DNA of 64,000 nt, from NCBI GenBank assembly GCA_900155495.1, contig FTLJ01000096.1:37093-101092 (forward strand), in the 5' to 3' direction. The notes beneath the pieces are model-generated. The model made no database searches. It worked only from the letters and a program-made list of their open reading frames with translations, and was not told the DNA's origin. Of the stretch, positions 1-64,000 are shown piece after piece (within the stretch, counting starts at the first letter, position 1; each line of letters starts with the position of its first letter). The position numbers and the translations under genes were made by a program. The stretch comes from Porogramme epimiltina. Lineage: Eukaryota; Basidiomycota; Agaricomycetes; Polyporales; Polyporaceae.

Positions 1-1
1 C

Positions 2-715
2 TTCGTATGCATGCGCACGCGGGCGAAGACGCGTCAGCAGGCACTCTCTGCGCTTGCTGCAACACCGTTCGGTACGCAACTTCCCATCGTCCCTTCTCTC
101 CCTCTCCAACTAATAAGGTATACACTTCCAGCCGGCCCAACACCTCCACCAGCCCTGCTCGCAAAAGACCAACCTCCCGTTGTGGCACCCTCACCCTTTC
201 AACGGGTCCTCAGCCTCCTCGCAGGCACCCGCCCTGCGAGCGACCCTGGCTACGCCGCCCCAACCTACGCTCCACCCGCTTCTGGCGCTTATGCCCATAG
301 CGCGCCACCACAGACCAACATCGTGGCCCCGCACGACCCTGACGGACGCCCTCTCTCCTCTGTCACAATGCGGCCGCTCCCGATCCCTCCGCACCTGCAA
401 GAGAAAGCGGCACTGGCGAGCGCACACTCTCAGTCCCCACCATACTCTCCACCTGCGAGCGAGCTCGGCACGCCCACCGTCTACTCCGGCACGGGTTCGG
501 GCTCGGGGGCGTCCGACAGTGGGCTGCTCCTCCCCGTCACGTTCCGCCGTTCGCGCGATGGCGGCGTGCGGGTCGCGGGCGGGCCGCCGCGCTCGACGGG
601 GCCTGGGTCGGATGCGTGGACGCCTGCGGAGTATGACGCGGTGCTGGAAGTGCAGAGCGAGGGCTCGACGCTACCGCCGTCGTACCATCACTATCGCGCG
701 AGTGGGCAGACGTAG
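2..715 (+). CDS. S1: C-terminal tail of PY-motif single-pass membrane protein (5' partial)
   Basis: Only the 3' exon(s) lie in the window; the reading frame is open from the first bases and the true exon start is not visible. The readable part is a Pro/Ser/Thr-rich, low-complexity chain of about 235 residues with no membrane segment, matching the cytoplasmic tails of S2-S4. Near the end it carries RDGGVRVAGGPP, and about 35 residues later TLPPSY, a PPxY-type WW ligand, a few residues before the stop. The ectodomain, stalk and helix presumably lie to the left of the window. Assignment to the family rests on these two tail motifs, which recur in neighbouring genes; function is unknown. Confidence 0.7.
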   Translation, partial: FVCMRTRAKTRQQALSALAATPFGTQLPIVPSLPLQLIRYTLPAGPTPPPALLAKDQPPVVAPSPFQRVLSLLAGTRPASDPGYAAPTYAPPASGAYAHSAPPQTNIVAPHDPDGRPLSSVTMRPLPIPPHLQEKAALASAHSQSPPYSPPASELGTPTVYSGTGSGSGASDSGLLLPVTFRRSRDGGVRVAGGPPRSTGPGSDAWTPAEYDAVLEVQSEGSTLPPSYHHYRASGQT

Positions 716-1853
716 CTTTGGGCTCTGGGTTAGGGTTATGGGGTGGACGCGCGCGCATTTATATGTGACTCGTAGCTTAAGGTGCGTATCGTGCGTTAGT
801 CGGTTTGGCAGCCATTCGAGCTCATCGCGCGCTCGTTGCGTCCCTAGTAATGGTACATACCGCCAAATTACGACTTGTTAATGATATTTACGTTCTCGCG
901 ACCCGCGTGGTTGAGGTGGCGTCGTAGTCATCGGCCTATCGCTCTTCGGAACCTTGGATTGTTACATCGAGCGTTTTCGGAACGGGCAGCTATCGTCCCG
1001 AAGTAAGCGCACCTCACATTCAAATGAGAAACTTCGCGCTAACACCCTGTGTCGCCATCCGTATCTGTACCCTAAAAGACAGCCTGCCATGTGAATCACA
1101 TCGTTGACGCGTTCATCGTGATGACAATGACCTACAATGATAGGTGCAGTAACCGCATTGCTATTGAGCGAATGATCTATGCGTTAGTTATGGACCCCTA
1201 GTCAGGTTGCTGCTGCAGAAAGAATCGAGAGAGGCAAACTACCATCAATATCCGAGTCTCTCGCCCATAGCAGATAGCCTGTGCTAGCTTCGCTAGAGGT
1301 TAATTGGTAATCCGATCAGCTTCTCGGAGTAGAGTGGATGCTCATGATCCTGACTCAGCCCTTCTCTAATGAAACCGCCTCAATGCGTTGCTGGACATAT
1401 GGGGGACGTCAGCATCACAGTCCGCGCTCGTCCAGCTCCGATCGCTCATTCCTGGGTTTGGTGCTCCGCGCTTCCGGGTCGACAAACTGCGGTGGCTTCA
1501 TCAGCATTACCCGGAACATCTCAATCCCAATACAGTGCGTAGCTTTTGGTGACTCTCGTATTCACACTAACTCCTCGGCTCTCCGAAACGCAAGAAGCGC
1601 TTTCCAGCTTAAATTGGGCATACAATACCCATCCGCAAGTACTTAACGCACTGTTCCTATTCGCACCATTAAAAGGGTTTGGGGCGTTTTAGGCTACAAT
1701 GCAGCCGCCTACTAGCAGGAGCTGACCCACACGATCCGGTTACTCCGATCGCAGAATACGACTACTTCATCTTGGGTCGACAACTGCTAACGCCAGTGCA
1801 TCCTTATGTGACTTGGGGGCCCCGCTCGTCCGGTGGGCGCTGGTTTCAGGACG
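716..1853. other. Intergenic, no gene seen
   Basis: This holds the 3' flank of S1 and the upstream region of the carboxylesterase. A 102-codon open frame at 1338-1646 has no recognisable domain or splice context and is not called. Confidence 0.5.
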
Positions 1854-1859
1854 TATAAA
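1854..1859 (+). promoter_or_regulatory. TATA box of carboxylesterase gene
   Basis: TATAAA lies 48 nt before the ATG at 1907, the spacing expected for a fungal core promoter with a short leader. Confidence 0.6.
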
Positions 1860-1906
1860 ACTCCCAGTCTTCTCTCAGTGAGTCCTTGTGTGGGTCATTC
1901 GCCAAG

Positions 1907-4233
1907 ATGTCCCTCGTACGCATCTCATCCGTGCTCTTCACTTCGTTCGTAGCTGCTGCAGTCGCTGCTCCCGCGTCACTAGTGGCTCGACCCGACACTT
2001 ATACACCCAGTGTCATTATCGACCATGCAACCATTATTGGGAAGCCAAATGGTACGGTCGTGCAGTACCTTGGAATCCCTTACGCCGAGCCACCGTGCGT
2101 CTAACCCTTGAACCTACCCGCTGACACCTGCTGACATTCTTGCGCCTGATAGAGTAGGAGACCTACGCCTGCGCGCTCCTCGACCGGTCTCGCCCTACAC
2201 TGAGGCAGTGAACGCCACGACATTCGGGAATCAGTGCATCCAGCAGATGTTCCCAAACATCTTCCTCCCAGACGATGTTCCTGAGGCTGCTGGAGAGTAC
2301 CTCTCGGCGTTCGTTGCACCCGCGCCGGTTCCTCAGAGCGAAGATTGTACGTCTTATGCGTCCCTAGTGCGCTGATGTTGAGCGTCCCGCCCGCTCACTA
2401 CATGGTGGCATCAGGCCTGAACCTGAACGTTATTGTCCCTGCCAACGTGACGAAAGACTCCAAGCTTCCAGTGGCTGTGGTAAGGCCCTGACTTTATACC
2501 GCATTTGTTGTGCGTTAGCTGACCATAACATGGGTAGTGGATATACGGTGGAGGGTTCGAGGTTGGCTCTAACGCTGTGTATGTCTCAGGTTTGCCATAA
2601 ACCCTTCCGCCTATCTCTGACGCTACACAGTGAGCCAGGAGAAGTCGTTGTCGCGCGCTCCATTGAGATCGGTCACCCGATCGTGTACGTTGCCATGAAT
2701 TACAGGTTGTCAGGTGAGCGTCTCGCTCAGGTTGATGACTAGTGCTCTTCTGACGCTTTCGCTAGGCTTCGGGTTCCTGGGCGGTAAAGAAGTCAAGAAT
2801 GCTGGCGTGGCGAACCTTGGTCTATTAGATCGTACGTTCCTGTTGGCTCATAACTGCACTCTCGCTCACCACCTTCCTGTATAGAGCGCGAGGCGTTCAA
2901 ATGGGTCCAAAAGTACATTTCGGCCTTCGGCGGCGATCCCGCACAAGTCATGATGTACGTATGCATATACCCGCTTTGGGGACGCTGGCTGAAATGGCAT
3001 GCTAGCTGGGGTGAGAGCGCAGGAGGGATCTCTGTAGCTCACCATATGCTCGCGAATGGTGGAGATCCGCAGGGCCTCTTCCATGCCGGCTTCATGCAGT
3101 CCGGTTCTCCTACACCCGTTGGATTCGTCGATGAACCAGAGGTCCAAGTCACGTACGATCAGATCGTCGAGGACACTGGATGTACTGGAAGCAGCGACAC
3201 TCTCGCCTGTTTGCGCACCGTCCCTGTGGATATCTTCACCGAAGCCATCAACAAGGCTCCGACATTCGTCTCTTTTCAGGTGAAATTATAGTCTTCCGCC
3301 ATCGAGATGCTTCTAACGTCGCAAACAGCAAGTCAACACGCCCTGGTTCCCTCGGGCAGATGGCGCTTACATTGCGGAACCCCCTCAACGCCAACTTCTG
3401 ACAGGGTCAATCGCTAACATACCCTTCGTTCACGGTGAGCTGCCAGTGAGCACGTAAACCTTTCTAGCGCTGACATTTCGTGCTAGGGAATGACAAAGAC
3501 GAGGGGACAGTATTCTCCTTCCCAACTCTAAATATCACGTGAGTCACAGAATCACAATGTCCTAGAGCAATGCTCTGTTCTGATGCAAAGGCGCATAGCA
3601 CCGATGAACAGTTCCTCGACTACATTAACGCGAACTTCTATTCGAACACTCCCCGTGAGGTGGTCTCAAAGATCCTTGACTTGTACCCCGCCGACCCTGC
3701 AGATGGCTCGCCGTACGACACCGGTGATAAATTTGCCTACAGTCCTCAGTACAAGCGCATGGCTTCGTTCCAAGGTGATTTCGTCGAACAGGCCCCTCGT
3801 CGTCTACTAGGTCAGACCAGGGCGAGCAAGCAACGAGTATATGCATACTGTACGTGGCATTTCACGTGCCGTTGACCGTCCTGACTCATAGCTCTCAGTG
3901 AGTGACGTCAATCGCGTAGACGGCCTTGGTGGGGTAAGCTGTCCTTGGTATTGCAGCACGCGACCAGGAGACACTAATGTCCTTTGACAGGCACACGGCA
4001 CTGAACTTGGGAACGTCTATGGCGGGGGCGACCTCGGCGACTACCTTATTCGCTTTGCGTCTACCCTAGATCCGAATGGGAACGACGCTGTCTACTGGCC
4101 GCTGTATACAAACGACGCCCTAAAGATGCTCGCGTTTTCCGACAACGAGCCGAAGTTGAGTATTATCCTGGATACGTACCGTTCGGAGGGAATGGCGTAC
4201 CTTACGAACCTCAGTCTTGCGGACCCCATGTAG
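1907..4233 (+). CDS. Type-B carboxylesterase/lipase, secreted
   Basis: An alpha/beta-hydrolase that should hydrolyse carboxylic esters outside the cell. The ATG at 1907 opens a signal peptide (hydrophobic run ending AAAVAAPA). About a dozen exons are split by short introns; the first joins AEPP to VGDLRLRAP. The oxyanion-hole block WIYGGGFEVGSN lies around 2538-2575, and the nucleophile elbow GESAGG around 3010-3027, directly after an intron. The acidic triad residue is probably in GNDKDEGTVFS (3488-3520), and the catalytic His in AHGTELGNVYGG (3992-4027). The block FVEQAPRRLL (3781-3810) and the C-terminal helix ending LADPM agree with the fungal family. The order of elements is complete and no frame break was seen. 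It sits between S1 and S2; the substrate cannot be told from sequence. Confidence 0.88.
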
Positions 4234-5423
4234 TAAAACTAGTCAACCATTCTCAGAAACCTAGGGAAGTCACATACATATAACGGTGTACAATGATTCG
4301 CTGGATACAAGTCAGGTCAAGCCGCTTATTAGTGTTGTATAGAAGGCATAGTGAAGACGTTTACCATTTGCTTACTATAAGCGCCTAGACACGTGTCTGG
4401 CAGACGTTGACTGAATTCTCAGCTGCGATCTGTCCTTCTTCCTCAAGCGTTGCATCATTCCGTGCTGCCTACATCTCTATGAGACCATGGGACTTCCCAT
4501 CACTCGCATAGACACATAGCTTCAGGGTGCGCCTCCTTGATATCTGGCTTGGCTCTGCGGTCAGTATCTAAAGAGGGTGCCCTGCTCAGCAACACTGCCT
4601 AGCATCACCACCTAGATGCAAGCCGGGATCGTCCCTTTCAAAAGGCAGTGTCCAGGATGGCTGCAGTGTTGACGTTTGCACAGGAATTTACCTATGGCGA
4701 GCCCCACCGTTCGCCACTTAATCACTCATGTCAAGCACGGAATCATGAAGATGGTTGCTCACACGCATTGGCCTCGGACCTCGGTATGAGTGCCCCCTTC
4801 GGCTTCACGGCCGCTAGCAAGTGGGGACTACTTGCGCACTACTACCGATGCGTCCATGTTTCGTGGCTGGTGCGTAGTCGTCTCGTGCGAAGTTTTCGCT
4901 TGCAGTGACATCATATGCGCGTCGCGTTACCTTCTTTAGTAGACCTGCAGTTTGCCCGGTTGCGCCCCGACAGTTGGGTTACCTCCCATCATTCTCGGGT
5001 TGTACGCTCTTCCTTTCTCCACTCATCACTACGCTTGAAGTTGGGACGGCACTTCCCCCTCTTTTATCTGCTCCGAGAGCCCTCAGTGATCTTCTTTTGC
5101 TTATGGAGTGCTATCCTGTCCAACGTGGCGCATCACTTTCCTCAGGACAGGAACAGGGCGCGGACCTCAGCTTGGTTGCGGATGCACTCGGTACAAGGGG
5201 TTTCATGTCTCGCGCTCTTCAATCCGGTATGTACATCATTGAGTCCCTTTCCTACGTCCTTACCCATTCAACTTTCACTTCGTGGACAGCTTCGTCGCTC
5301 AAGGCGCATGTCAATGAGTTCCCATATACGTCCTCTCTCTCCCGTAATGCTAGTGACAGACAACGAATCAATCCTCGGTCATATTCCATTCCACGACAAC
5401 ACCCGACGCTGCTGGGGCTATTT
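4234..5423. other. Intergenic / 5' region of S2
   Basis: The frame used by S2 stays open from 4905, but the stretch before 5424 shows no domain. It is pyrimidine-rich from about 5040 on, as in fungal promoters and leaders. A possible donor (GTATGT at 5227) follows an ATG at 5206, so a short upstream exon of S2 cannot be excluded. Confidence 0.4.
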
Positions 5424-6616
5424 ATGACCTGCACAGTCGTAGCCACCTTGTTTTCTAGTGTTCAGGCGCAAAACTTCACTGTGGCCGGCCCCCCTAAGCC
5501 CCACCAATGTGTCCCTTTCACCTTCAACGTCACAGGAGGACAGGCTCCTTATACTCTCACCGTCTCTCACTTCGGCCAATCGAACACTACGCCGCCGGTT
5601 GCTATTTTCCCGAACCTCACGGGTCACTTGTGGCATTTACTCGTCAATGTCACAGGTGGGACCTCACTTCAAGGTGCAATGGTAGACAGTTCCAACCACA
5701 GGGCGAATACGGGGAAGTTCGTGGTGATCAGCACTGCCAATTCATCGACATCATGCCTTTCCACCGAGTCTTCTACAGAAAGCAGCTCTTCATCCACAGC
5801 CACCGCGACTAATGAGTCGTCATCCTCTCCTTCCGAATCGTCCACCCCACTCAGCTCTGGTGCAATCGCTGGGGTTGCGATCGCTGCGGCCTTGATCGCT
5901 GCCGCAGCGCTCGCACTTGGGCTATACCTCCTCCGCAAGCATAAGAAACGGCGCTCCTCCGAGAAGCCGTTTATCGAAGGTATGCCGTCCACTTGCCTAC
6001 TATCCCACCCCAACTACTTCTCACATCACTCACAGATCTCGATCCATCCATAACTCAGTTTCTGCCAACTACCGAAACACCGCGGCCTCAACGCTCAAAG
6101 AGATCAAGCGCCTTAGCTCACCGCACTGTCGGCAGTGGCTCTGGTCCCTCTTCGACACTTCCGGCCTACGGGTATATGGAGCACGGCGTCGAAGGCCTCC
6201 GTACGTCCGGCACCAGCTTAGATGCCTCCCCTCGTATGATGCTTCCTGGTGACGTATCATCACATGAACCGGAGTCGCTGCCCGCATCAAGAGATGGGAC
6301 CTTCATGGAGGTCGCGCAGAATGCACCGGCGTTCACTGTTTCAAATCCCAGGAGAATGAGCTCCAGTGATCACGAGCTTCCGCGAAGACCAGGAACAGGC
6401 GACAGTGGGAGCGCGCCATCGCGTTCGTCGAAGCCGCGCAACCCATCTGCTCTCCGAAATGCGACAATACCTGGAGAGGCGGAAGATGGTCAGACTTCGG
6501 AGCCGAGACAAGAGGCAGACGGCGGCGTACGACTAGCTGGCGGGCCGCTGGACGACATGAGCCCTGACGATGGTGCTGTGACGCTGCCCCCTCCGTACCA
6601 GGTGTACTCGGCGTAG
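5424..6616 (+). CDS. S2: PY-motif single-pass membrane protein, type A ectodomain
   Basis: Predicted 378-residue type I protein in two exons (5424-5979, 6036-6616; phase-1 intron, 56 nt). The chosen ATG gives a hydrophobic start ending SSVQAQ, a likely but short signal peptide; an in-frame ATG at 5229 is the alternative. The ectodomain (about residues 20-105) contains a Cys pair, several N-x-S/T sites and the pattern C.PFTFNVTGGQAPYTL, shared with S5. It is followed by a Ser/Thr-rich stalk, a helix of Ala/Leu/Ile residues (AGVAIAAALIAAAALALG) and the stop-transfer run RKHKKRR. The intron falls just after the helix, as in most S genes. The tail carries ADGGVRLAGGPL and ends LPPPYQVYSA, a PPxY ligand. 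Resembles the SKG6/AXL2-like transmembrane class; role unknown. Confidence 0.78.
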
Positions 6617-7279
6617 GCTGCATTGGGTGAGCGCATTCTTGTATTATGTTATCATTTACGATTCAAGCTCATCCGCGTCACAGTGCAGTGATATTCACTC
6701 AAGAAGTCCCCACATAATGCTCGACATATTGTTTGTCGCTATCATACTATACATGGGAACGATGCAGTCATTTCGTTGAGACTTGTAACGAATGACACTT
6801 GTACTGTGCGATACATAATTGCGTAGATCTCTCAATTGGATGATGAAATCTGGAAGTAGTGGCCCCATCTTCGTGGTACGGTAGACCAAGTAACCACGTC
6901 TCGACTCCCCTCGGCCCCGTACCTTCGTCCCGGCCCCTTGACAGAACTCGCGAGGTTGTCCTGGCCGGAGATTTGCTACCGACACGGTCTATGCTAGATA
7001 GCGGGCGCTGTATCACACTTGACCCTCGCGGGTCGCTAGTTCGGATCCCGCCTCGATCTGGTGTAGGCAGATCTCCCTGACATTGCATTACAACTTAGTC
7101 GATATCATTAGCAGGACATGAGTGAATGATGGAAGTGTTCGACCTCATTATCATATTAGCGTATCCTATAGTGTCCTCGCGAATCATGAAGCGGCCTTGT
7201 CATGTTACTCAACGTAGATAATCGTCGTTATGCCTCTAAATGTGACAAATGAGTCCGTTTTGGCAGCCGAGAGTAGTAG
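6617..7279. other. Intergenic between convergent S2 and MFS gene
   Basis: This is the 3'-3' region of convergent genes. Apart from the tRNA-like stretch near 6985-7056 nothing is recognised. Confidence 0.5.
6985..7056 (+). other. Possible tRNA-derived remnant
   Basis: The stretch has an A-box-like segment near 6991-7010 and a B-box-like GTTCGGATCC at 7039-7048, at tRNA-like spacing. The T-stem pairs at only three of five positions and no matching acceptor stem is found, so it would not fold as a working tRNA. A decayed tRNA or tRNA-derived short element is possible; chance is also possible. Confidence 0.22.
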
Positions 7280-9315
7280 CTAGGCCTTTTCTATAGGTGG
7301 TGCACTATCCCGGAGAGAACTCAGTCGTTTTCGGTGGAGGAGGATAGCAGAGGTCGCATATGAGCTCATTCCAATGAGGCCCACGATCTATAACCGGGAG
7401 ATCAGCACCATCATTCGAAGATGACTGTGACTGCCACGACATACCCCGCTGAACACGGCTGGACGCCACCAGATATAGTCGTTCGTGAGGAGAGCACCGT
7501 TGATGGGGCCGCTGATAAGGCTTCCTATGCCACAGAAGAAGAACGCAATCCCCAGTCGAGCTCTGGGAATGAATGAATGTGCGGTCAGTCCACACAAGAT
7601 CGGCGAGAGTAAAAAGAGGTAGGCGCACCCGATCTCAGACATATCATCAGCCATCGATGAGAAGAATGGCCCAAGGAGAGCGACGTCTAAGTGTAGCGAT
7701 GGGGGAAGCGGTGAATATCGTCCCTCAGTGACCCCTACAAGGGTTCAAAATACTCACATGAGCCAGCAAAGAAACCGTAGATGATCGCAATGACGATCAC
7801 GCTTGCGACGCTCCCAAGGCCGATCATTCCAAAGACGAAGACGACGCAGATGAATGTTGAGAGTGTGATGACGTTGGCGACGCCCCACCAGCCCGCAAGA
7901 AATCCGCTGGCCAGCCGGCCGACGACACTACACCCATTCAACATTACGAGCTACACGCGTGTGAGTTATGCAGTAGCTAGGGTGACGGGGGAGCACAACG
8001 CACCGCATAGAAGGAGAACTCCGCACTGAGCCCGTGCTTGAGCGAATCAAGTTGTATGTAGAAGAGAGGGAAGTAGAACGCCACGATGAACGTCGATATC
8101 CTGCCGTGAGCTGTCAGTATTGCACTTGAAAATGACCACGGCAAACAACGTTCACCTACCCAAGCACCCCGAACACGTACGGCGGGTCGCGCGCAAATTT
8201 CTTCGCCGAATGCCACATATCCATGCCCCCTTTGTCGACGGGCGGAGGGAAGCGCAGACGCATCATTGGACACGCGATGAGCAGGAGCCCCGCGATGAGT
8301 CCGGCGTTCGCGCGGGCGGCGGTCGCAAAGCCGAGCTGAGGGAGGGTGTTGTTAAGCATCAAGGGATGGATTACGGCCCCAAAAGAGGACCCCGCAGCCA
8401 CCACGGTCATTGCGAGCGCACGGCGCGCGTGGAAGTATTGGGATATGACGGCGATGCTAGGGATGTAAAGCATTCCGCCGCCTATCCCGGCAGCTATTCC
8501 TTGGCTGAGTAGGATCTGGGCGAGAGGCGATCAGTGGGAGTTACGCAGGAACGAGGATTACAGGCAGACCTGATAGAATGAGCCCTGCTGAGCGAGTGAG
8601 TGCATGAAAAGGGAGAATGCAAGCAGCAGCGAGCCTCCGTAGATGAGGTAATAGCTGGCGCAGCAGGATGAGTCGAGGGCAATAGTGCTCGGTGTAAAGC
8701 ACGTACAAGTATCCGCGGTCATACAGTCTCCCCACAAAAATCCCTGCGGCAACGATTATGAACGAGTTGATACTTCCGATCCATCTAGTCGCACTGATAG
8801 TCAGCGCATGCTGCACAGGATATCAAGGCTTATACGTACGAAATGGTGGAGGACGGGATATTTGTCAGGTATACTCGAGTATAATAGTCTAGACATTTCC
8901 GTCAGACTTGCAAAAGTATAAAGCATCGAGCGCATAAATAAGCACCTTCGTACACGCCAAAAGACGTAGTATACCTGGACCATCTTTGGATAAGCCGACA
9001 AACACTATATTCAGGGGGATTAGACTGACCCAAAAGTGCACACCTGTAAGAGGAATCTGGTGACGGCCTCATGAGGTCAGAAATCGAGTTGAGCAGGGAA
9101 AAAAGAATTCTGACTCACGCGCCGGCCACATTTGTCCACGCCACGAGGCCTCCCTCTGGATACGCGGAAAGGTGGGATGAAGGGTTTGATTCGTCTAAGG
9201 TGGGCGAGGAAACCTCATTCTTAGAGCCTTCTTGTACCACTTCTGCTGGCGCTTTTGTGACGTCAGATTCCGAGTCTGGCTTCACGCACGGCGTTCGTAG
9301 CTGGTTCGTGGACAT
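7280..9315 (-). CDS. MFS transporter, monocarboxylate-porter-like
   Basis: A twelve-helix carrier of the major facilitator superfamily, resembling the fungal MCH/MCT group, which moves monocarboxylates or related solutes across a membrane. The ATG at 9313-9315 opens a hydrophilic leader leading to YPEGGLVAWTNVAGA, the usual entry to helix 1. SFGVYE joins DYYTRVYLTNIPSSTIS across a short intron (exon join codon G|AC). Further exons carry WIGSINSFI, the family block GIGGGMLYIPSIAVISQYFHARRALAM (split here into overlapping recognition elements around 8510-8410), GSSFGAVIHP, and VVGRLASGFLAG. The last intron follows AVFSG and the final exon reads IVGLIGMSS... to the stop at 7280-7282. At least eight exons are needed; not every junction was solved. 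The substrate cannot be predicted. Confidence 0.82.
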
Positions 9316-9410
9316 CTGGTCGTGATCTGTCTAAGCGAGGGGTTGGCGTGAGCTGGAGGAAGGGGGAAATGGGAAGACAGGCCTTGCAGTGCTCGACAAT
9401 GGAACTTCCC

Positions 9411-9418
9411 TTTATAAA
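9411..9418 (-). promoter_or_regulatory. TATA element of MCT-like MFS gene
   Basis: The near-palindrome CTTTATAAAG lies about 95 nt before the start codon at 9315 on the minus strand. Confidence 0.45.
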
Positions 9419-10508
9419 GCACCTAACTGTAAGCACAGTTGGGCGAGGAAGGCCAACGAACCCGCGGAAACAAGCGTTTGAGTCGACTGCAGTCTGAGTC
9501 AGCAGCACGAATATCGTGATCATGAGGGTCCCCGGGTATTCAAATGATGGCGTGTCCCCAACCTAACTGTACGGCTTTGTCGGCCTGACATCGCCACTGT
9601 GGTACACACTAACTGGCCGACGCGATCTTCTTTGAGCTCTGGTCACCCTAACCAGGCTGGTCGTGCTGGTCGTGACCTGAGGGGGTGTTGCTAGACACTG
9701 GACAGCCCTCACTACCGTGTTTATAGCACTGTGAGTGCATGATACGATGTAGGTAGCCTATGTTATAGGAGATGGCACGAATACAATCGGGGTGAGACTA
9801 AGGAATAACTTCAAGGAGACTCTGGACGTCTGCCGAAGTTGGCGTCGGAGAGTCATCGAAGGAAGGAACGGCAAGCAGGGTCCGATACTGGGATTAGTAA
9901 GAAGTTTTCGGAGCGGAGACCCGAGGCTCGCGGCTCCTCGTCGGAGCTTGAAAGAGGTGAAACCTCCGATGTCGTCGGCATGGCACGGCTTGGGTGGAGT
10001 TATATGGGTGGGATCACGCCGTGTTCCTTGGGCTGTCGGAGATTCAAACTGGATCGACGTCCGCGGATTCCTCGCTCGTCTCGAATTTGGGCCTTCCTTA
10101 CTCACGACGCCTCGTGGTGATGGAACATGTCTGTTCTCTTCCTCATAATGCCTATGGTGGCGACAGTCCTTTGAATGTGCACCCTCTCCGCCATGCCGCT
10201 GCTGCTTAAGAGTGAAATGTCGCCCTTGTCATCCGCATCCTCCCACTAGTGAATCGAGGCCAGCGGACACTGCGAACACTCCTCTTGGGTGTGGAAGCCT
10301 CAGCGGCGAATGGACAGGATAGGAGGCGGGTATATGGGGGGGATGGAGAAACGGCTGGGGTCGTCGCTGAGTGTCCCAGCTTCGCTGTCGACGTTCGCTG
10401 TCGGCCATATCCTTTTTGAGCAAAATATGGCCTTAGAAATTTGAGCCGTCGTCCCCAGTCTCGTCTGCCCCGCCTTGCCTCGCCCAACATCGCCGACATT
10501 CGTCCACC
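9419..10508. other. Divergent intergenic region, no gene seen
   Basis: This is the shared upstream region of the MFS gene (-) and MYND-1 (+). Overlapping 93-118-codon open frames at 9758-10148 on both strands have no recognisable domain and are not called. Confidence 0.45.
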
Positions 10509-11479
10509 ATGGATACTCCCTCAAAGCCGCCGCCCCATGGCCACCGGCACTGCGATGCTGGGCTCTTCCACAGTGAGCTACCCATACATACCCATCGCCA
10601 TTGCAAAAACTGCTTCCGTATGAACCGCTGCGAGGGCGCCGAAGCCTTCAAGCTCTTCCGTTGCTCAAAATGTGCCATCGAGACATACTGCGTGCGTCCA
10701 TCATTACCCAGTCCTCATGCACCCTCTAAGACGTCTGTGTGTCAGTCGAAGGAATGCCAGAAGGAGCACTGGAAGAAAGGGCACAAGGGTGGATGCCAGT
10801 TCTATTCTCTCAGCCGTGAGGCAACGACTCGCAACTCCGGCGATCCCAAGGCATGGTCCTACCTCACCACATGGATTGCCTTCCACAATACGACTCTCGT
10901 CAACGCCACCCTTGCGTTCTACTTGCTCCAGAAGGACATCATACCCGACGTCGCCGCAACACACCTCCTCCACCTCTCCCTTCTCTATCATGATGATCCC
11001 GCTCTGCCCATCGAACGTCGCTTCGAGGTTCGCGGCTTCAATTTCACGCACAAGGATAAACCTGCCATCGCCCCCGGCAAGACCTACGCCGACATCGTCT
11101 ACCCGAGCCGGAAGGGAGCAGTCCAGATGGGACATATGAGCCTCGGTGACGACTACTGGGACACAGGCGCGTACCTCCTCATGGTCCAGTTCAAGAAGGA
11201 GAACCAGGGCGCGATCCCGTTCTGGAAGCATTTCGGGATCGACAAAGCCAGCGCGCGCGCAACGCCGTCGTGTCACCATCCGGCGGACATTCTCAAGTAC
11301 CACATTCACGGAGGCTTAAAGCCGCACTTTTGCTGTGGACGGATGCCAGGAATGCCGACGTGCTGCTGTGGGGGTTGGACACACGAAAAGGTGTGTTTGC
11401 CCTTCGTCGTTCGACTAGTGCTTCGACTAACCAGTCCTGTAACCTGCAGTCGGGACATGCGCCGAAGGAAGGCTGGTGA
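10509..11479 (+). CDS. MYND zinc-finger protein 1
   Basis: Predicted 285-residue protein in three exons: 10509-10691, 10746-11390 and 11450-11479. The N-terminal MYND finger is built across the first intron: HCKNCFRMNRCEG..., FRCSKCAIETYC | SKECQKEHW..HKGGCQ, supplying the expected Cys/His zinc ligands for a protein-interaction domain. The first intron is a multiple of three and stays open in frame, so an unspliced reading would insert 18 residues. The rest has no named domain but contains a second Cys-rich motif near the end (FCCGRMPGMPTCCCGGWTHEK). Removing the last 59-nt intron gives the C-terminus SGHAPKEGW, matching MYND-2 (PDHAPREGS) and fixing the stop. Function is unknown; it is paralogous to the gene at 13820. 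Confidence 0.85.
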
Positions 11480-11811
11480 AGGAAGCATGCACTACTGCCC
11501 TGTAGCATACATCTGGCTGTACAGTACCCTCTCGCGCGCTATATATCCCATTGTGCTCTCAAACCCCTCCACTGCGTGCTTTGGATTCTCGGTTCATTCT
11601 TACGCTCTCTCCGAGTTGATATAAGGTACGATGTGTCAGTAAGATGATTTACGCTTCCATGGTGGAAGGAATGAAAGTATGTGTTCGTCAGTTGCGATAA
11701 GTTCGAAGCGTGGTCATCACGAGCCGTCCATCTAGTGTTTCAGACAGGTACCCCGCGTAATCGTCAAAACTTGGGATATGCACCTTCCGTCTCTCCAATA
11801 CGGCTCCCCTC
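11480..11811. other. Intergenic, MYND-1 to S3
   Basis: About 330 nt of 3' flank and promoter sequence. No element is recognised. The open frame running to 11624 is read-through past the spliced MYND-1 stop. Confidence 0.45.
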
Positions 11812-13013
11812 ATGGCGCAGACGTCTGGTCTGACTCGCGCAGTCTCTGGAACAGGTAATGCGCAGCAAGGTATGAAAGTATCTCACCTCTTCGTACATCC
11901 TTGATTTGCTTACCCCCATTGGTAGAATGCACAGGTTCCAACTTCTACAAGTTTCCCGGCCGAGGGGATGTAGTCAATACGACACAGCCAGTTGAACTCG
12001 CTTGGAACCCAGGATGTCTTGACACCCTCGAGGTGGATATATTTCTGTTTTCCGTGCTCAGCGAAGGCAATCCCGTCCCGTGCGTCTGGGAGAACGTCGA
12101 CAACGGCGCGGGCAGGTACAGCATCGACCTTGACGCAAAATGGTGGAACTTCAGCAAGTCAGTTCTACTTGGCCTCATCGTCGTCCCCTCGGGTCAGCTC
12201 CCGTTCAACTCTTCCCTCCCTATGGGTCCACTGTTTACCGCGACGTACTCTGGCGATCTTTCACCGCTTAACAGTAAGCACCCAAGTAGATTGGGAACAT
12301 GCTTAATCGTTGCGGCGGCCGTCGCACCCTTCCTCTTCCTCGTCTCCATCTCCGCAGCAATATACCTCATGAAACCCCGACTCTCGTGGAGAAGCGTCAT
12401 CCGGACAAGTTCACGCAAGATCGCTAATGAACGCAAGGTTTCCGCCGCATCCTGCATCTCCCACGAGGCGCGGCGTTTCCGACGAGCGCCGCCGGCGTAC
12501 TCGTCGAACTCCATCTACGCCCCATCCATTGCCACCATCGAGAGTTTCGATGCTCTCGATCCGACGACCCCGCCATTGGCTATGTATCCCATCCATCTCC
12601 CGGGACTCATGGAAGATGCGAACGAGTTAGATATCAGCACCTGGAAGCCAGCAACCAAGTTCGAACCCGAGTTCCATCTTCCGCATCTTCCCTCCAAGAC
12701 GCCCTCCGAACCTTCGTCCACCCAGCACACGCCATCGCCCAGTAGTGCGTCCGCGGACACCCTCGCGACTCTTCCCCCCATTTACGGGCCGTGCACCAAC
12801 GTGACAGGCTCTCTCCATCCCCCACCTGTGATCGAACATCTTTACGAACATCGACCTGGAGGGGTTCTCCCGAGCCCTACCCGGCCACGCCGGCGTTCCG
12901 TAGATGGCGGTGTGCGTCTCGACGGGGGTCCACCATTCTCTGGTGACGGGGGTCCGGGTGCGGATCTCCGGGTAGACGACGTAGCATGGGCGCTGCCTCC
13001 CTACGATGAGTAA
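11812..13013 (+). CDS. S3: PY-motif single-pass membrane protein, type A-like ectodomain
   Basis: Two-exon model (11812-11854, 11926-13013), 376 residues. The small first exon is chosen because it joins in frame (GTE|CTGSNFYKFPGRG) over a GTAATG...TAG intron, but it encodes no signal peptide, so a different 5' exon is possible. The ectodomain is about 110 residues, with two Cys and sites such as NTT and NFS. The single helix is around 12298-12370 (TCLIVAAAVAPFLFLVS). The tail is long, Pro/Ser-rich, carries VDGGVRLDGGPP and ends ALPPYDE, an LPxY-type WW ligand. Unlike most S genes there is no intron after the helix. It lies between the two MYND paralogs. Confidence 0.72.
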
Positions 13014-13819
13014 CTTCTGGGTATGTATCTGATCATTTATCACCATGCGTTCGACATTCACTGAGGGCTCGGGGTGGTGTTCAGGGAGGATCAAATTGGC
13101 GAAATTGTTGCGTGGAGCGAGCATGGAGTGCCTTTAACTTGTTTTCTAGAGTACTGTTCCGTCGTTTGTTACCTTGGCGATGATGTGACCCTTGTGCAAT
13201 GTATCCTCCGTCTCCGTAATCTTGGTCTCTGTCGCTTTGAATTTGGTCGAAGCCAATTGTTAATGAGACGTATATAGTATTGGTCGTAAGTATGTAGTCC
13301 TAATAGATGAGTTATATGCCTGACTTTCGGAGTCTGAAGTGTATGATATTGAAGGCGGAGAGTAAGTAAGTCCTCGATATCGGCTTCAATCTCCGAAGAT
13401 GATGGTGCCTCTCCAAGTCCCCTCGTTGCAGACACCATGCTTTTCCCCCTCATCGGCATCTCTATACATCAGTCCGTTCCGACCTTCTGTATAATGTTAA
13501 GTGAAATGTCAAGACTTACAACCTCTTGTTGCGCGGGAGCCATGGCAAGAAACAACACTCTACGTTGGACTGGCCCCTCACTTCGACCTGGAGTTGTCTG
13601 CCGGTGGGCTCGTTGAGGAGACAGGGCGGATGAAGGGGTACCGTAGGCACGAATAAGGAATGGTACACGGGACGGCTGTAGCTGAGTGTGCCCAGTTTGC
13701 TGCGTCATATCGATCACACCCGATGGTCCCGAGCCTCAGTTTTCGAGCCAGTTATCGCCCCGCCCCTGTCTCGTCGTCCTACATCTGCAACGACGTCCAC
13801 CCTCTCTTCGAACTCAACT
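13014..13819. other. Intergenic, S3 to MYND-2
   Basis: No recognisable gene. The MYND-2 frame is open upstream from 13688 but without an ATG in frame before 13820. Confidence 0.45.
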
Positions 13820-14774
13820 ATGCCCGAACCCTCTGCGCGATCGTCGGATGCGGGGCTCTTCCACGATGCAATGCCTATACACACCCATCGTCACTGCAAG
13901 AACTGCTTCCGCATGAATCGCTGCGAAGGCGCGGACGCTTCCAAGCTTTTCCGGTGCTCAAGGTGCACAGTCGAGACGTATTGTGTGCGTGTATGGCCTT
14001 ATATATGCGTGTGTCGTCTCACCCAGTGTGTTTATAGTCTAAAGAATGCCAGAAGGAGCATTGGAAGAAAGGCCACAAGAGCGGATGTCAACTCTACTCT
14101 GCCTTCCGCGATTCCGCGACCACGTTCTCAGGCGACCCCAAGGCATGGTCATACCTTACCACCTGGATAGCGTTTCACAACACCACCCTCGTCAACGCCA
14201 CCCTTGCATTCTACTTGCTCATGAAGAACTTCTTCCCCGGCGACGTCTTCAACGAATATATACTCGAAATCACCCTCCTCTACCACGACGACCCCTCCTT
14301 GCCCATCGAGCGCCGCTTCGAGGTCCGCGGCCACCAGTTTGCACACAAGGACCAGCCCGGCCCCCTCGGCGGCCTCAGCTACGCCGACACAATCTTCCGC
14401 GGCTCACGCGAGGCCGCGGTGGAGATCGGGCGTAAGCACCTCGGGGAAAACTACTTCGCGACGGGTGCGTACATCGTGATGGCCAAATTCAAGGCGGGGA
14501 GAGAAGAAGGCGTCCCGTTCTGGAAGCACTTCGGCATCGACAAGGAGAGTGCGCGCGCGACGCCGCTCACCATGCGCCCGCTGGAAGTTCTCAAGCGCAA
14601 CATCCACGAGGGAGTGAAGCCGCGCTTCTGCTGTGGGAGGGTCCCGGGATTGCCGACGTGCTGTTGTGGTGGCTGGACGCACGAGAAGGTACGCTCTCCC
14701 TTTACAGTCCGTAGGGTGTGACCCTGAAGGTTGCTACGCTACAGCCAGATCATGCTCCGAGGGAAGGATCATAG
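13820..14774 (+). CDS. MYND zinc-finger protein 2
   Basis: Predicted 281 residues in three exons: 13820-13984, 14038-14688 and 14745-14774. The structure and intron positions are the same as in MYND-1. The finger reads CKNCFRMNRCEG..., FRCSRCTVETYC | SKECQKEHW..HKSGCQ. The ATG at 13820 was chosen because PSARSSDAGLFHDAMPIHTH aligns with the start of MYND-1. The C-terminal part keeps FCCGRVPGLPTCCCGGWTHEK, and the last tiny exon gives PDHAPREGS. The second exon of MYND-1 and that of MYND-2 are nearly the same length (215 and 217 codons). The two genes are clearly a tandem duplicate with S3 between. Molecular role unknown; MYND domains usually bind proline-rich partners. Confidence 0.85.
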
Positions 14775-16555
14775 AGAATAAGTTGGCCGTAGGCACGTTT
14801 TGATGTATACTATCCCTCTTTATACTTTATACTACCGTGCTCGCTGTACCCCCTTGGACGTCTTCCTGCCATCCCCACCTTACCCCTGAAGCTTTCTTGG
14901 AGCTGGGATCTATCAAGGATCTGACTCATGGACCTGCGCTGACGGAACGTCTGTCGCCCGATTAGCAGGAGGATTCCTGCCCCTCGCACAGTAGTTACCG
15001 CAGTGACACTACTCATGACTTTTGTTTAGACAAATGCGTATACAAGGTACGTGGTTGTTTCTGGATACCAAACTGCGTACTCACCGTAATACCTCTGCTG
15101 CAGCCTAACCGTGAGTGTTATGCGCGCGAGCCGAGCCTCCTTTGCGAAGAGCAGGGCTTGGTCTCGCTCTCCAGAGCAGCCGCATCGAAGTTGCTTGAGA
15201 GAGACGGAACAGCCCTCATTTGCTGCTCGCGCGTGCATCGTGTCGTCATGGACGCATGATCACACATCCTAGCACGCTGTTTCATTATTTCCCTGTACGC
15301 GATCCTCACCAGCCCTCCGTAGTAGCTTTGTGTTACTCTTTAAACTTCGGCGATAGTCTACCACCAGTCACCCCTTCGAACGACGAATATGTAGAGAGCA
15401 GAAACACTTTGCCTCTCCATTCAGATGCAGGATAGAACATATATGTGTACTCTCACAGTAGTTCTGACGTTTACATGTAACTTCAACTCTCCCGGCTCTA
15501 TATTCGAGATTATCCCATCTCTGGTTGAACCCAGCAGCTGCCGGTCGGCATATCACGTTATCACGTGCCTATCATATGTGATGACACGGCTCGCTGATCT
15601 CACTTTGGGATTCGTCTGTCAATGCCTGTGCTCTGTTGTCTGGTACCAGCCCACTCCGAACAAATTCCCCGGCGTATGCTGTGTATTTACTATTCCCGAG
15701 CTGCCCGCAATCGCCATCGTGGTTCTCTAACGCTGCAATGTCACAGAAGAAAGAATACGATCTGATTCATGTCGCCCATCTGTCAAAGCCTACACGATTG
15801 ATTCCCTGCCCAAGCTCCAAGCACGTCTTCTCACAATCTGCCGTCGTCTATGACGCCGTCGCTGGCATCGTCCGTACCGTCCGGTGCAGTGCAAGGCGAC
15901 AGGATGTTCCGTCTTCCGGGCGCTGGTGTCCTGTACCCGCGGTTGGTGAAGCTCTGTGCTACAGTTCAGCCTCACCAGTGACTACGCCGACCTGCTTACT
16001 CTCAACGATATGGGGCCATCCTCGGAATGTATATCATAAGGATGGTGCGTCGCATTCCACTTCGACGTAAATTTGTACTACTGGCTGACCTACAGGCGTG
16101 CTCACGCGGAAGTTTACCTCACACTGTTGGTGGACTTGCGGGACAGGTTCCGCCCATGAGTAAGAATTGACGTTCGAAGTCCAGTAGGTTCAGGGAGCAT
16201 TGATGCATGATGGTGCTGCCACCTGCGGGCGAGTCAACTTCCCCTTCTGTCTTCCCGCGCTCGAGGGTAGCGTCCACGTGATGCGGTCCGTCTGCTGCAA
16301 GCTATCGCCGTGGCGGTTCTGACGGAAGATGGGGCCACTGCTCTCCTCCGAAGCGTTGGTAGCCGCCATAATCTTCGGGACGCTGATGAGCGTCGCGTTT
16401 TAGACACGGCCCGTGCTCTCAGGAGTTGTCCAGGGCATTGTTATTCACTGACGTCTCTCCTCATGGTCTTCACCAACACCTCGTAGGCGTTCCGCCGTTC
16501 TTTCTTGCTCTCTCCATTCTCGTCTCTGCCCTAGCGTTCCCGCCAGACGGGAGTC
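14775..16555. other. Intergenic or unresolved 5' exons of S4
   Basis: No complete gene is seen. Between about 15880 and 16140 short open stretches in different frames (for example MFRLPGAGVLYP near 15901, and HFDVNLYYW near 16058) weakly recall parts of the S3 ectodomain. They are broken by stops in every simple splice path tried, so they may be remnants. Confidence 0.3.
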
Positions 16556-17675
16556 ATGGGGATATCTCAATCGAGCCTCCTGTACCAGGACCTTCCCGTC
16601 ATCATCGTGGCCTCAATAATCGCTCTCTTGTTCATTCTTGGAGCTGTGTGGGCTTGCTTATTTCATCCCAAGTCATACGGCGAGAAGAAGGGAAAGGAGA
16701 AAGGGAAATCCCGTGAGCGATATTGGTTTAAGTGCCTCGCTATTGAGAAACTGACTATTGGTGCGTCAAGTGGCATACCCAAACACTACTCACCGCCGTG
16801 CATCTCCCCGGCTTCAGGATGGGCAGGCAGAACTTGGAGAGTTCCGATCTCATTCAGGAGTCGCACATGAGTCACGAGGGGAAAGCTCAGGACCCAGGCG
16901 TGAAGACCGGCTCATTCCCAATCGTCTCGAGGACCTTGTCCTAGATCCCTTTCGCGATAGCGCGTCTCATGATACCCCTATACCAACGCCCGTGTCCGCC
17001 GCTCCTCAGCTGCCACCGCAAGCACTCACCCGCTCCCGGCTCAATCTCTCGGACTTCGACGTCGACCGTCCAAGTTCCATTCATTCCTTCACGAGCGACC
17101 TTCACACAGGGGCGCGTACCGAGGCGAGCGGCACCACTTCCGTCTTCGAGTCGCCCTACAGTCCACCACCACATAGCGCTACTACCACCGCAGACGCCGA
17201 GGTACCGCGCTCACCCACATCAACATATGATGACGGGGTGTCTATGAAGACATCTTCGACCCTTCCCCCTTCATACCGCACCCGGAGATCAGTCCTCGAC
17301 TTGACGGCCCACTCGCACTCATCGCCTTCTCTCTCGGACGGGGTCCCACGAACCCCGCACATACCGCCCGTCCCGCCATCGGCATATCGCAGGAACCGGA
17401 GAGGCTCACGGGCTGGTGCAACGCTCATTGCGGATCTTCAAGCGGCAGGATGGGGGCGTGACACGCCGACGTCCCGCACGGAGGATGAAGAGGGAGGGGG
17501 GCTGGGAGCACGACAGAGGCGACCCGGACCCACAAGAGAGAGGCGGAGGTCGAAGGATGGCGGTGTTCGTCTCGAGGGTGGAAGGCCGGGATCTCCTGCG
17601 TATGAGCGGGATCTCGGCGATGACAGTGGAGGGTCAGGGTCTACGCGGCCGCCGTCTTATCTCGAAGGTGAATAG
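16556..17675 (+). CDS. S4: PY-motif membrane protein, ectodomain missing or unresolved
   Basis: Two-exon model 16556-16760 and 16831-17675, 349 residues. The helix starts only about 13 residues from the modelled ATG (LPVIIVASIIALLFILGAVWACLF) and is followed by the very basic run EKKGKEKGK. The tail (over 250 residues) is Pro/Ser/Arg-rich. It contains an internal LPPSY near 17262-17276, then KDGGVRLEGGRP, and ends RPPSYLEGE, so it carries two potential WW ligands. The 70-nt intron was placed by reading frame; a donor at 16713 also fits. Either the protein has lost its outer domain or upstream exons are degenerate or unrecognised. The tail is certain, the N-terminus is not. Confidence 0.62.
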
Positions 17676-18259
17676 TAGGCAATGACGCTTATCGCGAATG
17701 CATGACGACGAAACCAAGTGTGCCGGATTTGTCAAGTGCTCTCTTTGCATTCTTGGCCAGTAGAAGCAGGAACTTTTGATATTCACAATGCCCCGTTGCA
17801 TGATTTTGTTGCCAAGGATAATATTTCTTGTCAAAGGTCTTTATATGTATAGACCGAGAAGTAGATGGAGGGGTTTCCGTCTGCACCGTGCGGATCTGTG
17901 ACCCCACCATCCTCCCGGACACAATTCGAGCAAACCTATACTGGGGAACTTGGTCTTGTACCGACAGCACCCTATACATGTCCATATTCCTTGCTTCTCC
18001 TGATGAGTGGTATCATTTGATATACTAGCGCGCTACGCAAAGATGGCGACATTCCGGGGCCCGAGAATCACAACGGATGCTGTTACCCTTCTTCTAATAT
18101 CAGATATAGCTAGGGGCAGATGATGCAACCCCCGTCTCTATCCGTGGATTGATGACAAAAGCATGCATTCCACCGTCATAAGGGGAACAATCGACTCCAC
18201 TCAGGCATCCTCGTCACGCTTTCACCACCCGTGTAACTCCATACTCTCTAGTCCTATAC
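17676..18259. other. Intergenic, S4 to S6
   Basis: A moderately AT-rich spacer. No gene or clear TATA element is recognised. Confidence 0.4.
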
Positions 18260-19662
18260 ATGTCTACGCTTCCCGGTCCAGAGGGTGGCTCCTCCCCTTG
18301 CCAAATCTCAGGAAAGGGTATCCTTTCCTTAGATGACACGGGACCCGAGATCAATTACCAGGGACAATGGAAAAATATTACAGACACACATGCATTCCAC
18401 GAGTCGATTAGTCAGTCTATAACGGGTGGGGATACCGCAAAAATGTTTTTTTCAGGTGTGTACCCAAGTTGCATCCGTCTACTATAGCATCATATGCATT
18501 GATTATTCCCCAGGACCCCTTCTTGTGGTAATAGGGGCTCAAATAGGTGATCAAGTCGTCTATCAGGTTGATAATTTGCCTCAAGTGACGCCTAAGGGCT
18601 CGGAGGATGACTCCAAGTATACGCATACACTCTTTAGTACAAGCGGTATCAGTGGCGCCGGCACCCATACCCTCACGATTCGCAATAACATGCAGGGCGA
18701 TACACTGTTCCTAGACTGTTTTCAAGTCTCCGCCGATTCAACGACAAGCATTACACCTACGAAAACGAGTTTGAATCCTACTATTGACACGACTAGTCAC
18801 ACTACTAATACGACGGGGGCTACACCGACGTCAACTCGGGCATCCTCGACAGGACAACTGGGGTCAATACTAGCAACCAGTACAAGTCCCTCAACATTAT
18901 TAAGTGCTTCCACAGGTACTCTCATATGAATGCTATGAAAATATCCAAACATACTAAACTTAGCATAGGACCTTCTTTCTTATCGACTACAGCTGCAGCA
19001 CAGAGTTATACCGGCTCGGGAACGTCCATCTCGGGCACGCACTCGGAAATACAGCCCTCTTCTCCATTCTCCAGTATCGTGTTATCGGGTCCTAAAAGCA
19101 TACCCACCAGTCTTCCCCTCTCGACTACGGGGAGTCAGCCCGGTGATGGGAGCCGCAGCTCGCCTGCCACACTCTCAGGAGCAACCATATCGCCAAGAAT
19201 AGTTGCGGGTTCTGTGGTTGGGGCTGTTCTCTTCATTCTGCTCATGGGAGCCTGTGCTATACTGTATAGGAGAAGAGTGCACGCCCAGCGCCAGGGTATA
19301 CTTGTGAGATTTGGTTAGTACCACTTTTTTCTTTAATTTTGTTTAATGAACATACTAAGTCGACGACAGAACCTTTAGCACTGTTCTCAAAACCATCACC
19401 TGGCCTTGCGACTGGCTCTGCATCAATTAGGAGCTCAACAGATAAGGGGGGAGCGGAGAAATACTATTTGGGCCGTCTTTCTCTAGCCCCGAGCGTAGCT
19501 CCAACGCTTCCCCCATACGAGGAACCAGTGTCTCTCGACTCTCACCAGAATGTGACATACGGGGTCGAATACGACCGTGTGGGAGGGAACAATGTAGGAG
19601 AAGAAGAAGAAGAAGAAGAAGAAGAAGATAGAAACGAAGTTGTTGTGCCTGTGGTTCTATGA
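18260..19662 (+). CDS. S6: single-pass membrane protein, type B ectodomain
   Basis: Exon 1 (18260-18455) begins MSTLPGPEGGSSPC and contains LDDTGPEINYQGQW; it ends MFFSG with the phase-1 intron common to all type B genes. Exon 2 starts at 18514 (GPLLVVIGAQIGDQVVYQVD) and ends the folded domain with GTHTLTIRN...FLDCFQVSAD. A Thr/Ser stalk, split by further introns, leads to the helix IVAGSVVGAVLFILLMGACAIL and the stop-transfer RRR. The tail resumes after an intron (EPLALFSK...), contains LPPYEEP (LPxY-type ligand, internal here), and ends with nine consecutive Glu and VVVPVVL. No signal peptide is present; the helix may act as the signal anchor. Sequence pattern suggests a beta-sandwich, perhaps galactose-binding-like; ligand unknown. 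Confidence 0.7.
19600..19626 (+). repeat. (GAA)9 microsatellite inside S6
   Basis: Nine perfect GAA units, read in frame as poly-Glu near the C-terminus of S6. Its length may vary between strains. Confidence 0.9.
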
Positions 19663-20627
19663 CAGAATGGACGGTTGACATGGGAAAATCTTGACGGCGA
19701 GTTTATACATAGTTCTCGCAACGAGTGTTTCAACTGATACAATGATGTCGTACAACAGAGGGCACGGCATATTTGTAGATTAACAGGCAACTTGATCGTT
19801 GGAGAGGCTGAGGTACATTTCTGTCAACTTAGTCCTTACACTAGTACTGTTTTCGCTTTGGATTGTGCTACCACTAGACACTCTGCTATTGGGGGACTTC
19901 GTAGAATGAGAGAATTGGTGTGGTCTCTCGTCTCACCAGAGCGCATGGCTGTAGGCTTTCCGCAGTTTTTTCATTCGATTATCATGCTTATGTCCATCAA
20001 ATGATTAAACAATTCAAATATTTCACCTGGCACATGGTCTGGATCTTCCCATCTCTCGAGTCGTTATTTGCGCGCTCTATCTTGCACGGTTACTCGGCGA
20101 AGGGGTATCATCACTGCTCCTAGTACTACTGAAAAGTCTACCTTAACTGACAGGCCAACATCATTTGTTCCCGTGAATTGCGCATCCACGTCCTGAGCAG
20201 AGAAATAACTCTCATTTTATTAGCTAATTGGGGTGCGCGTAGCTACATCGCCCTTGTCGATGATTCCTCAACGCATTGACTACATCTATTGTTGGGAGTG
20301 ATGGTAACCCCGGCCGATATGGCTGGTAACTCGTGATCCTACCCTCTCCACGACATATATTATCCATACTGAGTGTTCTCTGGCTATCACTCAGATTGTG
20401 GCCTCATCCTCTTTGCTATCTTCTCGGAAAACGTCTACTCTGCTTCAGCGGTAGAAAGGCGCTTCAACGCATCCGCTAAGGACCTTGCGGCATATTCTGG
20501 TGAGACTACCATGGGCTTCACAGGCAGAGAAATTGACGAAGTCCCGCTTTCACAAAAATATTCCCAAATGATGAATACACAATAGATTCATGGGTGAAAT
20601 ATTCTCGCCTCCCCTTCCTAAGAGCAC
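19663..20627. other. Intergenic, S6 to S5
   Basis: No gene is recognised. A hydrophobic stretch near 20394-20440 (GLILFAIFSENVYSAS) could be a signal-peptide exon of S5, but it lacks an ATG in the right place. Confidence 0.35.
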
Positions 20628-21765
20628 ATGCTTATAAGGGCTTTGTTCATAGGTATGCCGGTGGAGGGATTGCCACTCTATATTGGTGTGCCGGATCCGC
20701 CACAGGAGTGTGGCTCTATCAACATCGAGTGGTCGGGCGGCATACCCCCTTACGACGTAGCTGCATTCGCTTCCTCCACCCCACTTGCTTCATTTCGTCG
20801 CATCAACAGTTCTCCTATCCAATGGACTGTTAATGCCAGCACTGGAACACCAATCACATTCACTGTTGAAGACAGCATGATGCACAACGCGTCTACGGGA
20901 TTACTTACAGTCAATCCCGGTACCACTACGGGCTGCTTGCTCGCACCCCCGTCAGAGTCTAGCCTACATAGAGAGAGTAGGCACACACAGGACGGCATGA
21001 CGGTCGTGGTTATTGTGTTAGCATCTCTAGCCAATGTTCTTGCTCTGGCAGCCATTGGATTCTGGATACGACTTTGCCGGACGAAGGCGCGAATTTTGGA
21101 AGCCGACGAAGACGTTTATGAGCACAAAGAGGTCGTGATGTCGCCTGAGCAGCTTGGTGAGTCTCTGCTAACTACTTTTTGAATTCTTCTTAACACATTA
21201 CAGATTTTGAGGACATTCCTCTTGTCGGGTCTCTAACTCCACGGAGACAGAACGTGGTGCAGAGATTGCGTTCCGCTGCGACTCCTGGAGTTATTGTATC
21301 ATATATTCGGAGGGCTACACGATCCTGGAGCGGAGGCCGCTACCGTTCGGACTCCACCCTTGTCAATACTCCAAGTTCAAGAGACGAGGGTTGTCCAAAC
21401 AATGCACACTCAAATGGTTTCACCCCAAGGAGAAGGCCATTCATCAAGAGCATTATCAGCCCGAAGGCGTTCCACGTTTCTCGCCTCGCTATTGTCAGAC
21501 CACAGAGGATTCCCTCCTTAAGCTCTTCACCAAGTTTGAGCAGTGATCATTCCCATCATCGGTCTGCCGTATCTTCGAGAACAATGATGGGTCAAGCAGC
21601 TGAGGTCATTACAGAGCACATGGATAATGTAGGTTCCATTAGAAGTAGCTGTATCCCCATACATGTTCTCACACTGGCACCCTCATGCAGGCGTCCCCGG
21701 AGCAGCGTAGTAACTTATCAAGCGTTGATCCGCCAACACCTCCCCCTCCTTATAGCCCTCGATAG
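20628..21765 (+). CDS. S5: PY-motif single-pass membrane protein, type A ectodomain
   Basis: Three-exon model 20628-21156, 21204-21628 and 21691-21765, 342 residues. The ectodomain matches S2: VPDPPQECGSINIEWSGG.PPYDV, then W.VNASTGTPITFTVEDS and a closing Cys. The helix VVVIVLASLANVLALAAIGFWI is followed by a phase-1 intron, as in S2. The final exon was found by requiring the family end: splicing from the GTAGGT donor at 21629 to the CAG at 21690 gives ASPEQRSNLSSVDPPTPPPPYSPR-like reading, ending in a PPxY ligand. The unspliced frame instead runs on to 21835 without it. The 5' end is uncertain, because no convincing signal peptide follows the ATG at 20628. Confidence 0.72.
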
Positions 21766-23094
21766 AGCATATTCAATACGAGGGATGCACATTTGCTCCA
21801 TGTACTTCAGGAGCGGATATAAAGCGAGTGTTTAGGTCAATTTCTTCATATGCATAGAAGACTGCTCGTATGCAGGGTGTTATAAGCGCATCCTGTTGGT
21901 CATGATGGAGTCACAATGCGCGTATGCTGTTTTATCCCAAACGTGTGCTAGTACTTTTCACAGAGTGTTGAAAATTCACTCTTTACACCTTACCAGCTTT
22001 CCATATAGTCACTCAATGACCCAAGCATAATGTGGACGTTGGAGGTCTCGTAGAACAGGGAGGCTCGCGTAGTGCCGACACGCGTCGCGTCTTGATCACG
22101 TGCTTTTCATTGCCAACAAGCGCTGACGCACGGATGCCTGGGCCGTAGTGACGCATCAACGATGACGAATGCGACCTCTGAAGGCATCAATGACTGCCGC
22201 TAGTTCGACGTCTATGGAGCGAGCGTCTGTCATCTCTCGCTCCTCTCCTGCATTCGCTTCAGCCATATCCGCGCATATACCCACTGCACAGCGTCATCTG
22301 CCGTGTCCGATGACCACTGCGACCTCCGAAAGATGCCTGTCGAACTGCGCTGCACCTATGCCACCCATCCATATCATATCTTCTTCTCGAGTTCTCCCAT
22401 CTGCACGTCCAACAGCTCGATGTGATGCTTCCAGTGGTCTCACTTCTATCCCCTTGGATAGAGCCTATTTCACGGATCCCGACGTGATTGTTCATCGAGG
22501 TCTCCTATTTCTGGAAGCCAATACGTCTCCATATGAACCCACGTGCACAAAATCAAGCCCATCTCGGCATTGCGTTACCGTCTGGTAAGTGCATACTATG
22601 TTACTGAGGTCACGCGCGACGGATCCATGAGCCGGTGTGATGATCGTGAATCGCGCGAGGAGGCGATTTACCTGTTATCTTCTCCACCCAAGTCCCGCTG
22701 TTCTCTGACAGTGTGTCGTCTCCCAGACTCATATATGTACCGAGCTTTCCACGTGGGATATGTGGGGGCAAGGCTATGACGTGCGGCTGGGTTCGCGCGA
22801 CCATCCGCGACGGGACCTCAGCACCGTCTCATCATATAGTACAGCAATTACTTTGGAAGGATACTAAGTTCGCATTTGTACGGAGCTTTCCATTCTTATT
22901 ATTCCGTGTGGTATATCTCAGTTGGGCTGAATGTTTGAGTCAAGGGGCCTGTAGCAATCACAAGAATAGCGGGTGGTCAATTGAGGGCCTTTCTCGTCTA
23001 CCTAAACGTCCTTCCCAGTTTTCCGTTCATCCTCTTCGACTTTCTTCGTCTCCGGACTAGGGTATCAGCTCCCACTCCCGACTTCCCCGTCAAC
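21766..23094. other. Intergenic, S5 to S7
   Basis: An open frame at 22169-22588 (139 codons) is Ser/Ala-rich with no recognisable domain and no splice support, and is not called. No other gene is seen. Confidence 0.4.
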
Positions 23095-24561
23095 ATGGGG
23101 ACCGCATGTCCTGCAACTGCATCCCTCGTATGCATCGATGATTCCGCATCGGGTATAGTATACTCAGGAAATTGGAACCATATCAAAGGAACGTCGGGGT
23201 ACGCCTCATGGATGGATGGAACGGCATCCGTCTCTTCTGAAGACGGAGATTCTGTGTCGTACGTGTTCACCGGTACGCATACCTAAACTCGTTTCAATCT
23301 CTCATATGCCTCTTAAATGCTACTCAAGGAACGACTATCCTTATATTCGGACTATGGTCCACTGGCGCCAATTCCACGAGCAGGCTAACCTATTCACTCG
23401 ACGGCGGCGATACGAAGGCATACTCTGCCAATAGCGTGTCTAATACGTCCCCACTCCCTGTGCTACTAATCAACTGCTCTTCTCTGGTACCCACTACGCA
23501 CAAGCTGGTCATTACGAATGGCGGTGGTACATTGCAATTCGACTCGTTGCAAGTCTCTGAAGAATCCTCGAGAAACACAACAACGGGCCCAACCTCGTCG
23601 TCTTCCTCAATATCGACACCTCTCACAACCTCGCCGTCTTCCTCAAGTTCAACGCCTCTTGCAACCCTGCAATCATCATCCACCTCGCCTCCGATTATCA
23701 CGACTTCACCTACGCCAAACTCCTTTACATCTGGAGGTGCGTCCCTTAGCCCCTTAATATCAAATCAACTCAGCCCCCTTACCAGTGAGTGTCTTGGATG
23801 TCCCACCTTCACTGTTGCTAATGGGACCCTTTCACAGGTAAGATCTGGGGAACAACCAACAACGCCTCCACACAATCAGCGTATCCCACATTATCAGTGT
23901 CAACCGCAGCAAAGACAGTACCCTCAACACAATCGAGCAGTACAGCAAACCACGCGCTAACGCCAGGCATAATAGCTGGGATATCAGCGGGGCCTCTCAT
24001 CCCAATAATTCTCCTCGTTGGAGCATTTTTCTATGTAAAGAGAAGGAGATCACCAAGAGCAGTTATATCTCAAGGTTAGTGGCTCAAAATCCAAGAAGAA
24101 CGACTTCACAGACTGTTATCACAGCACGCGGCACGTCAATACTGTCAACCGAAAGTTTGAGCCTCTCCTCGTCATTGGACTCCAGAGGAATTTCCCGACG
24201 AATAGAGATTCCTCCTTCGTCTGGCTGTTTGGGTACTGTCGGCAGAGATATGGCCGGTGGGCAAAGGACCTCGGAGTCGTCGACAAATACCGAGAAAATC
24301 CTACCTCCTGGCCTCGACGTCCACTCTCCCTACCAGTCACCCAGTGAAGAGGTCAGTGGGGCTTCGGGATCCGGAACCTCGGGCATTCAGTCGACAACGA
24401 GCTACGATGGACTACCAACCGAACAGGGGGGTACCCCTATCTCCTCCCTATCTGGTGGTATGATTGACATTATTATTGACCCTGCTCTATACCCCGATCG
24501 CTCTACCATGATGGGAAGCAGTATTTATGACACCCCTCCCCCTCCATACGCTACGCTTTAG
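23095..24561 (+). CDS. S7: PY-motif single-pass membrane protein, type B ectodomain
   Basis: Exon 1 (23095-23272) begins MGTACPATASLVCIDD, then VYSGNW, and ends YVFTG with the conserved phase-1 intron. Exon 2 (from 23329) reads GTTILIFGLWSTGANSTSRL and closes with HKLVITNGGGTLQFDSLQVS, corresponding to S6. A stalk of Ser/Thr/Pro imperfect repeats (23590-23710) follows, interrupted by an intron near 23790-23837. The helix GIIAGISAGPLIPIILLVGAFFYV ends in KRRR. The tail ends TPPPPYATL, a PPxY ligand, at the stop 24559-24561. The intron after the helix would be very short (about 38 nt) if placed at GTTAGT, so that join is uncertain. No signal peptide; closest relative in the window is S6. Confidence 0.72.
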
Positions 24562-25963
24562 TCTTGTGTATACAGGCTGTGTTTTTGAATAAGTCTTGGA
24601 ACCCTAGTATAAAGCCAATTTCGCCTACTTTAATCAGGATATACCGCCCGACTGTAAAGTAAACAAGCCCAGGTGCTATGACGCTGTTGCAAGGGATTGC
24701 AGATAATAGTTTGAGGGATAGCTGGCTAGAAATTAAATCTGAGGAGGGTCTGCTGGCGAAATTCAACCATTTTATTGTGTGATACTAGAAGGATACTACG
24801 GCGTTCACCGAATCGATTAATGTACATCTATTAAGATGTACACGGTGGGAAGGGAACCTGTCCATTGAGAACGCTACCTCTTTCTAGACGATGAACTGGT
24901 CGGGCCGGCATATGCATGTGCGGGAATACCCCGGCTACTCTTAATGTCCTCTTGTCAAAGCATAGGCTTATTTCGCGACTCGTCGGAATATCTCATTCTC
25001 ATTTTTATGTATCTCGGCTTCTGCACACCATTAACATTCCCTTCCTCTCTTGGTGACTACCGCCGCCAAATTTCTCTCATGCTTGCTGAACTTATGAAGC
25101 ACTCGTTGCAGTCTTACACGTATCCCCGTCTACCGTCACTCTACCCAAAAACATACTTATCTGCATTACTATACGACATATTTGTCGTTCGCACGAATCA
25201 CACCAATGTATATACAACTCTAGTATATATCTTCCTATCCCTTACGTACCAGGTATCGTAGTGATTTAGTCCTGATAAGGTTTGCGTTCTCTCTAGTCTA
25301 TCAGAATATCAACGCCGCAGTCCCAAGCCAATATATCTATCATTCACCACTGACAGGTTTACGCGCGGCTATATAGGTTTTTGTTCGGGATTTTCCCATC
25401 TACCACGTAATTACTCTTCTTCGTCTGACGGTGCTGATATGTGGCACAGCACGTCCAACTAAAACATCGTTGGAGTCTCTGTAAGCTCCCCGATCGTATT
25501 TTCCACGTTCAGGTCGCACAGACTGATACTGTTAGACAATGTGGGGTGGGCCTATATATGGAGCAACGGCATCATATTACTCTCTAGTCTCTACAGGAAG
25601 ATGTATATCCTAGGTGAAATAACATAGCTTGTGGTGACCCCAGCCCAAGGTAAGTCCCACCTATGTAAATGCACCAGATATGCATAATTTCTGAGGTCGC
25701 ATTTCCGCATTGTGTATCACACACCAGTGTACGATGTCGATACGAGCTGCATTAAGATCATCACGTCATCTTCTCTTCTTTGATACGTCTTCGGGCGCAC
25801 AAGATCGCAGTGGATGTTACGGGAATTCTCTTGGCCACAGAAACGATAGCAATGCTTAGACGTATATGAACTGAGGCCGCTTTAATTATATCGACGTCAC
25901 CGCATTCCCGTTCCTATCCCCTGCTCTAACTTCTTCGTATTGCGCCGACTCCTACCTCGCCTT
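24562..25963. other. Intergenic, S7 to S8
   Basis: The least gene-like spacer on the left half. A 105-codon frame at 24944-25261 shows no domain. No repeat or RNA gene is recognised. Confidence 0.4.
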
Positions 25964-27233
25964 ATGTCTCCTTCCTCAGTGTGCACACCCAGTATTGACT
26001 CGGAATGCCTCGATGATTATGATGCGGTATATTATAGCAACCAAGATGATTTCTGGTGGAATCCTCCCGGGGTCATTGACAATCCTGTTGTATACCAAAA
26101 CACAATCACGTATACCATATTTGAAGATGTGCAAGGAAGAGTACCGTTTAATGGTGAGACGTCCTTAGAAACCCCAAAATATCGTTGTTAATCTAGGAGC
26201 AGGAACTTATATTATGGCGTATGGATGGTGGCTCGGCCCTGGACACGCAACTTTCGCTATTCAGGGCACTCCTACACTCTCTATAGAACAAAATACAACA
26301 AATGCGTCTCCAGAAGTATTCTCAGATTATTATTCGAACTCTCTATCAACCCTCCATCAATCTACGTTGCTCTTCTCTTCTCAGCCACTTCCCCTAGGAG
26401 AGCACGTTCTCAACTTTACCAACTTCGGATCATTACTAGCAGTTGATTATTTCAAAGTGTTCCTAAACTCATCGACGACGACAACGTCCATAAGCCCATC
26501 ATCTACTACTGCAACAACGAGTACGCGTACGTATAATCCACATCCATTCATATTGATTTCAAGTATTAATTGAGCACATACCCATATAGAAACAACCTCG
26601 AGTACTGCACAATCGACACAAAACGCTAGTCAATCAAAACCACACCACATCACAACAACCGCAGTTGCAGTCATAGGAGTCATTTCTGGATGTGTTCTGT
26701 CGCTTGGGCTCGCCCTCACGTTTTACTACTGCTGCAACAAAAGGATCCGCAAAAATAGGACAAGCCCATCCTACGCTTCTGAGAACACAAAAATAGGTCC
26801 GTGAGCTTTCTTTTACCTAATCATCCTGTATCTCAACACTCACCACGCCCTTTCCTTTCATGTAGATGTCCCGAGTCCGGAGCGATTCATGCGGGAACAA
26901 AACGATACACCCCTAGGAACCCCCACTCAGTCGCTTCTCCCCATGCGTCACCCACATTTCCAGGAAATTAGTGACGACGGCACAACTTTCATCATGACAC
27001 CATCAGTTTCTGGCTCGGCTGTGAGCGGAGGGAGGTCCTCTTGGAGAGCTTTGCTCCCCGCTTTGAGCCCCCTTCGACCTGGAGAACCATCTACGAGCTT
27101 TAGCGCACCTCATGGAGGAACCCTTACTCCGCCGTCGAGAAGTGACATTGGGGGTTCAAATCACGGGTCGGTTGATGTTTCGTATAAGGGTTTCCGTGGG
27201 GACACCTCTATTCGAGCAGGGAACGTTGTATAG
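25964..27233 (+). CDS. S8: single-pass membrane protein, type B ectodomain, no PY tail
   Basis: Exon 1 (25964-26153) begins MSPSSVCTPSIDSECLDD and ends VPFNG at the phase-1 intron (26154-26202). Exon 2 opens GTYIMAYGWWLGPGHATF and closes the domain with LLFSSQPLPLGEHVLNFTNFGS and VDYFKVFLNSS. After a Thr-rich stalk and another intron comes the helix AVAVIGVISGCVLSLGLALTFYY with the stop-transfer NKRIRKNR. The tail starts DVPSPERFMREQND after the post-helix intron and carries HFQEISDDGTTFIMTPS, shared with S9. It ends GNVV without any PPxY. Three to four N-glycosylation sites lie in the ectodomain. Nearest relative is S9, directly downstream, suggesting a recent tandem duplication. Confidence 0.78.
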
Positions 27234-27960
27234 GAAAATTGGTACCTAGCAGACAGTATGCCCTTTTAGGACATCTCTAATAGCGTTGCTTCCCAGTCTT
27301 CTTCTTGACACGGCTTCACTAACAGAACAAAGAACATATCAGAACGGTCGCGGCGTCCTTTTAACATCATTCTGTGAAGTATACTGCGAATATCCTTCCA
27401 CTATGTAATCCACATCTACCTTCACAGAATCTGACCAGCGCGGCAAAACCTCATTGTAGTCCTTAGAAATTAGAGGGACCATAGACAACCGCAGCGTCAC
27501 CCGCGTGAGACCGTGCACGCTACCGTCGTGAGAAGCGCTTTCAATTCCCGCCATCTGTGCCTGCCACGTGAAGACCAGCCGCCTTGACGGTGCTGCTTCG
27601 TAGAGTCCCCAGCCGCGATGCTGCTAAGGCATTACCAGGATCGGCATGACAGTAAGCAGTAATAGCATACTGGATTGAAACCAGCTCATTGGATTTGTGA
27701 GGGTCTGCGCAAGGCAAGACTAGTGCGTATATCTCAGTCGCATTACTCAATGTTCCACGGCTCTCACCCTCTGACTCCCCTTTAGTTGAGATCCGATCAA
27801 TTAATCTCTGATCTTCTGTCCGGATTACAGCCGGTGTCACGGTTGGACAGACATCTATGCGGCATGCCCGGGGGTGGGCAAATTTCGATAGTGTGTCGAT
27901 CGAGTCCTCCTACCCTCGCTCCCCCAAGTACATCTCTTCATCGGACACTCGTCCTGTTCA
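27234..27960. other. Intergenic, S8 to S9
   Basis: No gene is recognised. Short open frames here have no domain or splice support. Confidence 0.4.
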
Positions 27961-29141
27961 ATGTCCGGACAGACCCTTTGCGTATCCGATGCCTCGCCGG
28001 AATGCATTGATGATCCTGCAGGGTTCTATTTCGACGAAAAGACGTTCCTCTGGCAGCCGCGACCAGGGATTTCCAATCCCGCAACGTACCTCAACTCGGT
28101 GACGACCACATTCGCACAAACATGGGGAACGTTGACTTTCAATGGTAAGATCCTATTCTCAGTCATCTGGCAACGGGGATTGACCTGACCTTGTGTAGGC
28201 ACATATGTTCTTGTCTACGGCTGGTGGCTCGGCGTCGGCAACGCGACATTCACTCTTCCGGGTGTCCCTCCAGGCTCGATATTTGAAGACACCACGACTG
28301 TCTCTCCCGCAACGTTCAGCGATGCTGCAGGATTCGTAGATGCTCTTCCCCAAGCTACACTACTCTTCTCCTCCCAGGCTCACCCGCTCGCGCTGGGGCA
28401 GCATGTCCTCAACTTCACCAACTTCGGATCATTCTTGGGAATCGACTATTTCAAAGTGTTTCTCAACTCTTCTGCCATTCCTTCTACCAAAGTTCCTTCT
28501 ACCATTCCTTCTACCAGCAATATGGCGCCATCCTCGACCAGGATCACGTCCGAGACATCTTCGGCCGCGAGCACGTCGTCGAACACAGGAGCGGCGCAGA
28601 GTATACGTACGTTGTCGTCTTACCCTTACATACATGCAAGCGCTTTAGGACTCAAGGGTATCGTTACAGCCCATATCTCGCCTGTGTCCTCAAGTTCTGC
28701 ATCGGAGGTACAGAATTCTTCCACGGCCCAACAACACCACGCATCTGTATCCTCTGCAGCGATCGCAGGAATCGTCGTCGGATGCACTGTGTTGCTTGCC
28801 CTCATCCTCGCTCTTTACTACTTCCGTCGCAAGCGGATGCATCGAAGTGGAGCCAGACTGCTCGATTCAATTTACGAAACTACGCCAACAGGTTGGTACA
28901 CTTACCTTTCCACACAAGCGTGTTTGACCGTTTCTCCGTGTTGCGATTTTCGCCTATAGGCTCTCGTCCCGAGCAGTCCATGCAGGAGCAACATGGCGAT
29001 CCCAACCCTTTAGGACTATACCTTCAGCCGCAGCCTCCTCCCCACCGCCCAGAGTTCCAGGAGATAAGCGACGACAACACGACATTCGTCATAACGCCAT
29101 CGGGCCCGAGCTCAACTACCCGTGCAGCCAGGTCTTCTTAG
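27961..29141 (+). CDS. S9: single-pass membrane protein, type B ectodomain, no PY tail
   Basis: Exon 1 (27961-28144) begins MSGQTLCVSDASPECIDD and ends LTFNG at the phase-1 intron (28145-28198). Exon 2 reads GTYVLVYGWWLGVGNATF, then LLFSSQAHPLALGQHVLNFT and GIDYFKVFLNSS. The stalk contains a repeated (I/V)PST unit (28470-28520) and Ser/Thr runs. The helix IAGIVVGCTVLLALILALYYF is followed by RRKR. After the post-helix intron the tail reads GSRPEQSMQEQHGDPNPLG and EFQEISDDNTTFVITPSG, and stops at ARSS. It therefore shares with S8 both the acidic FQEISDD box and the absence of a C-terminal PY motif. No signal peptide; the ligand is unknown. Confidence 0.8.
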
Positions 29142-30398
29142 AAGGGTGTTGCGTGCCCTACAACCTCTCTCAACCAGCCTCGTTTTTTATACGCGGATCA
29201 ACGGCTTCGTAGGAATAATGCAGGTGCCTACAAGGATTCTGTTGTGTCTCTGTCGGCTTGATCAGTAGACCGTGCGAGCAAAGAGACAAAGAGTACATAC
29301 ATTCGCCCCGCTGTATGTACAATCGCACGTGTTCAACCCCCCTTTGTCACCCTGGCACGATTTCGGTCAATAGGAGGGAGACCACTGAGTACTGAACGTT
29401 GACGTTGAATGTCGAGCACAACCAGCCCGCCCGGCAGCAAGGCTGAGCGCCGAATTTCGAAATATCTCCCTGTCACGTGCCTGTGAGAAAGGTGACGCAA
29501 TTCTTGCGAGGTGTCGAGGCGTGAGAATAACCTTCCTAAACCTCCTAAATCGGTTCCATGAGTCGACGGCCAGCCAAGGGTTCGTCTTTGAATATGGTTT
29601 CCTACTAGTGACCTCGATTGGCTTAGAGCGGAATCTTCACCAGGCTTTTCGGGACCCTAGTCTCCCACCAAGACCCATCCCCGCGCCTCTGCCAGCAGAG
29701 AGATGTAAGCCGAACCTATCAGCTCTCCGTCCTGAACGTTACTACTTCCGGCGGGCCCTTTCATGGTGCTCGATGAATCCCCGCCGCGCTGTATCATGTG
29801 AGCTACCCGTTCTCGCAGAAGCCTTTCCGACAGTTGCGCAGGCTCTGCTGTCAGGTAAAGCGACACGATTACTTCATACCCGCGCAGTTCGCTTCCACGC
29901 GGCCACTCTTCCCTAATTCAAAAGCCTCAGAATTCCGCCTCAAGAAGCCGTTCGGCCTTCAAGAGAGATGGCTCCGTTCCGTAAGACACAGTTCATGAAT
30001 CATCACCACCCAGAAACCTTGCTCGGCCACTGGTCGCTAATAATATCCACAGATAAGCGTTTCACGAGCTGCTTTTGCGATTATGATTGTAAGTGAAATT
30101 CACCCATACAGCCTATAGTACTACTAATTGTATGCTCACATTAAGGTATACATCATATACTCCTCCTTTGGAGCTCATCCTCACTACATCCACCACTTAC
30201 GAGGCGGCGGGCGCCAGAAATTCGAGATCGAATACCAATTGCAATGGCGCCAGTATCGAAGACCTCCCAGCTCCACGAATCTGCGTCTTACTCGGACCAT
30301 TCCGTTTTTACCGTGCGTATTATAGGTCTCCGCTGGCTTTAAGGTCCTAATACTCCGTTTTCACGTCCTTGATCCTTCTCGCACTACCAAACCCCCGC
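29142..30398. other. Intergenic, S9 to MFS-1
   Basis: No gene is supported. A 131-codon frame at 29521-29916 shows no domain. Confidence 0.4.
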
Positions 30399-32902
30399 AT
30401 GTCTCACCCACCGACGCCAGAGCGCAAGCCCCCATTCGAGGGAGACAAACACCCCGAAGACGTCAGGTTGGAAGACACATACCAGGCGTCCGACCCACGT
30501 CCTGTTGTGTACTATCGAGATGAAAAGCTCTCACCTCCGGTCATGACTGCCGACGAGGAGAAGCGACTGTGGCGTAAGGTCGATTGCCGGTTCCTTCCTA
30601 TTGTCATTCTGCTGTACCTCTGCTCGTTCCTGGACCGCAGCAACATTGGTTAGTGGGGGATGTTCTCTATGCAAGCGAATCGTTCGCTAACTTACGCGTA
30701 TCCCAGGAAATGCAAAGCTGCAAGGCCTCACTGTACAGCTCCATTTGACGGGTCAGAAGTACAACATTGCGCTGGTGAGTGTCGCATCACTCATTAACGA
30801 CCGCCTTACTGAACAGAACCTCCTCAGACCATGTTCTTTGTTGTGCGCACTCTATTTCTCGACCATAGGATCGAAGTGACACAATATCTCCCAGGCTTAT
30901 AACTGCTTCACCATTCAAGCGAAGTAAGTGTTGTCCATACGTTATGTCGCTTTCACTCACTCGACCGCACTATACCAGTCTTGTTTTGAAGAAGTTTCAT
31001 CCTTCAAGATGGCTGCCTGGCCTCACAGTGAGTGCATTACGTGGCGCAAATGTTTCGACACGATGACGTCAATCACGGATAGGTAGCCTGGGGCATAATG
31101 ACGTATGTTGCCCTACATAGATTCCACTTCTCTCTCTCATTTGTTGCTCTAGGGTGCTCATGGGGTTTGTCAAGAGGTACGTAGAACTGTAAAACACCCT
31201 TAAAGCCCTCTAAATGAGCTGCAATTGCGCATACAGCTACCCTCAGCTTGTCGGAGTCCGCATATGCCTTGGTATCGCTGAGTCCGGTCTTGCATCGGGT
31301 GTATTCTACCAGTGTGTTCACCCCCAAAGATCAAGATACCTTCCTGACATCCCTTTAGTTTCACCTTATGGTATCCGCGACATATGCTTCAAGTACGGAT
31401 CGGGCTCTTCTGGGCTGGTGCAACTCTCGCCGGAGCGTTCTCGGGCTTCCTCGCTTTCGGGATCTCTTTCATGAGCGGAATTGGTGGTCTTGAGGGCTGG
31501 TCGTGGATATTCGTACGAATCGCCTTACGTTCACTGCGCACGAAAGCACCCACTCACAATGCGAAAACCTAGATCATCGAGGGCCTGTTCACTGTCGTAG
31601 TAGGGGTCATCGCGTTTTACGGTAGGTTGCAACCTCACGCTCTCTCTCTGCCTTGCATGCGAGCTAAAACGCCTGATAGTACTGATTGATCTCCCCGGGA
31701 CTGCAAGCTTCCTCACTCCTGAAGAACGAGCATTTATTCTGCATCGTAAAAGTATGTCCATCCATAATATGTCATTGATATAGCTTTGACAGATACCCAC
31801 TGTTTAGAATACGACAATTCCTCCGTAGGGGAGGAAGAGCTTTTCAAACTACGTCACGTCAAGGAGGCCCTATTAGACTGGCAAGTATGGCTATTAAGCC
31901 TGATTAACATGACCGTTACTACTGCTGGTAAGAACTTTCGCCTCTACTTGTATTACACATGCTCACCGTCCCTGTTCTTCATAGTATATGGCATCGCGCT
32001 CTTCCTTCCGTTCGTGTTATAACTCTTTCCGCAACGCATCGCCACTGACACAGATCCCTCAGGACCATCATTAACGGGTATGCCGTGTCCTTCGTGTAAA
32101 TCGTCACTGCTCATCCTAAAGAAATACATAGGTTTGGCTTCAACACAGCAGTCTCGCAGCTGCTCACCATCCCGCCCTATGTGGTGGCCAGTAAGTGGAA
32201 CGGCTTACCTGAGATCCTCGTGTTCACCCTCACCCATTGTAAATCCACTTTCCAGCTGTGAACGTAGTTGCGTGGTCAGTCTGGGCCGACGCCATCAAGA
32301 TGCGCTCCCCTTTCGTCGCTGCGGGCCTCCTACTCTGTGTAGCTGGGTTCTCCGTGAACATCGCTGACGTGTCCATCGGAGTGAAATACTTCGGGACGTT
32401 CCTTATCGCCACAGGCGGGTACGCGGCGTTCCCCGCTATCACATCATGGTGCGCCCTTTCCGCGTTCTCCCCCTCCGTGCCGATCGCCATTCTCATCTTC
32501 GAATTGGACAGGATTCCGAACAACGTCGGTGGGCACTACAAGCGCGCTGTGGCCATCTCCGTTGATGTCATCTTTGGCAACTGCGGCGGCATTATCGCGA
32601 GCAATGTCTACCGCGCCCAGGACGCACCGCGCTACGTGATGGGTCGTACGTCCCCTTGCTTATCCTGTATGCCCAGCGGTCATGCCTCTTACTCAACCTC
32701 GCATGTGTCCACAGATGCTATCGAGCTCGGTATCGTAGGCTTAGGGTTGATTCTCACGCCCATCGCGGCATTCATATACTTCAGAATCAACGCAGGGCGA
32801 GAAGCGCTTCTTCGCGAGGAGGCTGAGAAAAGCGTGCGAAGGGCTCCTGAGGAGTTGAGGCAGCTTGGAGATCGCGCTCCGGACTTCAAGTACATGCTCT
32901 GA
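30399..32902 (+). CDS. MFS-1: anion:cation symporter-type carrier (nicotinate/allantoate permease-like)
   Basis: A plasma-membrane carrier of the fungal Dal5/Tna1 group, which takes up organic anions such as nicotinate, allantoate, vitamins or dipeptides. The ATG at 30399 opens a hydrophilic leader ending EEKRLWRKVDCRFLPIV, then LLYLCSFLDRSNIG and, after an intron, NAKLQGLTVQLHLTGQKYN, the diagnostic helix-1 region. Later exons carry the helix 3-4 block (GVRICLGIAESGLASGVFY), GIGGLEGWSWIF, EEELFKLRHVKEALLDWQVW, GVKYFGTFLIATGGYAAFP, and the signature NNVGGHYKRAVAISVDVIFGN with SNVYRAQDAPRYVMG. It ends LGDRAPDFKYML. About ten exons separated by short introns. Several internal joins were not solved, so an inactivating lesion in the middle cannot be excluded. 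It is paralogous to the gene at 40898. Confidence 0.85.
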
Positions 32903-34102
32903 GATGAGCACGGTTGTGATATCTCTGCAGGGTAGTAGTCACATTACCGTGTCAGTACGCTCGCCAGCGCCAGCTGATTGTGCTGTAATAGGCGTTCGCG
33001 TGGGTTAAATAAATCAACTACTTCGATCAAAGCTTCTTGCAGTGAATATCAGATGAATGGCAATAGTTACAGCGACTGATCACGTGCAACGCGTGATATA
33101 TTGTAGCAAGGGACGGCGTCCGTGTATGCTTGATGTCGGGTTTGTGGTGGCACGGCGGCTGGTGGTATGGCTGTCGTGCAAAGACCTACGTACGCGCACC
33201 GCACTCTGCGCCCTCATAGCTCACCGCTTGATACTCACGGGAACACTAGCCTCCACGGGAATCATACCTTGAATAATAGACCCTGTTTGTGCGTAAAGAC
33301 ATTTTTCCCGGCGTCAGGGGGTGAAGTGGCAGGAAGCTGCTGCTATAGTTAAAGCACTGCCGTCGACAGGACCCCTACGCACAGACAGCGGGAAGCTTCA
33401 CAAAAAACAATAGACCTTAGTGCCTCCCGTCATCTCCCGCACCGAGCCGAACGTAGGCCGATCCCGCTTTCCAAGTTCTATAAGGAACACCGACGAGGTT
33501 CCCGGTTGTGAAGATAATTGATATATTTATTTAGTATGTCCTTATTCACTGATACCTACCCAATCATTTGAGCTCCCATTGACACCTGTACACTGACTGA
33601 ACGTACTACTTCCAATAGGAGCTTGAAGGTGGAACTACCACACTTCGGTCTACTCGATCTGACTGATGACTAGGACGATCGAAACTCACAATGACTCTGG
33701 AAGCTATAGAAGGCCCACCAGCATCATGATGCGGCATCCCATCGCCGACACGAGCTCGTTCCACAGGTACTGTTCAATACAGTAAAGCTGTCAAAGTTCC
33801 TAGCCTTGACACTAGGCCACCTACTGCAACAATCACGCTGTCTAAGAGGTGAAATTATATGACGTGATGGAGCCTAAAGCTAATCACTCTGCCTCAATTA
33901 TCACCACAATCGTACACTTCATATGATGGACGATTACTACTCACTCTTAACCCTAATATCTCTGCGCCTCATCTTCTGATATGTGTTCCGTAAAACGGAC
34001 ATGCATTGCATTGTAACAGAAGCTATACTTGTTCTGTGTGGGAGACTTCCCTGAGCTAGTTAAAACGCTCAGGCACATAAGAATCCCCTGTACCTCACAG
34101 AG
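32903..34102. other. Intergenic, MFS-1 to S10
   Basis: AT-richer spacer with several small open frames. No gene is recognised. Confidence 0.4.
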
Positions 34103-34110
34103 TATATAAA
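34103..34110 (+). promoter_or_regulatory. TATA box of S10
   Basis: TATATAAA lies about 72 nt before the ATG at 34182. It overlaps the upstream ATG at 34110, which argues that 34110 is not the translation start. Confidence 0.55.
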
Positions 34111-34181
34111 TGCCTATAGGGAAAGCCCCTCCCTCGCGGTCGTACTATCCACGCCCTCTGCTGCACAAACCCTCGGCTCCG

Positions 34182-35573
34182 ATGACAGGTCCTGTGCCAT
34201 GCCTCGCGGATTCTTGGACTATGTGCTTCGATGATTCTAGAGTTCAGTTCAACCCTCCTCAAAACGCTACCAACAACCCCGACAATAAGACTCACTGGGT
34301 ATATTGGGACACATTCCATAACCAGGATATTTATGAAGATTCTCTAACATTTACTTTCGATACGAATGTTACGGGATCGTTCACTTTCAACGGTGAGTTC
34401 TGCCTCTGGAACTCTGTCGTGCTCATTGTCATCTCCAACTCAGGCACAGCCATCGAAGCATATGGCTGGTGGCTGGGCTACGCGCCCCCTCAGTACGGGC
34501 ATGCGGAATTTACCCTGGATGAAATGCCAACGGTCATCACCACAGATATATACGAGAACACCACTACAGTCTCATACGGGGACGCTGAAACATTCGCTCG
34601 ATCTGCTGGCCCCGCAACCCTTCTCTTCTCCTCTGCTTCACAGCCACTGTCCCTCGGTAACCATCAATTGGCCTTCAAAAATGCTGGATATTTCATGGCT
34701 TTCGACTATTTCAAAGTCTACATTAATCCGGCAGGTATTACGTCGACGCCCTCGGCATCCCAACCTTCCGGTATGCGTTGTTGGCGTTCCGTAAACTATA
34801 AAGACATTAATCATACATGCGTGTATTCTCACGTCGCCTTTACGGAATTCATCTTTACAGGAACGCAGACCCAATCCGTCCCCCAAGTACCGATCGGCGC
34901 TCCCGGGTCAACTACCTCCGTGGTCGTTGCTGGAATCGCTGCAGGATGGGCAGCGTCGCTCGCTCTTGCATTTGTTGCGTTTTACTACTTTCGAAGGCGT
35001 GAGTATAAGCTGGGGAAACTCAAGGCAAATATCGTTTTGGATACTCCTCCGGGTTGGTATGCCGTAGCACTCTTAGTCTGGTAAAATGTCAGGCTAATAC
35101 GGTAATCAGAAATGGCACCAATCGTGCCATTCATTCCAGAGCAGCACGAAGCCCACATCTCAGCCCCACCACCCCGCGCTTCCGCACAAGCCAAGCCGCG
35201 GGGTACCCAACCCAACCCAAACGGACCCCCCACACCAGCATTCATCCCCTCGGCCGCTGCTTTCCACAATTCAAGTTTATCGCCACCGATATCTCCGGAA
35301 CTTTCCACTCCGAAGAGAAGCATTCCGCACACAGAACCTATGAAAGCGACCTTCCGCGACACAGGAAGCTTGCATGATATGCCCGGACCTTCAATGCGTG
35401 GAAGCGTGGCGACTGCAGATATCTCTGGGGAGAGTTACAGAACTGAAGAGGGTACAGGGGGGAGAAGAGGTAGCTCTGTCGTAGGAATAGCACTGACAAC
35501 GGACACGCACCACACTGTCGATGCCACCGAGCCCTCCGTCATCTCTGCAATTCCTCCTCCGTACAATGGCTGA
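34182..35573 (+). CDS. S10: PY-motif single-pass membrane protein, type B ectodomain
   Basis: The start 34182 gives MTGPVPCLADSWTMCFDD, aligning with the other type B N-termini; the upstream in-frame ATG at 34110 sits on the TATA box. Exon 1 (34182-34392) ends FTFNG at the conserved phase-1 intron; exon 2 (from 34444) reads GTAIEAYGWWLGYAPP. The domain closes with LLFSSASQPLSLGNHQLAFK and AFDYFKVYINP. A short stalk leads to the helix SVVVAGIAAGWAASLALAFVAFYYF and the stop-transfer RRREYK. The tail follows a post-helix intron (APIVPFIPEQHEAHIS...) and ends AIPPPYNG, a PPxY ligand, at the stop 35571-35573. The domain is larger than in S8/S9 but clearly homologous. Confidence 0.8.
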
Positions 35574-37486
35574 ATGTAAATATTTGTGCATTCATCCGCA
35601 CTCTTCGAGGACTGGACTTTATGTTTGCGTTTCGTTAAGGACAATATTTACTTGAGGATTCAACGTGACGTCTCCATTTCTGTTGGCGGTATATCAAACT
35701 GGGATTAGCACACATAGAAGGTGCTCTCCCTATGCTTCGAAGATAGTGATCTACAAACTGGTATTTCTAGTATGATGTCATTGACTCAGTTCCAACTTCC
35801 ATGAGACATTAGGGATCTCAAGGTTATTAAGTACCGGTACCCTTTTACGCTCTTCCGACGTGGGGTACACTCTGCGATGCACTTCTCGCAGTAAGACAGG
35901 AATATCACAGCTATCTTTGGGGTCTAGGGATGAACATGAGTAATATATACACCTGCGGTGGGTGCTTAGGCCCTACTAGGTGCCAGCGTAGATGACGCAT
36001 GACTAGTGACTCATGATCATGAGTGCCATCCACGGTGGCACGTGCCCCTCGTGATCGTGCGCGTGACCCCGGGGCCACACGCGTTGCGGACCGCGACCGC
36101 ATCACACATGAATTCCTCCTCCTCCTCCCCTATCCTCACCGCCCTACCTCCCTCTTATACTGGTGTCCCTCCCACAACTGGATGCATAAACGTGTATATC
36201 ACGTCGCTCAGCCTTAAGCCTCATGCTGTGCAACCAGTCGTTGCCACTGCCATATCCTCCAACACGCTACCGAAGCACGGCATGGCAGCCTCAGCTCCTA
36301 CAATCAATCGGTTATGCAACATCCCTTTCGACCCCCACCATGTTCATTGAGCGTGATGATATATTTTGAGAGACGTTGATTGAATGGTGGATGAAAAGAG
36401 GTGCTGAGGAGGTAAGTATTGAATATGCCCTATTACATTGCTCGTGATGCTCATCCAAACGTCTTCGGTGATAATTCCACTGCCAGTGAACAGTCGCAGG
36501 CGTTTTGTTCCGGCATATGGAGCGAAAGGAACACAGGGCTGCCCTACTTGAAGACAGCCATCCCCTTGGAAGTACCTTTAGCAGGCGAAAGTTAGACCAT
36601 ACACGTCATCTGCGCCTCTTTCAAGCCCGGCGGGCGAGGCGCGTGCGCGTGCGGTCCCGGGTTCGACTTGGCGGTGCGCTGGAATGTGAAAGAGGGTCTG
36701 GAAAGGGGCCAGGGATGAATCCGATTGGGGCGGAGGGACTTTCGGGGGCTGATCAGAACAACGTGCGTCTTATCCTCACTAGTGAAGCTCAGATCCACTA
36801 ACGGCAGCGCAGGTTGTACAGGCAGTTGACTAAACGAGAGGCATGAACAGCCGCCAGGTAGAAATTACAAGTGAGTGAATACGTCCTCCCCTGCCAAGAT
36901 ACCCCATTCCCCCGGTCCTGTGCGTGTTTTACTTACGGAGAGTGGGTTTGACGGGAGCCCCTCGGAGGTGACAGAATACGCTGCGCTCATCAGCGCTCCC
37001 GGAAAGTTTTGTGGAAAGTAATCACGGTGCCTGTAGAATCTTCTCCGTGGCGTCGAGATGATGGAGTGTCGTGATGGTTGGAACTTCTAGCCCCCGCGCA
37101 CCCACTGCCCTACGAAAATTGTCCCCAAGCGTGTATTCCGCATACGTTCGTGCTGCAGCCCACCCTGCTCCATCCATAGCGTGTGAGATGACTTATTGCT
37201 CGCCTCTCGTTGTAGAACGTCCTTGTCGAAAAACCCTATAGCGCTGCACAACCAACTGGAAGACTAAATCAATCTCATTTTTCTCGCCTGCTCTCGCACC
37301 CAGGGTACGAAGTGCGCCCAAAACGCCGATAGTGCGGTCATGTTCCCCGATCACCGAGGCGTCAAGTCATCGTGATCCCCCAGGGATACCCTAGCTGGGC
37401 GGCGCTGGAGCATCCCGTAAGCCTCATTGCTTCCCCATCGGTCTTGCAAAGGCCTCATAACACACTAACTACAAATGGCGCGCTCT
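35574..37486. other. Long intergenic region
   Basis: Nearly 2 kb without a supported gene. A short frame from ATG 36109 contains ALPPSYTG but has no membrane segment or family context. A 16-bp palindrome with a Gcn4/AP-1-like site lies at 36007-36024. Confidence 0.4.
36007..36024. promoter_or_regulatory. Palindrome with TGACTCA (Gcn4/AP-1-type) site
   Basis: TGACTCA (36007-36013) overlaps the perfect 16-bp palindrome ACTCATGATCATGAGT (36009-36024). bZIP regulators of the Gcn4/Cpc1 class bind TGACTCA. No gene starts within 1.4 kb downstream, so relevance is unclear. Confidence 0.3.
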
Positions 37487-37492
37487 TATAAA
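37487..37492 (+). promoter_or_regulatory. TATA box of DUF6533 gene
   Basis: TATAAA lies 63 nt before the ATG at 37550. Confidence 0.5.
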
Positions 37493-37549
37493 TGCCCCTT
37501 GCCACCTCCGGGGTAATTCAGTGCCACTGCACTTTGTCCTCGTGCAACC

Positions 37550-39244
37550 ATGTCTTCCAACGACGGAAACGCGGCCCTCGTGGAGGAGTACTCGGAATTG
37601 TGCGTATTCCGCACTTTCTTCAACTCTCCTGCTCAACGAATTAATCTATGAGCAGCATGATCGAAGCGTACTGTATGGTGGCCACAGTCGGTGAGTCTTC
37701 TAATCTGCGCTCAACTAGTGTCACACTCACGTATTTTCAACCAGCTCTCGTTCTGATCGAATATTTTCTCACCCTTTCGGACGAGATTCAATTCTTCTGG
37801 CGCCGCAAGCTGACGGGTGCCGTCGCGCTCTTTCTGACGAACCGGTATCTGACATTAGGATACCTCTTGTTCTCATTGGGAGCCAGTTTTTCTCCGCAAT
37901 CTGACACAGTACGTTTGCGCGATTCCGTCCCCTCGACAATCATCTCACTCTTAACAGAGGTTTGTTGTCCGTAGAATTGCCCTCCAGGCGGTTGATGCTC
38001 ACATGTAGCCACGCACTTAGCTGTGCTCGTTCTGCAAAAGCGATCGAGACACTCGATGTAGCACAATATGCCATCTGGGCAGGTACGTACACGTCATCTC
38101 ATGGTACGGCTACACCTCACGCCAGCCCATAGCATTTTCTGGTCTCCGCGCATTTGCTCTTGATAGGAGTATAGTTCTTGGTGTGCTTGTATTCCTGCTT
38201 TCCATGGTCCCGTTCGGTATCAACATGGTATGTAAACCGCCATACCCCACCTATAGGAGGCTAACAGCAATGTCCTCCAGGTAGAAGTCGTAGATACGAG
38301 TGGATTCGTCGATCCGGTTATCGGCTGCGTTGGCACTAGCACCGTAGGGGATACTTTAGGGCGAAAGTAAGTACTCGCGATGTCTACTCAAAGTAGAGGA
38401 TAGTGAGCTCATACATTTTGTAGCTGTACGTCACGCCGTTTTGCACGCTGTGCGCTTGCACTGACGATCATCTGTCTATTCCAGTCACTATCGCCTCGAG
38501 AACCTGCCTCATGGCTGCCGATCTGCTGCTTATCTCCGCCACCTGGCACAAACTTGCCGTCTATCGTGGAGTACGTCGTACGCTGGGCAACAACACGTTC
38601 ACAAGCGTTCTTCTCAAGGATGGTAAGCATTGTTGACGCGCTTGTCTTCTGGCGTTCCTCATCGTATCTCCGTACCCTCCCAGGTACAATATACTTCCTG
38701 TAAGCTCTGCATAAGGGTGCGCTCCGGATATAGGGCTGACATTCCACCTAGTGTGCTGTTTGTCCTGAACGCACTCCACCTACTATTCACATTCCTTTCT
38801 GTGAGTCTCGGTTCTTTCCCTCACCTCGCACCCACCTGACATGTTCCCTAGTTCGACCAACCCAACACTACTGTCAGCTACGTCACCATATTCACGGATC
38901 CGTACGTCATCCCTGCTTTGCGACCGCCCACCGTCGGGCACTGATGAAAGCAATGTAGCTTGACGTCCATTCTCGTCTCGCGCTTTCTCCTACGGCTTCA
39001 GTCAATCAACAGCCGACCATCGGAGGAGTCAACGATGTTTGGCAGCGACACGCAGGTCGGCTCTATTGTCTTCGACCGCGTCGTGGGCTCGCTGGGCGCG
39101 TCGATCACAAGTAGCGACTACGGTAGATCCTGGGTGACGCGTACACAGCTGGCCGCTGGTTCCGTCTGGTCGGAGTTTGACACAGCGCACAAGGTGTCTG
39201 GCGAGACTAGTCCGCAAGAGGTCGTGGAGATGTGGGCAATCTAG
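37550..39244 (+). CDS. DUF6533-type multipass membrane protein
   Basis: A family abundant in Agaricomycetes, with about seven predicted helices and no known function. The ATG at 37550 reads MSSNDGNAALVEEYSE and then, over two introns, FMIEAYCMVATVALVLIEYF. The diagnostic DUF6533 block follows: TLSDEIQFFWRRKLTGA and FLTNRYLTLGYLL (about 37765-37875), the first two helices. Later exons could not be joined with confidence; hydrophobic segments continue to about 38990, and the last exon reads LTSILVSRFLLRLQSIN then a soluble C-terminus ending VVEMWAI at 39242-39244, which is the usual layout. At least seven exons. It lies between the two related MFS genes; no functional link is evident. Confidence 0.72.
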
Positions 39245-40815
39245 GGCGCTCATCGTGATTCGTTCGTTTCGAGCCGCCTACGACCCATGTGGCATGCCGT
39301 CTGTATCGCTAGTCCAGTATTGAAACTATCATATTGTACATACACGCTCTCCTGTGAGCTGTAACGGGGCCCTTTCTGTAGAGAAGTTTCGCAATGAGAC
39401 TCGAAAGTGTCCCGCAATTTCAAGTCGGGCTAGATGGGCGCTTGTTGGCAACACCCCTGAGCATGGCAGCATGCTGCTCCGTTGGTCAACTCCTCCTTCT
39501 GCCTCCTGGTCTCTCCTCGATCCACGTCTGGCGATGCCTGACAACCGACCTCTATTGATGATGCTCACAACATCCCCCCTTATACAACGGTATTCATTCG
39601 ACCCTCAAATGACCATCTAAAGTCGCGCCGATAAATTCGACCCAGCTATGTCGCAGGCCACCCCCGATATCACCGCCCAGCACATCGTGGATCAAGCTTA
39701 CCGCAAACTTCTATGCACAGCTCGCGGAGAAAGGGGTGATTTAGTTGCGGAAGGACATCAACGATGTTTGAAGAGGCGATTAGATCAAGGTGCGTGTCTT
39801 CTCATGCCGAACATATCGAAAATGCGGTGTGGACTTGGAGCTGCTTTGCTACGGGGATGGGTAAGAAGGAACACCCATACCATCTTCCACATGCGAGACG
39901 TTCGCCCCATTGAGGTGCTGTGTTGGGAGCTCCGAATGCGTCCGCTGTAGTTGTGTCGGGTGGAATGAGACTTCAGGGGGTGCTCCGTTGTGCCGCGGCG
40001 GCGGGACATTGTGATGTTGTGCTTCTCGTATCTTTCTGATCTCTCTTCCGGCAATATCTTCGTACAACACCACGCTTACACACCTTGCATTAACTCTCGT
40101 TGCCTTGTCTTTCTATGTTGCCTTGTCTTTCGATGAACAAGTGACTCAACGTCTTTCGGTGCCTTTAGGAGAGAATCCCAATGTCCATTCAACACGCGGA
40201 CTTACTACCGATGGACATTAGTTTAACAATCAAGCGTCCCGGTTGTGTCCCTGCAGATATCTACGACATGGCAAGAGCGCAACTTCAATCACGTAGCTCC
40301 CCGGACTCTGGCCAACAACGCATTCATGAGCATGCTCCTGGAGGATGATAAGGATGTTGTTGAATGGTACCACGCGAAATGCTGGAGGAAACTTGCACCA
40401 CAGACCGGAGGTGAAAGAGGGTGAGTTGTCCGTTGCATAAGTTTGCGGTTCCACTAACGGGTACCCTGGCAGTAGATCATAGACCTTTGGTAGACATGTT
40501 GTACCATTTAAACTTGCTGTACTACCCGCAATTTCCGTTATTCGTTGATTCGTCACCCCTCCTCAGCAGCAAAAGCTCGCGTACTCCGAGTGAGACCACA
40601 CCCTCTAAACGCAGCTATAAGCTCGCCTTTCTCCCGTATGCGCTGGGAAACCCAGACGCTAAACTCGCATGCGAAGCTCTAAGAAGCCAGTCATCGACGT
40701 AACTTTGCTCATCCACATTTATCCTCTCCTCACGATGATCACCTGACTGTATCACGTTTAGACAGACCAGTTACCCATGAGGTGCTCTCCCACTTTACAT
40801 CAGCCAGCCCCCGCC
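39245..40815. other. Intergenic with possible gene debris
   Basis: Coding-like fragments appear near 39648-39830 and 40250-40700 (see the separate entry). A 13-bp direct repeat, TGCCTTGTCTTTC, occurs twice about 19 nt apart near 40101-40135. Confidence 0.35.
39648..40702 (+). pseudogene. Possible broken or unrecognised gene
   Basis: From ATG 39648 the reading MSQATPDITAQHIVDQAYRK looks coding, but continuing needs frame changes (KFYAQLAEKG, then RKDIND, then FEEAIRS lie in different frames without splice sites between). Near 40265-40420 a further coding-like run (LEDDKDVVEWYHAKCWRK) occurs, and an open frame ends at 40700-40702 (LACEALRSQSST). No family was recognised. It may be a decayed gene, or a gene whose introns were not solved. 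Confidence 0.22.
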
Positions 40816-40822
40816 TATATAG
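40816..40822 (+). promoter_or_regulatory. TATA box of MFS-2
   Basis: TATATAG lies about 80 nt before the ATG at 40898. Confidence 0.45.
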
Positions 40823-40897
40823 CGCTAACGCTGATTGTTCGGGCGTCCGTACCCCCACCCGCCCATTCTATTTTCCACGGACAACTCGACCGCCAGC

Positions 40898-43800
40898 ATG
40901 ATATCCGGTGGATCGCCGACCGACACACAGGGCAAATATGACGCCGAAATCTCCATGGTCGAACGGCACTCTCCCAGTTTGAGCATGAAGGAGAAAACAC
41001 TCGCGTACGGTGGCGACGACGCGCTTCCGCCACCGCCTGCGCTGACCGAAGAGGAGGAACGGCGGCTGTGGCGACGGGTGGACTTGCACATCATGCCGTA
41101 CATCACGCTCATGTATCTGTGTTCGTTCGTCGATAGGAGCAACATCGGTGCGCGCGTATACCCTGTTCGACATGTCTGAGAGCGATGGATGGAGGCTGAC
41201 GCTGGTCTTTGCTGTGTTTGGATAGGAAACGCTAAGTTACAGGGGTTGACGATACAGCTAGGCCTGGTTGGGAATCAGTACAACATTGCCTTGGTGAGCG
41301 TGTCTTCGCAATATCAGTTCTGTAGACATAGTGAAGCTTATCCTGACGCGTAGACGATGTGGTTCATCGTACGTTTTTGCTGATGCACCGCCCTGAGTGC
41401 GTAGAGCTAATATTAACGTGGCAACTAGTCATATAATGTCTGCGCTATCCCCTGCAAGTCCGTTGTTTCATTTACCTTGCAATAGAAACACCTCGCCTAA
41501 CACGATGACAGTCTCGTACTCAAAGCTCTTCGACCATCAAGATGGCTTCCTGGAATCACTGTAAATAGAACCTTTTATGAGGTTCGCGGGATTTTTTGAC
41601 ACAATACCCACGTTACAGGTGGCCTGGGGTATTACCACGTACGTAGTCCGTCTTAGTTCGACGATGCCCCAGTCTTTGAAGCGTCCCTCGGCTTTACAGA
41701 ACAATGTTAGGCCTCGTGAAGAAGTGCGTACACAGCAATCGCTTCCTTCCAATTGTATCCAACACCATCTGCCCCCTTATGCTCGACAGCTATCCGCAGC
41801 TTGTCGGAGTGCGCGTCTGCCTCGGAGTGGCAGAGGCAGGGCTCGCTCCAGGCGTGTTTTACTAGTCAGTATCATCCTCGGTTCCGTCCTCCCTGAACGC
41901 CACCCCCGCACAGCCCAGCTGACGCCCTCGCTCCACCCCTGCACCCCACGCGCCCACTCCCTTATGCCGACTTCGGAATCCTTACGATGGACATCGCGCA
42001 CGCGGCGTGGAGCCTGTCGATGTGGTACCCGCGACACATGCTGCAGACGCGCATGGGCCTGTTCTGGGGCGGTGCGACGCTCGCGGGCGCGTTCTCGGGC
42101 TTGCTCGCGTTCGGGATCTCGTTCATGGACGGCGTCGCGGGGCTGGAGGGGTGGTCCTGGATCTTCGTGAGTCGTTCAGTATCCTCCCAATCGTTGTCCA
42201 ATCTGATCATGATAACGCTCATGTGTGGACGCTCTATCCAGATACTGGAGGGAATGGTCACGGTCGTAGTTGGTGTCATCGCGTTCTTCGGTACGTCCCT
42301 CCCGGCAAACCTGTTTGAGGACCCCGTGCAAGGGTACCTTCGTGCTTCTACGCAGGCCACGTTCTGACCAATACACCCCCGCACTCCACTCTCGGTCTGC
42401 GGCGTGATCCCACAGTCCTATATGACTTTCCAGACACCGCCGCGTTCCTCGCGCTAGAAGAGCGTGCATTCATCATCCACCGCAAAAGTGCGCCTCCTTC
42501 CTTCCGTCTTGTCCGGCGCTACGCTTAGAACCCTAACCTTATCCTCTCTATTATCCCTTTTGCGACCTCCACCTGTGCCTACTTACTGCGCCTGCGCACG
42601 CGCGCCCCTTCCGTGGTGGTCTCCAAGAGTACGACAATTCATCGGTTGGGGAGGATGAGCACTTCGCGGCGCGCCACGTGCGCGCTGCCCTTCTCGACTG
42701 GCAAGTATGGCTCCTCAGCCTGATCAACATGTCCGTTATTACGCCCGGTGCGCACCTCTCGCATCCTAATGGTGTTGTCCATGTCGCTTATCCATGTCTG
42801 GATCCACGCATGGACGCCAGTGTACGGCATATCGTTGTTCCTTCCGTACGTCCCCGCCTCCGTTTGCCACCCTATTTCCCGTCGCTCCCGTCATACGCTA
42901 ATTCTAAAACATCATGGGGCTGCGGGTTCTATGTCTTAACTCCCAAACTGTTCAATATCTATAGGTCTATCATCAATGGGTGAGCGTCGGTGCACCATTT
43001 CAAGTACAGTGCCGGAAGTCCTGCGCGCACTGAGCGGTGTACCTTGGGAACGTCCAGGTTCGGCTTCAACGCGGCGATCTCGCAGCTACTCACTGTGCCG
43101 CCGTACGTAGTCGGCAGTACGTCATCCTTCCCCGCTCTTCATTCTCTCTTCCGCTTACGCTATGAACTACTCCGCACGACTCTATTCCGCGCCAATTTTA
43201 CGCGTTTCGGATCCCACCATGATGCTCGAACATGGAACAAAGCCGCGACGGTGATCACGTGGGCCATCTGGTCGGACCGCATCCAACGGCGCGCAGGGTT
43301 CGTCCTCGCCGGGCAACTCCTGTGCCTCGCGGGCTTCGCGATCAATGTGTCGGCCGCGCCTATTGGCGCGAGATACTTTGGGACGTTCCTCATTGTCTCG
43401 GGCGGGTACGCGGCATACCCCTCTGTCACGGCCTGGTAGGTCATCAACACAAATGCGCATGGCGACAAGGGAATGCTGAGAGGTCGCACAGGCTCTCAAA
43501 TAACACGGCGGGACACTACAAGCGGGGCGTGGCAATCGCGATCCAGGTCATTTTCGGGAACTCCGGCGGCGCGATCGCGAGCAACGTCTACCGTGGGCAA
43601 GACGCGCCGCGGTACATTCTTGGACGTGAGTAGATCTGCCACCCCCGCCTTCCCGTCTTACATCCGCGCTCGCCTCGCGGGCCTCCGACGGGTAGCGCGT
43701 TATCGATCGTGCACTGAATTAACTCTGCACTCTAGACGGGATTGAGATGATGTTCGTGGGCATAGGCCTTGTCCTGTGGCCTGTGGCGGTCTTCGCGTAC

Positions 43801-43923
43801 ACACGGGCGAACGCGCGGAAGGCCGCGGCGTTACGGGCCTCGGATATGGACGGGAGGAAATTTTCGCCAGAGGAGTTGCGGAAGATGGGCGATCGTGCGC
43901 CAGACTTCGTGTATACGTTGTGA
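40898..43923 (+). CDS. MFS-2: anion:cation symporter-type carrier (nicotinate/allantoate permease-like)
   Basis: Paralog of MFS-1 with the same exon themes. The ATG at 40898 (MISGGSPTDTQGKYDAEIS) follows a TATA box. Landmarks in order: EEEERRLWRRVDLHIMPYI, LMYLCSFVDRSNIG | NAKLQGLTIQLGLVGNQYN, SYPQLVGVRVCLGVAEAGL-like exon near 41790-41865, FSGLLAFGISFMDGVAG, EDEHFAARHVRAALLDWQVW, FGFNAAISQLLTVPPYVV, VITWAIWSDRIQRRAGFVL, YFGTFLIVSGGYAAYPSV, GHYKRGVAIAIQVIFGN, SNVYRGQDAPRYILG, and the end EELRKMGDRAPDFVYTL. About ten exons; several introns here are longer (100-200 nt) than in MFS-1. The substrate is probably a small organic anion; which one cannot be decided. Confidence 0.85.
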
Positions 43924-44764
43924 GCCAAGCTAAGAGCCGGGGTGGCTGTCGCCCGGCAGATATATGGACCTGAGGCCTGAAGAACTGTACAAGTAGACAC
44001 TTCGACGATGACGATGGAAAGACGTCGCGCGATATTGAAGAGAGTCAAGTCGACATTCTCCCTGTCGACATCTGCACATTGCGGCAATGCCGAATGAGGA
44101 AAGACGCCCAACCCTGGCCAGATGACGCAGGGCGCTAGAGGCAACATGCGTCCTGCGCTTGATCTCGCATGTCATCCCCTGCATCTGCATCCGTCGCCGA
44201 CTCCTGCAATGCTGCTCGTGCAAAAGGAGAACAAGGACAGGGACTGCGCGCGCCGCTTAGTTCGCGCTAGCTGGAAATCGGGGTAGAGTGTACGTACACG
44301 CTCGTCGCATCCTCTTCCGGTCGCGCCTGACCTCATCCTCAGATGCTCCACAGCGGCTCTAGGAGAACGTCCACCATCGACACCACGCCGGCCACCCAGG
44401 GCCCTGCCGACGCGCCTTCCCAAGTCCAGGGTTACTCGATTAGCACGAGTTTCGCGACACGCTGCGCCGCCAAGAGGGGCTGCTGGGACGGAATGGAACG
44501 GGTACAGAGGGGCTGTTTTGGACGTGGACGAGAGGAGCACCGAGGGTGACGGTAAGCCTCCCGACCGATGCGGATGTCTCGCACGGAAACATGGCGTGAC
44601 GTACCTCCGCACCACCCCTCTCCCCACAGTCCCCACCGCGCAGTGACACCGTCCGACACTGCACACCGCCGCGCTCCAACGATATAACATTCCGACGCGT
44701 CGCTGCCGTCTCCACATCCTCTCCTCCCTCCGCCTCCCGCCCACTCCTCCTTCCTCCCTTCGCG
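43924..44764. other. Intergenic, MFS-2 to sugar porter
   Basis: A 68-codon frame with an ATG at 44343 lies within the likely promoter or leader of the sugar porter and could be an upstream ORF. Long minus-strand frames here (for example 44432-45196) are shadows of the GC-rich coding strand. Confidence 0.4.
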
Positions 44765-47447
44765 ATGGCGCAACATCCTAACGAGAAACCACCTCCGGCC
44801 GGGGCCAAGGCTTCGCTCGATGGCCACGAGTCCTACGTCGAGAACCGTGAAGCATCCCCCTCCGCCCAGCGCAACTCGGTGCAAAACCTCAACGCGAAGC
44901 TCGCCAACCCGCTTTCGGGCCTGTCGCACGACCGCCTCATGGCTGACGCTGCAACATTCGCCAAGACGCACGGTCTCGCGGAGTACACGGAGGTCCTCCA
45001 GAAGGGTGCACTCGTCGCGCAGGACCCTGCCGCGTTCGAAACCATCCCCATGCTCGACGACAATGACCGCAATGTGCTCCGCCGCGAATTCACGCACAAG
45101 TGGGATCAGCCCGCGACGCTCTACTATCTCGTCATCATGTGTTCGATTGCCGCCGCTGTTCAGGGTGTAAGTAAATACCTCCTCATGAATTGTCAAGGGT
45201 GCATATATTCATGCGAAATAACCCAGATGGACGAGGCCGTCATCAATGGGGCGAATTTGTTCTTCGCTTCTCAGTTCGGTATCGATCCCGGCAACGGTCC
45301 CGGCTCAGGAAGCAGCAAAAACCAATGGCTACTCGGACTGGTCATCTCGGCACCATACGTATGCTCCATATCCTCCCAATGTCCTTCACGAACCTTCTAA
45401 CGTCACGTTAAAGTTGTGCTGTGGTCTCATTGGATGCTGGATAACCGATCCCGTACGTCCCTCATCTTTTCATTATCCCTGTTCAGTCCGCCAACACCAT
45501 TCCGTATAGCTCAACAAATGGCTTGGGAGGAGAGGCGCCATCTTCGTGACGGCGATGTTCTCTTTTCTTACCTGTATCTGGCAAGGCGTCACCAACTCAT
45601 GGCCTCACCTTTTTGTGGCTCGCTTTGTGCTCGGTTTCGGTATCGGCCCGAAGAGTGCAACCGTCCCGGTCTACTCGGCTGAGTAAGTTCAGGCTATTCG
45701 AGTGTCATTCTTCTATGTATCCTTTGCAGCCCCGCTGACTGGTATTCGCCAGATGCGCGCCTCCCCTGATTCGTGGTGCGCTCGTCATGATGTGGCAGAC
45801 ATGGACTGCGTTCGGGATTATGATCGGTTATGTCATGGATCTTGCGTTCGAGAACGTCAAGGACACCCACAACATCAAAGGTCTCAATTGGCGTCTTATG
45901 CTCGGCAGTGTATGCGTTCTTCCTTCATGATAATGCGCGCCAACTGAACACTTCTGTTGCGCTTTGCAGGCTGGTATCCCCGCTCTGTTCATCGCCTGCC
46001 AAGTGTATCTCTGCCCAGAGTCGCCGCGCTGGTACATGATGAAGAACCGGCACGCGAAGGCGTTCGAGTCCCTGCGCCGCCTGCGCCACACAGACCTTCA
46101 GGCAGCCCGCGATCTCTATTGTCAGTTATCCGCCCTTGTATCTATCGGACGCTCGCTGAAGTCTATACAGATATGTACGTCTTGCTCGAAGCCGAGAAAG
46201 AGGCGAGTAGTATGACCAGGAACAAGTTCCTCGAGTTGTGGACGGTGCCACGCAACCGCCGCGCGTCCGTCGCTTCATCCATCGTGATGTTCATGTAAGC
46301 GGCTCCTTATCTATACTTCCACACTTGTTTTGCTCAACATCTGCGTGTCTTTACAGGCAGCAGTTCTGCGGTATCAATGCCATCGCGTACTACAGTTCCA
46401 ACATCTTCATCCAGGGGGGTTTCACAACGACGGCAGCGCTCATCGCGTCGTTCGGGTTCGGTGCGTGTTTTGTATCTCCGGCTCACTTGACGTTCATCTC
46501 TGACTCTCTCTTCAGGTGCCGTGAACTTCGTATTCGCCGGGCCAGCAATCTGGACGATTGACACCTTCGGGCGCCGGAACCTTCTCCTACTCTCCTTCCC
46601 GACCATGGCGGCCATGCTGCTCCTCACAGGCTTCGCCTTGTACGTCTCCTGCCCTTTTCCAGCCCGAAAGCACTTTTGCTGATCTATGACGTCATCGGCC
46701 TCAGCTACATCCCGACGTCGAGTCCCGCACACATTGGCATCATCGCGCTCGGGATATACTTATTTGCTATGGCTTATTCTCCGGGGGAAGGACCTGTGCC
46801 ATTCACAGTGAGCTATCTTATGAATTCTCGCCAATGCCTGTGCTGAAGGCCCCCGGCAGTACTCGGCGGAGGCATTCCCGCTGTATGTGCGCGACATTGG
46901 CATGTCGCAGGCTACAGCGCTACTCTGGTTCTTGTGCGTCCCAACATCCTCCTGTAGCATCTTTCAGTGCATCTGACACAGTGTCCATCAGCAACTTTGT
47001 GATTGCGCTCACAGTTCCAGCGCTCATCGGTGCGTGGACTCCACAAGGAATGTTCGGATGGTTCGCCGCATGGAAGTGAGTTTCCACAATGCTTGTGACG
47101 TTCGTTTCTCTATAAATGCTCACGCGTACCCCTCAGTATCGTCGGATTCTTCCTTGCACTCCTCTTCGTGCCCGAAACCAAGGCTCTCTCGCTCGAAGAG
47201 CTCGACCAAGGTTCGTTCTCCCTCTCCCTCACCCCTGAGCGAACATTTCACTAACAAGCGTGCACATTCGAAAACAGTGTTCAGCGTGCCGACGCACACA
47301 CACGCGGCGTACCAGATCAAGGCGTTGGGGCACAACTTCCGCAAGCATGTTCTGCGCCGGAAGGTTGGCGAAATGCCGCCGTTGTACGAGCACGAAGGTG
47401 CCATCGGCGAGAAGACGTACGCTCCAGGCGGGTATGGAGCCGCATGA
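44765..47447 (+). CDS. MFS sugar porter (hexose/polyol:H+ symporter-like)
   Basis: A twelve-helix sugar-porter carrier for uptake of a sugar or polyol across the plasma membrane. The ATG at 44765 opens a hydrophilic leader of over 100 residues, leading to [16 protein letters not shown] and, across an intron, [15 protein letters not shown]. Family signatures are present in order: LGRRGAIF (loop 2-3), [23 protein letters not shown] (helix 4-5, 45612-45682), [12 protein letters not shown] (46017-46052), [17 protein letters not shown] (46363-46412), [25 protein letters not shown], and [15 protein letters not shown] near the end. The C-terminus ends GGYGAA. About twelve short introns. No lesion is seen; all joins read through. 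The long N-terminal leader is typical of a fungal subgroup of these porters. Confidence 0.9.
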
Positions 47448-48658
47448 GCACGTCACACCCCATCCCTCCATCTTCTATCCCTCAATCACGCAGGTGAAAT
47501 TGTATCATACCCTCCGTTATGCGCCGGACTTGGGGCGCGAGGAGCTGCATGTATTTATACCAAGTTCTTGTTTTCGTTCTTGTTTTCCACGAAAGGACAT
47601 GTATTTTATCAATACACCTTAATTCGAAATGCCTTGTATCATTCGTAGGAGCGAGCCTGTGACTCAATTGGGTGGCGGGGTCGAACTGCTGGTCGATGTT
47701 GTCCCTGTCACGTGATGTGTAAACCAACCATGTTCGAGTTTCCCTCCGATCTGTCGACCTCGCGCTGTACTCCCGCCATGTCTTTCACAATCACTAGTGC
47801 TTCTAAAACCCATCTATAATGAACGCACGTGGCTCATTGCTTTGACAATCCCCCGGGGTCTCCAAGGTATCACCTTCCATTATCAAAAAACGACCCGGCT
47901 GGGCAAGGGAAGTTCGGGTATGATAAATACTCAAGGCGGCAACGCCTCTCAGGTGGCCCACCCATCATCGGCAGTGAGGTGTGTCCCTGATTCCGCGCCT
48001 CCCTTGTTCTTGTCAAGGATGAGCGCTGAGCCGTTTGCTAGAATAGCCTTTATATAGACTTGATTCGAGAGATCATCATGATCACGTATTTACATCCACA
48101 GTGCAACACAACCGAGGAATAAGACATTCTCACATACCAAGTACGTATTGGCTCCCAAGCATCGTTTATGCATTGGCTCATATTCCGAGTATCTCGCCCT
48201 TTAGATGGAAAGCTGCGGGGATCCGGACGGATCGGAGCCACACCCTTACCACCGTCAATCAGCGCCCTAGGACACGTTCGCCTCGTTTTCTCGGATAGAA
48301 GCGTCCAGAGGGGCGGAGGCGCCGGCGCCCTATGAAGAATCGCGTGAGCGCGAGTAGAGCGAAGGATACGAAGACAGATGTACAGGTTCGGGTGCAAATT
48401 GCACAGCACTTACCAGTGAGGTATTTGTTTTCTAACTTCCCTGAGTGATGCTTGCGTTTACAACGGGAACGTACGCCTACACAGGTAGTAGGGAATAAAC
48501 TTTAGAAGGCGGTCTTATTCGTGATCCAGGCTGTCCCGTGGGAATCTACCACCAGGGGGCGATCCACTCAGCAATACGGTGGTGTTATACCCTCATCTAC
48601 CTTGTCGTCTGCACCCGCTGTCTACCTCCGTCCCCCCTCCTCATCCTTCCTGCGAGAT
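47448..48658. other. Intergenic, sugar porter to F-box gene
   Basis: No gene is recognised. The F-box gene frame is open from 48521 but has no ATG before 48659, so an upstream exon is possible. Confidence 0.4.
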
Positions 48659-51137
48659 ATGTGGCGCCCACGTCTCGACGATCAAATTGGCCTCCGCGTC
48701 ATCGACCAGCTTGGAGCCGAGGGAGACTTTACCACACCCCACGAGCACGCTCACCAACTACGAGCACTCAGCGCGTGCGCCACCGTCTGCAAAGCGTGGC
48801 TAGAACGCAGCCGCGTCCACCTATATAGGACCATACACATTCGGGACCTCGACGATCTCGACGTCCTCAGTCATGCGTTCGGTCAAACACCATCCCTCCT
48901 GAGTCTGGTAGAGGCTGTGCATGTCAGGGCCGAGGAACTCAGCGCGGATGAATGGCCGGCACTCGATCTCGCGACCAACATGATCACACAGCTGCCCAAT
49001 CTGCGCGCATGGCACTACCAAGGGTTTTCCGGCGCGTCGAGTCTCACGATCTCCGATGATATCCTCGAACGTTTTCGTACCGCGCCGTCTTTACAAGCCT
49101 TGAGCTTGCATGACGTCAAGTTCAACGACCCGATCGACGCAGTCCGCCTCCTTTCAGCGTTTCCCTCTCTCACGGAATTCAGGTGCACAGGGGATGTTGA
49201 ACTGGGGTACCAGTCCTTTGATGGTCTGGTCGACATCGTAGGGGGGGAAAGATGGCTGGTGAGCCTGCGACACCTCGAGGACAACCTCAAGCTGACCACT
49301 CTTGACGTAAGCTACCGAGTTCATGATCCATTTTTCCCTCGCAAAGGAATTAAACTGGGTATTTGTAGGTCACTATCGCTCCCCTGAACGCCTTAGTCAC
49401 CAAGAACGTGTGCGAACTAAGCTCGAACACACTCAATCGTCTCACTATCCATATTGTCGGGTTGGAAGATCATGGTAAGTGTTTTTAATCTTCCATTGGG
49501 CACGTCGTGAAGTATAATCAATCCAGAGTTAATATCTCCCGACTTGTCTTCGTTTACTTCGCTCAAATCGCTTGTTGTGAAGGTCGAGACGGCAGATGCT
49601 CTCCGAGGTGCAGCGTCGTTCTTTGCTAGCAACCCGGAGCCCCCATCGCATCTTCAATCTCTCCAGCTCATCGTTCTTGGATTAGACGAAGTAGCGATCA
49701 GGACACGCTTGATTGAAGAATCAGCAATACGAGAAGACTGCGAACGGATACAGAAGATCCTGTCTTCTCCATCATATCAAGCTCTCCCAGACATTCGATT
49801 TCTCGCTCCAAAGGTCAAAATGAACTTTATCCCTCTTGTCGATGCGACTCTTCGGCGCGCATTTCCAGTATTGGACGAGCTAGGTGATCTCCATATCGTG
49901 TTTCCAGCAGGTGAGCGGCTCTATACTTTCCCGGCCTCCCGCACTAACATCATGTTTAGCGAATGGTATCCCAAAGTGGGGGCATGCTGGATCTGTTGAA
50001 CACCTCGCAATCTCTCCAAATGGATCTCGAGTGGCGAGTGTGGGAGGCGCCGACGACCAGATGATCATTCTCTGGGATGTGCGCTCACGAAACCTTGTCC
50101 GCCAATGGCGGTGGCCTATTGACAGCCCCTACCTCTCTTTCTCTCCCGACGGGTCGCAGCTGTTCTCAGCCGGAAATGGCGACGGGTCGATCAACGTCTG
50201 GGATTATACGTCTGGGAATCTCGTCACTACACTCCAGCCGCCGGCCGCTGCGATCAGTTCCACCTCTACTCCACTCACCATCTCCGACGAGAATGAGGAA
50301 ACAAGCGACGCAGACCCTGCGCCAAGTATGGATGAATCTGTGGATATCGCACGTTCCTGCTGTGCCATAGCTTGGAGCACATCCACCCTTGCATCCGCAG
50401 ACCGCAGTGGCAATGTTTGTCTCTGGGACGTCCACAACTATCTCCCACAACATACCCTCACCACGGACTCTTCCCCGGCCGCATCGGACCTTCACCTCTC
50501 CAAGATTCTGTTCTCGCCAGACGGGCGCTGGCTCGTGGGGCTATTCGGCTACTCGCCCGGCTTCGGTTTCGTCTGGGAGGTCGCCACCGGCTCTCTACAC
50601 ATGACATTTGGAGACACAGGGACATCCGCGGAACGCCTTGTGGCCAAAGCGATCGCGTTCGACGCGCGAGACAACACCGTCGTCGCGGTCGGTCGCTCTG
50701 GAACGGTTCTGCGCTGGAGTGTCGAAACGAAGGAGCTAGTGAGCCGCATAACTCTCGACGAGTCTTCGGGGATCAGAATTGCCGTTCTGTCGAGCGATGG
50801 AGGCCTCGTTTGTTGGACAAGCAGGGCAAGAAGGGAAATACTCGCAATTTCAAGCGTGGGAGGCGAAGTCAGTCGGCATATGCACCGCGGAGAGATTAGT
50901 CGCATCTCTCTCTCCGCGCCTTCCGAGGAATACGTTGTGGTATCTTCAAACGAATGCGCGACGAGGATATGGAGGGTGAAAGATCGACAGCTTGTCCTTT
51001 CCGACGGTCGTCCAGGAAACGTTTTCTCGGTGGTGGATGGCGCCTTGTCGGAAAATGAGCAGATTTATGTTACTGGTACCTCACACGGGACGATCAGAAT
51101 CACAACGATGTGCGAACAGCTAGTAAACGAGTGCTAG
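48659..51137 (+). CDS. F-box-like protein with C-terminal WD40 repeats
   Basis: Four exons (48659-49306, 49369-49474, 49527-49910, 49960-51137) give 771 residues with every phase matching. The N-terminal part has an F-box-like pattern: LRALSACATVCKAWLERSRVHLYRTIHI, as in many agaricomycete F-box proteins, followed by leucine-rich stretches (LPNLRAWHY, SLQALSLHDV, LTEFRCTG). From about residue 390 come WD40 repeats: VEHLAISPNGSRVASVG..DQMIILWDV, PYLSFSPDGSQLFSAGNGDGSINVWDY, IAWSTSTLASADRSGNVCLWDV, ILFSPDGRWLVG..GFVWEV, and further weaker ones up to ATRIWRV. Likely a substrate receptor of an SCF ubiquitin ligase, with the propeller binding a target; that is family inference. The splice joining both halves (FPAA|NGIPKWGHAG) supports one gene rather than two. 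Confidence 0.83.
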
Positions 51138-51302
51138 ATACGTAGGTCGTTACAAAGGGGAATGGAAACACTGTCGCTTTGTTGGGACGACTGTCTCGGT
51201 TCTGGCGCAGCACGTTAATTGAGTACGATGTCATAAGATACATTTCCTTATACTATACACCATCAAGGGACAAGGTAGTTTCTATTTGACGCAGTGTTAT
51301 AG

Positions 51303-52684
51303 CTACCTAATATCCACACATCTCTCGAGTACTTCCTCGACATAATCCGCCATTATCCGCATCCCTTCTTTTGAAGGATGTCTACCCCGGGTGTTGGTCA
51401 GCACAAACATCCTTCGAAAATGAGCGATACTCACGACGGTATGTAGTAAAAGTAATGATCCGGATCATCGCACATCCCTTCCGTGGAGCAAAACTCAATC
51501 GAACAATTGGTGATGCACGCGTCAGTGCTCCTGTATCCAAATGCCTCATATCCTGGGTCTGGACCCAGAACTCCGTCCCAGATCCTGCTCACCGCTGCAA
51601 ATGCGACATCGAGCTTTGGACCATCTTGTCGGCCGTCACCGGTTGAGTTGTGGCCGAGGTGGAGAGCGTTTAGTCCAGAAAAAACGGTCTGAACGAACGC
51701 GTCGCCCGCAGAGGAGTGCACACCGAGGCCGTAGTCGTCGACGATGAGGAAGGTGCGGGCGTGGGTCGGCGGACTAGCAAGGATGCGGATTTGGGAGAGG
51801 ATGACTTGTGCAGCGGCCTGGAGATTCTCTTCCCCGTCAACTGGAATAGAGAATCGGAAGGGTTCATGACAGCGAAAGGACGTTGAGGTATGGAAACATA
51901 CCTCTCGAGTCCCCGAAATCGCTGGGGCCAGGGCCACACGTTGAGTAAAGAACGACCAGATAGGGGTTTATGACGTACTTGATACCGAAGAATATCGCAA
52001 AAAGCGTTGTAGATGGGTCGAGGCCATTAGATTGCCCAAGGAAAGTCTTCACTAGCACGAAATGAACAGTTGGTATGGGAGGAGGGGAGGGGGAGCGTAT
52101 GTGCTCACTTTGTCCAAGAAAATCGACCTTCTTGAAGTTGCTCGGCCATAGGCTTAGATCCGTGCACGCGCCGGATTGCTGAGAGCATTTGGCTTCAAAG
52201 TCGGACACGTACTTCGTTGACAACCATACTCACTGCGTAGTCCATAAGCGTAGCCCCTGCATCCTCCGCTATGTGCTCTATCCAAACTTTCCCATTCGTG
52301 GACCTCCCACCTGCCTCTGCATCCGGCGGAACAACGACTGGAAGCGCAAGTGGACCTCCATCGTCACGTCCCCCGTCTGTGTAGGAGTCCTGGCTGTGCG
52401 TGGGTTGAATGTGGCAAAGACAGGGCAGCAAGACGTACGCCAAACGCGACGATATCCTTGATATCCTTGAGATTTACGCCAGCATTGACGTCTGAAACTG
52501 ACCCTGATAGTGTTCCACAAACAGGGGAGACCGCGAGGTGGATTCCGTTGTTGTCGCTGCGTTGGTTTAGAAAAACGTGCTGCTGAGCGTGTTGCCCTTG
52601 AGGGAAATCTAGAGAATGGGTTCGCGTGATACACAACGCCAGTAGAAGCAAGCAGACGGAAAGGTAGAAATCGAATGCTGTCAT
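51303..52684 (-). CDS. CE16-like SGNH/GDSL acetylesterase 1, secreted
   Basis: A serine esterase of the SGNH hydrolase fold, resembling carbohydrate esterase family 16, which removes acetyl groups from short xylo- or other oligosaccharides. The ATG at 52682-52684 opens a signal peptide (FYLSVCLLLLALC...). Block I is split by an intron: IVAFG|DSYTDGG, the nucleophile Ser lying in the first codons of exon 2. GGRSTNGKVWIEHIAED and TLMDYA follow; later LFAIFFGIKYVINP, then QFLGQ-type segments. The final catalytic Asp/His block is also spliced: DDPDHYFYYIPS|HPSKEGMRIMADY, giving the stop at 51303-51305; without that intron the frame stops at 51431 and lacks the His. Paralog of the gene at 59714; about seven exons. 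Confidence 0.82.
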
Positions 52685-53069
52685 GGATCGTTGCGGAAGA
52701 CACAAGTCTAGTAGGCCGGAGACGAGATGTAGAGAAGGCTAGGGTGCCGGCCCGGGGCAAGTACACTGGCGCCAATCGTCCGCCAGCTGCGAACTACTAG
52801 GGGACGGTGCCGCTGTATGATCATCGTGTATAGATACAAAGCCCAGTGAGGGTGGGGGGTAAAATGGATAGATGTGGATCGCGAAATTGTAGTCTAGCTT
52901 CATACATAGGAACAGAACAAGGACAGGTCGGTAGAAACATTATGTAATATTAATACCATGACTCATTCTAACAACTTGACTAGAAGGATACCATATTATG
53001 ACTAATACTACCGTAGCAACGACACCAGACAGTCCGACAGTACATGCTCCCAGAAGTCATGGTCCTAGT
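52685..53069. other. Intergenic, esterase 1 to deaminase-like gene
   Basis: AT-rich promoter/terminator region with no recognised element. Confidence 0.4.
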
Positions 53070-55270
53070 TCATCGACACCGACTCTTGAGCCTCAAAGCA
53101 ATTCCTGGTAGCCAAACATCGTCGTCTGAAGAGTCGGCCCATTCTGGGCTATCCTTTACCCTCTGCCGGACAACCTGATTAGCAACAATCTCGACCTCCT
53201 TTCTTAGTCGTCCTGCGAGTGCCACCAACGTCTCGGTCGGAATGCCAAATGCCGGAGGGTCCCATGGAAAGACACGACGGTGGTCATAAGTTTCCCGAAG
53301 AAGAATATCTGAGTGATGCGTTCCAGTCATCAGCAACGCGTGTGAAAACTCATAGTAACATCAGCTGTACTTGTGCCCATTGTGTCTTGAAGACAATCCT
53401 TGAGAAGATAGCATATATGGCAGCACTCCTTGTTTGTGCCTATCGGCAACGGATCCGTCACCTGAAGATCAAGTATCATAAGTCAGAATTTGAAGCCGAT
53501 CGAGGATTTGGAACAAAACATACCTTCAGTGCATCACGCATCCCAGGGGAAAGGGAACAGCTCGGTTCCTTAGAGTACTCATACAACGCCATGCACCCAG
53601 CTTCGGTATGCACCGGGAAGTGAGGCGGAAGGATGTCCGAGAAATTCTCGTCGACCCAAGAGTGCCAATGCTCGTCACCGTGCACATCTTTTAAGATGCG
53701 TTTTCCCGAGTCTGCGACATCTCTTTGTGCTATCTCTGACTGATCTTGTAGGCGAACAAGGTAAAGGTTCAGTTCAGCACCTGTAGCTCCTTCGACTCGG
53801 TTATTGTAGATGCGGCGGAGGGCAGCGATGATGTAGAACGTGGCCTCGTGCCACGCGAAGATGGAACGAAAATACCGGAGCAAATGCTCGCCGGCAGATT
53901 CCACAGAGGTTTGCTGCGCATCTGCGACACGGTCGCCGTCAGAACATCTAAAACCACACAAGACCGGCTGCCTGCATACCGCGTATCTCATCTGCTTCTG
54001 CCTTCAGGTCCTCTTGCGCAGATTCGTCCGAATCGCAGCCTTCGTGCCGTATTTCTGCCTCCTCTAATCCCTGCATCTTCCGATGCATATGGTGTACGCC
54101 TATAACGGATATTAAGTACAACGTAACAAGTTTGTGCTTATGAGCAGCAGCAATTAGGAAATAGTAGATACTCGCCAGAGGTGTTTGACTCAGTGCAAGT
54201 TGATAACGCTTGGTTCGGTTTGGGAGAGCCTACAGTGGAAAGTGGGCGACGATCACGGGGATATCAGGATAATCACCTACGTTGAGTGAGGAGTGCCAAA
54301 AATTGACCAGAAGTGATGATTTTTTGGATCGCGTCGACCCTAAGCAGATTGCTGACAGCCTGAAGTATTTCGGCGCACTGATTGATATGTTGCAAAGTCG
54401 AGACATCCCGGGGCACCGTCTTCTTAAGTCCATCGACAGCGTTGACGCATTGCTCGACCTTCGACAATAGCATCCCGAGACAACGAATCCACATTGGAAA
54501 ATTGTCCTGGTTGATATCCATAGAGGTACGTCCGTGACACTGCAAGCCGCCGTATTCTTCAAGGGAAGGCTCTCCGTCGACCGGGATAGAGAACGTCTCA
54601 ACCTGAATGGCGCTCTGAGTCTCAGGGTTGGGATACCAATCCTTCATAATGGCCCAGGGAGCTTCCGTCCAAATATGCTGATGGCGTTGAACACGGCGAA
54701 AGAAGCTTCGGTGACACTGCAGGAGAACCCAGGTGATAAAGGGCCCTATGACTTCCGTGTTTCCGTTGGGGAGAGAGGCGATGTGTCGGAGTGCGGCAAG
54801 AAGGTCGGCGACATAGTCACGTAAGTCGATAGGCCTATCGAGATTTCTAACACAAACCATGAGGTCAGGCATGGTTACGAGACTGAGTGGAGATAAATGA
54901 CGTACGGAGGCAGGTTATCCAAAACCTCTTCTGTGAAGTTCGCCGCGGGCAGGATGTGGATATCATCGAAGGCCTCATTGAGCGGAGAGTCAGGCTTATC
55001 AGACTTGGAGGAGACGACGACAGTCACGTCAGCGGTGCCAGGTCCAATATGGCCTGTAGCCGCCATGCCAGAGCAAATAGGTCGACCGGTGTGAAGGAGG
55101 GTACATAGATGGTTCAGAACAATGAGTGAGACCTTCTTTCTCCGCCGAGGTCGTACTTCGTCGCCCGCTGCTTGTTTGTCATAGGCAGCCTTAGAGATTG
55201 GGTGGTGGCTCAGGAGGGCGCTGAAGATACGTATCGCTGCGACAACCTCCGATCGCTTTGAAGCGGACAT
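53070..55270 (-). CDS. Deaminase-like protein (OTT_1508-type), multi-exon
   Basis: The ATG at 55268-55270 starts MSASKRSEVVAAIRIFSALL. A large middle exon (about 54830-54273) encodes a helical segment without named domain (DLRDYVADLLAALRHIAS, QDNFPMWIRCLGMLL). The 3' exons carry a zinc-deaminase-like arrangement: PVHTEAGCMALYEYSKE (HxE) followed after an intron by PIGTNKECCHICYLLKD (CxxC), then VFPWDPPAFGIPTETL. Agaricomycete proteins of this layout are usually annotated as OTT_1508-like deaminases; catalysis is unproven and toxin or housekeeping roles are both conjecture. The stop at 53070-53072 and several joins (near 54270-53995 and 53340) are uncertain, and an upstream start is possible. 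It lies between esterase 1 and S11 on the same strand. Confidence 0.55.
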
Positions 55271-55525
55271 GGTGGATTCCGCGTTCGCGTTGAGTGAGGA
55301 TCAGGGAGGAGTCGGGCCACAGCTCGACCGAGTCAATTTCAAAACGAAACCCTAACCCAGTGCTGCCGCGTCGCGTCGGCGACTTCCCCTGAATCAGAGA
55401 CTGCCATTGAACTTCTGTGTCAGTTACCAGCCACCTTGCTGATACTCTCTTGTACGCCAGCACTCTGTATCCACTACCTCATTGACGAAAGGGGGGCATA
55501 TTGGGGTATACGTACAAGACAAACA

Positions 55526-57005
55526 TCACCAATTGTCCTGATACGGGGGCGGGAGCGTGCCAGTTTGCGAGACGGTGTCGTCCGATGGACTGCCCAGCCG
55601 ACCGGCGCCGCCTGCTAGTCGAAAGCCCCCATCTACAGAAACTCTCCTCTCCGGACATGACGCCTCCTGCGTGATCGAAAGGCAAGTATTGCTTTGCACC
55701 AGTTGGCTCGTCTCATACTCTGGAGATTCCGTGAGAGAACCCCAAGAACGCTGCTCCGGGAGGCCCGAGTCTGACGCTCCAGACTCCTTCAGTTCGTCAC
55801 GCAGGGAAAAGTTGGTCCCTCTGGGATCAACCTCTTCTAAATGCGATTGTTCTGAAGAGGTGGTCACAATAGACCCTCTGGTAGCGGTTTCCACTATGAT
55901 AGACAGCACGAAAACATCAGTACTGAGCCTTGTCAGAGACGAAGTCAAAGTTACAAAACACACCCGATACTTGATCTACTTCTTTTGAGCATGCAGGGGC
56001 GCCTTTTACGCGTCCTCGCCGTCTAAAGAACCAAATTCCTAGAGCGAGACCGATGGCGCCAAAGGCCACTCCCCCGACAGCCATTCCTACAGCCGCTTCT
56101 ACACTGGAGACATTGGACCCGCGCGCAGTAACAGTCTCAGTTGCGGGTCTCGCAGAGGCCGTCATTGTAAATGTTGCGATAGATCTTCCAGTAGCATCGG
56201 AATGATTGTAAGGAGAAGATGAGCTTGAGCCGCTTGACCCGTTACTATTTGTAGATGATTCGCCCACTGCGATCAGGACGTCGATCCGTAGTCAGCCTAC
56301 GAATAACGCACGATAGGGCCGTGACGCCACTCACCTGAGATAGAGCTCGTGCTCGTCTGCACTGACGACTTGGAGGGTTCTGATGACGGGGTAACACCGA
56401 CAGATGGTGTATCAGCCCCTACGGGAATGCTCCCAGGGAGCGCCGGGTTAGATGCGGTAGAAGCCGATTGAGTTTGGCTCATGGTCAACGTTGCGGACGT
56501 TGTGAGGAGACTTTGGATCCCGAACTGAAACCCGTCGACGCCAATTATCCTCCCGTAGTTGATGATTTTGAGCGTATGCTGACCGGGAGATAGGTCGTCT
56601 TGAGAGTAAAAGAGGGCTGACGGGGGCATATCTTCCAAATTCCATGTCTCTTCAAATACGAAGCCTTCGGTGTTCTGGTTGTACACAGATTGGCTCGCGC
56701 CGTCCATCACAAGTGTCACATTATCGTCATTTGAGGCGTTTCTTGCCAACCACCATCCATACACCTTGACAGAGACCCCTGCACTGTGAGTCAGTAATCG
56801 AACATTGCAGTCAAGACAGCACCAAAGACATACCCTGGAAGGATACCGACGCCGCATTTGCGAACTCCTCAGTGAATGTCATTGTTTGCATGTACCCATT
56901 CGTCACTATGTGGTCAGTACCCCATGCACGGTTCGAGGCGGTGAATTGCGTATCCCCGTCATCTTGGCATTGTACAGCAGTCTGGTTGCACGACACTTCA
57001 TCCAT
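55526..57005 (-). CDS. S11: PY-motif single-pass membrane protein, type B ectodomain
   Basis: Exon 1 (57005-56834) begins MDEVSCNQTAVQCQDDGD and ends VSFQG at the conserved phase-1 intron. Exon 2 reads GVSVKVYGWWLARNASNDD and closes with ALFYSQDDLSPGQHTLKIIN and VDGFQFGIQS. A long Ser/Thr stalk with an intron near 56335 leads to the helix GMAVGGVAFGAIGLALGIWFF and RRRGRVK. The tail contains VDGGFRLAGGAG and ends TLPPPYQDNW, a PPxY ligand, at the stop 55526-55528. The exact position of the post-helix intron near 55930-55985 was not settled, since simple GT/AG choices do not give the tail frame. Exon 1 has the same length (172 nt) as in S12. Confidence 0.77.
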
Positions 57006-57113
57006 GGGAAGAACCTCTGTCAGGCTGGGAAGGATGATTAGAGTGGTACTAGGAGGAGGGGGTGTGGCTAGTCCCAATACCAGGACACGGTTTTCCGGAG
57101 GGTAGAAGAGTAC

Positions 57114-57120
57114 TATATAA
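57114..57120 (-). promoter_or_regulatory. TATA element of S11
   Basis: TTATATA on the minus strand lies about 109 nt before the ATG at 57005. Confidence 0.4.
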
Positions 57121-57402
57121 GTCTTTTGGGGGTTTAATCAGATGCACCATTAGGCACCAGTGCAGGAAGTATTCTCAGGCTCCTTGCCGGTGATTCGTGC
57201 ATCGCACCATTATAACCACTAATGGAAATAAAGACACATACGATGAACATTCAAGATCGCAGGGCAAGGAGAAAAGATGAACGAAGCAACGACACCAACA
57301 AGATAGCTAACCGAGAAGTTTGTCTAGGGGATCTGGAAGGGAGCAGAAGCTATGGCCCACGTGATAAGAAACCCTCAGGCTTCTTACCGCCGTCACGCCG
57401 AC

Positions 57403-57428
57403 GTATTGGCAACCTCAGTTGCCAATAC
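57403..57428. repeat. Perfect 11-bp inverted repeat with two CCAAT boxes
   Basis: GTATTGGCAAC (57403-57413), loop CTCA, GTTGCCAATAC (57418-57428). Each arm holds a CCAAT pentamer, in opposite orientations. It sits about 285 bp upstream of the S11 TATA element. Confidence 0.6.
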
Positions 57429-57769
57429 ACTCAGATCCATGAGGCAAACATCAAAGCTACCAAGCTCGTCATCATCTGAGACAACACAATGAGGGCATGT
57501 ACGACACCAGCCCGGACGAGCCAATCTTGCAGAGTCTAACTTTGCACATTCTCCCCGTTGAGAAACGAGAACAAGGAAAAGAAGAGATCATCTGCTCCTA
57601 GAACGGTCCATCATCGAAGACCTGCGCCGTTCATACAGAGTTCGCTCTCGATGAAGCTACACAAAAGGCACATCAACATGGCACATGGGACGTAGTCTCT
57701 TCAGCGCTCGCTAAATCTGACCAGAATGACAAAACTAAGCTCCAAAGCCCGACTGAGAAAAGTAGAGCA

Positions 57770-59265
57770 CTACTCATACGGGGGCGGGAGAGTTGAGCCA
57801 GACGAGAAGTCCTCGAGCACTCCATCCTGCACTTCACCAAGGCGCAGCGTGTCGACGCAGGCCACCGGTGGCGGCGGTGGCTGCGGCGGCAGCGGCAGCT
57901 CGCGGGGCCGCCCCGAACCCAGCCCGAGCGAGGCCGCTCTCCCAGCAATTTCGCGAGTCACACGAGGAGTGCTCGCATACGAGGAGCTCCGGAATTGAGT
58001 TTTGCTCCAAGTGTTGGGGGTGATAGGGGAGGGTGCCACACTGGAAGCCCTCTCCGCGAGATGGCCAGAACCTTCAGATACGTAGTCGCACTCGGATTCG
58101 GTGCACGTGACATTTGCCCGGACCCCGAACACTGTGCCCCTTGGCACGGGGGGTTGCTCCTCGGACAGTTGCAAGTGGAGAGACGGACGCTCGGGGTCTA
58201 GAACAAGTCAGAGGGGTGCTTGTCAGCGCAGCACAAGGACGAGGGCGGCAGAACACGTGTACCAAGCGCTTTGAAGGGGTGCACGCCACTTGAAGGTAGC
58301 CCGCTCTTCCACGTCTTGCGTCGGCGGAGGAGCCAAACGCTGAGAGCCACAAGGACGGCGATCAGCGCGGCACCTGCGGCTATCGCGAGTATCGTGCTGA
58401 TGCTGAAGCCGCTCTGCGCGGGTACGTTGCTCGATCCGGAGGGTGTTGCATGCGAAGGCGAGCCCTGATGGCCCATGCTTTCCGAGGTAGGGCTCGCGGA
58501 GGTTGAAGATGGAGATACAGGCCAGGACGTGATCTCAGAGGTACTGCTAGTCAGCGTGGAAGAGGTCGCTAGGTAGTTACCAGTGCAAAAATTAGAAGTG
58601 AGCGGACTGAGAAAAATTGCAAAACTTACAGGTGGTGAGGTCGAGGCTTGCCGAAGACACTGAAGTGCTTGAGGTCGAGATTGAAGTTAATTTTGAAGTC
58701 AACATTGAGGTCGCCGAGGTTGAGACTTTCTTGGTAGTCGAAGTCGCCGTCAAAACCGGAGGTGACCCATCTGGCGGCTGATCACCTCCCGACAGGGAGT
58801 CTACGATGAGACCGTCGATCCCGAGCATACTCCCGAAGTTCAGTATCGACAGCACGTGCCGCCCTCCAGGGAGCTCGGGCAGCGAGAAAAGCACCACCGA
58901 CGCAGGTGTGTCGCGCTCCTTGGTCCCGGTGGTGAAACCGGTCGTGTTGCGCGAGTTAGCCATCGGGCTACCCCCGTCGACCGCGAACGTGACGTTCGTG
59001 CCTGGCGCACCCGTCCACCACCCGTACACAGACACGGAGGATCCTGCGCGCTGGTAAGGACCGGTACACATGTGGAGAGCGGAGGCGGCACACCATTGAA
59101 CTTGATAGTCGCGGCGTTCACGCCCATGGTGAAGGTCATGGTCTGATTGTACGCCATAGTGACTAGTCGATGGTGCATCCAGGGTTCCAGGGCGTCGCTG
59201 AACGAGAGGTGGGTGTCGTCCACGCACTGCACGATAGTGCTCAAGTTGCACGATACCGCGTTCAT
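57770..59265 (-). CDS. S12: PY-motif single-pass membrane protein, type B ectodomain
   Basis: Exon 1 (59265-59094) begins MNAVSCNLSTIVQCVDDTH and ends IKFNG at the phase-1 intron. Exon 2 reads GSSVSVYGWWTGAPGTNVTF and closes with VVLFSLPELPGGRHVLSILN and GIDGLIVDSLSGG. The stalk is a Thr/Ser run, then an intron near 58570-58628. The helix ISTILAIAAGAALIAVLVALSVWLL ends RRRKTWK. The tail has a Pro run (LPPQPPPPPV) and ends TLPPPYE, a PPxY ligand, at 57770-57772. The DGGVRLAGG box seen in S11 is not recognisable; only CVDTLRLGEVQDG stands at that place. Sister to S11 by exon length and N-terminal sequence (V-S-C-N), so these two are probably a tandem pair. Confidence 0.78.
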
Positions 59266-59713
59266 GGTTGCAGTTGACGTTCGAGGGTCGAAGGGGACCG
59301 CACGACGGTATTCCCAGACATTGCACGTATAAGTACGGCTTCACTGAAAGGGCGACATATCAAACCACGGCATGTGTGGAGACGGCCTGGTGCGATCTCG
59401 TTTAGCGCGATGGATTTGTGTTTGACGGCGCCTCGGGGAGTATATAGTTGAACCATCGAGCTGTCCGAGCCCAAATAGAAGAAGCGGTTCCTCTACGACC
59501 AACATCCAAAAAAGATATCAGAGACGGCAAGTATCACAGCAAGGCGATAGGAAGCAGCCTGCGGCGGTACGTACAAGCTCCAACTCTCGACTTGCACGAT
59601 TAAGCAACGTGACATTACTCATGTTTCTGCCAAGCGAACTGGATTCCTGATATAGCGCTTGACGCGCCAACACATATCGATTGCACCGGGAACAGTGGTT
59701 ACTGCAACTGCCG
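59266..59713. other. Intergenic, S12 to esterase 2
   Basis: TATATAG at 59441-59447 is a possible TATA element for S12 on the minus strand, about 176 nt before its ATG. Nothing else is recognised. Confidence 0.4.
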
Positions 59714-61054
59714 TTACGCCTCCGCACATCCGGAGAGAACCTGCTCCGTATAGTCCGCCATGATTCTGTGGCCTTCCTTAGTCGGGTGCCTGCACGCGCA
59801 GCAATGAGTCAGCCCTGTGATTGCCCTAATGAAGACGAACGCCATACCCAGGGATGTAGTAGAACGTGTGATCGGGGTCCGCACACATGCCGACCGTCGA
59901 GCAGCTCGGCGAGCACGAGATGCACTGCCCGTCACTCGCATACCCAAACGCAGCAAACCCGGGGTTAGGCCCGAGCACACCGTCCCAGATCCGCGCGAAT
60001 TCCGCGAACGCGACGTTGAGCTTCGGGCCTGTCTGCCCATCCCCCGTCGAGTTGATGCCGTTGTGGAAGTCGCCGAGCCCGGAGAAGATCGTCTGCACGA
60101 ACGCGTCGCCGGCGGGGGTGTGCGTGCCGCGCCCGTACACGTCCGCGACGAGGAAGGAGCGCCCGTTCGTCGGGGCGCTGGCGAGAATGCGAATTTGCTC
60201 GAGGATAACCTCGGCGGCCGTGTGCAGGTTGGCATCGCCGTCGTCTGGTTGGAGCAGAACGCGTAAGACAATGTCGAAGAGCGGGAAGGGATGTGAGCAT
60301 ACTCTTAGAGGCTTCGTAGTCGCTATATGCGCGTCAGGCCGTGTATGCGTGAAGGGGAGCGTGAACTCACTTAATCCCGAAGAAGATGGCATAGAGTGTC
60401 GTGTCGGAGTCGAGGTTGTTTGACTGGTTGAGGAACGTGACCACTGCAGCCGTACGGGCTAAGCCGTCAATAGTTGGAAAAAAAGAGTTAAATACACGCA
60501 CTCTGATCGAGAAAGTCGGCTTGGGTAGGGTTGCTGGGCCACAAGCTAAGGTCCGTCACGGCACCGGATTGCTGGCAGACGAGACGGAAATAGCCTCAAA
60601 ATGAAGTAGTCGCCGCGCATGCCAGTGAGAAACGCACCGCATAATCCATAAGCGTCGCCCCAATGTCGTTGGCAATGTCCTCGATCCAGATTGTCCCATC
60701 CGTCGACCTCCCTCCTGCGAACGGGTCCGGTGGGTTGATCACGGGAGGCGGGAGCGGGCCGCCGTCTTCTCTTCCTCCATCGGTGTAGGAATCCTGCCGG
60801 TCAGATTAGCTACTGTCGCGAGACACGGTGCGCATTTCCGCCCCATCACGCACCCCGAAGGCGACGATGGTCTTAATAGTTTTCAGGTCCACGCCGGCAT
60901 TCCCGTCGGATGAGTTGCCGGAGAACGAGGCACAGATGGGCGAGACTGCGAGATGAATGCCGTTATTGCCGTCTTGCCGGCCGAGATGAAGCTGGGCTGC
61001 ACGTGCAGGGAGCGGAAGGAGGGCGAGAGCGAGATGAGCGACAAAAGACTTCAT
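59714..61054 (-). CDS. CE16-like SGNH/GDSL acetylesterase 2, secreted
   Basis: Paralog of the esterase at 51303 with the same exon plan. The ATG at 61052-61054 opens a signal peptide (SFVAHLALALLPLPARA). Block I is split by an intron after IVAFG, the next exon starting DSYTDGGREDGG. GGRSTDGTIWIEDIANDIG and TLMDYA follow. Further exons give QILASAPTNGRSFLVADVYG, FVQTIFSGLGDFHNGIN, FARIWDGVLGPNPGFAAFGY, and a Cys-rich loop (CISCSPSCSTVGMC) before ADPDHTFYYIPG. A last intron leads to HPTKEGHRIMADYTEQVL and the stop at 59714-59716, supplying the catalytic His. A possible TATA (CATATAAC, minus strand) lies about 76 nt upstream of the start. Expected to act extracellularly on acetylated oligosaccharides; substrate is inferred from the family. 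Confidence 0.85.
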
Positions 61055-61731
61055 GGTCGCGAAGGGGAGCGCAGGCGTCGAGCAGAGCGCGAGAGCGAGA
61101 GCTCACCTTGCTCGGGTGCCCAGTGGGACGTTATATGGGCGAGAGCAGAGAACAGGCGCGAGGCCAACAATAGAGGCGAGTTCCATAGCATTGTCCTCCT
61201 TCAAGCTTGACGGCCGAGGAGCTTCGTTTGGGGCAGCGGGGGGCGGTCTGATGAGGACGGCGAGAAGGCAGAGAGGACGGTGACGCCGGGGTCAGCAGGG
61301 TCGATGCTGGGCATATTTGGTCATGGGCGGGCTTGAATGGTCGTTGCGTCCATTGAACGGGCCGAGCGCACTACGGCATAGCACATGGTTGTGGAGGTCG
61401 CGAGATTCTGAGAGCAGAGGCGGTCCAGAGCTCGACACCGGAGTTAACGACACTGTCCATGTCTTCCAAATATTCGAAGCCGTCTTGCGACGGTCATGTC
61501 GGGCGACCCGGCCCTGAAGTCCTAACGGTCACGTGGACCATCAATCGTCTCCGTCATCCAGGCGGAGACATTTCCTCCTTCAATTCGTGAACTCTTCCAT
61601 TGCCACGGCACCCAGCGTGCAATTGACCGTATGCTTTCGAGTCCCATGGAAGCATTGCAAAAACAGCATAGTACTGTCAAACCTTCACGGCAACAATAAA
61701 GCAAATGGGTCTCCTTCGACTTCAACGAAAC
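61055..61731. other. Intergenic, esterase 2 to dehydrogenase
   Basis: Promoter of esterase 2 and 3' flank of the dehydrogenase. No gene is seen. Confidence 0.4.
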
Positions 61732-63177
61732 TTACACCAACTTGACATCTATAGCGCGGACGGGTAAACTTTCAAAACCCCATTCTGATCCCGATTGGGG
61801 ATCGGAGGGTGAGCTAGGTACTGTGATACGGTCGAAACACTCCGTCTGTGCTTCCAACCAGTCCCATAGGTTTTCCTGAGCACACCCCTGTTGGACACCT
61901 CCCGGGATGCTCCCTACGCGCGCCCATGGAATGAGCAGCTGGTCGGTCATGTTATGTGAGTTCATCGCTAGCACTTGAGAAGAAGCCTGCTGACCTGTCC
62001 GTTTAAAGCTTCCGCTTTAGGTGATGTGGCGGCATATAGCGGTGTGAGGACGCCCTTCGACAAACCATGCGAGAGCATGTCCTACAAAGACAGACGTCAT
62101 CGACCTCGTGAACGCCACTTCTTCAACATTATTCACATGGGAGAAAACTCACCCATAACGAAGCCGCAACACCATTCATATGCCGCGTCAAACCCGTGTG
62201 CACGTTCCCCGGGTTGAGAGCGACGGACATGATGCCCTGCTCGCCGTATTGTTCTGCCAGTTCAAGCGCAAAGAGCAACGTTGCCTGCATTGCGTCGTCA
62301 GTATTCCTCCTCTCTCCTCCTGCACGCTCGACTCACCAATTTTGACTGCTTGTGCAGGTGCGCCGGGGAGCACCGCGCGCGGGCAGGCCCGCGCATGAGC
62401 GTCGTGTAGTCGACCCGCACGACCGGGGGCGTCGCGCACGTGTAGCTGAGCACGCGGCTCTTCTGCCCCGTCGCCTTCGCCGTCGCAAGGAGGACGGGGA
62501 GGAGGAGCCGGGTGAGGTAGAAGTGCCCGAGCACGTGCACGCCGAACTGCAGATCGTAGTTCTGCCGCGTGAGGGCGGCGAGGGGCGGGGCCATCACCCC
62601 GCTGCGCGCGGCCGTAAGCCGCGCGTCCTCGGCCGGCAGGAGGAGGAAGGGAGGGCTCACGCGTTGTTGACGAGGACGTGCAGCTGCCTTTCTCTGCTGC
62701 ACTCCGCGAAGCCGCGATGAGGTGCGTTCCGCTCTGCGGCCGCGCGCAAGGCACTGACCTTAAAAACTCGCCCGCAGCGCGGCGCACCGAATGCAGATCC
62801 GCCAGGTCCATACAGAGCACCCGGATCGCCTCTGACGTCCGCCGTAGCTCGTCGATCGCCCGCCTTCCCTTTTCTGCGCTCCGCGCCGTGATGTACACCC
62901 GGGCGTTTCGCGCGAGCAGGATCTGCGGGGAGGGCGTTTCTCCTTCAGGCAGCCGCGCACCCAAACCGCAACGCTTATCTCTACCTTCGCGGTCGCGAGC
63001 CCTGCCCGCCGCGGCGCGCGAGATCAGCACGGGGAGCGGCGTGGGGCTTCGTGCGCGGGACGCACCCAGTCCTGTGCTCCCCCCCGTTATCAGGAACACC
63101 TTCCCCGTCTGGTCAGGCACGTCGTCGATCGACCATTCGGGCTCCGGCGGGAAGTACTGGCTCCACGACGAGGCCAT
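61732..63177 (-). CDS. Short-chain dehydrogenase/reductase-like protein with altered active site
   Basis: A Rossmann-fold protein of the retinol-dehydrogenase-like SDR group. Exon 1 (63177-63066) gives QTGKVFLITGGSTGL, the glycine-rich cofactor motif. Exon 2 is only 17 nt (63001-62985); splicing it gives STGLGLATAKILLARNARVY, which restores the expected helix. Then IRVLCMDLADLHSV (cofactor Asp) and, after an intron, LHVLVNNAGVM (NNAG motif). The catalytic YxxxK region reads LHKQSKLG, with His in the Tyr position and VLSYTCA where the catalytic Ser motif is expected. Later exons read ALELAEQYGEQGIMSVALNPGNVHTGL, VLTPLYAATSPKAEALNG and LLIPWARVG. The C-terminus to 61732 runs longer than usual. 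It may be inactive, use another chemistry, or contain a sequence error. Confidence 0.78.
62985..63001 (-). other. 17-nt microexon of the dehydrogenase gene
   Basis: The microexon is flanked by CAG and GTAGAG. It joins phase-1 exon ends and encodes the LATAK part of the helix after the glycine-rich loop. Confidence 0.7.
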
Positions 63178-64000
63178 TCGCGAGCGTTTTTGTGCAAAAT
63201 TACCTCGGGAAGAGCGGATTCTAGGCGGTCTAGACAAGCAGAGAGCTCCCGCAGAGGGAAGAGGCGAAGCCGCAAGCACGACCGCGCGCCCTCCTGGACG
63301 GCCTGCCTATGTACGATGAGGACACCTGAGCGCGGCACAGCTCCGGCCTCGACTGCCCCTCGGCGGGCGCGCCCTCGCCGAAGGTTCGCAGCTGCATCAT
63401 GCCCGCGAGGGAATCCTATCTGCAGAGCTGTGGCGACGCCCGCCGCGGGCGGCGTCGTAGGTTTTGCGGGCGTTTGCGTGGGTTTTGCGGCACCGGTGGG
63501 CGATATAGCGCCGACGAAGCGAAACTACCGGTTGTCTCAACGTATCTCTGCTCAACGTTCAATACGTTGCTCGAATTCGCTCGTCCAACGTGGCCTTCAC
63601 GCAGCCCTCCAACCCCCGCAGCCCGCTGGAATCTAGAAGCAGCACACCCGAAACACCAACCAGCCGCGCCCCCGACCCCTCCGCCGCCCCATCCACATCT
63701 CCCTACGGCCCCACGTCCCCGCGCCCGCGCGCGCCAAACGCACCGCCGCGCGCCCACCGAGGTGGTTTCGGCGCCCACGCCGCGCGCGGCGCACACGCAG
63801 AACCGCACCGCACGCAGCGCTCCCGTAACGCGCTCCCAAGCAGGCAAGCACGCAGTCGCCTTCGCCGCCGCCGGGCCCCATCCACCCTTCCCCCCGATCG
63901 CGAAGCCCGCCCCCGCCCCCGGCCAGACGCCCCCCCCCCCCGCCCCCCCCCCCCCGCGCCCGCCCACCGCCCCCCCCCCGCACCCGCCCGCGCCCGCCCC
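63178..64000. other. GC-rich, C-skewed end of window without recognised gene
   Basis: Upstream flank of the dehydrogenase. From about 63650 the plus strand is strongly C-rich and G-poor, ending in runs of up to a dozen C. Long minus-strand frames (for example 63416-63967, Gly/Arg/Ala-rich) follow from the base composition and are not called. Confidence 0.5.

Follow-up and report, generated by a model that had tools for sequence, protein, structure and literature searches.

Different outer heads on a shared two-box PY tail in a clustered family of putative surface proteins from Porogramme epimiltina

In the 64,000-nucleotide stretch of Porogramme epimiltina DNA analysed here (the window), the main feature is a short tail element, absent from the initial annotation, that we call box 1 (DGGVRLAGG). 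It sits 15–39 residues before a near-terminal PPxY motif (PY), and 32 genes genome-wide carry both boxes. Among the twelve window tails, box 1 was present in five (S1–S4 and S11; form DGG[VF]R[LV]xGG). The near-terminal PY often reads PPPYxx[YIVL], and 26 of the 32 two-box tails have the extended PPxYxx-hydrophobic form (Y, I, V, or L three residues after the tyrosine); one row of the loose tail scan (L012), without A-G-G and without a near-terminal PY, was dropped. Seven proteins in the database, which represent five genera of Polyporaceae, also have both boxes, and the PPxY is kept in all seven of these relatives. No paper describing this two-box family was among the matches listed in our literature search, which was not exhaustive, and the string GVRLAGG had no occurrence in the literature searched. 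Our best reading, to which we give a probability of about 0.6, is that the members are glycan-binding-like surface receptors that recruit a C2-WW3-HECT ligase via the PPxY, with box 1 binding a second cytosolic partner.

The members appear to be type I surface proteins that span the membrane once and belong to a family arranged in clusters in this polypore-like fungus. In each, an interchangeable outer head is followed by a stalk, one helix, and a long tail, and many of the tails close with what is probably a docking element of two parts (box 1, then PY). Splice models confirmed the twelve single-pass genes (S1–S12) at the positions given by the initial annotation, and its count of ten PPxY/LPxY tails (S1–S7 and S10–S12) also held; the modelled tails of S8 and S9 contain neither motif. 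All gene models are predictions from a simple splice model run on the sequence without transcripts, and exon ends are approximate in S5, S6, S8, S9, and S11.

S1–S10 lie on the forward strand. Only the cytosolic tail of S1 falls in the window (11..715), with box 1 (DGGVRVAGG) at 557..583 and LPPSY at 671..685; its head, of the jelly-roll kind, lies just to the left (C76:36312-36593), and its helix was not seen. S2 (5424..6616; exons 5424-5979 and 6036-6616, with a phase-1 intron after the helix) has a sandwich head, a helix, and a tail with box 1 (DGGVRLAGG, 6518..6544) and the extended PY PPPYQVY (6587..6607). In S3 (11812..13013) a head of another kind precedes a single exon for helix and tail, which holds three PY motifs (12486-12506, 12771-12791, and 12993-13010) and box 1 DGGVRLDGG (12903..12929), and in S4 (16556..17675) we recognised a helix and a tail but no head; its PY motifs are at 17262-17282 and 17649-17672, and its box 1 is DGGVRLEGG (17556..17582). 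S5 (18260..19662) has a stalk, a helix, and a head assigned by eye to the jelly-roll kind; its LPPYEE (19507-19524) lies 26 residues before the modelled end, or 47 before the stop of the frame. S6 (20655..21765), with uncertain tail exons, has a sandwich head resembling that of S2, a helix, and C-terminal PPPPYSPR (PY at 21742-21753). Heads of the jelly-roll kind are also found in S7 (23095..24561; stalk, helix, and C-terminal PPPPYATL, PY at 24538-24549), S8 (25950..27230; head assigned by eye, helix at ~26679), S9 (27961..29141; helix), and S10 (34120..35573; helix and C-terminal IPPPYNG, PY at 35553-35564), as well as in the two reverse-strand genes. These are S11 (55526..56999; start codon provisional, helix, box 1 DGGFRLAGG at 55607-55633, and PPPYQDNW at 55529-55552) and S12 (57770..59265; stalk, helix, and C-terminal LPPPYE within 57773-57799). 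The array continues leftward with eight further genes with PY or LPAY ends (C76:9.1-31.0 kb). Rfam and tRNA scans returned nothing in the window.

The basic residues that follow the helix suggest that the tail is cytosolic, and a PPxY or LPxY motif is found in this tail in ten of the twelve window genes, at most 14 residues from a stop in S1–S4, S6, S7, and S10–S12, and farther from the end in S5. Such motifs might arise by chance in long, proline-rich, disordered tails. In the window, twelve frames have [LPIR]P[PSTA]Y no more than 14 residues from their stop, compared with a mean of 0.52 and a maximum of 3 in 60 dinucleotide shuffles under the same scan. Eight of the twelve are array genes (S1–S4, S7, and S10–S12; the open frame of S6 is too short to be counted) and four are not (6226, 19453, 54913, and 63299), so that the true background of near-terminal PY motifs in the window is higher than the shuffles estimate, which lends chance some ground. 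Against it, the same scan over 25 other loci of the genome (75,395 bases, overlaps included) gave a single frame, two-box tails numbered five in the window and none in the 60 shuffles, the motif is kept across genera, and dN/dS is low. On the shuffle counts, the other-loci scan, and the frame-by-frame listing, we set a chance origin aside as extremely improbable.

The initial annotation had proposed variable outer domains, and this was borne out in a stronger sense, as the heads are different folds: the two-box tail carries a CBM35/CBM6-like jelly roll, a sandwich, or a GH18 chitinase fold. The jelly-roll fold of CBM35/CBM6 type was found in most members, whose heads resemble sugar-binding modules, while the small sandwich of S2 and S6 may be FnIII-like. 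A protein search with the S12 head alone gave nothing at E <= 1. At E 2.9, a Favolaschia protein (P0019) appears to contain jelly rolls in tandem; it has PPSY close to the end and lacks box 1. Pfam gave no credible match to heads or tails in 17 proteins (ten window models, of which S6 and S10 were entered without tails, and seven relatives), nor was any domain matched in S1 and part of S8, scanned separately. S9 exceeded the DUF6479 cut-off (27.2 vs. 25.4 bits); since the match covers stalk and helix (residues 221-297), it was taken as composition and rejected.

The GH18-fold head is on a two-box gene left of the window, where it matched PDB 6k7z (E 2.6e-13) and is joined to helix and tail by a splice model. 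It has no Pfam match and nothing credible in NCBIfam. Six exons elsewhere in the genome are 51–59% identical to it and keep DGIDVDYED, whereas this head reads DGIDVGYGD and has lost the catalytic acids of the DxxDxDxE motif.

The proposal that the family diversified locally fits in the sense of duplication in clusters. Head dN/dS in one tandem triplet (C76 18.5-24.5 kb) was 0.11, 0.11, and 0.67 for the three pairs, and diversifying (positive) selection on the heads is therefore not supported in this triplet. In the same triplet, dN/dS was 0.15–0.17 for the segment from box 1 to the end and 0.46–0.84 for the mid tail. The intron after the helix was in phase 1 in 17/17 resolved models out of 20, with the caveats that S8 is ambiguous (phase 2 or 1), S5 and S7 have no candidate, and S3 has no good one; S12, C458d, and C458f, in which the helix was not resolved, were left out. 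This shared phase points to one helix-tail cassette on which heads have been exchanged.

A ligase of the Rsp5 plan is encoded on C881 of the same genome, with a C2 domain (E 3.3e-11), three WW domains, and a HECT domain; this Nedd4-type ligase is likened to Rsp5 by its domain plan. The tails are candidate ligands of its WW domains. Together with the PPxY of the seven relatives and the extended form in most two-box tails, its presence supports the reading of a surface-protein family with PY tails, and the initial annotation is partly supported overall. We suggest that the heads would bind wall or foreign glycans and the PY would bind the C881 WW domains; ubiquitylation would then determine how much receptor is present, its endocytosis, or its vacuolar sorting, or would do the same for a partner that it holds. 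Box 1 would bind a second cytosolic partner, and outside clustering or ligand binding could thereby be read inside by a single shared machinery.

It is also conceivable, if rather unlikely, that these proteins serve the Rsp5-type ligase as membrane adaptors, comparable to Ear1, Ssh4, or Bsd2. The PY would then bring the ligase, another part would select cargo for ubiquitylation, and the role of the outer head would be to pick or anchor this cargo, not to sense a ligand. To our knowledge, the yeast PY membrane proteins have no box 1 and no such heads and occur in few copies. The several PY motifs per tail in S3 and S4 would suit adaptors with avidity, and the available part of PMC2810449 describes Bsd2, Tre1/2, Ear1, and Ssh4 as PY membrane adaptors, with Bsd2, Ear1, and Ssh4 themselves being Rsp5 substrates. 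Like the present family, these adaptors and Sna3, a cargo, are PY-bearing membrane proteins, and they encounter Rsp5 (PMC2171029, PMC2810449; both in part). However, Ear1 and Ssh4 carry SPRY domains (PMC2810449, available part), and Pfam found none in the 17 proteins, nor in S1 and part of S8. Moreover, a choice of cargo inside the cell does not explain large extracellular heads of different folds, or purifying selection on the head in two of the three pairs.

Among other close systems, ENaC subunits have a C-terminal PPxYxxL, in which, as in the tails here, the tyrosine of a near-terminal PPxY is followed three positions on by a hydrophobic residue (PMC2582799, in part), and Commissureless and PRRG4 are short transmembrane proteins studied for their PPxY (PMC5578492, in part). 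ENaC is an unrelated channel, and Commissureless and PRRG4 are animal proteins, unlike this fungal family. We know of no box 1 in ENaC, and of no heads or box 1 of this kind in Commissureless or PRRG4.

Wall sensors or anchors of the Wsc/Mid2 sort have a head, a Ser/Thr stalk, one helix, and a cytosolic tail, a plan that the window genes share. As such sensors, the members would hold the wall by head or stalk and signal stress through the tail, with the PY setting turnover only. The Ser/Thr-rich stalks, the single helix, and heads resembling wall-glycan modules agree with this, and a source names two relatives (P0002 and P0003) 'Mid2 domain-containing'; Pfam, however, found no Wsc or Mid2 match in the 17 proteins, P0002 and P0003 included. 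The PY and box 1 tail further separates the family from these sensors, as does its copy number: tens of members in clusters, whose heads differ, compared with the few sensors that we know of. We regard this explanation as improbable.

Going beyond the receptor reading favoured above, we tentatively consider that these proteins are pattern receptors of the fungal surface that form a repertoire built from modules. A helix-tail cassette moved by phase-1 exon shuffling would link varied heads that bind glycans, one of them a dead chitinase that would hold chitin without cutting it, to a common pathway of Rsp5-type ligase and DGGVRLAGG partner, and the whole would be a surface arm of fungal self/non-self or wall sensing. 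Studies of innate immunity in fungi have mostly dealt with intracellular NLR-like proteins. One review of the field (PMC10197012) uses neither 'cell surface' nor 'membrane receptor' in its available part. The same conserved tail end under different heads is a handle by which shared cytosolic partners could be found with one bait peptide per box, and the heads could be used on glycan arrays.

A GH18 head on a membrane protein is also found in tobacco CHRK1, which meets NtPUB4, a homologue of the E3 ARC1 (PMC3479402, PMC5485988; both in part). CHRK1 is a plant receptor kinase, and the plant heads are taken as active (PMC5485988, in part). In contrast, the GH18-headed fungal gene encodes no kinase, its tail is of the two-box PY type, and the catalytic acids are lost; it looks like a case of a chitinase fold turned into a receptor head.

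Splice models, together with stop-to-stop reading frames and a search for helices, recovered in the same order the twelve single-pass membrane protein genes (head, stalk, helix and cytosolic tail) of the initial annotation. Ten lie on the plus strand: S1 (11-715, tail only), S2 (5424-6616), S3 (11812-13013), S4 (16556-17675), S5 (18260-19662), S6 (20655-21765), S7 (23095-24561), S8 (about 25950-27230), S9 (27961-29141) and S10 (34120-35573). S11 (56999-55526) and S12 (59265-57770) are on the minus strand. The PY motifs (PPxY or LPxY, WW-domain ligands) reported for these tails were present in 10 of the 12 genes, with three in S3 and two in S4. The tails of S8 (26805-27230) and S9 (28857-29141), both without a PY, have in common the sequence FQEISDD(G/N)TTF(I/V)(M/I)TPS, possibly a second kind of tail. 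An internal second PY, LPPSYRT, is common to S4 (17262-17282) and two genes in the left flank (C76:12.5 kb and 9.1 kb), and no head was recognised in any of these three.

The window contains 12 near-terminal PY frames, whereas 60 dinucleotide shuffles averaged 0.52 and never exceeded 3. Of the 12, 8 were array genes and 4 were other frames, so that the true background is above what the shuffles suggest. One such frame was found in 25 other loci of the genome (75 kb). The genome comprises 41.9 Mb in 926 contigs, and the window (C76:37093-101092) reaches the right end of contig C76. The clustering noted in the initial annotation reaches beyond the window, as the array extends leftward on C76 with PY or LPAY ends at 9.1, 9.9, 12.5, 18.5, 21.7, 24.4, 26.9 and 31.0 kb. 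Together with the window genes, the array thus has 18 or more members of this kind over about 87 kb.

Tail alignment revealed an element that the initial annotation had not mentioned, which we call box 1, upstream of the last PY (box 2) in S1 (DGGVRVAGG), S2 (DGGVRLAGG), S3 (DGGVRLDGG), S4 (DGGVRLEGG) and S11 (DGGFRLAGG); it was absent from the remaining seven window genes. Two-box tails thus numbered 5 in the window vs. 0 in 60 shuffles. Genome-wide, a DNA pattern for DGGVRL gave 47 matches (18 for the backward control), and 17 of the 30 excised as loci run in frame into a PY tail. The tighter pattern GVRLAGG gave 19 matches (8 for its control), and the 17 of these that were inspected all lead to a PY tail. 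We collected 32 two-box tails, on C76 (12), C458 (6), C604 (6), C730 (2), C758 (2) and, as single copies, C91, C92, C196 and C537. Box 1 residue counts were D32 G31 G32 V29 R30 L29 A23 G30 G31, and position +3 from the PY tyrosine was Y, I, V or L in 26/32; such counts are biased upward because D-G-G-V-R-L and PxY were partly search conditions, with A-G-G and Y+3 outside those of the DGGVRL pattern. The spacing from the box 1 D to the PY P was 15-39, and the PY tyrosine lay 2-10 residues from the end. The most divergent boxes were DGGVHLGEW and DMGIRLKGG. At C604:25550 and 22791 (locus L062), variant boxes (DMGIRLKGG, DGGVSLQGG) stand beside a normal PPPY and show box 1 positions tolerating change. 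To our knowledge box 1 matches no described motif, and the string GVRLAGG was not found in the literature searched; this conservation without a known motif makes the part played by box 1 the most interesting point.

A profile search returned 15 proteins at E <= 10, of which nine were inspected along with four from another search. Both boxes were present in the database proteins P0002-P0006, P0008 and P0009, with DAG in place of DGG in P0003 and P0004. The named two-box relatives are all Polyporaceae (Polyporus arcularius, Daedaleopsis nitida, Lenzites betulinus, Dichomitus squalens and Earliella scabrosa), a biased sample since the search profile contained the tail. Among the relatives inspected, P0001 (79% identity to S2 across 49% of the S2 length) and P0007 lacked the two boxes, being short gene calls that stop before the tail. 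No two-box tail was seen in P0010, P0011, P0012, P0015 or P0019, which look unrelated or without box 1. Between P0003 and P0004, identity was 15/15 in box 1, 7/10 in box 2, 8/25 in the linker, 53/136 in the mid tail and 65/95 in the head.

For three tandem genes (C76, 18.5, 21.8 and 24.5 kb), dN/dS was 0.15, 0.17 and 0.17 in the terminal segment, which starts shortly ahead of box 1, 0.72, 0.84 and 0.46 in the mid tail and 0.11, 0.11 and 0.67 in the head; in the first two pairs synonymous sites approach saturation. These values indicate a tightly held two-box end and a drifting mid tail, and averaged over the head they do not point to positive selection. The observations of the initial annotation stand and are extended, and its interpretation is borne out in part.

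The helix was resolved in 17 of 20 models, some of them near relatives; in all 17 the next intron is in phase 1 and lies 3-35 residues beyond the helix, regardless of head. Six second introns fell in phases 0 (one), 1 (two) and 2 (three). S12 and a GH18-like gene agree with the phase-1 intron; S3 has none after the helix, S8 is ambiguous, and splice models gave no candidate in S5 and S7. The simplest reading would be a shared helix-intron-tail cassette attached to different heads.

The GH18-like gene lies in the same array left of the window (C76:9.9-11.9 kb, minus strand; 2918-4903 of locus L056). In splice models its GH18-like domain (PDB 6k7z match, E 2.6e-13) belongs to a single-pass protein, followed by a helix and a two-box tail with the C-terminal sequence DGGVRIAGG...LPPPYQRY. 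Its catalytic motif is DGIDVGYGD, whereas the six exons most similar to it at other sites in the genome (51-59% identity) all have DGIDVDYED. With the catalytic acids lost, this head should bind chitin-like polymers without cutting them. A GH18 head is also described in plants, there on the receptor kinase CHRK1, with a reported interaction with NtPUB4 (PMC3479402, PMC5485988).

Contig C881 encodes a C2 domain, three WW domains and a HECT domain in one stretch, which is the Rsp5 plan, and the genome has further WW genes. The extended PY of ENaC C-termini, PPxYxxL, is described as a Nedd4-family site (PMC2582799); the yeast PPXY membrane protein Sna3 is reported to bind Rsp5 and depend on it for sorting (PMC2171029), and other work describes PY membrane adaptors in yeast (PMC2810449). 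Given this ligase and these precedents, recruitment of the C881 ligase by the PY tails is most likely, and ubiquitylation would then set the fate of the receptor or of its partner. Each element of the family has known parallels; no published description of the family itself was found in the literature searched.

Two similar genes flank S3 (10509-11614 and 13740-14688), with a Cys/His-rich N-terminus that looks like a MYND finger; the former had no Pfam match at 1e-5. Outside the array, a sugar transporter (44630-47447; PF00083, E 1.9e-96) has a C-terminus with the PY-like MPPLYEHEG. Two GDSL-like esterase genes are located at 51431-52903, assigned by likeness, and at 59700-61191 (minus strand; PF00657).
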